The notes below the pieces were generated by a model. The model had not been told where the DNA came from. It was given only the letters and a program-made list of their open reading frames with translations, and ran no database searches. 40,867 bases of DNA, taken from positions 1-40,867 of the IMG/VR virus record IMGVR_UViG_3300045972_000372, one strand, 5' to 3'. The stretch comes from a virus. The position numbers were made by a program, and so were the translations under genes. Shown here one piece after another: positions 1 through 40,867 of the stretch (the first letter of the stretch is position 1; the number at the start of each line of letters is the position of its first letter).

Positions 1-1
1 G

Positions 2-529
2 TCCTCGAAGTGGCAGGAGCTCGTGGCGGCCAACGGCCTCGTCTACCCCTACGTCGACTTCTCGGGTGTCGACGGGGCGAAGGACGCGATCTACCTGGGC
101 CTCCCCGTCCTGGGCAAGGGGGACACGATCAAGCTCCCCACGACCGACGGGATCGTGGTGCCCACGGACCCCATCGGAACCGACATGCCCGACAGCGGGG
201 CGAAGAGCGTGCTCATCGGCGGGATTGAGAACCTCCGGGCGGCCCTGCTCCGGCGCCTGCGCACCCCACGCGGCTACATGCCCCACCACCCCAGCTACGG
301 CTCAACCATCCCCTCCTACGTGGGAAGCCCGCTCACTCCGGCCCTCGTGCTCTCGCTGCGCGGCGAGGTCCGTCGGGCGCTCCTCGAGGATCCGCGGGTC
401 ATCTCCGTCGACAGGGTCACGATGTCCGTCGGCCTCGACGACATCTTCGTGGAGGTCTCCGCGACGACGGCGATCGGCCCCATCTCCATCGGCGGTGCCG
501 TCGGCGGCGTGGTCCCTGGCAACAACTGA
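2..529 (+). CDS. Baseplate wedge protein, gp25/W-like, with LysM-like N-terminal segment (5' partial)
   Basis: The reading frame is open to the window edge and contains a W-x-E-L-V-x-x-N-G-L-x-Y-P stretch just before the GTG at 23, so the gene probably starts upstream and that GTG is internal. The first part resembles the LysM-like lead of baseplate proteins. The second half (IGGIENLRAALLRRL, RGYMPHHPSYGS, then EVRRALLEDPRVISVDRV) fits the gp25/protein W family. Family members form the wedge-to-hub contact of contractile-tail baseplates; despite the family's lysozyme name most are structural. The J-like gene follows 27 bases later, the usual W-J order. Seen: 175 residues plus stop. The family call is by motif recognition and the missing start is inferred. 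Confidence 0.8.
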   Translation, partial: SSKWQELVAANGLVYPYVDFSGVDGAKDAIYLGLPVLGKGDTIKLPTTDGIVVPTDPIGTDMPDSGAKSVLIGGIENLRAALLRRLRTPRGYMPHHPSYGSTIPSYVGSPLTPALVLSLRGEVRRALLEDPRVISVDRVTMSVGLDDIFVEVSATTAIGPISIGGAVGGVVPGNN

Positions 530-556
530 TTCAGCTACAATCAATCGAGGGATGCC

Positions 557-1786
557 ATGACTTTCGTGCCGCGCAACTATGTCGACCTCACCTCTGCGAT
601 GGTGGCGTGGCTTGGATCGAACCCGGATGCCAAGGATGGCGTCACCCCGTCCGACCTCACCGTGGGAAGCCTCGAGCGTGCCCACCTCGAGGCCGTTGCG
701 ATCCTCATGGAGGAGTATGACCAGCGGGCCGCCGACGCCATCAAGGCCGCGATCCCCGAGTCCTGCTTCTACGCCTTCGGCTTCTCCAAACTCCCGCCCG
801 TGGCATCCACCACGACGCTCGTGTGCAGCTCCTTCGTGGCCGTGCCCTACAACGTCACCATCCCCATCGGGACCACGTTCCAGGGGCCGAACGGCGTGCT
901 CTTCCTGTCGACCACGACCGGCACCATCCTCTCCGGCCAGACCGTCTCGGACAACATCTCCGCCAAGGCGACCGTGACCGGCATCACTGGGAACGTGGCC
1001 GAAAATACAATCTCGCGCATCGTGACCCCCATCCAATACCTCGACACGGTCACGAACCCCCAGGCCGCCCTGGGCGGGGCCGAGGAGGAGGGCGACGACT
1101 CTCGTGCGCTCCGCTTCCAGGCCTACCTCCGGACCCTCGTGCGGGGCACCAAGGAGGCGCTCGAGTTCGCGGCCATGTCCGTGCCTTCGCAGACCGTCCT
1201 CGACGCGCGGGCCATCGAGCCCTTCCTGCTGGATCCAGTCCCCGACGGCGTTCCCTACGCTGGCAAGGTGTGGCTCTTCGTGGACGACGGCACGCTGTCG
1301 ACGACCCTGGGCACCACCACGGAGACCGAGGTCTACAACGCCGTGAACGGCTACATCGACCCGTCGGGAACCAAGGTGCCGGGCTACAAGGCCGCGGGCG
1401 TGATCGTGGACATCCTGAAGTCGACGCCCGTTCCGGTGTGCGTGCGAGCCCAGGTGAAGCTCGCCTCCGGCGCCGTGGCCCGGTGGGTCGACATCCAGGC
1501 CTCCCTCACGGCCGCGATGAACGCCTACTTCAGCAACCTCCGGATCTCCGAGGTGGCCAGCTACCAGAACCTCGTCACCACCCTCACCACCTGCGATGCC
1601 GACATCCGCGAGGTGAACCTCGTGTTCTGGAAAGCGTCTGGCACCGTGCCGGACTATGCCGCGGCGATCATGGCCTCGGACATCACCCCCATCGACTCTT
1701 CGACGCCCCTGAGCCTCGGCTGGCGCTTGCGCCCCTTGCAGGACGTGTCGGCGGGCGTCACCTACCCGGAGTGGATCCTTGCGTGA
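557..1786 (+). CDS. Baseplate J-like protein
   Basis: A 409-residue protein starting at ATG with GAGGG about 5 bases upstream. It matches the baseplate J/Mu gp47 family in layout. There is an N-terminal segment with LxVGSLERAHLEAVAILMEE, a central GNVAENTISRIVTP loop, then an EEEGDDSRALRFQAYLRTLVRGTKEALEF signature and a C-terminal half with DGVPYAGKVWLFVDDG. These proteins form the baseplate wedge of contractile tails. It lies between the W-like gene and the hub gene, and its stop codon overlaps the next start (TTG at 1779). Family assignment is firm; the exact structural class (Mu-like or P2-like) is not. Confidence 0.85.
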   Translation: MTFVPRNYVDLTSAMVAWLGSNPDAKDGVTPSDLTVGSLERAHLEAVAILMEEYDQRAADAIKAAIPESCFYAFGFSKLPPVASTTTLVCSSFVAVPYNVTIPIGTTFQGPNGVLFLSTTTGTILSGQTVSDNISAKATVTGITGNVAENTISRIVTPIQYLDTVTNPQAALGGAEEEGDDSRALRFQAYLRTLVRGTKEALEFAAMSVPSQTVLDARAIEPFLLDPVPDGVPYAGKVWLFVDDGTLSTTLGTTTETEVYNAVNGYIDPSGTKVPGYKAAGVIVDILKSTPVPVCVRAQVKLASGAVARWVDIQASLTAAMNAYFSNLRISEVASYQNLVTTLTTCDADIREVNLVFWKASGTVPDYAAAIMASDITPIDSSTPLSLGWRLRPLQDVSAGVTYPEWILA

Positions 1787-3830
1787 ACTATTCGTCAAGG
1801 GATACGCCGTCCACGTGCTGGTGGAGGCATCACTTGTCGACACCGATCCCCTGGACAAGACGCGCTACTACAAGCTCGACGCCACCATCGGATCGGACCT
1901 CGTGGCGAAAGTGTGCTCGCTCACGACGAAGGCCGCCGACGGGAAGGACACCACCCTCAAGGTTCCGCTCGCCGTAACCGGCGTCGACACCTCCGAGGCC
2001 CTCACCAGCGATCAGAGCGCGGGCATCACCTTCTCTGGTGCATCCGTTGTGGCGACCGCCCTGAAGGATCGCGTGCGCTGCATGGACCGCGTGCGCATCG
2101 AGCTCACGGATGGCAAGGAGTGGAGCCTTGGCTTCGACGGCTTCGTGAACCAGGAGAGTAGCAAGCTCACCTCGACGAACGACCGCTACTCGACCTCCTT
2201 CTCGATCTCCGCCTCCGGCCTGTGGAAGTTCCTCTCGCAGAGCTGGTTCAACTGGCAGGGCGCCATCCAGCCGGGCTACGACTTCGCCACCACGAAGGCA
2301 GGCGACACCCTGTTCCGGAAGCTGGCGGAGAACCCGTCCCAGCCTGCGCAGAACATCATCAAGCTCTTCATCAACGCCGCGCTCGGCATCGTGAAGCTCA
2401 AGACGGCCGAGGGCCAGATCCGGCCGGGCAAGTTCTTCGAGTTCGGCATTGGCACCGACTGGACCTCCGCCTTCGACCTCGCCTACCCGCTCCCGGTCAC
2501 GACCCTCCCTACCTACAAGGGGCCGCTGTCCGGCATCATCGGCGAACTCGCCCAGCCCGACATCCACGAGTGCTACGCGACCTACCGGAAGTTCGGGGAC
2601 ACCTGGAAGCCCACGATCATATTCCGGCCACGGCCCTACCCTGGCGGCCCCGGCGACGATGCTGGCTGGAAGGCCCTGAAAGTCAACAAGATCAAGGACG
2701 GCCCCGTCGGCAAGACGATCATGGACAGCCGCAACGACGGCCAGCACCCGAACGCCTTCCATTGGTCGGGAAGTTCCGCCTCCGACGCGGGCCTCACCGA
2801 GTTCCAGATGAAGCTCCTCCACGGCTTCAAGGTGGACCAGCGGAGCATCGACCGCTACGGCTACTCTGCACGGCCGGTGGGCTCCACGCTGCCCCCGCTG
2901 TCGATGGTGAAAAAGGACAACTTCACGCCCTACATCACGACCATCCAGAACCTCATGCTGCGCGTCGCCTACCAAGAGGCGCCCATGCCCGAGCTATGGA
3001 CGAGGACGATCCAGGTCTCCATGACCCCCGGCATCCACGTCGGCGAAATCCTCGAGGACTGGAGCACGGGCGTTCCCTGGACCGGCTACGTGTCGACAGT
3101 TTCCCACCGCATCCACGCGGACCCATGGGGGGCCTCCACCAACATCGGCATGGTGCGCTGTGTGCAGTGCGAGGCGAAGGACTACCCAGACATCGTCCGC
3201 GGGCTCGTGCAGATCGAGACCCGGCAGTATGTCGTGGCGAACACGGGCGGGGCGAAGAGCCTAGACGGCGTGAAGAGCGCCCAGCGCGGGGCGATCGACT
3301 CCACGTGCGCCCAGCCGGTCGCGGGCTTCCCCTTCGGCACCGGCATCATCAAGGCGGCTCACAACTACGGCGTCCCGCCCTACGTCCTGGCCCAGGTCAT
3401 CAAGTGCGAGTCCTCCTACGGGATGAACAAGACGCATCCGGGCGGGGGCGGAGGCATCGGCATCGCCCAGTTCCTGGCCTCCACAGCGAACGGCCTGAAC
3501 GCCATGGGCTACCCGAACACCTTCAACTCCTCCCTCGCCGCCTCGAACGATTGCCTGAGCATCGACGCCGCGGCGTGGTATCTCTCCTACCTCATGAAGC
3601 GCATCGCCACGGCGGGTCTCACCTTCTCGAATAGCTTCCCCGACCCCGAGAGCCAGTTCTACGCCTGGGTGCTCTACGCCTACAACAAGGGCGAGGGCAA
3701 CGCCACGACGCAAGGCCCGGCCCAGGCCTGGGCCTTCAGTCCAATCCAGCGGGCCTTCGTGGAGTGGAAAACCTACTGGAGCCCGTTCCAGGTGAAGAAC
3801 GCCTCCATGGCCTTCGCGGGGCTCAAATGA
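1779..3830 (+). CDS. Baseplate hub protein with C-terminal lytic transglycosylase domain
   Basis: A 683-residue protein. The TTG start at 1779 is chosen because GGAG lies 7 bases upstream inside the end of the J-like gene; the 8-base overlap implies translational coupling. Residues 1 to about 480 look like a baseplate hub or gpD/gp44-like protein (beta-rich, with DRVRIELTDG and a late GEILEDWSTG-type segment). Residues about 515-660 look like an SLT/goose-lysozyme-type transglycosylase: VLAQVIKCESSYG with Glu544 as the likely catalytic acid, then GGGIGIAQFLASTA and a VLYAYNKGEGNA segment. Such a domain would open peptidoglycan locally during injection. The spike gene follows with an ATGA overlap. 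The hub assignment rests mainly on position. Confidence 0.75.
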   Translation: MRELFVKGYAVHVLVEASLVDTDPLDKTRYYKLDATIGSDLVAKVCSLTTKAADGKDTTLKVPLAVTGVDTSEALTSDQSAGITFSGASVVATALKDRVRCMDRVRIELTDGKEWSLGFDGFVNQESSKLTSTNDRYSTSFSISASGLWKFLSQSWFNWQGAIQPGYDFATTKAGDTLFRKLAENPSQPAQNIIKLFINAALGIVKLKTAEGQIRPGKFFEFGIGTDWTSAFDLAYPLPVTTLPTYKGPLSGIIGELAQPDIHECYATYRKFGDTWKPTIIFRPRPYPGGPGDDAGWKALKVNKIKDGPVGKTIMDSRNDGQHPNAFHWSGSSASDAGLTEFQMKLLHGFKVDQRSIDRYGYSARPVGSTLPPLSMVKKDNFTPYITTIQNLMLRVAYQEAPMPELWTRTIQVSMTPGIHVGEILEDWSTGVPWTGYVSTVSHRIHADPWGASTNIGMVRCVQCEAKDYPDIVRGLVQIETRQYVVANTGGAKSLDGVKSAQRGAIDSTCAQPVAGFPFGTGIIKAAHNYGVPPYVLAQVIKCESSYGMNKTHPGGGGGIGIAQFLASTANGLNAMGYPNTFNSSLAASNDCLSIDAAAWYLSYLMKRIATAGLTFSNSFPDPESQFYAWVLYAYNKGEGNATTQGPAQAWAFSPIQRAFVEWKTYWSPFQVKNASMAFAGLK

Positions 3831-4576
3831 TCGGCATGATGGCGACGGTCTCCAAGGTGCTGCCCGACCGAGGCGGCGTGCTCGTGATCTTCGACAACGG
3901 CGTCGGCTCCATCGACACCGGCCAGAGCGACGGCCACTTCGTCCGCGTCCTGGCACGGCGAGCCCACCCCACCCGCGGCTCCGTGATCGAGCTTCCGGAA
4001 GAGGGGGAGCTGGGCCTCGTGCTCGAACTCGACAACCTCATGCAGTTCTGGGTCGGGGGCATCTACTGGCAGGGCAACAACCAGCTCGACGGCACCCCTC
4101 TCCTCTCCATGAGCCGGGATGGCTCCGGCGTGCTCCGCCAGACCCGCCAGAACGGCGACGTGCAGTTCGACCACCCCTCGGGCCTCCGTGTGACCGTGGC
4201 GGCCGTCCAGGGGCCTCTGGCGGCCCTGGGGCGCACGGGTCAGGCGGGCGTGGAACCGCCGAAGGGGGATTGCGACATCGAGCTCGAGCACCCCTCCGGC
4301 CTGAAGGCCCACGTCGACAAGGACGGCGCCCTCACCTTGACCCTGCCCGCGGGCGGGGTGATCTCCGTCGACAAGGATGGCGCCTTCCTGGCCCAGGGCT
4401 TCGCCTCGATGGGTCTCCAGGACGCGAACGCCCGCTTCTGCATGGAGGATCTCTGGACGTGGGCCAAGGACCACAAGCACACTGCCCAGGGCGCCACGGC
4501 CATCACCACGATCCCCACCACCCAGCCTCCGGGCTCCTCGCTCTCCCCTGCAACCATGAAAGGCCCCCATGCCTAG
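3827..4576 (+). CDS. Baseplate spike protein, V/gp45-like
   Basis: A 249-residue protein. The ATG at 3827 overlaps the upstream TGA (ATGA); an in-frame GTG at 3764 would lie deep inside the hub gene and is not used here. The N-terminus (VSKVLPDRGGVLVIFDNG, RGSVIELPEEGELGLVLEL) is an OB-fold-like segment of baseplate V or Mu gp45. It is followed by repeated beta-prism-like units: FDHPSGLRVTV, LEHPSGLKAHVDKDGALTLTLP and GGVISVDKDGAFL. The C-terminus ends in HKHTAQGATAITTIPTTQPPGS, a common spike-tip region. It would form the membrane-piercing trimeric needle under the hub. Confidence 0.85.
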   Translation: MIGMMATVSKVLPDRGGVLVIFDNGVGSIDTGQSDGHFVRVLARRAHPTRGSVIELPEEGELGLVLELDNLMQFWVGGIYWQGNNQLDGTPLLSMSRDGSGVLRQTRQNGDVQFDHPSGLRVTVAAVQGPLAALGRTGQAGVEPPKGDCDIELEHPSGLKAHVDKDGALTLTLPAGGVISVDKDGAFLAQGFASMGLQDANARFCMEDLWTWAKDHKHTAQGATAITTIPTTQPPGSSLSPATMKGPHA

Positions 4577-5390
4577 CTGGACCCTGGAGATCGACTACGC
4601 CGTGCTCGGCGAGATCGAGCCGGTCCTGTCGCAGCTCTTCGCCTCGATCGGTGTCGACAGCTTCCCGCGCTACGCGGAGGCGGCCGAAACTATCTCCGAG
4701 AATGCGGAGCAGCTCTACAAGGGCTACCTCCTGGGGAAGCCCATGCAAAACGGACAGACGGTCAAGTCCCCCTCGAAGGAGGCGGCCGAGGGCGTGGCCC
4801 GGCGTGCGGCTGGCCAGCTCCAGTGGGACTTGATGAACACTGTCGACGAGGCCAAGCGCATCGAGGAGGGCGCCCCCGCCTTCGACATGAAGAGCGTGCT
4901 GCCCACGTCCAAGAAGGCCCGGATGAGCAAGGAGGGGTTCCTCTACCTCATCATCCCCTTCCGGCACGGGAACCCGAACGCCACGAGCCTTCAGCCGATG
5001 CCGAAGGCCATCTACAAGATCGCCAAGCAGCTCTCCTACTCCTACCAGCTCGGCACCATCGGCTCGAGGAAGTCGGCGGCCACGGGCGCCAAGGTGCCGG
5101 TGTTCGGCTACCAGTGGGGCGACAAGCTCCAGGCGGGCCTCGCCCCGAAGAAGAGCCCAGGGCACAAGGGCGACATCTACGCGGGCATGTATCGCTTCAA
5201 CGGCCCGAAGCAGAGCGAGTTCATCACGTTCCGAACCATGAGCCAGAAGTCGACAGGGTGGATCAAGAAGGCCACGCCCGGCTACTACCCCCTCCAACAG
5301 GCCCTCCAGGTGGCCATGAACGAAGGCAAGCCCTCGCTGGCCGCTGCCATCCAAGAGGACTTCGCGGCCATGCTCGGGCTCGTCGACTAG
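4569..5390 (+). CDS. Unrecognised tail or virion-assembly protein
   Basis: A 273-residue protein starting at ATG 4569, overlapping the spike gene by 8 bases, with AAAGG 5 bases upstream. It is the last gene of the rightward baseplate unit and ends 5 bases before the convergent fibre operon. Visible features are a charged N-terminal half, the segment FITFRTMSQKSTGWIKKA near residue 220, and a C-terminal QALQVAMNEGKPSLAAAIQEDF helix. The FRTMS-x-KS-x-GWI stretch resembles one seen in HK97 gp10-like and virion-morphogenesis proteins. That resemblance is from memory and weak. A tail-completion or minor structural role is an inference from position. Confidence 0.45.
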   Translation: MPSWTLEIDYAVLGEIEPVLSQLFASIGVDSFPRYAEAAETISENAEQLYKGYLLGKPMQNGQTVKSPSKEAAEGVARRAAGQLQWDLMNTVDEAKRIEEGAPAFDMKSVLPTSKKARMSKEGFLYLIIPFRHGNPNATSLQPMPKAIYKIAKQLSYSYQLGTIGSRKSAATGAKVPVFGYQWGDKLQAGLAPKKSPGHKGDIYAGMYRFNGPKQSEFITFRTMSQKSTGWIKKATPGYYPLQQALQVAMNEGKPSLAAAIQEDFAAMLGLVD

Positions 5391-5394
5391 GGCC

Positions 5395-5850
5395 TCAATC
5401 CATCGAGGGTTGCTTGATGATGTTGTGGGCTGGCATTCCGCCCGCGACGTAGACGTGGCCACGATCCATGGTCACGTGGTAGACGGTCGCTCGCTCTTCC
5501 AGGAACTCGACCGAGACCACCTCGACGTCGTGCACGTCGCCAGGGGCGGCTTCCCAGCGGGTGATGTCGCCGGGGACGAGCTGGGAGGCCGGGGGATAGT
5601 TCCCGTGCTCGTTGACCTCGCCGTCGGCGTGGCGCCGGTAGGGCCGGTGATCGCACGAACAGACCAGCGACCCCATGGTGGTCGTGATCCGCATGAGGGT
5701 CCGGTCCTCGTAGACGTAGACCTTGGTGATCTCCGCGATGACGGGCTCGAGGTTCGCGTCGTCGTAGCCGCGGGCGAGCATGCCCACCGCCACGAGCTCG
5801 ACAGGGATGGAACCGTCGGCGAGCTCGAACAGGGTGCCAGCGGGAACACA
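5395..5850 (-). other. Hint (hedgehog/intein-like) domain segment of the fibre gene
   Basis: This part encodes residues 569-719 of the fibre. The N-terminal Cys sits directly after a Gly-rich linker. The block A (C-x-P-A-G-T), block B (D-H) and C-terminal (H-N) landmarks of Hint domains are all present within 143 residues, too short to hold a homing endonuclease. Only eight residues follow the Asn. Seen: landmarks and spacing. Inferred: autoprocessing ability. Confidence 0.7.
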
Positions 5851-7554
5851 GCCTGTGCCGCCGCCACCCCCGCCGCCCCCACCACCAGTGGTGGACCAGC
5901 TCGTGGTGTAGTTGATGACCTTCTCGACCGTGACCGGGCTTCCCGCGCTGTCGACGCACCGCAGGCGCACCTTGTAGGGGCCTGCATTGAGCTGGGTCGA
6001 GGTGAGGGCACCGCTGTCGACAGTTCCGGCAGAGCTGTTCCAGGTGGCGCCGGGGAGAGTGGTGTCGGCGCCAGCCACGAGGCTCCAGGTGTAGGGCGTG
6101 GTGCCGCCCGCGCCGATGGGGGTGAAGGAGAGCACGAACGTCCCGGCGCCCGTCTTGGCGTAGGACACGTCCCCGCTCGTGATGCTCAGGGCCACCACCG
6201 AGTAGGGGTTGACCGTGAGGCTGATCTGCTTCTGGACCGTCCGGGGCGTGCCCGCGCTGTCCGTGGCTTGGAGCTTGATCTGGAACACCTTCGGCAGGGT
6301 GCCGGGGTTGGCCGTCCAGGCCACGTGCATCGTGTTTCCGGAGAACGTCACGGCGGGGTCGGTGGCGCCCGTGATGAGGCCGCTCCCGGCCACGGCGCTC
6401 CAGGTGACGACGCCGACGGCATTGATGGCCGTGAGGCCGATGTCCACGGAGTCGGGCCACGTCTGGGACGCGCTTGCCGTCATGACCTTGTCGGTGGTGG
6501 CGATGCCCAGGGCCGCCAGGGTGCTCGGGTCGCCAAGGAACTTCACGGAGCCGCGCATGTAGCCGCCGCGGAAGCTGTCGTGGTTGATCTGGATGAAGGG
6601 ATCAGTCCAGGTCGGGTCGACGTAGACAAGCGCGTAGGTGGTCTGATCCTCGTCATCCGCGACCGTGTCGCCGATCTCGTCCGCGATGAGGGTCGTCCCG
6701 TTGTAGCCCAGAATGATGCGGGTCGCATTTAGCATCCCGGCGCCGCCGTAGAGGCTGTTGCAGACCGCGATGACCTCGTAGAGGCCCGTCTTGGTGAGGC
6801 TCAGGGTGTTCGCGTCCCTGACCACCACGGCTCCGCCGTAAATCTTCACTCCCGTCATGGGCACGGCCTGGAAGTTCCCACCACCAGTCGCGGGCGGGTT
6901 GCCCCGGAAGGAGGCCGCCTCGATGAGCTGGGCGGTGCCGATCGCGTCGATGCGGGCCTTGAGGTTCGGGAAGGCGTTCCTGGCCGTGACCACCTCGCCG
7001 GTCACGAGGGCGTGGTAGTCGAGGCGGAGGTCGGTGGGAGCGTAGCGTTCGATGGCGGGCGGCCCGGTCACAGGCACGCGGACCCTGGCCAGGATGACGG
7101 CCCGGTTCCCGCCCACGTCGTAGGGGTCGGGCACGGTCGGGTCGACAGGCACGGCCGCGGGGGTGCCGGTGACGACGACGTAGGTGGGCATCTGGGCCGC
7201 GGTCAGAGCTCCGGTGGGCAGGAGGCTCACGGGGTCCGTCGGCCCGGCCACCCACTTGTGGTAGCCGATGAGGAGGTCGATGCGGGGGTTGGCCGCGGGG
7301 CCGGAGATGTTGAGCTGCACCGGCCCGGTCTCCTCGACGACGTAGCGGCCGTGGCCGACGTCTCCAGGCGAGCGCCAGACCGACCGCCCATTGGCCGCAT
7401 TGACCCCCAGGGAGGCCGTCCACCCCGCTCCGCCCCCTGCACCAGCGATGGTGGGCTCGAGGCCCTCGTAGACCCCGGCAGGGAGCCCGATGGACCGTGC
7501 GATCTCGGAGTCGTCGATGGGCGATCCGTAGAGGGGGTGGATGGTCGTGGTCAT
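5395..7554 (-). CDS. Tail fibre with Ig-like repeats and C-terminal Hint (intein-like) domain
   Basis: A 719-residue protein, last gene of the leftward fibre operon, with AGGA 5 bases before the ATG. Residues 1 to about 330 look like a virion-attached fibre head. Residues about 370-560 hold two Ig/cadherin-like units, each with a (L/R)(Q/R)(A/C)xDSAG core. A run of about ten glycines follows. Residues 569-719 look like a Hint domain: Cys569 in CVPAGTLFELADGS, a block-B-like CSCDHRPY, and a C-terminal VYVAGGMPAHN ending at Asn711. Residue +1 is Ile, not Cys/Ser/Thr, so classical splicing is unlikely. Cleavage or transfer at the Cys, as in bacterial intein-like domains, is more plausible. This activity is inferred. 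Confidence 0.75.
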   Translation of the reverse strand: MTTTIHPLYGSPIDDSEIARSIGLPAGVYEGLEPTIAGAGGGAGWTASLGVNAANGRSVWRSPGDVGHGRYVVEETGPVQLNISGPAANPRIDLLIGYHKWVAGPTDPVSLLPTGALTAAQMPTYVVVTGTPAAVPVDPTVPDPYDVGGNRAVILARVRVPVTGPPAIERYAPTDLRLDYHALVTGEVVTARNAFPNLKARIDAIGTAQLIEAASFRGNPPATGGGNFQAVPMTGVKIYGGAVVVRDANTLSLTKTGLYEVIAVCNSLYGGAGMLNATRIILGYNGTTLIADEIGDTVADDEDQTTYALVYVDPTWTDPFIQINHDSFRGGYMRGSVKFLGDPSTLAALGIATTDKVMTASASQTWPDSVDIGLTAINAVGVVTWSAVAGSGLITGATDPAVTFSGNTMHVAWTANPGTLPKVFQIKLQATDSAGTPRTVQKQISLTVNPYSVVALSITSGDVSYAKTGAGTFVLSFTPIGAGGTTPYTWSLVAGADTTLPGATWNSSAGTVDSGALTSTQLNAGPYKVRLRCVDSAGSPVTVEKVINYTTSWSTTGGGGGGGGGGTGCVPAGTLFELADGSIPVELVAVGMLARGYDDANLEPVIAEITKVYVYEDRTLMRITTTMGSLVCSCDHRPYRRHADGEVNEHGNYPPASQLVPGDITRWEAAPGDVHDVEVVSVEFLEERATVYHVTMDRGHVYVAGGMPAHNIIKQPSMD

Positions 7555-7569
7555 GGGTTCCTCGTGGTT

Positions 7570-7893
7570 CTATTGTGCTCTGGGTGGGTAAAGTTGGCCA
7601 GTGACTATGGCCGCCACTCCGCGCTCCCGGTAGATCGGCGGGAAGGTGAGGATCATCTGGCGCCCCATTGGCGGGACTGGCACCTTCACGGGCACCTGGG
7701 GCATCGGCCTTGGGCTCAACAATCCGGGGATCGCCAGTGCCCATTTCGTGATCCTGTCCCACGGCATGAGGGCCATCTGGCCCAGGGCTCGGATCTTGGC
7801 GGCATCATGGATCGGCGGCAGTTTCACGGGCCGCGTGTCCCGGTAGTTGCTGATTCCGGTTGGATCCTGGAGGTTCTTCGATGGGGTCGCCAT
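7570..7893 (-). CDS. Small fibre-cassette protein, copy B
   Basis: A 107-residue protein of unknown function, 7 bases after the stop of large fibre B, with no clear Shine-Dalgarno; translation is probably coupled. Its C-terminal third (PPMGRQMILTFPPIYRERG, then GQLYPPRAQ) is nearly the same as that of the 107-residue protein at 10064-10387. The N-terminal parts differ. The same large-plus-small order in both copies suggests that each small protein serves its own large neighbour, for example as a fibre chaperone or a fibre tip. That pairing is inferred. Confidence 0.65.
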   Translation of the reverse strand: MATPSKNLQDPTGISNYRDTRPVKLPPIHDAAKIRALGQMALMPWDRITKWALAIPGLLSPRPMPQVPVKVPVPPMGRQMILTFPPIYRERGVAAIVTGQLYPPRAQ

Positions 7894-7900
7894 GGTCCGC

Positions 7901-10051
7901 TCAGGTTGGCTTCACATAACCGCAGAAGAGCGCCCCGCCGTTGATCTTGACGAACCAGAGGCCCTGGTTTGTCGTGTCCCCGGTGTAGTGGTTGATCGCC
8001 ACGGTGGCGTATTTTCCACGAGTGCAGCCGAGGAAGTGGGTCGCGTCCTTGCTGGTGTATTGGATGATCTCACCGTCAACCACGATGAACCCCGCCGCCT
8101 GGAAGGTGGAGGTATCGGCCACCGTGGCGGTCGTATCGGTCGTGTTCATGTTCGCGGCGAGGGTGGTGGTCGCCACGGTATCTGCCACCAGCAGGAGCGC
8201 CTCATCGTTGGCGGTCCCCACGAACTTATACCAGTCCTGAATGTCCATGGCTGGGGCGGTAATCCATACGCCCCCGTTTGGGATATTGGCCACGTCTGCT
8301 AGGTAATTCGTGATCCCAGTGACCTCGCCAGCTAATGAAACCTTTTGGACCTGAAAATCGTTCCCGATGCCCGTGACCCCGGTAAACAGGTTGCTACCGG
8401 ACAAGCCCTGCGCGATGGGCCAGTTTGTCTGGGTGGACTCGGTAATATCGTAGAACTTGTGTCGAACATTGAACCGACCGAATGGCGCCCCTCCGGTCGT
8501 CCAAGATGAGAAGGCCCCGCTACCCTGTGATGTATTCGACCCTGGCGAAAACCCCCAGTAATGCGTCAGGTAGCAATAAGAGCCCGTGTCCGTGATGCCT
8601 CCGTCATATCCCATAAAGAGTTCAATGGGAGAGCACGGGATTCCCCACCCCGAGACAGGGAGCGCGGCCACGGCCTTCGCGTTGTCAGCGTAGGATGCGT
8701 GGATCGGCCCGTAGAACGCGGAGTTCGTCTTGGTGGCGAGGCCGATATGGCGGTTGTTGATTTGCAAGTAGTAAATAAATCCATTTACCAGATCGGTCGT
8801 CACGGTGACGAGTGCCGCCGCTTGCTGGGAGTAGATGGGGTTGGGCATCGGGACGCAGCTTGCCCCCATCAATGTGCATGCGCAGTTCCCGTTCAGGCTC
8901 GTGACGGGCCTGTTGTTCCCTGGGGTCTTTTGGGTCATGTAGATGATGTTGCGGGCATCGTCCGCGTTCTGCGCGGCGGGGCGCTGCCACTCGTAGGTGT
9001 AGGCGGTGAAGTTCGCGTCCGCGCTGTTCTTGAGCGCATCGTAAAGCGCCCGCAGGTTGTCCGTGGCCGTGCTGCCTGCGGATCCCACCGCGCCTGTCAC
9101 GGTCGTGACCGGGACGCAGGTGTAATTCCCGGACTGGGTGCCTGGGGAAGTGCTCAGAACATAAAGGCCAGCGCCTCCAGGCGTCCCGCTGGTTTGCGAA
9201 AGGATGACAGCCACGCAATTTGGACCCCAGATCGGGCTCCCTGGGCTGATGTAGCCTCCCGCCGCCGAGACCGTTAGCTGGTTGGTGAGGCATGTTGCCG
9301 TGACCGAGAATGGCGCACCAGCAGGGGCACAGATCGAATGGGCCACCGCGCCTCCGGTCACGCCCACGATGGCGTTCACCTGGGGGACGGCCGTCATCAA
9401 TTCCAGGTAGGTTCGGAACCGGATGTAGGCGGCTCCGAACTCCATCCTGAAAATCCCGCGCGTCTGGGAGTTGCCGATGGCCTCGCCCGCTGGGGGGATA
9501 AAGTCCGTGAAAATGTTCGGGGTGATCCGGTTCCCAGACGCGTCCTCAACGGTCCAATGCCGGAGGTTGGTGGCGCTCAGGCTCCCGGCGTTGTTGATGA
9601 CATTGAGCCGCCAGTAAAGGTGGGAGGCGGCCCCGGAAATGACATACTTCCGGGTCTCGGTCGATCCCCACCCGATCTCATTTGCCCAGGATTGGTGGGT
9701 TGTCCACGGCCCCGTGTTGGAGGTGTCGCTCCAATCAAGATTAAAACTCCTGGGCTGGGTGCTGGCGACCTCGTCCGAGGTCAGATACATCACGCTCGGC
9801 GTGAACCCTGCGGTCTGGAACCCGACATATCCCGTCTGCGCGGCCACGGTGAGGGTGTTCACGTCCACCATGTCGAAGGCGTTGGCCGCTGGCGCAATCG
9901 TCCCGAAGGCGCTGATCGGTGCGAGGCTCTTCCGCTTCCGCTGCCATGTCCGGCCTCCCGTGGTGAGGGCGTTCTCCATGGCGGTTTGGACGTCGGTGAT
10001 GGACGCGCCGAGGCTAATCAAGAATGAGTCGAAAGCCTGAAAAGTAGACAT
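7901..10051 (-). CDS. Large tail fibre or receptor-binding protein, copy B
   Basis: A 716-residue protein with GGAG 7 bases before the ATG. It is a paralogue of the 649-residue product at 10391-12340. Shared blocks are an N-terminal FxSFLxxLGAxIxDxQxA, a middle LVNGFIYYxQ..GxATKTN and (Y)YGPxHA stretch, and a C-terminal NQGLWFVKINGGALFCGY. Copy B has an extra segment at about residues 225-320, including LTVSAAGGYISPGS and SGTPGGAGLYVLS, a pattern common in phage fibres. It contains no GTCGAC site and is visibly richer in A+T codons than its neighbours, which suggests recent acquisition. Adhesin function is inferred from position and the paralogue layout. Confidence 0.7.
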   Translation of the reverse strand: MSTFQAFDSFLISLGASITDVQTAMENALTTGGRTWQRKRKSLAPISAFGTIAPAANAFDMVDVNTLTVAAQTGYVGFQTAGFTPSVMYLTSDEVASTQPRSFNLDWSDTSNTGPWTTHQSWANEIGWGSTETRKYVISGAASHLYWRLNVINNAGSLSATNLRHWTVEDASGNRITPNIFTDFIPPAGEAIGNSQTRGIFRMEFGAAYIRFRTYLELMTAVPQVNAIVGVTGGAVAHSICAPAGAPFSVTATCLTNQLTVSAAGGYISPGSPIWGPNCVAVILSQTSGTPGGAGLYVLSTSPGTQSGNYTCVPVTTVTGAVGSAGSTATDNLRALYDALKNSADANFTAYTYEWQRPAAQNADDARNIIYMTQKTPGNNRPVTSLNGNCACTLMGASCVPMPNPIYSQQAAALVTVTTDLVNGFIYYLQINNRHIGLATKTNSAFYGPIHASYADNAKAVAALPVSGWGIPCSPIELFMGYDGGITDTGSYCYLTHYWGFSPGSNTSQGSGAFSSWTTGGAPFGRFNVRHKFYDITESTQTNWPIAQGLSGSNLFTGVTGIGNDFQVQKVSLAGEVTGITNYLADVANIPNGGVWITAPAMDIQDWYKFVGTANDEALLLVADTVATTTLAANMNTTDTTATVADTSTFQAAGFIVVDGEIIQYTSKDATHFLGCTRGKYATVAINHYTGDTTNQGLWFVKINGGALFCGYVKPT

Positions 10052-10063
10052 CTAAAACTCCAA

Positions 10064-10387
10064 TCAGGGCGCCTTCGGGGGATAGAGCTGGCCCGTCGAG
10101 CTCGCGTATTGCACCTTCTCCTTGTAGATCGGGGGGAAGGTGAGGATGAGCTGTCGACCCATGGGGGGCGGTGGGATCTTCGAGCGGACGGTGTTCCCGA
10201 GGGTGTCCAGCATCTTCCCGAAGAGGGTCATGCGCTTGTCGAAGGCGGGCGGGATGTAGAAGCACACCTTGGCCGACGTCTGCTTGTTCGGCACGCCCAC
10301 CTGATACTGGGTTTTCGGGAGCAGGCGCGTCGGGGTAATCCACATGACGCCAGTGGGGTCGATGAAGGCCTTCACGGGAGCGGCCAT
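10064..10387 (-). CDS. Small fibre-cassette protein, copy A
   Basis: A 107-residue protein starting 3 bases after the TAA of large fibre A, without a convincing Shine-Dalgarno, so coupling is likely. The C-terminus (PPMGRQLILTFPPIYKEKV, GQLYPPKAP) matches copy B at 7570-7893; the N-terminal 65 residues are different. The shared residues MGRQ are encoded here with the rare Arg codon CGA, which creates a GTCGAC site (10153-10158), while copy B uses CGC and has none. Function unknown. Confidence 0.65.
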   Translation of the reverse strand: MAAPVKAFIDPTGVMWITPTRLLPKTQYQVGVPNKQTSAKVCFYIPPAFDKRMTLFGKMLDTLGNTVRSKIPPPPMGRQLILTFPPIYKEKVQYASSTGQLYPPKAP

Positions 10388-10390
10388 GAC

Positions 10391-12340
10391 TTAGGTCGGC
10401 TTGTTGTAACCGGCGAGGATCGCCCCGCCGTTGATGAGCACGAACCACAGGCCCTGGCCCACCTTGTCGCCGATGTAGTGGTTCACGGCGATGGTGGCGT
10501 ATTTCCCGCCCGTGACGCCCGTGAGGTTGTTGCCGCTCTTCCCGGTGTATTGGAAGGCCTCGTTCCCGATGACCACGAAGCCCGCCGTCTGGAACGAGCT
10601 CGCGTCGGTGAGGACCATGGTCGTGTCGCCGATGGTGAACTTGGCGGCGAGGCCGGTAGTGGCCACGGTGTCGGCCACGAGGGTCAGGCTCTCGTTCGTC
10701 GCGGTGCCACGGAACTTGAACCAGTCCTCGACCTCCCATCCTGGAGCAAGGTATTCGGGATATCCGACACTTATGGGCGCAAAGGATCCAGGCGTGGCGC
10801 TGGCTCCAATGCACTTCACCCGGTGGATCTGGAAGTCGTTGCCAACCTGGGAGTCGTCGTAGAACATGCCGCTCCCGAAAAGGCGGATCAGGGTCGTCTG
10901 GCTCCTATTCCCAGACTGGCCAGCAATCGTTCCGGCGTTCCCGTTGACAGAATTACAAAGTGCATCCATCCACCGATGTCGCCTCATCCCGCTTCCAGGT
11001 TGTGCCTGGGTGTAGGTGCCATTCCAGTCCTGGTCCCCACCACAGATGGGAGCCATCATCCACACCGAACCAGCGCAGCGACCCCATGAATCCATGTCCG
11101 TGCTCGCGTCGTCGTAGCCCACGAGGAGTTCCTGGACTGTGACGAACTGGTTGTCGACAGGCAAGTAGGCCACCTGGGCCGCGTTCGTGCAATAGCAGGC
11201 GTGCACGGGGCCGTAGTAGTTCGCGTTCGTCTTGGTGGCGAGCGCGATGCCGCGGGCGCTGACCTGGATGTAGTAGATGAACCCATTGATGAGGTCCATC
11301 GTTAGGTTGACCCCCGTTGTCCAGAAGTTCCAAGGCAGAGGCCAGTTTGCCCCGGTAGCGTGAGTCAGGAGTGCGGCTGTAACATTGGATCCCGTAAAGG
11401 TCATCACGGGTCCAGCCGTTCGGTTGATGCCGTAGATATAGGTCGCAGAGTCGTCGGCATTCTGCGTGGGCGGGAAGGAAATCTCCCAGTCCCAGGCGGT
11501 CCACGTGGCGTTCACCGAGCTCCGGATGGCGTCGTAGAGGCCGAGGAGATTCTGGTAGGCCGAGTTCCCTCCGACGCCCGTGTAGGACACAGTTTGTCCA
11601 CTCAGGGTCGCGGAGCACGTCACGGCGCCAGCGGTGAGGGCCTTGATGTAAACCTGTTGCCCCTTGGCCGTGGTCCACTTCTTCGTGGGATACACGGCGA
11701 TAGACGAACCGCCGAAGGAAAACACGACGGACTCGAAAGCCCCATTCCCTCCGATAGTTTCGGTCACGGGTGGAATGACCTCGAACATATTCCAGTTCAC
11801 GATTTGCTTGTTGGCGGCGTCCATGAACATCACGTCCGGGATGGTGATGTTCGTTCCGCCATTCTTGGCGGTGACGTTGATGCGCCAGTAGCTCTTCGCG
11901 GGGGCTCCGGCGATGGCATAGGAGCGCGTCTCCCCAGAGTATCCATTCGTGGCGGCCTCGATCCAGTTCGCCTCGCCCGTGACCGTCTGGTGGGTCGTCC
12001 AGGAGCTTCCATCGTTGGACCAGTCGATAGTGAAGGCGTTCGGGCACTCCGCCGAAAGAGCGGCTCCGGTTATGAGCACCTTGGTCGGAGTGAAGGGCGT
12101 GGGTGTCTGGCACCCAATCCAAAGCGGCAGGCCTGCCGCAGAGGTGGCCACGGCCGCAGAGGATCCGTCGAATGCGTTCGCCACGGTGCCCAAGTTCCCA
12201 AGCATCGCAGATGGGACAAGCCCGCTCCGAAGGAGCTGCCAGTTCCGGCTCGTGATGGCCGTCTCGATGGCGGCCTGTGCGTCCGCGATGGTGGCTCCGA
12301 GAGGGACGAGGAAACTCTCGAACCCGATGAACTGAGACAT
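10391..12340 (-). CDS. Large tail fibre or receptor-binding protein, copy A
   Basis: A 649-residue protein. AGGAGG, lying inside the last codons of the upstream gene, is 6 bases before the ATG. It is a paralogue of the 716-residue copy B, with matching N-terminal (GFESFLVPLGATIADAQAA), middle (MDLINGFIYYIQVSARG, ALATKTNANYYGPVHA) and C-terminal (VADTVATTGLAAKF, GLWFVLINGGAILAGYNKPT) blocks. It lacks the roughly 95-residue insertion of copy B. Its central carbohydrate-binding-like segment (SAFTIDWSNDGSSWTTHQT-type beta strands) recalls discoidin-like folds, but this is only an impression. A receptor-binding role is inferred from duplication and divergence next to a Hint-domain fibre. Confidence 0.7.
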   Translation of the reverse strand: MSQFIGFESFLVPLGATIADAQAAIETAITSRNWQLLRSGLVPSAMLGNLGTVANAFDGSSAAVATSAAGLPLWIGCQTPTPFTPTKVLITGAALSAECPNAFTIDWSNDGSSWTTHQTVTGEANWIEAATNGYSGETRSYAIAGAPAKSYWRINVTAKNGGTNITIPDVMFMDAANKQIVNWNMFEVIPPVTETIGGNGAFESVVFSFGGSSIAVYPTKKWTTAKGQQVYIKALTAGAVTCSATLSGQTVSYTGVGGNSAYQNLLGLYDAIRSSVNATWTAWDWEISFPPTQNADDSATYIYGINRTAGPVMTFTGSNVTAALLTHATGANWPLPWNFWTTGVNLTMDLINGFIYYIQVSARGIALATKTNANYYGPVHACYCTNAAQVAYLPVDNQFVTVQELLVGYDDASTDMDSWGRCAGSVWMMAPICGGDQDWNGTYTQAQPGSGMRRHRWMDALCNSVNGNAGTIAGQSGNRSQTTLIRLFGSGMFYDDSQVGNDFQIHRVKCIGASATPGSFAPISVGYPEYLAPGWEVEDWFKFRGTATNESLTLVADTVATTGLAAKFTIGDTTMVLTDASSFQTAGFVVIGNEAFQYTGKSGNNLTGVTGGKYATIAVNHYIGDKVGQGLWFVLINGGAILAGYNKPT

Positions 12341-12341
12341 G

Positions 12342-13868
12342 CTAGGCCTCCTGCTTCATAGTCTTGACGGTGACATTCGCACCGGCCGGGCCATCCCAGT
12401 GCCAGTAGGTCGTGATGGTGTCCGTGGGGATGCCGATGGCCCAGGGGTGCATGGGGTCGACAGAGAGTGCATCCGCGGTGGTGACGACTTCCGCGATGAG
12501 ACCGCTGTTCGGAGCCGGGGTGACGCCAGCGGAGCGCGACTGGTCTGCGGTCCTGTTGGCCGCGTTCGCGTAGAACCTGATCCGGCCAGGGACGTCGGTG
12601 ATGATGCCCGTGACGAGGAACTTCGAGCCAAGCGTGAGCGTCCCGTCGGTGAGGGTGGCGACGATGTTGTCGACGTGCGCGTTCGGGAGCACCTCGATCG
12701 AATAGGTGAGGTAGGCGATGAAGTCCCCGGCCGTGATGGCGCACTGGAGAACGCAGGGCACGCCCTTGTCGCCCACGCCGAACTGGATGGAGCCCAGGGT
12801 GTGGTCGGTGGTGATGTAGCCGTTCGTGATGGACCAGACGTAGAAGTAGCCGGAAGGGGCCGAGGCCGTGAAGGGTCCGTCGCCCGCCTGGGCAATCGAG
12901 ACGGCCGAAACAATTCCGGATGCGATGGGGTCGCCGATGACCACGTCGCGGTGGGCTGTCGCGGTGTCGACACCCCCCTCGGTGAGGTAGAGCGAGATGT
13001 CGATGGTGGAGCCGGAGCCCGCGAGGATGGTGATGGTGGACGTCCCGGCGCCCGCGGTGATGGTCCCGCCCGTGACGCCCCAGTGCCATGCCGTGGCGCC
13101 GGGCCGGGGGAAGGCCAGGGTGGCCGTGAAGGACGTGCCCGTGGCGGCGATGAGGGGTGCGGAAATCTGGGGTGCGGGGTGCGCGGAGGTGAGCATGCCG
13201 ACGAGGCGGGTGCCAGCGGCCTTGCGGGAGTTCACGATGTCCCTGAAGTGCTCGAGGTTCGCCTCGCTCACGTCGGCGGGCACCTGGACCACGAAGCAGC
13301 ACCAGAGGTCGCCCGCGGTCCCGGCATTGTTGAACCGGAAGCCGGAGTTCATCCGGTTCCCCATGTTGAACCGCATGATCGAGAGCACCTCGCCCGCGTC
13401 GAACACGTTGGTCCCCGACGTGCCCATGGCGACGTCGATGGCAGAGGCTAGACCTTGATTCGTCGTGATGGGCCGTGAGAGGTCCGACACGATGCGGCGA
13501 GCGTAGAGGGGGTCTCCCTCCCCATCGCCTCGTGCAACGCTCAAGGAGCGGCCCCAGACGTCCAGGAAGAAGCCTCCGGAGGCGGCGGCCACGTCCTGGG
13601 GGGTGAAGAGCCAGCTCGTGGCCAGATCGGTGTCCCAGACGTTGGGAGAGGCGTCGGTCCTGACCAGCTTGGCGGCGAGCCGGAGCTGGCCCTCGCCATT
13701 TGCGGCTTGAAGGTCTTGATGCGGAACTGTCGACCCACTCGAGCTTGGGAAGGTGCCCGCCATCGACGCGGCTTCGATGCGCATGCGGGTGTAGTGCCAG
13801 CCACCATCCGCGGGCGGAGGAGGCACTAGGCGCTGGATGCGCTGGAACAGCGTGTCGAATCGGGTCAT
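12342..13868 (-). CDS. Baseplate-to-fibre adaptor-like tail protein
   Basis: A 508-residue protein. The ATG at 13868 is preferred over the ATG at 13877 because GGAGG (13878-13882) lies 9 bases upstream of the former but directly abuts the latter. The first 170 residues carry FDTLFQRIQRLVPPPP, then GGFFLDVWGRSLSVARGDGEGDPLYARRIVSDL. This is the pattern of baseplate proteins that join wedge to fibre (Mu gp48-like or related). Residues beyond about 240 look like Ig-like beta repeats (WHWGVTGGTITAGAG, WSITNGYITTDH). It leads the leftward fibre operon, consistent with linking fibres to the baseplate. Family call moderate. Confidence 0.6.
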   Translation of the reverse strand: MTRFDTLFQRIQRLVPPPPADGGWHYTRMRIEAASMAGTFPSSSGSTVPHQDLQAANGEGQLRLAAKLVRTDASPNVWDTDLATSWLFTPQDVAAASGGFFLDVWGRSLSVARGDGEGDPLYARRIVSDLSRPITTNQGLASAIDVAMGTSGTNVFDAGEVLSIMRFNMGNRMNSGFRFNNAGTAGDLWCCFVVQVPADVSEANLEHFRDIVNSRKAAGTRLVGMLTSAHPAPQISAPLIAATGTSFTATLAFPRPGATAWHWGVTGGTITAGAGTSTITILAGSGSTIDISLYLTEGGVDTATAHRDVVIGDPIASGIVSAVSIAQAGDGPFTASAPSGYFYVWSITNGYITTDHTLGSIQFGVGDKGVPCVLQCAITAGDFIAYLTYSIEVLPNAHVDNIVATLTDGTLTLGSKFLVTGIITDVPGRIRFYANAANRTADQSRSAGVTPAPNSGLIAEVVTTADALSVDPMHPWAIGIPTDTITTYWHWDGPAGANVTVKTMKQEA

Positions 13869-13869
13869 C

Positions 13870-13923
13870 TCACGCATCCTCCGCGAATCGAGTGTGCCAG
13901 AAGTAGCTGGCTCTGTGACTCAT
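13870..13923 (-). CDS. 17-residue leader ORF upstream of the fibre operon
   Basis: The frame reads MSHRASYFWHTRFAEDA and stops with a TGA one base before the ATG of the next gene (TGAGATG). GGAGG at 13928-13932 lies 4 bases upstream of its ATG, and a promoter-like sequence sits just before that. The next gene's own GGAGG is inside this ORF. This is the layout of a translationally coupled leader peptide. It may equally be chance, because 17 codons give little statistical support. Confidence 0.35.
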   Translation of the reverse strand: MSHRASYFWHTRFAEDA

Positions 13924-14043
13924 CAATCCTCCTATCCTTCGCCGGGGCAATAGTTCAGGCGTCTCCCACAAGTGCAAAGGGGGCGGGCGCTGGCAATCCG
14001 GAACGTCGTGGGAAATGGTCCCCTACATGGTGAGGAACACGCC
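13924..14043. other. Divergent intergenic region between the fibre operon and the sheath operon
   Basis: About 120 bases separate the leftward leader ORF from the rightward gene starting at 14044. It holds the leftward promoter candidate and two Shine-Dalgarno sequences (GGAGG leftward, GAGGAA rightward). I could not identify a rightward -35/-10 pair with confidence. An in-frame GTG at 13972 lacks a Shine-Dalgarno and was not taken as a start. Confidence 0.5.
13949..13977 (-). promoter_or_regulatory. Candidate promoter of the leftward fibre operon
   Basis: On the minus strand TTGCAC (13972-13977) is followed after 17 bases by ACTATT (13949-13954). The expected start near 13942 leaves a short leader before the GGAGG at 13928-13932. 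The -10 match is partial. Confidence 0.35.
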
Positions 14044-14898
14044 GTGCCCGTAACCTTCGACACCTACTTGGTGCGCCCGCTTCTACCGGGCGGGACTGGG
14101 CAACTCCAGACGGCCGTGACCGTGACGGGCGATGTCCTCGAGCGCGTGGTGGTGAAGATCGGGCTGGCGCCCGCGGCTTCCCACGACGACCCCCTCCTGG
14201 CGACGGTGGAGATCCCCCTGGGCGACGCGCCCGGCAACGGCGACCTCTGCTACGCCGCCTTCATGAAGGCCGTGGCCTCCGACGTGGCCGTGGCCACGTG
14301 GTTCGCCAAGCTCACGACGGGTGGCTGGGTCACTGGCCCGGTTGTCGACAGTATCGACCTCACTCCGAAATACACGGCCTACTTCCCCTGGCTCAAGCCC
14401 AAGGTCATCGACCTCATCCAGCAGATCAACGACGAAAAGCCCCCCGCCTTCCGGCAGGGCCGCGAGCTCACCATCCGTGGTGCGTTTCCTCGGGATGGTT
14501 TCGGCCTTCCCGCCATGTCCGTTCAGTTCACGGCGGTCCCGACGGGCGTCCAGCTCATCGGCGACACCGATTCCAGCGGCACCATCGTTGGCGAAGTAAA
14601 ACACTGGGCTCGCGGATTCAATGTGACCGTAGACCTTGTCTCGTGGTCCGATCAACCGGAAGAGCGTGACGTCATCGCTGAGTGGCTCGGGGGGGCGCTC
14701 ATGGTGCTCGTGGAGACGCTTCCGTTCTTCGGTGCCTCGGAGCCCACCTTCTCGATCAATGAGAGCGAGGACTTCGAGTCCCTCAAAACCCCAGCCTTCC
14801 TCGTAACGGGATCGCTGAACTTCAGTGTGTGGTCTGACCTCACTTCCCCGGTGCTCAATTCGTATGGGCACCTTCAGCTCGTCCAGGAGGCCCCATGA
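14044..14898 (+). CDS. Tail protein upstream of the sheath, tail-terminator candidate
   Basis: A 284-residue protein. The GTG at 14044 is chosen because GAGGAA lies 7 bases upstream. Its stop overlaps the sheath start (ATGA), so the two are probably coupled. Visible features are an N-terminal beta-rich part, PRDGFGLPAMSVQFTAVPTG in the middle, and a C-terminal RDVIAEWLGGALMVLVETLPF followed by SLNFSVWSDLTSPV. I do not recognise the family. A tail terminator or neck role is inferred only because such genes usually precede the sheath. Confidence 0.5.
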   Translation: MPVTFDTYLVRPLLPGGTGQLQTAVTVTGDVLERVVVKIGLAPAASHDDPLLATVEIPLGDAPGNGDLCYAAFMKAVASDVAVATWFAKLTTGGWVTGPVVDSIDLTPKYTAYFPWLKPKVIDLIQQINDEKPPAFRQGRELTIRGAFPRDGFGLPAMSVQFTAVPTGVQLIGDTDSSGTIVGEVKHWARGFNVTVDLVSWSDQPEERDVIAEWLGGALMVLVETLPFFGASEPTFSINESEDFESLKTPAFLVTGSLNFSVWSDLTSPVLNSYGHLQLVQEAP

Positions 14899-16811
14899 GC
14901 AATAAGGGCGTGAACTTCGCAGGCGCCAACATCCTCAAGCCCGGCGTCTATACCCAGGTCGACGCGACCGCCATGGTCCCGGCCCGCTCGGGCGCCCGTG
15001 GTGTCGTCGGCTACATCGGCCCGGCCGACTCCGGAAAGACGGGCACGGTCTACGAGTTCGCCAGCTACGACGAGGCGCTCAAGGTGCTCAAGGGCGGCCC
15101 CGTCCTGAGCTACCTGTCCCGCATCTTCCGGCCCGGCCCCGACCTCCCCGGCGCGTCCCTCGTGCGGTTCGTCCGCGGTGGCTCGGCCGCGAGCTCGACC
15201 TACGCCGTGAACGGGAGCCTGTCGCTGTCCTCTGTCGACGCTGGCCGCTCGGCGAACGGGCTGAACTTCAGCCTCGCCATCGTGGCTGACAGCATCCTCA
15301 AGGTGCGCGACAACCTCGGCGCCGACACCGCCTTCAACGTCAAGACGGCCACGATCCAGCGGCCCCTCGACGGGAACTACTCCCGGTCCCAGGCCGTCAA
15401 GCACGGCCTGAACCTCACGTGCTCCGTGGCGGCCACCCTGCCCGCCAGGAACACCATCGTCCGCGACGTCGACGGCGCCATCGGGAACTTCTACCTCTAC
15501 GAGAACAACGTGGCGGTGGCGGCCCTCCCCTTCAATCTGTCGACGACCCTCAAGGACGTCGCCACCTGGATCAACGCCCGCTCTGCCTGGAAGGCCGTCG
15601 TCATCGGCGACTACGACATGCCCGCTGGGTGCCTCCAGTGCGCCACTGGCGCGGGTGCCTACGGCGACATCGGCTACCAGACCCCCGGCTCGCCCTCGAC
15701 CGCCACGGCCCACCTGGAGCCCGCCGCTGGCGCTGGCGCCCTGGCCTACATGCTGAACCGCTACGACGCCCAGATCACCGCCACGGTCTCGAGCTACGTG
15801 GGCACCCTGCCCGCCGCCGCCGTGACCCAGCAGCCCTTCTCGGGCGGCTCCGGCTCTGGCCTCGACGTCATGAGCTCCCAGAACGTCACCGACGCCCTGA
15901 GCCTCCTGTCGACGGTCCAGGTCCAGCACCTCTTCCTCCAGAGCCACGATGCCGCCCTTCAGCAGCTCGTCTACGCCCACGTCCAGACCATGTGGGGCGT
16001 GAACGCGAAGCGGTATCGCATCTTCTACGCGGGCTTCCACGCCTACCCGGCCACCCTGGCTGGCAACGTCTACACGGCCATCTCCGCCGCGGACAACCTG
16101 GGCTACCCCCTGGCCTCCGGTGAGAGCTGGGTCGACAAGGCGTCCGATGCCGCCCGGACCCTGGATGGCCCCGTGGTGCTGTGCGCCAACGGCACCATCG
16201 GCGCGAACCCAGTCACGGGTGTCTCGGAGCAGCTCTCCGGCCTCGGCTTCGCCGCCCAGGTCTGCGGCCTCGCCGCGGGCAACGCCTCGGTCGTGCCACT
16301 GACCAACAAGGCCATCATCTCCCAGGGCCTGGAATACCCCACCATCGTCGACAGCGACCTCAACAAGCTCCTCGACGGTGGCGTCACGGCCGCCTACTAC
16401 GACCAGACCCTCCGCCGCTCCGTCGTCCTCCAGGCCATCACGACCTACCAGGGCGGGGCGAACGTGGCCTTCCGCAAGCTCCAGGGCCTCCGGGTCCAGA
16501 TGGAAGTCCATATGGGCTTCCAGGAAGTCCTGAGCCCCTACGTGGGCTACCCCCTCGACCTCCTGACCGGCATGCTCATCCAGCAGGATTGCGCGAAGTT
16601 CCTCGACCGCAGCATCCGCTCGGGTGCGAACCCCGACGGCTTCCTGACCCCCGGCGTCGTGAACGGCCAGACCGTCCCCGCCTGGACGAACCTGAAGGTG
16701 TCCGGCGACGGCCTCGACACGTGGGCGATCAGCGCCGAAATGCACCCCGTCGGTGAGAGCGCCTACATCCTCGTGAGCGCCAAGCTGACCCCCGTGCCCA
16801 TCCAGCTCTAA
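14895..16811 (+). CDS. Tail sheath protein
   Basis: A 638-residue protein with AGGAGG 5 bases before the ATG. The N-terminus (PGVYTQVDA, then GVVGYIGPADSGKTG) and the C-terminal third fit contractile tail sheath proteins. In the latter, ITTYQGGANVAFRKLQGLR and a VHMGFQEVLSPYVGYPL segment precede an SAEMHPVGESAYILVSAKL end. The protein polymerises around the tail tube and contracts on infection. The tube gene follows 12 bases later, the invariant order in myoviruses. It holds at least seven GTCGAC sites. Assignment is firm. Confidence 0.88.
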   Translation: MSNKGVNFAGANILKPGVYTQVDATAMVPARSGARGVVGYIGPADSGKTGTVYEFASYDEALKVLKGGPVLSYLSRIFRPGPDLPGASLVRFVRGGSAASSTYAVNGSLSLSSVDAGRSANGLNFSLAIVADSILKVRDNLGADTAFNVKTATIQRPLDGNYSRSQAVKHGLNLTCSVAATLPARNTIVRDVDGAIGNFYLYENNVAVAALPFNLSTTLKDVATWINARSAWKAVVIGDYDMPAGCLQCATGAGAYGDIGYQTPGSPSTATAHLEPAAGAGALAYMLNRYDAQITATVSSYVGTLPAAAVTQQPFSGGSGSGLDVMSSQNVTDALSLLSTVQVQHLFLQSHDAALQQLVYAHVQTMWGVNAKRYRIFYAGFHAYPATLAGNVYTAISAADNLGYPLASGESWVDKASDAARTLDGPVVLCANGTIGANPVTGVSEQLSGLGFAAQVCGLAAGNASVVPLTNKAIISQGLEYPTIVDSDLNKLLDGGVTAAYYDQTLRRSVVLQAITTYQGGANVAFRKLQGLRVQMEVHMGFQEVLSPYVGYPLDLLTGMLIQQDCAKFLDRSIRSGANPDGFLTPGVVNGQTVPAWTNLKVSGDGLDTWAISAEMHPVGESAYILVSAKLTPVPIQL

Positions 16812-16823
16812 CAGGAGACCTCC

Positions 16824-17249
16824 ATGGCGACCCCGCAAGGCTCGAAAGTTCTCTCCGCCCATATGGCGAAAATCCTCATCAACGGGGCGGAGGTGGGCTG
16901 GCTTCAGAACATCACCTACTCGATCAACTTCGGCGTGCAGGGGGCCTTCGCCATCGGCTCCGTCGAGACGCTCGAGCACCAGCAGACCCGCTACGAGGTG
17001 TCCGGCGAGGCGTCCCAGTATTTCCTCCGGGACAAGATCGTCAACCCCAAGAGCGGCGACCCCTTCGGCGCCCGCACGGTCCTCGAGGTGCTCCAGTCCG
17101 GCACCTTCGATCTGGACATCCTCGACGACGTCTCGAAGAAGCCGATCCGGCGCATCGAGGAGTGCACGATGGCGTCGGAGAACTCCGGCGTCTCGGCTGG
17201 CCAGCTCGTGGTCCGTCGGTTCGGTTTCCAGGCCCTGCGGACCCGCTAA
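16824..17249 (+). CDS. Tail tube protein
   Basis: A 141-residue protein with CAGGAG upstream of the ATG. Its size, its all-beta appearance (KILINGAEVGWLQNITYSIN, ETLEHQQTRYEVSGE, FDLDILDD) and its place directly after the sheath match myovirus tail tube proteins. These stack as hexameric rings inside the sheath. No unusual residues were noticed. The family call rests mainly on context and length. Confidence 0.8.
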   Translation: MATPQGSKVLSAHMAKILINGAEVGWLQNITYSINFGVQGAFAIGSVETLEHQQTRYEVSGEASQYFLRDKIVNPKSGDPFGARTVLEVLQSGTFDLDILDDVSKKPIRRIEECTMASENSGVSAGQLVVRRFGFQALRTR

Positions 17250-17285
17250 CGCGCTAAACTGTCGACCTGTCGACAAGGAGCGCCG
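17250..17285 (+). other. Short intergenic stretch with two GTCGAC motifs
   Basis: Two copies of CTGTCGAC start at 17256 and 17265, directly before AAGGAG of the chaperone gene. It is the only place with two copies in tandem, 9 bases apart. Confidence 0.6.
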
Positions 17286-17952
17286 ATGACCGCCAAAGCC
17301 CCATCCTCGCAAGAACTTCTGGCCGCCGTCTCTGGTCTCGCACCAGAGGTAGCGGCCGGTTTCGATGGGCAGGACGAGATATTCGCCCAGCCCCACTTCG
17401 ACTTCGTGGTGAAGTCCACCTCGAAGATCCCAAAGGCCCAGGCCATGAACGGGACGGTTGTCCTGCGCTACCCCAACTTCGGGGACGATCTCCGGATCGA
17501 GCGCATGCACAAGCTCCTCGGCGGCGGGAACCTGAACCTCATGTTCGCCACCCTCGCCGTCTGCATCGAGAGCGCACCGGCATCGTGGTATGAGCTTCAG
17601 CCCGGCGCCCGCGAGCCCAACCTGAACCTCGAGCGCCTGAAGGACAGGGAGGCCCTTGCGGACCTCTACATAGCGTTCTCCGACTGGCAACGCTCTTTTC
17701 GTTGACGCGGTCTTAACCGCTATCCACGAGGAACCAGACGTTCGCTCGCGCCTCCTCTGGGCAGGCTCACGAGCACTCGGGCTCCATCCGTGGCATCCAG
17801 AAGTTCTCAGTCGGAACTGGCTCCAACTCAACTGGGCCATCCTCATGTCCAACCCCGAAAAGCGGGCGGCTTCCACGGCCGCGCGACAGCAGGAGCGAGA
17901 CGAAGCAGCCCTCAAGTTTATTGCATGGTGCGACAAGCACGTGACCTCGTGA
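17286..17952 (+). CDS. Tail assembly chaperone, short form and +1-type frameshifted long form
   Basis: Frame 0 gives 139 residues ending at TGA 17703-17705. The +1 frame then stays open to TGA 17950-17952 and reads VDAVLTAIHEEPDVRSRLLW and on for 83 residues, with no start codon near its beginning. A slip of Phe-tRNA from TTT (17697-17699) to TTC (17698-17700), just before CGT TGA, would join them into about 221 residues. Two-product chaperones made by frameshift, placed between tube and tape measure, are general in long-tailed phages; Mu is reported to use a -2 shift, which reaches the same frame. AAGGAG lies 5 bases before the ATG. The slip site is inferred; the open downstream frame is seen. 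Confidence 0.7.
17697..17705 (+). promoter_or_regulatory. Candidate ribosomal frameshift site
   Basis: The sequence TCTTTTCGTTGA ends frame 0. TTT and TTC are both read by one Phe tRNA, so a +1 slip keeps pairing. CGT and a stop codon follow at once, as in the +1 shift of prfB. A -2 slip would reach the same frame with poorer pairing. Confidence 0.55.
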
Positions 17953-17959
17953 GCCCCCG

Positions 17960-18574
17960 ATGTATGGACGTTCCTTCAACAGCCTTCTAAGTGGTCGCCG
18001 CCTGGGCACCGAGCTCAAGTGGCGGAAGGCGCATCGGTGTCCGTGCACGGGGTCGAGCGGTGAGTCGGATCCGAGCTGTGGCGTGTGCCAGGGCAACTCC
18101 TTCTACTTCGACGCCTGGAGCCTGCCCTTCCGGGTGGGCGTCCTTGGCCAGGACTCGAAGTCCCTCATGAACCTCATGAAGCAGATGGGGGGCGAGGCCG
18201 TGGGCGACGCCGTCCTCGTGGTGCCCTCGAACGCCCTGTGCTACGAGACCATGAGCGAGCGGGACCAGTTCCAGATCACCGCCATCACCGACGTCGTCGA
18301 GTGGACCCTCACGCCCGGCACCCGCGTCAAGCTGCCGCCCAACGCCGTCCCTGTGGCCGCCATCGTGCGCACGTCGGACGGGCTGTCGACAGTCCCCACC
18401 TCCTTCCCCACCCCGGATGCCGACGGCAAGATCACGGTGGCCGTGGCGACGACCCTCTCCTTCAAGGTCTCCAGGCTCTACGAACTCCTCCTGGATCTGA
18501 GCAAGGTGCGCCACTTCGGGGAGAACATGCCGAAGAAGGTCTCCCTTAAACGGCTCGACTGGACGACGAGGTAG
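17960..18574 (+). CDS. Unrecognised Cys-rich tail-region protein
   Basis: A 204-residue protein starting 8 bases after the long form of the chaperone. Near residues 27-44 it has HRCPCTGSSGESDPSCGVCQG, a CxC...CxxC pattern that could bind zinc or form disulfides. The remainder looks beta-rich with a central PGTRVKLPPNAVPVAAIV. It sits between the chaperone and the tape measure, where myoviruses sometimes encode small tail or baseplate proteins. Shine-Dalgarno is weak. Function unknown. Confidence 0.6.
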   Translation: MYGRSFNSLLSGRRLGTELKWRKAHRCPCTGSSGESDPSCGVCQGNSFYFDAWSLPFRVGVLGQDSKSLMNLMKQMGGEAVGDAVLVVPSNALCYETMSERDQFQITAITDVVEWTLTPGTRVKLPPNAVPVAAIVRTSDGLSTVPTSFPTPDADGKITVAVATTLSFKVSRLYELLLDLSKVRHFGENMPKKVSLKRLDWTTR

Positions 18575-18576
18575 AC

Positions 18577-20472
18577 GTGGCCGCCCTCGAGCAACGCATG
18601 GACTTCATGAGCCCGGTGCAGGCCCTCCTGGCCAGGATCGGCGACTCCTTCAAGAGCGCCATCCCCGCGGAGGCCACGGTCAAGATCCACGTCGACGCGA
18701 CCCCCTTGCAGGAGGTGGACGCATCCCTGGGCCGGAACAAGGATCTGTCGGCCGCGGGCTCTGCCTCCGCCAAGGTGAGCGATGGCGACATCGCCGTCGA
18801 CAAGAAGTCCACGGCCGCGACCTCCGAGATCGACAAGGCCTTCCAGCGCATCGAGGCCATGGCCACCCGCATCGGCTACCTCATGCAGAAGGTCGAGAGC
18901 GGGAAGGACGCCACGGGCAACGCCGCCCAGGAGCTCGAGCGCCTGCGCAACAGCCTCGAGAAGGTGGCTGAAAAGGGCAAGGACGCCGCCAACTCCATCG
19001 GCGACGAGGGCATGGCCGGGAAGCTCGAGGCCGCAGCCGAGGCCGCTGGCCAGGGCAAGGGGGGCAAGGCCTCCTCCGCGTCTCTGGGCGACATGCAGAG
19101 CATCATGAATAACCCCATGGGCATGCTGAAGAACCAGCTCATGCAGAAGTTCGGGGCGCCCATCGCCGAGGCCCTGGGCATGAACGTCGGCACCCTGTTC
19201 TCCGGGGCCGGTGGTGGGAGTGCCCTGGGGATCGGCCTGGGGGCCTCTGCGGGGGCTCTGGCGGCCGGTGCAGGCATCGGGTGGAAGATGAACACGGGAT
19301 GGGCTGGCGAGGCCTCTGGCGACGCCCAGGCGGCCCTACGCGACGCTCGCCTGAGCAACTCCATGGGTAACTTCGACCTCCGTGGCGAGACCTTCAACAA
19401 GGCTGGGTTTGGAAGCGAGGGCCGCGTCCACGCGAACATGCTCACGAAGAATGGCCAGAGCCTGGACAACGCAGAGGTCAGGTCCGTCCTTCAAGGCATG
19501 GGAATCGCCGTCGGCTCCGACGGCTTCAAGGGCGACGCCATCGAGAGCGCCATGAAGCAGAGCCGCGTGGCCCAGGGCATCGGCACGAGCACGGATCAGA
19601 TCGCCGCCATGGTGGGTGCCGCGATCAGGTCCGGCGCCGTCGGCCGCGACGAGAACAAGGTGAACACCTACCTCCAGGAGATCGCGGGCGCCACGAAGGA
19701 GTCGGCGAAGTATGGCGTGGCCACGGCCGAGAAGCTCGCCGTCATCGCCAGCCTGAACCAGAAGTCGGTGCAAGAATCGGGCATGCTCTCGAGCGCGAGC
19801 TCCAGGCTCAATATGGGCGCCTCCAATGCCCTCGACGCCTCCGGGCAGGCCCCTCTCCAGGGCTCCAGTGGCCAGCAGGCCCTGTCGTCCTTGGCGGGCG
19901 CTGGCGGTGACGACCAGAAGGCCCGAGAGGCAGGCTTCATGATGGACGCGGAGGGGAACCTCCTCCCAGAATACATGGCGATGGTGAAGGCCGATCCCTA
20001 CCTCATGGCCATGTATAACGACTTCGGCGGCGGCAAGGGTGGCGCCACCATGGCCGCCATCGCGCTACTCGACCAAGGCGTCGTCCGCGCGGGCGTGAAC
20101 CAGCGTGCCATCCGCTCCCTCCGCGGCCAGGGCATGAACGGCATGCTCGCTGGGCGTGTGATGGGCACTGGTGGGAGCACGTCCGCGCAGACCAAGGGCA
20201 TCTACGGCATCGCCGGGCCGGACGTGAAAGACATCATTTCCAACCCACTCGCAACCGCGAACGGAGATTACCTAGCGGACGTGAACTCCGCAAAGGGCAA
20301 GGAGCAGGCAAACGCAGCATCACTCGTGAACGCGAGGCAACAAGCCGATGAGCAACGCAAGACGGGAATGGACTTTGCCGCCGCGGAAAGCATTGTAAGA
20401 ACGAACGACGAAGTCTCTTCGGCTATGAAGCAGCTTACCAACTGGCTTTCAACCAACGTGAACGTGCGGTAG
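18577..20472 (+). CDS. Tape measure-like protein
   Basis: A 631-residue protein starting at GTG 18577, two bases after the previous stop. It is mostly helical and Ala/Gly/Lys-rich. Residues about 90-180 suggest coiled coil (AAQELERLRNSLEKVAEKG). A Gly/Ala-rich hydrophobic stretch follows at about 205-235 (ALGIGLGASAGALAAGAG). It occupies the normal tape-measure position after the chaperone. At about 1.5 angstroms per residue it would suit a tail near 95 nm, an inference from family rules. The last 80 codons (from about 20230) use more A/T-ending codons than the rest. No lytic domain was recognised. Confidence 0.7.
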   Translation: MAALEQRMDFMSPVQALLARIGDSFKSAIPAEATVKIHVDATPLQEVDASLGRNKDLSAAGSASAKVSDGDIAVDKKSTAATSEIDKAFQRIEAMATRIGYLMQKVESGKDATGNAAQELERLRNSLEKVAEKGKDAANSIGDEGMAGKLEAAAEAAGQGKGGKASSASLGDMQSIMNNPMGMLKNQLMQKFGAPIAEALGMNVGTLFSGAGGGSALGIGLGASAGALAAGAGIGWKMNTGWAGEASGDAQAALRDARLSNSMGNFDLRGETFNKAGFGSEGRVHANMLTKNGQSLDNAEVRSVLQGMGIAVGSDGFKGDAIESAMKQSRVAQGIGTSTDQIAAMVGAAIRSGAVGRDENKVNTYLQEIAGATKESAKYGVATAEKLAVIASLNQKSVQESGMLSSASSRLNMGASNALDASGQAPLQGSSGQQALSSLAGAGGDDQKAREAGFMMDAEGNLLPEYMAMVKADPYLMAMYNDFGGGKGGATMAAIALLDQGVVRAGVNQRAIRSLRGQGMNGMLAGRVMGTGGSTSAQTKGIYGIAGPDVKDIISNPLATANGDYLADVNSAKGKEQANAASLVNARQQADEQRKTGMDFAAAESIVRTNDEVSSAMKQLTNWLSTNVNVR

Positions 20473-20481
20473 GAGGGTGCG

Positions 20482-20655
20482 ATGGAGTTCTTGCCACAGC
20501 CCACACCACAGAGCCCAACGGCCCTCCTGCCTGCCTACGCTCCCATCCATGACGTTTTTGCGGACGTGCAGACTCGTATGAATCAGGTCGCCGAGTCACA
20601 GGCGTTACAGCTCCGCAAATTGGCGCTAATGGTGGGGATCCGAAATGTCGGGTGA
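20482..20655 (+). CDS. Small unrecognised protein, 57 residues
   Basis: The ATG at 20482 has AGGAGG 5 bases upstream, one of the best Shine-Dalgarno sequences here. The stop overlaps the next start (ATG 20645) by 11 bases. The N-terminus is Pro-rich (MEFLPQPTPQSPTALLPAY). The rest could form one amphipathic helix (VQTRMNQVAESQALQLRKLA). Codons are less GC-biased than in the tape measure. Function unknown. Confidence 0.55.
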   Translation: MEFLPQPTPQSPTALLPAYAPIHDVFADVQTRMNQVAESQALQLRKLALMVGIRNVG

Positions 20656-21340
20656 CGAGTCAATAGCCGTTTTGCGTGGAGACCTTCACTCACTTCGGAC
20701 CCAAGTCAGCGAGCACCAACAGTCGCAACAGTCCCTCCTTCGTGAGATCGCGGGGATCCTTCACACGGTGTCGTCGGCGTTCGCCGCCTCGAACCAGATC
20801 ACCTCCTCCGAGCGCGAGCACCTCCTGTCTCGCCTGGAGAACATCTACCTCGCCCTCTCCCAGGATCGCCGGGACATCAACGAAACGCTCCGGCGCCTCG
20901 AGCAGCTCGTGAACGACGTCGTCAACGACATCCATGACGTGCAGGAGGAGCGGAAGCGGAGCGTGGCCCTCTTCACCGAGCAGCACGAGCACTTCGTGGA
21001 GACCGTCGCAAACCTGAATCCCCATATCTTGGAAATGCGCGGGCACCTTCGGGGCATGCGCCAGAAGGACGAGACCACGGGTGTCGACATCCCCATGAGC
21101 GAGAAGATCCTCAAGGCCCTCTTCAAGGCCTTCTGGACAGCCCTGGCGACGGCCACGGTCATCCTCTTCCTGAGCAAGGTCATCGTCCCCTGGGTGCTGG
21201 GGAGCAAGCCCGCAGAGATCAAGCCGGTCGACCCGCTCATGGGTCCGATCCACACCCACCCTGGAGTGGCGCCTCACTCGCATCCGGTGGGCCAGGAGGG
21301 GCCGGATGATCCGAAGCCCCCCTACCACATCATCCCGTGA
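20645..21340 (+). CDS. Membrane-anchored coiled-coil protein
   Basis: A 231-residue protein. Residues 10-125 are a long coiled coil (VSEHQQSQQSLLREIAGIL, NETLRRLEQLVNDVVNDIH). A single transmembrane helix lies near residues 165-185 (FWTALATATVILFLSKVIV). The tail after it is Pro/His-rich (HTHPGVAPHSHPVGQ). It is the last gene of the rightward tail unit and converges with the lysis operon. It could be a holin-related or injection-related membrane protein. Neither is supported by motif, so only the topology is claimed. Confidence 0.55.
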   Translation: MSGDESIAVLRGDLHSLRTQVSEHQQSQQSLLREIAGILHTVSSAFAASNQITSSEREHLLSRLENIYLALSQDRRDINETLRRLEQLVNDVVNDIHDVQEERKRSVALFTEQHEHFVETVANLNPHILEMRGHLRGMRQKDETTGVDIPMSEKILKALFKAFWTALATATVILFLSKVIVPWVLGSKPAEIKPVDPLMGPIHTHPGVAPHSHPVGQEGPDDPKPPYHIIP

Positions 21341-22084
21341 TTACTTCTTGATGAGCTTGTAGGTGAGGTAGCCGCCCAGGCCCACACCGCCCAGGCCCAC
21401 GTAGATCCGCGTGCGCCGGGCGGAGTCCCTCTCCGCCGTGGTCGACTTGAGTTCGAGCCGGAGCTGGGTGGCGCCGGAGGCCTCCTGGTTGAAGGCATTC
21501 TCGAAGTGGGTGGCGGAGCTCACGGCCGCGGCCTTCTGTTGGTCGGCCAGGGCCAAGTCCTTGCCCAGGTTGTCGGCGTCCAGCTTGAGCTTGTCCTTGA
21601 GCTGGGTCGTGGTCGACAGCCGGGCCTCGAGGCCGGGCACCCGGAGCGACTCCTTGCCCCAGCTCCACACGACGGGTGCGTCGCCGTTCAAGAGGCTGAA
21701 CTGGGGTGTCGACAGTGGCGCCGGATGGATCCCCATGGTGGTCAGGTCGGCCAGCACCTGGACTAGCTCCGTCGGTGGCTTCCCGGCCGCGGGCGGGAGG
21801 GGGCGCCTCCCGAGCTCCGCCTCGAGGTCGCCGATCTGGCCCTTGAGAGTGTCTCTCTCATGCAGCAGGACGTCTCGCTGGCTCTGGAGGCCCGGCAGGG
21901 CCGCGAGGGCCTCCTTTCCCAGGGCGGCCTCCTTCAAGGCCTCCTGGTGGGCAACCTGGGCCGCGGCGAGCCGCTCCTCGCTCTGGTGTAGCCGGTAGTA
22001 GGAGCGGGCGCCGAAGGCCAACCCCACGAGGACCACGAGGCCCAGGACGGGCTTCCAGAACTTCTTGAGCAGCTCGAGGACCAT
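21341..22084 (-). CDS. Spanin-like coiled-coil membrane protein
   Basis: A 247-residue protein with AAGGAG 6 bases before the ATG, inside the end of the holin gene. An N-terminal transmembrane helix (VLGLVVLVGLAFGA) is followed by coiled coil (RLAAAQVAHQEALKEAAL and again near residues 175-225). The C-terminus holds a Gly-rich hydrophobic stretch (YVGLGGVGLGGYLTY). Its place after endolysin and holin suggests an Rz/i-spanin role in disrupting the outer membrane, which would imply a Gram-negative host. No lipobox partner was found, and two hydrophobic ends are unusual for Rz. Role inferred. Confidence 0.5.
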   Translation of the reverse strand: MVLELLKKFWKPVLGLVVLVGLAFGARSYYRLHQSEERLAAAQVAHQEALKEAALGKEALAALPGLQSQRDVLLHERDTLKGQIGDLEAELGRRPLPPAAGKPPTELVQVLADLTTMGIHPAPLSTPQFSLLNGDAPVVWSWGKESLRVPGLEARLSTTTQLKDKLKLDADNLGKDLALADQQKAAAVSSATHFENAFNQEASGATQLRLELKSTTAERDSARRTRIYVGLGGVGLGGYLTYKLIKK

Positions 22085-22087
22085 GGG

Positions 22088-22495
22088 TCACTCCTTGACG
22101 GGGTCGGTGGTGGTAGAGGACGAACTGGAGGTGGTCGTGGAGGAGGAGCTCGTGGTGTCCCCCACGGGAATCCGGCGTGCCGCCACCTCGAGACCCTTGC
22201 CCAGGGTGTAGGCGCCCGCGGTCGAGTAGACCCAGGCCTCGAAGGCCGCCAAGGTCTCCTTGGTGAACCCCTCCTTTTTGAGGATGGCGTAGCCCACGAT
22301 GAACCCGGCCGCGGCCGAAACATGAATGAACACGGCCCTCTTGGCAGAGACGCGGCCGGTGGCCGCCTCGACCGAGGCGTCGCGCCAGTAGGCGAGGTAG
22401 AGCTGTGGGAACCCCAGCAGGTAGAGCACGACGGCCAGGATGGCGCCGGATGCGAGGGCGATGGAGACCTGGGCGACTGTCGACAGAATCGGCAT
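22088..22495 (-). CDS. Holin candidate with Ser/Thr-rich tail
   Basis: A 135-residue protein starting 3 bases after the endolysin stop. Hydrophobic segments lie at about residues 5-28 (VSIALASGAILAVVLYLLG) and 52-72 (AVFIHVSAAAGFIVGYAIL), with a weaker third at about 85-102. The last 25 residues are almost only Ser and Thr before DPVKE. Small size, two or three membrane segments and a place beside the endolysin fit a holin. The low-complexity tail is unusual. Confidence 0.65.
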   Translation of the reverse strand: MPILSTVAQVSIALASGAILAVVLYLLGFPQLYLAYWRDASVEAATGRVSAKRAVFIHVSAAAGFIVGYAILKKEGFTKETLAAFEAWVYSTAGAYTLGKGLEVAARRIPVGDTTSSSSTTTSSSSSTTTDPVKE

Positions 22496-22498
22496 GCC

Positions 22499-23020
22499 CT
22501 ATTCCGCGGGCGGGACGCGGTGCGCCCGATTGACCCAGCCCTTGAGGCTCGAGGCGTTCTTGGCGGGGTCCGTCTCGGCGAGGTGGGTGTAGAAGGCGAT
22601 CCGGGCGTTCGTGTAGGCGCCCAGCAGGTGGTCCTCGTCGGCCGCGTTCATGGCCGCGATGGTCTTGGGGCCGATGTTGCCGTCGACAGTCACCTCGGCG
22701 CCCGTCGCCTGGAGGGCCTGTTGCATGAGCAGGGCGGCCCGCTTCGGCCCGGCATTTACGCCCATGTCGAAGAGGACGGTGCCCAGGCGCTGGCTGGCGA
22801 TCTGGTCGAACCCTGCCGGGCAGTAGTCGTTCAGGTAGATGTCGGCGGCCAGTTCCTGGGTCAGCTCCTCGACCGTCTTGGGGTAGGCCTTGGGGCGGGC
22901 CTTCCGGGCCGCATCGAGGGCCGTCTGGGTGATGCCGAAGTTCGTGTGGCCACCCTGGTCGATGGCGAAGCCCCCTTCGTTGACGAAGGTGAACTTGAGG
23001 GCGGGCTCGATCTTGGCCAT
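22499..23020 (-). CDS. Endolysin, GH108-type muramidase with peptidoglycan-binding C-terminus
   Basis: A 173-residue protein with AGGAGG 5 bases before the ATG. The N-terminus carries NEGGFAIDQGGHTNFGITQ, the GH108 signature with Glu15 as likely catalytic acid; the loop between EGG and GG is shorter than usual. The middle (GTVLFDMGVNAGPKRAALLM) and the C-terminal VTVDGNIGPKTIAAM segment fit the family's peptidoglycan-binding part. Members cut the muramic acid-glucosamine bond. No signal peptide is seen, so export would need the adjacent holin. Confidence 0.85.
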   Translation of the reverse strand: MAKIEPALKFTFVNEGGFAIDQGGHTNFGITQTALDAARKARPKAYPKTVEELTQELAADIYLNDYCPAGFDQIASQRLGTVLFDMGVNAGPKRAALLMQQALQATGAEVTVDGNIGPKTIAAMNAADEDHLLGAYTNARIAFYTHLAETDPAKNASSLKGWVNRAHRVPPAE

Positions 23021-23028
23021 GGGGCCTC

Positions 23029-23340
23029 CTAGAGGACGAAGGTTTCCGGGTCGACAGACCCGCGCCCTTCCAGGATAGGACGAAGCTCCTCCTCGGTGAT
23101 ACCGTGCTTTCGCGCGATCATCACGAGCAGCTTGCCCGCGGCCAGCGACGGCCGCCCCTTGCCCTGTGCCCAGCGCCGGAGGGTCCGGGGGCTCGAGGCC
23201 AGGGCCTTCGACAGGGCGTCGGACGTCTTGTAGGCCTCGACGAGGCGCCCGAGGGGGCCTTTGAATGCGACCGGCCGGTGCCTTGGACGGGCTCCGGGGG
23301 TGATGTTGTATGGCTTCTTCTTCTTGCGAGTTCGGGTCAT
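23029..23340 (-). CDS. Small HTH DNA-binding protein, candidate regulator
   Basis: A 103-residue protein. The ATG at 23340 is preferred over upstream in-frame starts because GAGG lies about 6 bases before it. The N-terminus is very basic (TRTRKKKKPYN). A helix-turn-helix is visible at about residues 48-75 (SDALSKALASSPRTLRRWAQG). It is the first gene of the leftward lysis operon and faces the early promoter at 23467 across about 125 bases. That placement suits a switch regulator acting on both directions. It is also a candidate to bind the palindromes described nearby. Target and effect are inferred. Confidence 0.65.
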   Translation of the reverse strand: MTRTRKKKKPYNITPGARPRHRPVAFKGPLGRLVEAYKTSDALSKALASSPRTLRRWAQGKGRPSLAAGKLLVMIARKHGITEEELRPILEGRGSVDPETFVL

Positions 23341-23434
23341 GGTGGCCTCAACTGCACAAATCATGAGCCTTTTCATAGACTTCTGCAACGACACGCATTG
23401 TCCAATGGCCCGGCAGACACTATGTAATGGGCTG

Positions 23435-23457
23435 AAAAAAAACCTGATATTTTTTTT
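23435..23457. repeat. A8/T8 inverted repeat in the divergent control region
   Basis: Eight A's (23435-23442) and eight T's (23450-23457) flank CCTGATA. In such a GC-rich genome this is striking. It lies just upstream of the -35 box at 23467 and could act as an UP element, a bend site or a bidirectional terminator. Confidence 0.5.
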
Positions 23458-23466
23458 ATTTGCCGC

Positions 23467-23495
23467 TTGACATATCGGCCATGATGACCGAAACT
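23467..23495 (+). promoter_or_regulatory. Early promoter P1 with overlapping operator
   Basis: TTGACA (23467-23472), 17 bases, GAAACT (23490-23495). The spacer contains CGGCCATGATGACCG (23476-23490), a CGGYCA-N3-TGRCCG palindrome. The same arrangement and spacing recur at 27824-27852. A start near 23502 gives a short leader with AAGGAG before ATG 23517. Confidence 0.6.
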
Positions 23496-23516
23496 AATTG
23501 TGTTCAAGGAGCCCAC

Positions 23517-23744
23517 ATGACCACCAACCAGACCGCCACCCTCAACCGCCTCCTCGATCGCGTCTGCCTTTGGCGCTGGCAGGGCCGCACCACCAAGAGC
23601 TTCAACCACCTCGTCATGGCCTCCCTGGTCAAGCGCGGGCTGGTTCAGGAGCAGACCAAGGTCGAGCCCACGCCCTTCGGCACCGACTACCGCCTCTTCT
23701 ACGTCCTGACCCAGCAGGGCCACGACCTCGTCACCTCGTTCTAG
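23517..23744 (+). CDS. Small early protein, winged-helix-like
   Basis: A 75-residue protein; ATG 23517 has AAGGAG 6 bases upstream, better than the TTG at 23460. The C-terminal half (MASLVKRGLVQEQ, then YRLFYVLTQQGHDLV) looks like the recognition helix and wing of MarR-like winged-helix proteins. It is the first gene after promoter P1. It may be an early regulator. Identity uncertain. Confidence 0.55.
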   Translation: MTTNQTATLNRLLDRVCLWRWQGRTTKSFNHLVMASLVKRGLVQEQTKVEPTPFGTDYRLFYVLTQQGHDLVTSF

Positions 23745-23745
23745 C

Positions 23746-23760
23746 CGGTCAAAATGGCCG
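23746..23760. promoter_or_regulatory. Operator copy CGGYCA-N3-TGRCCG, upstream of the recombination genes
   Basis: CGGTCAAAATGGCCG, followed by AAAC exactly as in the copies at 23476 and 27833. It starts one base after the stop of the small early gene. No TTGAC lies upstream here, so it acts apart from that promoter type. Confidence 0.5.
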
Positions 23761-23771
23761 AAACAAACCCC

Positions 23772-23799
23772 TTGCATCGGCGGGGGGTTTGCCTATCCT
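23772..23799 (+). promoter_or_regulatory. Candidate promoter of the recombination unit
   Basis: TTGCAT (23772-23777), 16 bases, TATCCT (23794-23799). The expected start falls inside the palindrome at 23803-23818. Confidence 0.45.
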
Positions 23800-23802
23800 A
23801 AA

Positions 23803-23818
23803 GTGGCAAGATTGCCAC
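23803..23818. promoter_or_regulatory. 16-bp palindrome at the expected transcript start
   Basis: GTGGCAAGATTGCCAC: two perfect 7-base arms around GA, starting 4 bases after the TATCCT box. This is the classical place for a repressor operator. It could also be a small hairpin at the 5' end of the message. Confidence 0.5.
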
Positions 23819-23841
23819 CCACACCCCTCACAGGAGCACCC

Positions 23842-24978
23842 ATGGAATCCACGCAAGTCGTGACTCTGCTTTCGCAGAAGTCCATCCACAAGGCCCTACT
23901 GGCCAAGATCAACGAGGAGAAGTTCCCAGGCCGGAACCTCTACGTCGGCGGGTCGGAAGTCGGGGGCTGTTCCCGACAGGTCGCTTGGAAGAAGGTCGAC
24001 CCCACGCGCACCATCATCACCGACCCCCATTCCGCGGGCCGCATGCTCGCTGGGCGGGACATGGAGAACACCGTCGTCCAGCTCGTGCGCGATGCCTTCG
24101 ACGGCGCCGTGCGTGAGACTGGCCGTGCGCAGGTGGAACTCTCCCACGAGACCGCCCCTCTCCGCTCCCATCCGGACGGCCGCCTCACGTGGTCCGTCGA
24201 GTGGGTCGAGGGCATGAAGCTGGCCTACGTCGACGAGAAGGGCAAGGAGCAGATGCAGGACGCGCCTCCTGATGGCCCTGGCTCGAAGGAGATCAAGACG
24301 GCATCGAGCGGCATGTTCCGGAAGATCATGAAGGAAGGCCTGAGCGACCAGTATGTCGACCAGACCCAGGTGGAGATGGGCTTGAGCGGCACGAAGTGGT
24401 GCCTCCTCGTGCTCGTGAACCGCGAGGACATCGCGCAGTTCGTGAGCTTCCTGATCTTCTTCGATCAGGCCCGCTACGAGACGTGCGTGACCCGCTCCCG
24501 CGTCATCATGAACGCCGTGAACCTCATCCTCCTCGATCCGTCGACAGAGGCCGAGCTCCTGCCCGCGGGCGAGCCCGAGCGTGGCTGGTGCCAGTATTGC
24601 GACCACGAGGCCGATTGCCCCGCCATGAACGAGAAGGCCTTCATGGATCCCACGGCCACCTTCCCGGAGGACGTCGCCATCGAGTTTGCCGTCTGGGCCG
24701 AAGAGCTCCACGAGATCAAGGATGATGCCGATGCCGCTGGCAAGCGCGTCGAGGAACTGAAGAAGAAAATGAAGGAAGCGATGATCGAGTTCCATGTCGA
24801 AGCCTCCGACGGGTTCTTCCTCGCCAAGTCCGCGGGCCGCACCGGCTTCGACACCAAGGGCCTCGAGGCCGAGAGCCCCGACATCTACCTCAAGTTCAAA
24901 AAGACGGGCGACCCCGTCTACTCCCTCAAGCCTGCCAAGAGCATTGGCAAGAGCGCCTCCAAAGCGCGGAAAGGTTAA
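23842..24978 (+). CDS. RecB/Cas4-like PD-(D/E)XK exonuclease
   Basis: A 378-residue protein; ATG 23842 has AGGAG 6 bases upstream. Nuclease landmarks are GGCSRQVAWKK, then SHPDGRLTW (Asp near residue 112), KEIKTAS (Glu149, Lys151) and QTQVEMGLSG. A later WCQYCDHEADC stretch could bind a metal cluster, as in Cas4/AddB-type nucleases. A helical region (VEELKKKMKEAMIEFH) follows. Paired with the annealing-protein candidate just downstream, it would make the 3' single strands used in phage recombination. Family assignment fairly firm; the pathway is inferred. Confidence 0.75.
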   Translation: MESTQVVTLLSQKSIHKALLAKINEEKFPGRNLYVGGSEVGGCSRQVAWKKVDPTRTIITDPHSAGRMLAGRDMENTVVQLVRDAFDGAVRETGRAQVELSHETAPLRSHPDGRLTWSVEWVEGMKLAYVDEKGKEQMQDAPPDGPGSKEIKTASSGMFRKIMKEGLSDQYVDQTQVEMGLSGTKWCLLVLVNREDIAQFVSFLIFFDQARYETCVTRSRVIMNAVNLILLDPSTEAELLPAGEPERGWCQYCDHEADCPAMNEKAFMDPTATFPEDVAIEFAVWAEELHEIKDDADAAGKRVEELKKKMKEAMIEFHVEASDGFFLAKSAGRTGFDTKGLEAESPDIYLKFKKTGDPVYSLKPAKSIGKSASKARKG

Positions 24979-24983
24979 TCACC

Positions 24984-26018
24984 ATGACTGAGCCCATGAG
25001 CGGCCAGCTTCAAACCATGGCGCCCGTCGGCGTCCACACGCCCCAGCGCGTGCCCGGTGGCGACCTCCTCATGGCCATGAGTGCGGAGTCAGTCCACGCC
25101 CGCGTCCAGGCCATCCAGCAGGTGATGAAGGCGGTGATGAAGAAGGGCACCCACTACGATGTCATCCCCGGCACCGAGAAGAAGGATGCAGCGGGCAACG
25201 ACATCTCCAAGCCCGTGCTCCTGAAGCCCGGCGCCGAGGTGCTCTGCATGACCTTCGGCATCGCCCCGCGCCTCAAGACGACCGTGACCGGCGACCATCC
25301 CACCGTGGCCTACCACTGGAAGGACCGCAAGAAGGAGTGGTTCAACAAGCCGAACGGGGGCCGCGACTTCGTCTGGAAGGACGAGGAAGGCGACACCTTC
25401 GGCTACTTTGAGGTCGTCACCGTCTGCGAGATCCTTGGCCCGGATGGCCGCCTCCTGGCCTCCGCCGAGGGCTCTGCGAACAACCGCGAGAAGCGGTATC
25501 GCAACATCAACGTCTACGAGCAGCGGAACACGATCATCAAAATGAGCGGCAAGCGAGCCCTCATGGCGGCCGTGCTCCTGGCCACCGGGGCGAGCGATAT
25601 GTTCACCCAGGATCTGGATGACACGATGGACGACGACCGCGGCCAGGGTGGCACCCAGGGCCAGGGCAACCGCCCCGCGTCGACAGGTGGCTCGAGCCAG
25701 CAGAGCTCCGGCGCCCAGCCCACCGGCTGGATGTCCGAGCCCCAGAAGAAGCTCGTGTGGGCCAAGGCGAAGAAGGCCGGTGTCGACGAGGAAGTCACCA
25801 AGCACGTCATCGAGGGCCTGAACGTCCTGGACAAGAAGAAGGCCAAGCCCTACCTCGACGCCATCGCCGACGAGAAGCCCGAAGCCCAGCAGATTTGGGA
25901 CAAGGCCAAGGAGAGCCTCGCGGCCGAGAAGAAGAAGGCCTCCGAGGAGCCCCCTCTTCCCGACGAGCCCACCGGAGCTCCGGCTGGCAACAACAGCAAC
26001 GACGAGATCCCCCTGTAA
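24984..26018 (+). CDS. Candidate single-strand annealing protein with SSB-like acidic tip
   Basis: A 344-residue protein. The core (VMKKGTHYDVIPGT, KPVLLKPGAEVLCMTFGIAP, GRLLASAEGSANNREKRYRN, GKRALMAAVLLATGASDMFTQ) belongs to a family widespread in phages beside nucleases. I recall it only as recombination-associated or unknown. After residue about 215 comes a Gly/Gln-rich linker and a Lys/Asp-rich helical tail that ends in NDEIPL, resembling the acidic tip of SSB proteins (DDDIPF type). Such tips recruit host repair and replication proteins. It directly follows the nuclease. Annealing function is inferred. Confidence 0.6.
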   Translation: MTEPMSGQLQTMAPVGVHTPQRVPGGDLLMAMSAESVHARVQAIQQVMKAVMKKGTHYDVIPGTEKKDAAGNDISKPVLLKPGAEVLCMTFGIAPRLKTTVTGDHPTVAYHWKDRKKEWFNKPNGGRDFVWKDEEGDTFGYFEVVTVCEILGPDGRLLASAEGSANNREKRYRNINVYEQRNTIIKMSGKRALMAAVLLATGASDMFTQDLDDTMDDDRGQGGTQGQGNRPASTGGSSQQSSGAQPTGWMSEPQKKLVWAKAKKAGVDEEVTKHVIEGLNVLDKKKAKPYLDAIADEKPEAQQIWDKAKESLAAEKKKASEEPPLPDEPTGAPAGNNSNDEIPL

Positions 26019-26024
26019 CGACCC

Positions 26025-26054
26025 AGGCCCGGCTGGCACATGCTGGCCGGGCCT
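26025..26054 (+). terminator. Hairpin terminator after the annealing-protein gene
   Basis: AGGCCCGGC (26025-26033) pairs perfectly with GCCGGGCCT (26046-26054) across a 12-base loop. CTTCCTTT follows. The U-run is interrupted, so efficiency is uncertain. It lies 7 bases after the stop codon. Confidence 0.65.
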
Positions 26055-26070
26055 CTTCCTTTGGTGAACC

Positions 26071-26295
26071 ATGTCCACCCTGAAGTCCTTCAAGGATCGC
26101 AACGTCGAGGCCGTCTACAAGGCCGTCCGGCACGCGACCACCTCGACGAAGGACTGTGGGATCAGCGCCCCCAACATCCAGAAGAAAACCGGGCTCTGCA
26201 TCCGCACCGTCCAGACCCACCTTCGTTCCCTTCGTGACGACGGCCGCGCCTTCAACCACCGCGGCCTTTGGTCCACTGTCGACCTTTCCTCTTGA
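26071..26295 (+). CDS. Small winged-helix DNA-binding protein
   Basis: A 74-residue protein. The middle (SAPNIQKKTGLCIRTVQTHLRSLRDDG) is a clear helix-turn-helix with a wing, like small ArsR/MarR-type regulators or the wing of replication proteins. It starts 17 bases after the hairpin terminator, with a poor Shine-Dalgarno, so some read-through may be needed. Target unknown. Confidence 0.65.
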   Translation: MSTLKSFKDRNVEAVYKAVRHATTSTKDCGISAPNIQKKTGLCIRTVQTHLRSLRDDGRAFNHRGLWSTVDLSS

Positions 26296-26303
26296 GGCCA
26301 TAG

Positions 26304-27287
26304 ATGTCCTTCCTCCGCGGCAAGTCCACCAGCTACACCCGCATTCCGTTACCCCACACGCTCACCGTCGCCGCCATCGACAAGGCCGTCACCGGCCGGG
26401 CCTTCACCCAGATCCCCGCGGGCGAGACCGAGGAGACTGGATTCTGTTCCTGGCGCAACCTCCTCGACGCGCCCATCGACTCCGGCTTCCTGGAAGGGAA
26501 TCCCGACCTCTGGCTCACGGGCCTCCGCAAGGACGTCCGGAAGGCCCCCAGCGCCCTCGTGCAGGCCGTGACGGCCCAGCGCATGGCTGACCTCCGCCAG
26601 ACCGTCCCGAGCCCCTCCAAGGCCCAGGAGAAGGAGATCAAGGACGGCGTGCGCCACGAACTCAACCTGAAGGCCCAGGCCCGGCCCATGCACGCGGCCG
26701 TGCTCATCGACACCCAGCACTCCCTCATGTTCATCGACGGCATCGCCTCCGCGCACCCCTGGGTGTCGAAGATGATGGACGTCGACGAGAAGGCGGGGAT
26801 CTACAAGGATCCGACCCTCAACTCTGAGTTCCTGGCGTGGTGCGCGTGGCGGGCCGCGGGCGGTGTCGACACCCCGTGCTCCCCGACGGGCGACATCTCC
26901 TTCCGAGAGCCCAAGGACAGCGGGGCCAGCTTCGATGGCTCCCACAACATCGACGCGCTCCTCACCTACTGGCTGGGCGAGCAGCACGCCACCGTGGCCT
27001 CCCTGGGCCTGATCTGGGCTGTCGACCACGAGGGCGACTCCTACAACGTCTCCCTCACCATGAGCTGCGCGACCCTGAAGGTCTCCGCCTTCGAGTTCCC
27101 CGAGGACATCCGGGACTTCCCTGGCTCCCTCGAGGAGAAGCTGGCCCAGCGCATGGGCTTCATCATGGCCTTCGAGACGGCCCTGGCCTGCGAGTTCATG
27201 GCCTTCGCCGCCGCCTCCCTCGAGGGCATCCTCCCCGAGGCCTTCAAGGCCCTCGTGGCCAAGCCTGAAGCCGTGGGCGCCAAGTGA
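26304..27287 (+). CDS. RdgC-like recombination-associated protein
   Basis: A 327-residue protein with GAGG 7 bases upstream. The layout fits RdgC: GETEETGFCSW near residue 42, LWLTGLRKDVRKAPSALVQA, KEIKDGVRHELNLKAQARPM, then HAAVLIDTQHSLMFIDG. RdgC forms a ring on double-stranded DNA and limits RecA action. Phage-borne copies occur in recombination units. Overall length is close to the family's 300 residues. The call is by pattern recognition, moderately sure. Confidence 0.6.
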   Translation: MSFLRGKSTSYTRIPLPHTLTVAAIDKAVTGRAFTQIPAGETEETGFCSWRNLLDAPIDSGFLEGNPDLWLTGLRKDVRKAPSALVQAVTAQRMADLRQTVPSPSKAQEKEIKDGVRHELNLKAQARPMHAAVLIDTQHSLMFIDGIASAHPWVSKMMDVDEKAGIYKDPTLNSEFLAWCAWRAAGGVDTPCSPTGDISFREPKDSGASFDGSHNIDALLTYWLGEQHATVASLGLIWAVDHEGDSYNVSLTMSCATLKVSAFEFPEDIRDFPGSLEEKLAQRMGFIMAFETALACEFMAFAAASLEGILPEAFKALVAKPEAVGAK

Positions 27288-27790
27288 CCAAGCGACCGCA
27301 TCCCAACGTCAAGACAGGCCCCCCGACGCTCTCCCGCTGGATTAACGACAAGACCGGCGCCACGTGGTGGGAGATCAACGTCCGGGCGGTTCCCGCGTCC
27401 TTGAACGTGAAGCTGCGGTCGCATTTCGGGGCCGCCCGGAAGGAGCAGGAGAAGTGGTTCTGGCTCCTCCGGTCGGTTTCCCCTGGGATCCCAGACGCCA
27501 CCGGGGTCCGGAAGATCACCTTCATCCGGCATGGCCATGGCCTCCTGGACGACGACAACCTCGCCGCGGCCTACAAGGAGATCCGAGACCTCCTCCGGCC
27601 GCCCAAGGCGGAGCAGGGCGTCTACGGGCCGGGGACCAAGAAGGCGGGGCAGACCTGGGTCAAGCGCCAGCTCGGACTGAGCCTGACCCTGGGAGACGGC
27701 CCTGGGCAGGCCCTCTTCGTCTACCAGCAGGAGCGCGTGGGGACCAAGATCCAGCCCTGGACCACGATCTACGTGGAGGACGCCCTCTGA
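27284..27790 (+). CDS. RusA-like endonuclease candidate
   Basis: A 168-residue protein starting at GTG 27284, overlapping the RdgC-like gene by GTGA. The segment ITFIRHGHGLLDDDNLAAAY, followed by KEIRDLL, carries the acidic D-D-D-N-L-x-x-x-x-K pattern of RusA-type Holliday-junction resolvases. The protein is longer than typical RusA (about 120 residues). Its position after nuclease, annealing and RdgC-like genes supports a recombination role. A RusA-fold protein without resolvase activity remains possible. Confidence 0.6.
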   Translation: MTKRPHPNVKTGPPTLSRWINDKTGATWWEINVRAVPASLNVKLRSHFGAARKEQEKWFWLLRSVSPGIPDATGVRKITFIRHGHGLLDDDNLAAAYKEIRDLLRPPKAEQGVYGPGTKKAGQTWVKRQLGLSLTLGDGPGQALFVYQQERVGTKIQPWTTIYVEDAL

Positions 27791-27823
27791 TTTGGGTGGC
27801 CGAAAATAATTTGAAAAAAGGTC

Positions 27824-27852
27824 TTGACGTAACGGTCATGGTGGCCGAAACT
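27824..27852 (+). promoter_or_regulatory. Early promoter P2 with overlapping operator
   Basis: TTGACG (27824-27829), 17 bases, GAAACT (27847-27852), with CGGTCATGGTGGCCG (27833-27847) inside. A degenerate half copy (GGTGGCCGAAAATAATT) lies just upstream at about 27796-27812. Spacing is the same as at P1. ATG 27875 follows with an AAGGGG-type Shine-Dalgarno. Confidence 0.6.
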
Positions 27853-27874
27853 CATTCAAGACAAGGGGCACACC

Positions 27875-28090
27875 ATGACCGAGACCATGAAGATCACCGC
27901 CGATGAAGCCGCCAAGCACTGGGGTATCTCGAAGTCTGGAGCTCGTGCCCGCCTCGTGAAGGCCAACTACGAGCAGCGCATGGGCTCCGTCCAGCACTAC
28001 AACCGCTTCTACACCGTAGGCGCCGTGAACGGCTACCGCTCGTTCCGCACGACCCTCTTCGTCGTTCCCGTCGACCTCTTCACCAAGTAG
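27875..28090 (+). CDS. Small HTH protein
   Basis: A 71-residue protein and first gene after promoter P2. The N-terminal half (TADEAAKHWGISKSGARARL) is a helix-turn-helix resembling MerR/excisionase or small phage regulators. The rest (YNRFYTVGAVNGYRSF) looks like a short beta wing. It is a candidate early regulator. Target unknown. Confidence 0.6.
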   Translation: MTETMKITADEAAKHWGISKSGARARLVKANYEQRMGSVQHYNRFYTVGAVNGYRSFRTTLFVVPVDLFTK

Positions 28091-28098
28091 GAGCCGCC

Positions 28099-28338
28099 AT
28101 GAACATCTACACGACCCAGTTCTTCGCCCGCTGCCCCGTGAACAACATCCGCGTGGCCTACACGCTCCGCATCGAGTCCGAGACCGTCATCATGGCCGAG
28201 ACCATCATCGACACCGTAGAGGGCATCCGGCAGGGCTTCCACGAGGCCATCGCTGACCAGCTTGTGAAGGATCTGGGCGGGGCGCAGACCCTGACCGCCT
28301 TCCACCACGGCGTCACCATCGAGACCCACCGCAAGTAA
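28099..28338 (+). CDS. Unrecognised small early protein
   Basis: A 79-residue protein with AGGAG 6 bases before the ATG, 8 bases after the HTH gene. It looks alpha/beta, with a beta-rich N-terminus (VAYTLRIESETVIM) and a helix (EGIRQGFHEAIADQLVKDL). No family recognised. Confidence 0.6.
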   Translation: MNIYTTQFFARCPVNNIRVAYTLRIESETVIMAETIIDTVEGIRQGFHEAIADQLVKDLGGAQTLTAFHHGVTIETHRK

Positions 28339-28349
28339 CCCACACCCCA

Positions 28350-28365
28350 GGCCGAACTTTCGGCC
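28350..28365. promoter_or_regulatory. 16-bp palindrome between early genes
   Basis: GGCCGAACTTTCGGCC: perfect 7-base arms around CT. It contains the GGCCGAA part of the P1/P2 operator in both directions. There is no T-run, so an operator or attenuating hairpin is likelier than a terminator. Confidence 0.45.
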
Positions 28366-28379
28366 CCATTGGAGATCGT

Positions 28380-28844
28380 ATGACCCGCACAGAAATACCC
28401 ATCCCTACCTGCTACCAGATCAACAAGCTCATCATGGACGGGCTCCAGAGCCCGCTCGTCGCGCCTGGGAGCTACTCGACCTCAGAGCTCCAGCGGATCT
28501 TGGTCCAGAGCGGCACCATCCGCTACGACTGGTGCGGGACCAACTCCACCGCCAACGCCGTCCAGAAGCTCCGCGACAAGGGCTGGGAGCACAATGGGAG
28601 CACCGGACGAGCCAGCAAGTGGACGAAGCTGGACCCCAAGGCCGAGCCCGTAGTGGAGCCCGTAGTGGAGCCCGTAGTGGAGGCCCTTGTGCCCTTGCAG
28701 GGCCTGGGGGACGAGTCCCTGGTGAACGCCGCCCACCTCGCCAAGATCACCGACCGCGTCGAGACCATGGCTGTCGAGCAGAAGCGCATGTCCAGGATGC
28801 TCGAGGCCCTGTGCGCCGAGTGGAAAGTCCAGATCCCCGCGTAG
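28380..28844 (+). CDS. Unrecognised early protein with PVVE repeats
   Basis: A 154-residue protein with GGAG 5 bases upstream. The N-terminal 85 residues look like a small folded domain (SYSTSELQRILVQSGT, NAVQKLRDKGWEHNG), perhaps winged-helix. A linker PVVEPVVEPVVE follows and then a coiled coil (HLAKITDRVETMAVEQKRMS). Such a layout suits a DNA-binding head with an oligomerising tail. Function unknown. Confidence 0.55.
   Translation: MTRTEIPIPTCYQINKLIMDGLQSPLVAPGSYSTSELQRILVQSGTIRYDWCGTNSTANAVQKLRDKGWEHNGSTGRASKWTKLDPKAEPVVEPVVEPVVEALVPLQGLGDESLVNAAHLAKITDRVETMAVEQKRMSRMLEALCAEWKVQIPA
28644..28679 (+). repeat. Three tandem 12-bp repeats
   Basis: Three exact copies of GAGCCCGTAGTG, in frame, encode the EPVV repeats of the surrounding gene. 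Copy number could change by slippage without breaking the frame. Confidence 0.8.
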
Positions 28845-28870
28845 ACTGTCGACACCCTCAAGGAGCCCAC

Positions 28871-30013
28871 GTGACCAACGAATCCACCCCCCTCGAGGGG
28901 ATCATCGTAAACGACGAGGACATCGTCTCGTTCCCCGTGAACGGCCTACCCGACGCGAAACTCCTGTCGCCCCTGTGGCACACCGAGGGCGCCGTGGAGC
29001 CCATCCTGGAGAGGCTCAGGACCGTCATCCGGTCCATGCCGAAGGGCAACGTCCTCACCAAGACGGGCCGGGCGGAGATCGCCTCCCTCGCCTACAAGAT
29101 CGCGGGGGCCAAGAGCCGCCTCGAGAAGTTCGGCAAGGAGCTCGCCGACGACGCGAAGAACCTGCCCAAGATCATCGACGGCAACCGGCGCATCCTGAAG
29201 GACGGCCTCGAGGAGCTCCAGGTTGAAGTCCGGAAGCCCCTCGACGACTTCGACGAAGAGCTACTCCGGCTGAAGAGCAAGCTGGAAGCCATCCGGGCCA
29301 ATGCGCCGTCCTTCATGGATCGCACGGCCGAGCAGCTCCAGGCCCGGCTAGATGCCCTGAAGGCCATGACCATCGCCTCCTCTGAGTGGGGGGACATGGC
29401 CGAGGAGGCTGTCGACGCCCGTGCCCAGTCCGTCGCCACCCTGACCGGCATGCTGGCCCAGCGCGTCACCTACGACGCCGAGCAGGTGGAACTCGAGAAG
29501 CTCCGGGTCGAGAAGGCCGCGCGGGAGCAGGCAGACCGAGACGCCGAGATCGCCAAGAAGGCCGCCGAGGAGGCCACGCGCACCGCCGAGGAGAAGATCG
29601 CCGCCGAGCACCTGAAGGAGGTTCTAGCTCTCCAGGCCGCCAAGGATGCGAAGGAGGCCGCAGAGAAGGCCCAGAAGGAGGCAGAGGAGGCCCAGGAGCG
29701 AGCGGAAGCCCGTGCACGTGAAGTAGAGGCCCAGGCCAACCAGCAGGCCGAGGAGGCCCGTTTGCGGGCCATCGAGGAGGAGCAGACCAAGCAACGCCTC
29801 GAGCAGGAGGCCAGAGACGCCGAGCAGAAGAAGCGCGACGACGACGTCGAACACCGTCGGGCCTTCAACCGTGAGGCCCTGACAGACATCGTCACCGCCA
29901 TCAAAGGGGCGCCGTTCGCCACCTCCCAAGAGGACGTGGATTCAGTCATGGCCACGGCTATTCTCACGGCCATCGTCCAGGGTAAAATTAAACACGTTCG
30001 ACTCACCTACTGA
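28871..30013 (+). CDS. Long coiled-coil early protein
   Basis: A 380-residue protein. GTG 28871 is chosen for AAGGAG 5 bases upstream; the frame is open far upstream but overlaps the preceding gene there. Residues about 50-150 resemble a common phage protein (LTKTGRAEIASLAYKIAGAK, GNRRILKDGLEELQVEVRKP). Residues about 195-320 are almost continuous coiled coil rich in Ala/Glu/Lys. The last 40 residues form a small domain (ALTDIVTAIKGAPF). It may be a nuclease-inhibitor or annealing partner as in other phage recombination regions, but no motif proves this. Confidence 0.6.
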   Translation: MTNESTPLEGIIVNDEDIVSFPVNGLPDAKLLSPLWHTEGAVEPILERLRTVIRSMPKGNVLTKTGRAEIASLAYKIAGAKSRLEKFGKELADDAKNLPKIIDGNRRILKDGLEELQVEVRKPLDDFDEELLRLKSKLEAIRANAPSFMDRTAEQLQARLDALKAMTIASSEWGDMAEEAVDARAQSVATLTGMLAQRVTYDAEQVELEKLRVEKAAREQADRDAEIAKKAAEEATRTAEEKIAAEHLKEVLALQAAKDAKEAAEKAQKEAEEAQERAEARAREVEAQANQQAEEARLRAIEEEQTKQRLEQEARDAEQKKRDDDVEHRRAFNREALTDIVTAIKGAPFATSQEDVDSVMATAILTAIVQGKIKHVRLTY

Positions 30014-30022
30014 GGGGGCTAG

Positions 30023-30280
30023 ATGCTTTCCTATGCGGATGAAGAACCACCACTGATCGCCAAGGCTTTCATCCTGTTCTGGGAGGCCATCCTCGTCGCC
30101 GTCGCGCTCACTCTCCTCGCATGCCTGATCGGGCTGGCGGGGGAGCGCATGGACGAGCAGAGGCGCCACGAGCAGGCCCTACGTGCCTCCGATGCCACCC
30201 GGAAGCGCGGGGAGGCCTTCCTGGCCCGCGAGCAGTGGGTCCGAGACGAGATGGCCAAGAACCACGGGGTGGCGAAGTGA
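30023..30280 (+). CDS. Small membrane protein
   Basis: An 85-residue protein with GAGGGGG upstream. One transmembrane helix lies at about residues 18-39 (FWEAILVAVALTLLACLIGL), followed by a charged helical tail (ERMDEQRRHEQALRASD). Its stop overlaps the start of the next gene (GTGA), which also encodes an N-terminal membrane helix. The two may act as a pair. Function unknown. Confidence 0.6.
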   Translation: MLSYADEEPPLIAKAFILFWEAILVAVALTLLACLIGLAGERMDEQRRHEQALRASDATRKRGEAFLAREQWVRDEMAKNHGVAK

Positions 30281-30648
30281 GCCCGAGCCTGATCTTCTGG
30301 AGCATCGTCGTCACCTCTGTGTGCGTCGCGGCTGGATTCGCGCTGACCCAGCTACTCGAGGAACGCTACGACCTCCGCCGCCGTGAGCGCCCGCGCGTGA
30401 CCAACGCCGACCTCCGCAAAGCAACCGAGAAGCTATTCGACGAGGACCGCTACCGTCGGGCCGCTATGGCCGCTGACCGGCCGCGGGCCACCGTGAGCTG
30501 GCGGGCCAAGTGGTTCCGTGTCCAGCACGGCATTGGCGTCGAGCCGGTCGAGTTCACCACTGTCGACAGCCCACTCACCGGGTTCGAGGAAGCCTGGGAC
30601 GAGTGGGTGAAGCGCATTCAAGCATTTTGTTCGAGAGGTGTCTTGTGA
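30277..30648 (+). CDS. Small membrane-anchored protein
   Basis: A 123-residue protein starting at GTG 30277, coupled to the preceding gene by GTGA. It has an N-terminal transmembrane helix (LIFWSIVVTSVCVAAGFALT), a basic stretch (RYDLRRRERPRV), and a soluble C-terminal part. No family recognised. It could sit in the inner membrane together with the product of the preceding gene. Confidence 0.6.
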   Translation: MSPSLIFWSIVVTSVCVAAGFALTQLLEERYDLRRRERPRVTNADLRKATEKLFDEDRYRRAAMAADRPRATVSWRAKWFRVQHGIGVEPVEFTTVDSPLTGFEEAWDEWVKRIQAFCSRGVL

Positions 30649-30959
30649 TTTGCATTGAGCCGGGGTGCACCCAGCAGGCCATGGAGGGCTGCGTTAGGTG
30701 CGGCTACCACGACGAAGAGAATGACTTGAAAATCCAACGAGAGATCAATCGCAAGATGGCGAAAAACAACGCAAAAAGAGACGCCAAGGTTCAGCGCGAA
30801 CGTGACCGAAAACATATGGCCAAGGAGGAGATCAAGGAGCTCATCAAAGCCGCCGTGGCACACGGTCTCGAGTGCTCTCGCCGCCGCATGGAGCGCAACG
30901 GGACGCGGGCCTGCAAGAAGAGAAAAAACACCCTTGCGCCCGTCGCGGGTGAAGCATAG
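30645..30959 (+). CDS. Small basic zinc-finger-like protein
   Basis: A 104-residue protein starting at GTG 30645 with a GTGA overlap. Near the N-terminus C-x4-C...C-x2-C-x2-H (CIEPGCTQQAMEGCVRCGYH) could bind zinc. The rest is very Lys/Arg-rich (KMAKNNAKRDAKVQRERDR), consistent with nucleic-acid binding. Codons are AT-richer than neighbours. Function unknown. Confidence 0.6.
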   Translation: MICIEPGCTQQAMEGCVRCGYHDEENDLKIQREINRKMAKNNAKRDAKVQRERDRKHMAKEEIKELIKAAVAHGLECSRRRMERNGTRACKKRKNTLAPVAGEA

Positions 30960-30962
30960 TCT
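30934..30962 (+). promoter_or_regulatory. Possible promoter of the structured leader
   Basis: TTGCGC (30934-30939), 17 bases, TAGTCT (30957-30962). Weak match, but it would start a transcript near 30969, just before the first hairpin of the leader. Confidence 0.3.
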
Positions 30963-30972
30963 AAAGGAGTTC

Positions 30973-31104
30973 AGGGCCGCGCGGTCCTCGTGAATCAAGT
31001 TCCCAGAATCTCCCGGCAGGGGTGGAGCTGGATGGAGGCAAAGCGCCCGCCTCCTACCAACCAGTCCACACCGCGTCCCTGCCGGGGGGGCCGCCTCCGG
31101 AGGC
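30973..31104 (+). ncRNA. Structured leader RNA, candidate translational switch
   Basis: The 148 bases between genes fold into nested helices. A 5' hairpin pairs AGGGCC with GGTCCT (30973-30988). A long stem pairs CCCGGCAGGG (31012-31021) with CCCTGCCGGG (31077-31086). Inside it GTGGA (31022-31026) pairs with TCCAC (31065-31069), CTGG (31028-31031) with CCAG (31061-31064), and GGAGGC (31034-31039) with GCCTCC (31049-31054). A second GCCTCC/GGAGGC palindrome (31093-31104) contains the Shine-Dalgarno of the gene at 31108. The two GCCTCC copies could exchange partners and hide or free that site. Pairings are seen; switching and ligand are inferred. No known riboswitch class was recognised. Confidence 0.6.
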
Positions 31105-31107
31105 CGC

Positions 31108-31353
31108 ATGGCCAGACCTGTCCCGCGCTTTATCCCCATCACGCTCAACCTTCCGACTTTCGAGTTAAGGCTCGAGTTTGAGGGCGTTCAAATCATTCAA
31201 GAGAACCACGCACGCGCCGACGTCTTGGGCGACTTTGGGAGTGACGACCGTGTCGTCATCGTCCCGAGCACTGTCGACGAGGCCCACGACCTCGCCTTGG
31301 CCTTCCGGAAGGCGGCACGCCGCCTCGAGGAGATCGGGCGGGGGATGAAGTGA
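31108..31353 (+). CDS. Unrecognised small protein under the structured leader
   Basis: An 81-residue protein. GGAGG (31099-31103) lies 4 bases before the ATG, inside a GC-rich palindrome. The fold looks alpha/beta (ITLNLPTFELRLEFEGVQII, DRVVIVPSTVDEAHDLALAF, then a basic helix RKAARRLEEIGRGMK). It is followed by the HNH gene with a TGATG overlap. No family recognised. If the leader is regulatory, this gene is its first target. Confidence 0.55.
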   Translation: MARPVPRFIPITLNLPTFELRLEFEGVQIIQENHARADVLGDFGSDDRVVIVPSTVDEAHDLALAFRKAARRLEEIGRGMK

Positions 31354-31901
31354 TGGCCGAAAAAAGAAAAAGTCTATCAAGGGCTGCCCGGTTCAAGGTG
31401 TTCAACCGGGACGGCTTCACCTGCCAGTATTGCGGACAACAGCCACCCAGGGTGGTCCTCGAGGTCGACCACATTGTCCCTGTCTCGGGCGGTGGATCCA
31501 ACCATGTCGAGAATCTCACCACGGCCTGCTTCGACTGCAACCGCGGCAAGGCGGCCCGCGGCCTCGAGGCGCCCGCCCCCATGGCTGCGGAAGAGAAGCT
31601 CGAAATGATCCGGGAGCGAGAGCTCCAGATCAAGGAGCTCAAAAGGGTCATGAATAAAGTTCAAACTCGGGTTTCATCTGAGATTAAATCCATCAACTTA
31701 ATCTATGAAAATAAGTTCTTTGCTTACCACTTATCCCAGGCTTTCCTTGACGGTAGCGTCAGGATGTTCCTCGAACGGCTTCCTTTCCACGAGGTGGAGG
31801 AGGCAATGCGGTTGGCATGCCTGCGGATTGTCGACCCCGCCAAGGCGCCCAAGTATTTCTGTGGAATCTGCTGGAACAAAATCAAGGGTGGCCAGGGATG
31901 A
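31353..31901 (+). CDS. HNH endonuclease
   Basis: A 182-residue protein. The ATG at 31353 overlaps the upstream stop. The HNH core is complete: C24-x2-C27, then EVDHIVPVSGGGSNHVENL with His40 and Asn54, and C59-x2-C62. The C-terminal half from about residue 100 is encoded by AT-richer DNA (31650-31745). HNH enzymes in phages may be homing, packaging-linked or free-standing nucleases. This one lies far from the terminase and inside the replication unit, which argues against a packaging role. Substrate unknown. Confidence 0.85.
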   Translation: MAEKRKSLSRAARFKVFNRDGFTCQYCGQQPPRVVLEVDHIVPVSGGGSNHVENLTTACFDCNRGKAARGLEAPAPMAAEEKLEMIRERELQIKELKRVMNKVQTRVSSEIKSINLIYENKFFAYHLSQAFLDGSVRMFLERLPFHEVEEAMRLACLRIVDPAKAPKYFCGICWNKIKGGQG

Positions 31902-32791
31902 GGGCTCGAAACATCAAACCCGGCATCTTCTCGAACGAAATCCTTGGCCAAGCCGATCCGATCTACACCCTCCTCTTCGAGGGCCTCTGGTGCTTGGCCG
32001 ACAAGGCGGGGCGCCTCGAGGACCGTCCGTTGCGTATCCGAGCGGAACTGTTCCCCTACCGTGAGGGCCTGAATGTTAACGGTTATCTAACGGAGCTGGA
32101 ACAGTGGGGGTTCATCCGGCGCTACGAAGCTGGGGGCGCAAAGCTGATCCAGGTGCTCAACTTCACCAAGCACCAAAGTCCCCACCACACGGAACGTCAG
32201 AGCCAACTACCTTCTATTCCAGATGATTACACTTTAACCGTTAAACCACCGTTAGGCTTGCGTGGAAATCCTCCTGATTCATTGATTCCTGATTCACTGA
32301 TTCCTGATTCATCCATTACCCCCCTACCCCCCGCAAGCGGGGGAGAGGCGCCCAAGGTCGCCTTCACGGGTAGGAAACCGAAAAAGGGTTCGATCGACGC
32401 CTTCATGGCCACCGACATGCCGAGGGAAGTCATCGACGCCGCGATCAGGCTCTTCGCTGCCTGGGACAAGAACGACCCCGATGGCCGGGAGATCCATTCC
32501 GCCTTCCCGCTCATGGTGACTCGCATGGCCGATATTATCGCCAAGCATGGACCCAACCTCACCGTCGACGTCCTCGAGCAGGGCGCCATGGATTACCTCG
32601 CCCAGCAGGTTAAGCGCCGGAAGGCCCCGCAGTATTACTTCGGGAATGAGCCACCCCAGGGTGCTGACAAGCCGCTCTGGAGGAGCTACGCCGAGGCCGC
32701 CTACATGAAGCGGAAGCTGGTAGCCCAGGCCACCACCCCCGCCCCCGCAGACCCACTCCTGATAGATTCCGAGGCACCCGTCTATGACTGA
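31898..32791 (+). CDS. Replication initiator-like protein
   Basis: A 297-residue protein; ATG 31898 overlaps the HNH stop. The N-terminal 105 residues (NIKPGIFSNEILGQADPIY, LTELEQWGFIRRYEAGG, LIQVLNFTKHQSPHHTE) match a winged-helix domain common in phage replication proteins. A disordered linker with three DSLIP-like repeats follows, then a helical C-terminal domain (AFMATDMPREVIDAAIRLF), which may contact the helicase. The DnaB-type gene follows directly. The DNA of the linker carries iteron-like repeats, as in lambda gene O. Role inferred from domain layout and context. Confidence 0.7.
   Translation: MRARNIKPGIFSNEILGQADPIYTLLFEGLWCLADKAGRLEDRPLRIRAELFPYREGLNVNGYLTELEQWGFIRRYEAGGAKLIQVLNFTKHQSPHHTERQSQLPSIPDDYTLTVKPPLGLRGNPPDSLIPDSLIPDSSITPLPPASGGEAPKVAFTGRKPKKGSIDAFMATDMPREVIDAAIRLFAAWDKNDPDGREIHSAFPLMVTRMADIIAKHGPNLTVDVLEQGAMDYLAQQVKRRKAPQYYFGNEPPQGADKPLWRSYAEAAYMKRKLVAQATTPAPADPLLIDSEAPVYD
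32077..32093 (+). repeat. Iteron-like doublet TAACGG-N5-TAACGG
   Basis: Two TAACGG copies start at 32077 and 32088, 11 bases apart, one helical turn. The same doublet in the opposite orientation lies at 32238-32254. They stand out in this GC-rich genome and fall inside the initiator gene. Confidence 0.5.
32238..32254 (-). repeat. Iteron-like doublet CCGTTA-N5-CCGTTA
   Basis: Inverted counterpart of the doublet at 32077-32093, again with 11-base spacing. Candidate binding sites for the encoded initiator. Confidence 0.5.
32275..32319 (+). repeat. Three 15-bp direct repeats with five TGATTC copies, origin-like
   Basis: TGATTCATTGATTCC, TGATTCACTGATTCC and TGATTCATCCATTAC follow one another directly. 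Exact TGATTC starts at 32275, 32283, 32290, 32298 and 32305. The array is AT-rich and encodes the DSLIP repeats of the initiator-like protein. Together with the TAACGG doublets it resembles a lambda-type origin within the initiator gene. Confidence 0.6.
32328..32343 (+). repeat. GC hairpin at the right edge of the origin-like array
   Basis: CCCCCGC (32328-32334) and GCGGGGG (32337-32343) around AA form a perfect short hairpin. It lies 9 bases after the repeats. It could be a strand-initiation structure. Confidence 0.45.
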
Positions 32792-34130
32792 TCGCATGCC
32801 CATCCCTGAAGATCCCAACGCAGAGCGGTCCCTGGTCTCGTGCGTTTACTCCGGCTTCCGGATGGCCGACGCAGACGCGCAGAAGGCCATCCTAGAGCTC
32901 GAGGGGGATGCTTTCCATGTTCCACAGGCCCGAGCGACCTGGACGGCCATGCTGGCCCTCTACAAGGCCGGGGAGCCCATCGACCCCATGACGATCCACG
33001 CCAAGCTCCAGGGCCTGAAGCTGGACGGCGTGGTCGGCGGCTACCGCGGGCTCATGGAAGTCCTGAACCACGACGAGTTCGGCAACGCGGCCCCACTGGT
33101 CCGGCGTCTAAAGGAGCTGCACCAGCGCCGGAAGATGATCCGGATGGCGGCCGAGCTCGACATCCAGGCCCGCGACCTCGTGGCGGATCCGGTCCAGGCA
33201 CTGTCGACGCACGCCTCGAGCGTGATGTCCATGAGCATGGGCAACCGGGACTACCCCCGGCGCTCCGGCCGGGATCTGGCCGCGCGGCTGGCACTGGGCG
33301 AGTCTTTCCGGCCGGGCGGGGCCGCGGGCAAGCTCCTCCGCCTTCCGATCCACCGCTGGGACGAGGCCATCGAGTGCGCCCCTGGGCACGTGATTGTGGT
33401 CGGCGCCCGGCCCAAGGTGGGCAAGACGGCCTTCGCTGTCGACGCCATGGTCAAGACGGCCTCCTGGGGCCACCACGTGGGCTTCGTGAGCCTCGAGATG
33501 GACAACGACGAGGTGGAGGCCCGCATCGCCGCCCGGATGACCGGCATCAACGCCACGCGGTTCGCCAAGGGGGAATGGACCCAGCACGAGGTGGGCGTCG
33601 CCATGGCAGAGACCGGCATCCTCGACCGGATGCACTGGTGGTGCCACCCCTCCGGCGTGTCGTGGGCGCGGGTGGAGGCAGAGATCCGGGAGATGGTCCG
33701 GCTGAAGGGCGTCACCGCGGTCGTCATCGACTACTTCACCCTCATCGGGAAGCCTGAAGGGGCCAAGGGGGCCACGGACGCCACCCTCTGGGGCCAGCTC
33801 TCCATGGCCATCAAGCGCCTCGCCCAGGAGCTGCGCATCTGCATCCTCCTCCTCGCCCAGCTCAACCGGCAGGGCGCCGATGGCGAGCCGAACAGCAGCG
33901 ACCTCCGGGAGACGGGCCAGCTCGAGCAGGACGCGAACGCGATCATCCTCCTCTGGAGGGAAGGCACGGCCGTCGTCACCGTCTGGGGCAAGGTGTCCGA
34001 AAATAGAAGCGGCCCGGCTGTGGGCAAGCGGGAGCTCGAGTTCGACGGGGGCACCTGCATCTTCAAGGGCGGGGACAAGGAAACGAAACCAGCAGGGGAA
34101 TCGGCTGTGGCCGGATGGGGGAAGCCGTGA
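32784..34130 (+). CDS. DnaB-type replicative helicase
   Basis: A 448-residue protein; ATG 32784 overlaps the initiator stop. The N-terminal domain has PNAERSLVSCVY and the usual helical region. The RecA-like domain has a Walker A at about residues 206-214 (GARPKVGKT; Lys replaces the common Gly), VSLEMDNDEVEARIAARMTG, a Walker B VVIDYF near residue 312, and LLLAQLNR with a SDLRETGQLEQDANAIILL end. It unwinds DNA at the fork and would be loaded by the upstream initiator. Family assignment is firm. Confidence 0.88.
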   Translation: MTDRMPIPEDPNAERSLVSCVYSGFRMADADAQKAILELEGDAFHVPQARATWTAMLALYKAGEPIDPMTIHAKLQGLKLDGVVGGYRGLMEVLNHDEFGNAAPLVRRLKELHQRRKMIRMAAELDIQARDLVADPVQALSTHASSVMSMSMGNRDYPRRSGRDLAARLALGESFRPGGAAGKLLRLPIHRWDEAIECAPGHVIVVGARPKVGKTAFAVDAMVKTASWGHHVGFVSLEMDNDEVEARIAARMTGINATRFAKGEWTQHEVGVAMAETGILDRMHWWCHPSGVSWARVEAEIREMVRLKGVTAVVIDYFTLIGKPEGAKGATDATLWGQLSMAIKRLAQELRICILLLAQLNRQGADGEPNSSDLRETGQLEQDANAIILLWREGTAVVTVWGKVSENRSGPAVGKRELEFDGGTCIFKGGDKETKPAGESAVAGWGKP

Positions 34131-34513
34131 GTGAAGTGCAACTGAACAGCCAGCAGATGGACCTGATCCTGGAGGTGGGCTGGGCCAACAGCGCCCGCGG
34201 GGAGGAGATCGTCCAGCGCCTCGACAAGCTGATCGAACTGTCGACACCCAGGGCACTTGTGACCAAGGATGGGGTCAACTGGACCGAGGCCCTGCCGCCC
34301 CCCGACTGGGAGGGGATCGCTGAGACCCGGAAGGGCCGGATCGAGCAGCTCGAGCACGACCTCCGGAACGCCCAGTTCGCGGCCGAGGCCCTCGTGGTGG
34401 TCCGGCAAACCATCCTTGGCCGGGCCGTCGACAGGGTCAAGGTGGCATGGAGCACGGGCGCCACGATCGACTGGGACCAACTCGAAAGAACCATCCGAGG
34501 AGAAGAGTCATGA
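34127..34513 (+). CDS. Unrecognised small protein after the helicase
   Basis: A 128-residue protein. GTG 34127 is preferred because it overlaps the helicase stop (GTGA) and follows a GGGGGAAG Shine-Dalgarno; an in-frame ATG lies at 34115. Mostly helical (GEEIVQRLDKLIELS, RKGRIEQLEHDLRNAQFAAE). No family recognised. Confidence 0.55.
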   Translation: MSEVQLNSQQMDLILEVGWANSARGEEIVQRLDKLIELSTPRALVTKDGVNWTEALPPPDWEGIAETRKGRIEQLEHDLRNAQFAAEALVVVRQTILGRAVDRVKVAWSTGATIDWDQLERTIRGEES

Positions 34514-35094
34514 CCGAAAACAATCGCCGCCAAGGAGACACCATCCTTCGCCTGGAGGCCCAGGTCAAGGAGCTCACCGACCGCTACGGCGGCTACCCGA
34601 GCTACGCGCAGATGCTGGACGAGACCGGCTGCATGATCCAGGAGCTCGTGAACGGACTGAAGGCCGCCGTGAGGCAAGGTGTCGACGGGGAAACCCTCGA
34701 ACTGATCCTGAAGTATCACCGGCCCGACGCCACCATGGCCTGGGAGCTGGCCATCATGCTCAAGGGCTCCAGGGCGCTCGTGGAGGATCTCCAGGGCATC
34801 GCCTACTACCCGGACCACACGACCCTCGAGTGCCTCACCTGCGGGTGCCGGGACACCGGCCTCGCCGTTCGCACCCGGATCATGAACCGAGGCTGGTGTG
34901 CGGAATGCGGGCCGCAACTGGGGCGCATGATCCCCGCCGCCCGGTCAGACACCAAGCAGGCCATCCTGGAGGCCGCCATCATGCGCGTGAGGGTCTGGGA
35001 GGGGCACAAGAAGCGGATGGCCCTGCCCGACGTCCCTGGGCACTTCATCATCGACCTTGAGGGCCTCGAGGCCGCCATCCGCGGGGAGGAGTGA
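34510..35094 (+). CDS. Unrecognised protein with zinc-ribbon motif
   Basis: A 194-residue protein with an ATGA overlap and GGAG about 9 bases upstream. The N-terminal half is helical (TILRLEAQVKELTDRYGG). At about residues 120-150 two Cys pairs (CLTCGC and WCAECG) form a likely zinc ribbon. It is the first of two consecutive genes carrying such a Cys pattern. Function unknown. Confidence 0.6.
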   Translation: MTENNRRQGDTILRLEAQVKELTDRYGGYPSYAQMLDETGCMIQELVNGLKAAVRQGVDGETLELILKYHRPDATMAWELAIMLKGSRALVEDLQGIAYYPDHTTLECLTCGCRDTGLAVRTRIMNRGWCAECGPQLGRMIPAARSDTKQAILEAAIMRVRVWEGHKKRMALPDVPGHFIIDLEGLEAAIRGEE

Positions 35095-35264
35095 TGGCCG
35101 AAAAGATGTCGGGCGCCACCAAGGTCATCAACGCCGGGCCGGGCCAGCCCTTCACCCTCGAGTGCCTCCTGTGCTCGTGGTGGTGGATCACCTGGAACCG
35201 GCACGCCGCCTGCCCAGAGTGCACCAAGACCAATATCGTGCCGTGGGCCGGGAGGATCCAGTGA
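35094..35264 (+). CDS. 56-residue zinc-ribbon protein
   Basis: ATG 35094 overlaps the previous stop (TGATG), with GGAGGAG upstream. The protein has ECLLCSWWWITWNRHAACPEC, a C-x2-C ... C-x2-C ribbon with three consecutive Trp residues between the pairs. The stop overlaps the next start. The zinc pattern and the tight overlaps support a real gene despite its length. Function unknown. Confidence 0.6.
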   Translation: MAEKMSGATKVINAGPGQPFTLECLLCSWWWITWNRHAACPECTKTNIVPWAGRIQ

Positions 35265-35455
35265 GCATGCAGAGCATCCGGAACCGCTACAACGTGCCCG
35301 CGAAGCGGGGGATGCGGGTGGTCTACACGGGCGGGGCGGGGCGGCGGGAGGGGGTCATCACGGGCTCGCGGGACACCCGGCTCCTGATCCGGATGGACGG
35401 GGAGGAGTCCAGTTTCCCCCACCACCCCACCTGGAAGCTCGAATACCCGAAGTGA
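35261..35455 (+). CDS. Small SH3/KOW-like protein
   Basis: A 64-residue protein; GTG 35261 overlaps the previous stop (GTGA), with GGAGG about 8 bases upstream. The sequence NVPAKRGMRVVYTGGAGRREG, followed by VITGSRDTRLLIRMDGE, looks like a short beta barrel of the KOW/SH3 kind. It ends the replication unit. Function unknown. Confidence 0.55.
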   Translation: MSMQSIRNRYNVPAKRGMRVVYTGGAGRREGVITGSRDTRLLIRMDGEESSFPHHPTWKLEYPK

Positions 35456-35479
35456 AATCGGTCAGTAGGACCGATACGA

Positions 35480-35531
35480 CAAAAGTTTGCACTTCCGGTT
35501 GACGAAATACTGTCGACAGTGCAAACTTTTG
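35480..35531 (+). promoter_or_regulatory. Promoter P3 inside nested inverted repeats
   Basis: CAAAAGTTTGCACT (35480-35493) and AGTGCAAACTTTTG (35518-35531) are perfect 14-base arms. Between them lie TTGACG (35499-35504) and, 17 bases on, CAAACT (35522-35527) within the right arm. The spacer holds ACTGTCGACAGT (35509-35520), a full copy of the GTCGAC family palindrome. The predicted start near 35534 coincides with ATG 35535, so the message may be leaderless. Confidence 0.65.
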
Positions 35532-35534
35532 GCC

Positions 35535-35990
35535 ATGACGAGATCAGCCGACGCCATGCCAAGGACGGGAAAGCTGGGGGGCCGTGAAGGCTCAAAGGGG
35601 CGACGACGGCTATTCGATATTGTGGAGGCGCTGAAGCCCCTGGGGCTCGAGGCGACACCGGCACAATTCGCTGAAGCCATAAGGCCATTATGCGAAGGCA
35701 GGTGGGCTTTAAGGCTGGCGAGCTCTGTGCTCGACACCATCATCCACGAGCACCGCCACCAAATGCTCATCAATCGCGTCGCCGCGGCCGGGTTCAAGCA
35801 GAACGGCTACGAGACCCGCTACTCCGACATCTACCCGACCTACCTGGAAGAGTGCCAGAAGCACGGGTTCATGCCCCTGAGCGTCAAGACCTTCCGCAAC
35901 CGCGCCCTCCGCCGCCGCACCACCTGGGACCGCCGTGAGACCCCCCGCAACATCGCCACCGGGACCGCCGATGCCAGCCCCACGACGTAG
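35535..35990 (+). CDS. Unrecognised protein heading the packaging unit
   Basis: A 151-residue basic protein. ATG 35535 sits at the predicted transcript start and has no Shine-Dalgarno; ATG 35556 also lacks one. It is helical (RLFDIVEALKPLGLEATPAQ, SVLDTIIHEHRHQMLINRVA), with KTFRNRALRRRTTWDRRE near the end, which may bind DNA. It overlaps the small terminase gene by 20 bases. It could be a packaging or late-gene regulator; no family recognised. Confidence 0.55.
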   Translation: MTRSADAMPRTGKLGGREGSKGRRRLFDIVEALKPLGLEATPAQFAEAIRPLCEGRWALRLASSVLDTIIHEHRHQMLINRVAAAGFKQNGYETRYSDIYPTYLEECQKHGFMPLSVKTFRNRALRRRTTWDRRETPRNIATGTADASPTT

Positions 35991-36711
35991 GCTCGACAAG
36001 AAGGTCCAGGTGCCAGGGCGCAAGGCCAAAGCCGACAAAGCACGCCTTGAAGGGAAAGGTATCGGTCACGCTGTCCGAAAAGCCAAGAAGGTCAAGGCAG
36101 TTTCGGCCACGACGCCTGCGAAAAGGACTATCCCGTGGGATGATATACGTCAACGCTACGTGCAAGGCTATGAGCGGCACGTAGACGGGTCGCCCGACCT
36201 CGTGCGCTACTATCCGACGCTCTTGGAGCTCGCATATGAGTTTAAGGTGTCACCGCACACTATAAACTCCCGCTGTGGCCGCGGGGAGTGGGCCGCCATG
36301 AAGGACGAGTGGCAGGTCCAGCTCCGGAAGGCCAAGGACGACGCTGCCCTGGCTGCGATCCATGCGAGCGAGCTGCGCATCCGTGGCAAGGCGCTCCGGG
36401 CCGCGGAGAAGATCATCGACAAGGTGGCAGGGGTGGAGGGGGACGAGACCGGCAACGTCCAGGGGTTCAGTGGGCTCCTTTCCGTCTGTGACCCATCCGA
36501 CCTAGCATCACTGTCCGCGGCCCTTCGGCGTGGTCAGGAAGTGGCAAATGTTGCCATAGGATTACCGAAGGACGGAGTGAAGGCGCCGACGAGCGACATG
36601 CCGGGCGCCGGGCAAGGCAACGGAAACCCCACGGGTCAGACAACGGTCTGGGCCAGAATGCGAGCTGCGCGGCAAGAAATCCTTGTAGGCGTCCGCGTCG
36701 TCAACGAATAG
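35971..36711 (+). CDS. Terminase small subunit
   Basis: A 246-residue protein. The Lys-rich N-terminus is followed by a helix-turn-helix at about residues 82-108 (YPTLLELAYEFKVSPHTINS, then RCGRGEW), the usual small-terminase DNA-binding domain. Helical oligomerisation segments come next (DDAALAAIHASELRIRGKAL, RAAEKIIDKV). It precedes the large subunit by two genes. Small subunits recognise the packaging site and start cutting. Assignment rests on the HTH type and location. Confidence 0.7.
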   Translation: MPAPRRRLDKKVQVPGRKAKADKARLEGKGIGHAVRKAKKVKAVSATTPAKRTIPWDDIRQRYVQGYERHVDGSPDLVRYYPTLLELAYEFKVSPHTINSRCGRGEWAAMKDEWQVQLRKAKDDAALAAIHASELRIRGKALRAAEKIIDKVAGVEGDETGNVQGFSGLLSVCDPSDLASLSAALRRGQEVANVAIGLPKDGVKAPTSDMPGAGQGNGNPTGQTTVWARMRAARQEILVGVRVVNE

Positions 36712-36719
36712 GAGCGATC

Positions 36720-37973
36720 ATGAGCGTGAAGTTCTATCCCTGCGGAGCCGCTGTGTCACCGGCCGCCGATCTACCCGATGCCTGCCCCATCCACGGGGAC
36801 GAGTGCACTGTCGACGCCGAGCACGACGCCGCGGTCAAGGCCTACGCCGAGAACGTCCTCTTGCCCACGATGCAGGCCGAGGCCGAAGCGAAAGCCGCGT
36901 CCGAAACCATTCTTGTTCGGCATGACGACACCGAGGCGAGCCTGCCTCACCAAGTGGAGCTGCCCGCGGAGAGTGGGATCGTCCTGCCCGACCCGGTGGG
37001 CTTCGAGGTGGAGCTGCCGAAGTGGGTGCCGATGGACGAGCCGTCCATGATCGCCCTGCACTGGTGGGCCAGCTTGGCGACCCACCTGAACGTCATGCTG
37101 CGCGTGTTCAAGGCGGAGCCCGGCGTCGACAACCACCGGGCCGTCTACCAGCTCGACAAGGCCGTGCGCTACACGGGCCAGATCATCCGGAAAACCCTGG
37201 GGACCGTGGTCAACGGCGCCGTGCAGGCCGCGGCTGTGAAAGCCGCCGAGGAGGCTGTCGACCTGAATGCGGGCGTGGGAGAGCACACCGAGCTCGCCGC
37301 CTGGACCATGATTCTCCAGACGGCGTTCGGGATCGCCTGCGTGCAGGCCGTGGGCCATGGCGCCCAGAGTGACCTTGCCCAGGAGACCAAGGAGGTCTAC
37401 GAGTGGTCCAGGAGCGCCTTTGAGAGCCGCATCCAGGACGCCAACGTGGCCAAGATCGTCGTCACCATCTGCACGGGAACGAACACCGGCACCGTGGAGG
37501 AGAAGATGGAGCAGTGGTCCCAGGCTGTGGCCAGGGCCGCGGAAGGCCTGCCCGACGGCGCCATCCCCGGCCTGGAAGAGGCCCTGCCCAAGTTCATCGA
37601 CATCCAGGGGGAGGACGGCACCATCCAGCGCGTGCCCTTCAAGCTCCTGGAGGGGGAGGAGGCCCAGGCGGCCCTGCGAGAGGCCGAGGCGGCCGTCTCC
37701 TTCAAGCTGGATGCCCAGGGCATGGCCGACGTGCAGAAGCTGTTCCAGGAGGCCCTCCGGCCCTTCGTGGGGCGCCCCGTATCCGCGGAACTCCGGGCCG
37801 AAATGCTCGAGGCCGTGAAGCACGTCGTCGACAGCCTGCCCCCGCTCGTCACCATCGAGAGCATCGAGAGCAGGGGGACCAGTGTCGAGGTTCGGCTGAC
37901 CGATGACACGTTGTTTCACCTGCACTTCGTGGACGAACAGGCTGACAATGAAGGGCCGGAAGCCGCGGTCTAG
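36720..37973 (+). CDS. Unrecognised packaging-region protein
   Basis: A 417-residue protein with AGGAG 6 bases before the ATG. The N-terminus has CGAAVSPAADLPDACPIHGD, then EC, a Cys/His set that may bind zinc. The middle is helical (HWWASLATHLNVMLRVFKAE, VNGAVQAAAVKAAEEAVDLN). The C-terminal 60 residues (LRPFVGRPVSAELRAEML, LTDDTLFHLHFVDEQ) resemble a small alpha/beta domain. It lies between the terminase subunits, so it is probably virion- or packaging-related. No family recognised. Confidence 0.55.
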   Translation: MSVKFYPCGAAVSPAADLPDACPIHGDECTVDAEHDAAVKAYAENVLLPTMQAEAEAKAASETILVRHDDTEASLPHQVELPAESGIVLPDPVGFEVELPKWVPMDEPSMIALHWWASLATHLNVMLRVFKAEPGVDNHRAVYQLDKAVRYTGQIIRKTLGTVVNGAVQAAAVKAAEEAVDLNAGVGEHTELAAWTMILQTAFGIACVQAVGHGAQSDLAQETKEVYEWSRSAFESRIQDANVAKIVVTICTGTNTGTVEEKMEQWSQAVARAAEGLPDGAIPGLEEALPKFIDIQGEDGTIQRVPFKLLEGEEAQAALREAEAAVSFKLDAQGMADVQKLFQEALRPFVGRPVSAELRAEMLEAVKHVVDSLPPLVTIESIESRGTSVEVRLTDDTLFHLHFVDEQADNEGPEAAV

Positions 37974-37984
37974 GGGAGCACGCC

Positions 37985-38581
37985 ATGGGTGCAGAGGATG
38001 AAGCCAAGGGGTTGACGTCCATCGTGATTCAGATGAACGATGCCGACGCCAAGCGGTTCGTGGACCTGTGGAAGCAGGTGTCATCCTGCGAGGTGGCCTG
38101 CAAGCTGGTCCAGGTGGACGCATGCTCGCTGAACGAATACCAGCAGCGCGTGTTCAATGCCTTCGCCCGGCACTGCCCGGACAAGGCCTACACCGGGAAC
38201 GCCCTGGACATCGACACCCTCATGGCCGCCATCGAGGCCAAGACACCCAGGCCCGACGCATCCCACGCATCCCTGGAGGTGGCCGCGGAGAACTGGTTCA
38301 AGTGCTACGGCGACCCCATGGGTGGCTCGCGCACCCGCTGGCATGTCACCCGCGACTACCGGGAGGAGGACCGGCTCTGGGACACCATGGCCAGGACGCC
38401 GCGGTTCCTGGAGAAGGCTGAGGGCATCATGGCCGAGCGCCACGAGCTGAAGGTGGCCGCCAATAAGGCCGTCCTGTCCTCCTCTGGGAGCAAGCGCGTC
38501 AACGTCCTCCTCGAGCTGGCCAAGGCTGAGGAGGGGCGCATCCAGGATCTCGATGGGCACGACGAGGACACCAAGGTATGA
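37985..38581 (+). CDS. Unrecognised protein upstream of the large terminase
   Basis: A 198-residue protein, mostly helical and acidic. It has NEYQQRVFNAFARHCPDKAY and RTRWHVTRDYREEDRLWDTM segments. Its stop overlaps the large-terminase start (ATGA), so both are probably made together. The ATG at 37985 follows a weak Shine-Dalgarno (AGGGGAGC). No family recognised. Confidence 0.55.
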   Translation: MGAEDEAKGLTSIVIQMNDADAKRFVDLWKQVSSCEVACKLVQVDACSLNEYQQRVFNAFARHCPDKAYTGNALDIDTLMAAIEAKTPRPDASHASLEVAAENWFKCYGDPMGGSRTRWHVTRDYREEDRLWDTMARTPRFLEKAEGIMAERHELKVAANKAVLSSSGSKRVNVLLELAKAEEGRIQDLDGHDEDTKV

Positions 38582-40824
38582 CCGTCATCACGTCGCCAGG
38601 GCAGAAGAAGGCCCAAGCCCGGAAGCGCCAGTCGACAGCCGAGCTCATCCAGAGGGAGCAGGAAGCCCGCCTGGAGGCCGAGAGAGCCGCCGCGGCCATC
38701 GTCGCCCGCTACGAGGACGACGATGCCCTGGTGGGCGCCTGTGGGAAGCTCCTGGACGTGTTCGCGCCCTCCTGCCTGAAGATCCGCACCAAGCAGGGCG
38801 GGCCGCTCTGGCCGTTCGTCCTGAACTGGATCCAGGTGGACTACCTCACGGGCCTCCGGGAGCTGTTCACGGGCGGCAAGGGGGACTTCTTTCGAGGCAT
38901 CCGCGACCTGATCGTGAAGCCGAGGCAGTTGGGATTCAGCACCTTCATCGCGGCCCTGTTCTTCATGGACGGCCTACTGGAGCCCGGCCGTATCAGCGTC
39001 ATCGTCACCCACGACGACAAAATCTCCAAGGAGCTCCTGCGCACCTACAAGCTCTTCTACGACGAGCTGCCCGACGAGCTGAAGAAGGGGACACGGCTGC
39101 GCACGGCCGCGGCCAACGTCTATGAGATAGAGTTCGATGGGGTGCCCGAGGTCTCACGCTTCGAGATCCGCACCGAGAAGGGCACCGAGTGGCGGGGTGG
39201 CGTCATCCACAACCTGCACGCATCGGAAGCCGCCTTCTATGAGCACTGGGCCGACTTCATGGCGAGCTACGTCCAGGCCGTGCCCGCCTCCGGGAACATC
39301 ATCTTCGAGACCACCTGTAATGGCCGAAATGAGTTTTACGAGGAAGTCGTGCTGGCCATGGACGGCGCCAACGGCTACCGGGTCATCTTCTACGAGTGGT
39401 TCAAGCACCCGGAATACAAGCGCCCGTGGCATCCGGACGAGCAAGAGCCGCTCACCAAGGTCGAGCAGGATCTGGTGGCCGCCCATGGCCTCACGCTCGA
39501 GCAGATCGCGTGGCGCCGATGGAAGATCACCGAGGTCAAGGACAAGTTCCAGCAGGAATACCCAGAGACCCTCCTGGGGGCCTTCCTGGCCACCGGCCGC
39601 CCGTTCTTCGACCCGCTGGCTGTCGACAAGGGCCACGAGCGGGCCAAGGCCGCGGTCCTGGGCTTCGAGGATGGGAGCCGAGAGAAGCCCCGGCACCCGC
39701 GGGCCTACGTCACCGTCTACGAGGATCCGATCCCCGGCGAGCTCTACATCCTGTCGGCTGACATCGCCGAGGGCATCGACAAGGGGTCCGGCGACGGGGA
39801 GAAGGGCGGCGCCGACTTCAACTCCGCGGCCATGCTCAAGGTGTCGAACCTCAAGGTCGTCGCCGACATCCACGGCCGCATGCCGGTCGTCGAGTTCGCC
39901 GAGATCCTGAACCGCCTGGGGCGCCTCTATCAGGCCGTGCTGGCACCCGAGCGGAACAACCACGGGCACACGGTCGTCGCCTCACTCCAGAGGGCGGAAT
40001 ACCCAGAGCTCTACCACCACGCGGAATACAACGAGGAGGGCAAGCGGTTCCTGAAGGCGGGCTGGCCCACGAACGTCGTCACCCGGCCGCAGATGCTGGA
40101 CGCCCTGGACACGGTCATCCGCCGCGGGGCGCTGCACTACGACAACCCGGCATTCTGGAGGGAGGCTGATCGCTTCGTTCGGAACGAAAAGACCGGCAAG
40201 CCCGAGGCCATGGCGAGCTGGCACGACGACCGCATCATCGCCCTCGCCATCGCGGTCTACCTCGCCACCCTGGGGCGCACGGCCTGGGGCCTGGAGGCCA
40301 ACCCGTCGCGCGACGCCTCCGGATTCCCGAGGACGCCCGAGAGCTACGGGAAGGTGTCGACACCCCCGCTGGACAAGCGCGTGGCCGAAATCATCGAGGG
40401 CGGGCACCGCAAGATGGCCAAGGCCGGAATGCCCGTGCCCCCGCCCCCGCCCAAGACATCCCTCGCGGACATGAGGAAGGCGCACGCCGAGGCCAAGTTT
40501 GAGCCCCCGCCCCGCCCTGTGGAGGCCCCGGCCAACCCATTCAACCCGGCGCCCGCGGGCATGCCCACTGTGCCCAGCGTGCTCAAGACGTCGAACACGG
40601 CGGGGAGCCGAGTGCTCGAGGCCCTGGCAGAATTGAAGGACAAGAAGTCCCGCAGATGCCTGGACTGTCTGCATCGCAGCGATACGGGTTCCGGCCAGTG
40701 GTGTGCGTTCCTGCGCATGCGCATCCTGGACAGCGACCCGGCCTGCGACCGCTTTACCCTTCCAGAATCAGACGATGAGGATGGTATGCTCGAATCCGAC
40801 TTTGGGGGTGAATCATGGACGTGA
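38578..40824 (+). CDS. Terminase large subunit with Cys-rich C-terminal extension
   Basis: A 748-residue protein. The ATPase domain has a Walker-A-like KPRQLGFST at about residues 114-122 and the Walker B region HNLHASEAAFYEHW near residue 210. The nuclease domain shows SADIAEGIDKGSGD (Asp near residue 394), APERNNHG and HDDRIIALAIAVYL (near residue 549). It drives DNA into the prohead and cuts it. The last 150 residues are unusual: a Pro-rich linker, then CLDCLHRSDTGSGQWCAFLR with a further Cys, a possible zinc site. Otherwise typical in order and size. Confidence 0.85.
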   Translation: MTVITSPGQKKAQARKRQSTAELIQREQEARLEAERAAAAIVARYEDDDALVGACGKLLDVFAPSCLKIRTKQGGPLWPFVLNWIQVDYLTGLRELFTGGKGDFFRGIRDLIVKPRQLGFSTFIAALFFMDGLLEPGRISVIVTHDDKISKELLRTYKLFYDELPDELKKGTRLRTAAANVYEIEFDGVPEVSRFEIRTEKGTEWRGGVIHNLHASEAAFYEHWADFMASYVQAVPASGNIIFETTCNGRNEFYEEVVLAMDGANGYRVIFYEWFKHPEYKRPWHPDEQEPLTKVEQDLVAAHGLTLEQIAWRRWKITEVKDKFQQEYPETLLGAFLATGRPFFDPLAVDKGHERAKAAVLGFEDGSREKPRHPRAYVTVYEDPIPGELYILSADIAEGIDKGSGDGEKGGADFNSAAMLKVSNLKVVADIHGRMPVVEFAEILNRLGRLYQAVLAPERNNHGHTVVASLQRAEYPELYHHAEYNEEGKRFLKAGWPTNVVTRPQMLDALDTVIRRGALHYDNPAFWREADRFVRNEKTGKPEAMASWHDDRIIALAIAVYLATLGRTAWGLEANPSRDASGFPRTPESYGKVSTPPLDKRVAEIIEGGHRKMAKAGMPVPPPPPKTSLADMRKAHAEAKFEPPPRPVEAPANPFNPAPAGMPTVPSVLKTSNTAGSRVLEALAELKDKKSRRCLDCLHRSDTGSGQWCAFLRMRILDSDPACDRFTLPESDDEDGMLESDFGGESWT

Positions 40825-40867
40825 TCGTCAACGCCACCGCAACCCGCTCTCCATTCGACGGGCTGGG
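40815..40867 (+). CDS. Start of the next gene (3' partial)
   Basis: ATG 40815 follows GGGGGTGA and overlaps the end of the large terminase gene by 10 bases. Only 17 codons (MDVIVNATATRSPFDGL and one more residue) are inside the window. A portal gene commonly follows the large terminase, but nothing here proves it. Confidence 0.45.
   Translation, partial: MDVIVNATATRSPFDGL

Follow-up and report, generated by a model that had tools for sequence, protein, structure and literature searches.

The window, the whole stretch of DNA analysed here, is an IMG/VR record of 40,867 bases with a G+C content of 64.9%. It is a myovirus contig that encodes a contractile tail sheath, baseplate wedge proteins, and a terminase, together with a DnaB-like helicase, a RecE/Cas4-like exonuclease, an RdgC-like protein, and a GH108 endolysin. 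We called 47 genes, and no tRNA genes were found. The terminase and sheath are at most ~30% identical to their counterparts in named phages, and megablast of the first 25 kb against 50,697 phage records gave no match; this is a bacterial virus without a close cultured relative. Judged by terminase and sheath, the closest named phages are MW202692 and Thermus phage Lalka27a, with zero copies of the octamer CTGTCGAC in the stretches read, and a sheath alignment for wider relatives returned none. Many restriction palindromes are avoided by the phage.

Two further contigs were used. Because L006 (19,681 bases) has an exact copy of the window's final 127 bases, because L006 begins with a portal gene directly behind the terminase, and because restriction sites absent from the window are likewise absent from L006, we infer that L006 continues the window genome and belongs to the same virus. 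The relative G002 (26 kb) has ~80% nucleotide identity to the window where aligned. G001 looks like a near-duplicate of G002, so comparisons were made with a single related lineage. In the phage proteins that were scanned (Pfam/PHROGs), no methyltransferase domain turned up, and no integrase or immunity repressor was recognised in the protein scans made. Several small proteins match HTH domains weakly (window 26071–26295 and L006:8145–8495) and are candidates only.

Octamer sites and their enrichment

Exact counts in the window are 79 for GTCGAC (53 to 40356), 27 for CTGTCGAC, 23 for the same octamer in the other orientation (GTCGACAG), and 5 for the palindromic decamer CTGTCGACAG (starts 6014, 18383, 22477, 30560, and 35510). 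There are 45 distinct octamer sites. A preliminary description had counted about 79 hexamers, about 45 octamer sites, and five decamers, and these numbers are exact; its five decamers are real sites, placed 0–5 bases away from the coordinates it gave. Sites are listed below from exact counts, with identity in the relative taken from alignment; "octamer" is CTGTCGAC on the strand given, and decamers are unstranded.

407..414, minus, octamer
905..912, plus, octamer
1295..1302, plus, octamer
3092..3099, minus, octamer
4653..4660, minus, octamer
4840..4847, plus, octamer
5249..5256, minus, octamer
5948..5955, plus, octamer
6014..6023, decamer CTGTCGACAG, octamer on both strands
7141..7148, minus, octamer
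10151..10158, plus, octamer
11153..11160, minus, octamer
12456..12463, minus, octamer
13727..13734, plus, octamer
14344..14351, minus, octamer
15232..15239, plus, octamer, identical in relative
15537..15544, plus, octamer
15906..15913, plus, octamer, identical in relative
16347..16354, minus, octamer, identical in relative
17259..17266, plus, octamer between genes, first of two in tandem ahead of a ribosome-binding site, identical in relative
17267..17274, plus, octamer between genes, second of the same two, identical in relative
18383..18392, decamer, minus-strand octamer identical in relative
21612..21619, minus, octamer
21708..21715, minus, octamer, identical in relative
22477..22486, decamer CTGTCGACAG
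22682..22689, minus, octamer, identical in relative
23050..23057, minus, octamer
24540..24547, minus, octamer
25679..25686, minus, octamer
26276..26283, plus, octamer
27019..27026, plus, octamer
28846..28853, plus, intergenic octamer, stop codon just upstream and ribosome-binding site downstream
29409..29416, plus, octamer
30560..30569, decamer CTGTCGACAG
31271..31278, plus, octamer
33201..33208, plus, octamer
33436..33443, plus, octamer, identical in relative
34238..34245, plus, octamer
34427..34434, minus, octamer
35510..35519, intergenic decamer, identical in relative, conserved TTGACG 5 bases before
36808..36815, plus, octamer
37255..37262, plus, octamer, identical in relative
37827..37834, minus, octamer
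38631..38638, minus, octamer, identical in relative
39620..39627, plus, octamer, identical in relative

Coding counts were compared with two synonymous codon shuffles of the 47 genes. GTCGAC occurs 75 times in coding sequence against 34.4 or 35.3 expected (maximum 47 in 300 shuffles), CTGTCGAC 27 times against 1.5 or 2.4 (maximum 8), GTCGACAG 18 times against ~1.2 (maximum 5), TGTCGACA 16 times against 0.6–1.1, and the decamer 4 times against 0.02–0.05. A codon-context shuffle that keeps the protein, codon use, and neighbouring bases yields 3.6 coding octamers where 45 are found. The octamers thus lie above every shuffle, the control that the preliminary description had itself proposed, and its claim that flanks are enriched beyond Val-Asp codons is borne out by the octamer counts. 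In coding sequence, GTCGAC is read as Val-Asp at 55 places, as xxG-TCG-ACx at 19, and with Arg at 1. Four copies are non-genic (17261, 17269, 28848, and 35512), in agreement with the sites between genes described earlier.

Among all 8-mers of the virus, CTGTCGAC ranks first for over-representation, with an observed/expected ratio (O/E) of 12 by codon shuffles and 28 by an order-2 Markov model; under the latter, the window and L006 together hold 78 octamers against 2.8 expected. L006, which the preliminary description had not covered, replicates the enrichment (28 octamers against 2.1). So does the relative (27 against 1.7), a comparison that had been suggested beforehand, and its two top words are TGTCGACA and CTGTCGAC. 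Most one-base variants of CTGTCGAC do not exceed the null; the exceptions are GTGTCGAC and, weakly, TTGTCGAC.

The excess does not belong to the hexamer. GTCGAC without a T flank is found less often than the null predicts, and the whole excess consists of TGTCGAC preceded by C; bare GTCGAC as the enriched word was therefore rejected. CT stands on both sides at 7 sites against 13 expected if the two ends were independent, and on one side with no T on the other at 49 sites against 36 predicted. Because two-sided sites are too few and one-sided sites too many, the palindromic decamer was also rejected, and the unit is the asymmetric octamer CTGTCGAC with a palindromic core (consensus (C>G>T)TGTCGAC). 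Of the "palindrome family" first described, the core is palindromic and the unit is not.

Spacing, orientation, and conservation

The window and L006 carry 71 sites in 60.4 kb, or one per 0.85 kb, and 67 of these lie inside genes. Site density is 1.22/kb in genic and 0.70/kb in non-genic DNA (4 sites). With both orientations pooled, the coefficient of variation (CV) of spacing is 0.72 against 0.98 for random placement (P ~0.002), the lowest among 271 words of like frequency; in the relative alone, evenness is not significant (P = 0.08). Orientations are balanced and mixed along the window (27/23, and 27/18 in coding sense). Evenness is a property of the pooled strands, and orientation labels are random given the positions, although this test is weak. 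Together these two results argue for an orientation-blind reader of double-stranded DNA (dsDNA) and against signals tied to the transcription or replication strand. Strand-specific priming sites are not favoured, as spacing is even only when orientations are pooled, and an RNA-level signal was rejected because the counts are alike for the two strands and for the two coding senses.

Conservation was assessed in the one related lineage at codons where the relative keeps both the amino acid and the first two bases. Synonymous third positions inside octamers are identical at 32 of 38 places against 22.7 expected from matched codons (P = 0.00035), and the excess comes mostly from the rare codons that the motif creates (TCG, TCT, GCT, ACT, and ACA). 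GTCGAC is conserved at 21 of 41 aligned places (34% for 6-mers overall), and the octamer sites between genes that fall in the alignment, three in all, show no change. As judged from these alignments, the sites are kept by DNA-level selection acting through synonymous codon choice, with regional constraint a potential explanation for part of the conservation. Because the remaining sites have been gained or lost between the window and the relative, it seems that density is kept rather than each position.

Search for other carriers

Whole-genome counts were made in ~950 bacterial and archaeal genomes, covering five phyla (398 Pseudomonadota, 149 Acidobacteriota, 151 Chloroflexota, 119 Actinomycetota, and 111 that share the phylum of a Trueperaceae MAG) plus 28 mixed genomes picked for carrying a triple site. 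The phage has 1.22/kb of CTGTCGAC; the highest density among these genomes, 0.375/kb, belongs to a haloarchaeal MAG. The second highest is 0.156/kb, in a Chloroflexi MAG where the word ranks 739th, and all others have ~0.14/kb or less, mostly <0.1/kb. No host-like CTGTCGAC signature was found among these genomes. One Chloroflexi MAG was examined in detail as a signature genome and dropped.

In GTDB contigs, the matches listed for three octamers with short gaps are tandem repeats, in genes of Paraburkholderia, Caballeronia, and others, and background. Scanning viral contigs for paired sites yielded 25 matches, none shown to be enriched genome-wide. A cluster near the terminase in contig L144 is absent from the relatives of L144 and was rejected as wider enrichment. 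A literature search on the decamer CTGTCGACAG found only unrelated papers.

Discussion

HIP words in cyanobacteria occur at 500–2500 copies per Mb (PMC4390886), and in Synechocystis HIP1 (GCGATCGC) has one copy every 1131 bp, presumably maintained by selection (PMC6604393). CTGTCGAC resembles HIP1 in that a single octamer dominates the 8-mers at about one copy per kb, shows evidence of selection, and has a palindromic core like that of a type-II methyltransferase site. At 1.2 per kb and first rank it falls within the HIP range of 0.5–2.5 per kb for a top 8-mer, and its selection likewise goes beyond codon use. It differs in lying in a phage rather than a chromosome, in its non-palindromic flanks, and in that no methyltransferase was found in the proteins scanned and no signature host among the genomes counted. 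HIP words are palindromic and most CTGTCGAC sites are one-sided, so by the palindrome criterion the word falls outside the HIP family.

Chi (GCTGGTGG) of Escherichia coli and lambdoid phages is also an asymmetric octamer that bears an orientation, is selected, and is over-represented in phages, and CTGTCGAC is an exact, asymmetric word within the 7–8-mer size class of Chi. Chi occurs in lambdoid phages at ~0.2/kb with an O/E of 2–5 (PMC3784561). CTGTCGAC is 5–10 times stronger, evenly spread with orientation-blind spacing, unrelated in sequence, and without an enriched host among the genomes counted. The word is HIP-like in strength, its density being nearer to HIP1 than to E. coli Chi, and Chi-like in asymmetry.

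CTGTCGAC is probably the recognition site of a putative DNA-handling protein. In our best explanation, held with moderate confidence, it is a selected, HIP-like, genome-wide iterated site of the phage lineage that serves an orientation-blind dsDNA-binding activity. Over-representation, exactness, orientation neutrality, evenness, DNA-level conservation, and repetition in L006 and in the relative all support this reading. A sequence-specific activity, encoded by phage or host, would read the exact word in either orientation, and the phage would keep one site per ~0.85 kb over ~60 kb, in genes and gaps, by using synonymous codons. The benefit would be general, such as the organisation, protection, processing, or repair of phage DNA, and would not lie in controlling single genes.

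A more specific version, which we put forward tentatively, is that the word is an address label of the phage itself, independent of any host signature; its reader, a protein that the phage encodes or hijacks, would serve condensation, packaging, replication, or protection from self/non-self nucleases.

It is clearly less likely than our best explanation that CTGTCGAC is the Chi of a RecBCD/AddAB-type host nuclease, with copies in both directions stopping degradation soon and turning it to recombination. An exact asymmetric octamer in coding DNA, in both orientations and with short, evenly kept gaps, would suit this role, and phages do over-represent the Chi of their host, with O/E above the host's own (PMC3784561). 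An O/E of 28 and 1.2/kb are nonetheless far above the values for Rec− lambdoid phages (O/E 2–5, 0.2/kb), evenness is not orientation-specific, and no enrichment was seen in the ~950 genomes. The word is also unlike the Chi variants proposed for Proteobacteria in a study that considered only one-base changes of GCTGGTGG. Furthermore, the phage has a RecE-like exonuclease, and phages bearing a recombinase carry fewer Chi sites.

We give no more credence to a signature of the true host, such as one linked to a GTCGAC or TCGA methyltransferase, with which the phage has equilibrated. HIP-class words contain methyltransferase sites (PMC4390886), and the phage, at ~1200 copies per Mb with a palindromic GTCGAC core, lies in their range. 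Against this stand the genome maxima of 0.375/kb and 0.156/kb, the GTDB triple-site matches listed being tandem repeats rather than signature genomes. The preliminary description had suggested a HIP1-like signature shared with the host; density, spread through genes, and selection agree with that, and sharing with a host was not seen in the ~950 genomes. Its suggestion of a methylation or protein-binding site may be right; the phage proteins scanned gave no methyltransferase.

Its remaining suggestion, stoperator-like repressor sites or operators, fared worse and is very unlikely. Stoperators of cluster A mycobacteriophages such as L5 are ~13 bp, oriented with transcription, and mostly placed in short intergenic gaps. 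The likeness is that a single short site recurs throughout a phage genome, and there is local support in the decamer at 35510, which lies inside a conserved TTGACG promoter-like element, and in two more non-genic places that precede ribosome-binding sites. However, 67 of 71 sites are genic, the orientations are balanced and mixed, and neither an integrase nor an immunity repressor was recognised in the scans made. Least credible is a by-product of composition, Val-Asp codon choice (55 of 75 coding GTCGAC), or avoidance of other restriction sites, of which this phage shuns many, since codon-context shuffles yield 3.6 octamers rather than 45 and conservation and spacing would be left unexplained.

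HIP1 has been unexplained since the 1990s, and a virus of ~60 kb, where another octamer attains HIP1 density with even spacing and synonymous-site conservation, offers a much smaller setting for tracing the reader of such a word. If CTGTCGAC is an address label of the phage, it would represent a HIP-like system that belongs to a virus. If it is Chi, it would be a new Chi word, and the phage's mimicry of self toward a host nuclease would be extreme.

Window positions 40741–40867 and L006:1–127 share an exact 127-base overlap between two IMG/VR contigs (L006, 19,681 bases), and the terminase at the window end runs on into a portal in L006. With L006 taken as the continuation, the phage genome would be at least 60.4 kb. 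Genes for two recombination proteins were noted.

26304–27287 (window), RdgC-like protein
L006:16916–17530, RecA-dependent-nuclease (Ref-like) protein

Alongside a RecE-like exonuclease, these predicted proteins are an unusual recombination set.

Two of the intergenic places that carry the over-represented octamer (GTCGAC core) or its palindromic decamer stand out.

17259–17274, tandem octamers with no gap, immediately 5′ of a ribosome-binding site
35480–35531, perfect 14-base inverted repeat with a 24-base loop

The tandem pair is identical in a 26-kb relative (about 80% nucleotide identity). The inverted repeat (DNA fold z = −4.8) encloses a promoter-like TTGACG and a decamer; its inner TTGACG...CTGTCGACAGTGCAAACTT is kept in the relative, and the outer arm is not. 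Several octamers also lie within 350 bases inside the terminase gene of L144 (2043–2391), an unrelated viral contig; this cluster has no genome-wide counterpart in L144 relatives.

Restriction sites are strongly avoided in window 1–40867 and L006. Expected numbers were obtained by codon shuffle of coding sequence.

Avoided sites, window plus L006 (found, expected)
GTAC: 0, 87
GCCGGC: 0, 73
GAAGAC: 0, 34
GGGCCC: 0, 33
CCCGGG: 0, 33
GCGCGC: 0, 30
CAGCTG: 0, 24

Some non-avoided palindromes are mildly over-represented here: CCGCGG (107 vs 64), CTCGAG (90 vs 56) and GGCGCC (107 vs 73). The relative likewise has no GCCGGC, CCCGGG or CAGCTG, but carries GGGCCC at 1.5 per kb, which suggests that restriction systems in its hosts differ from those met by the window phage.
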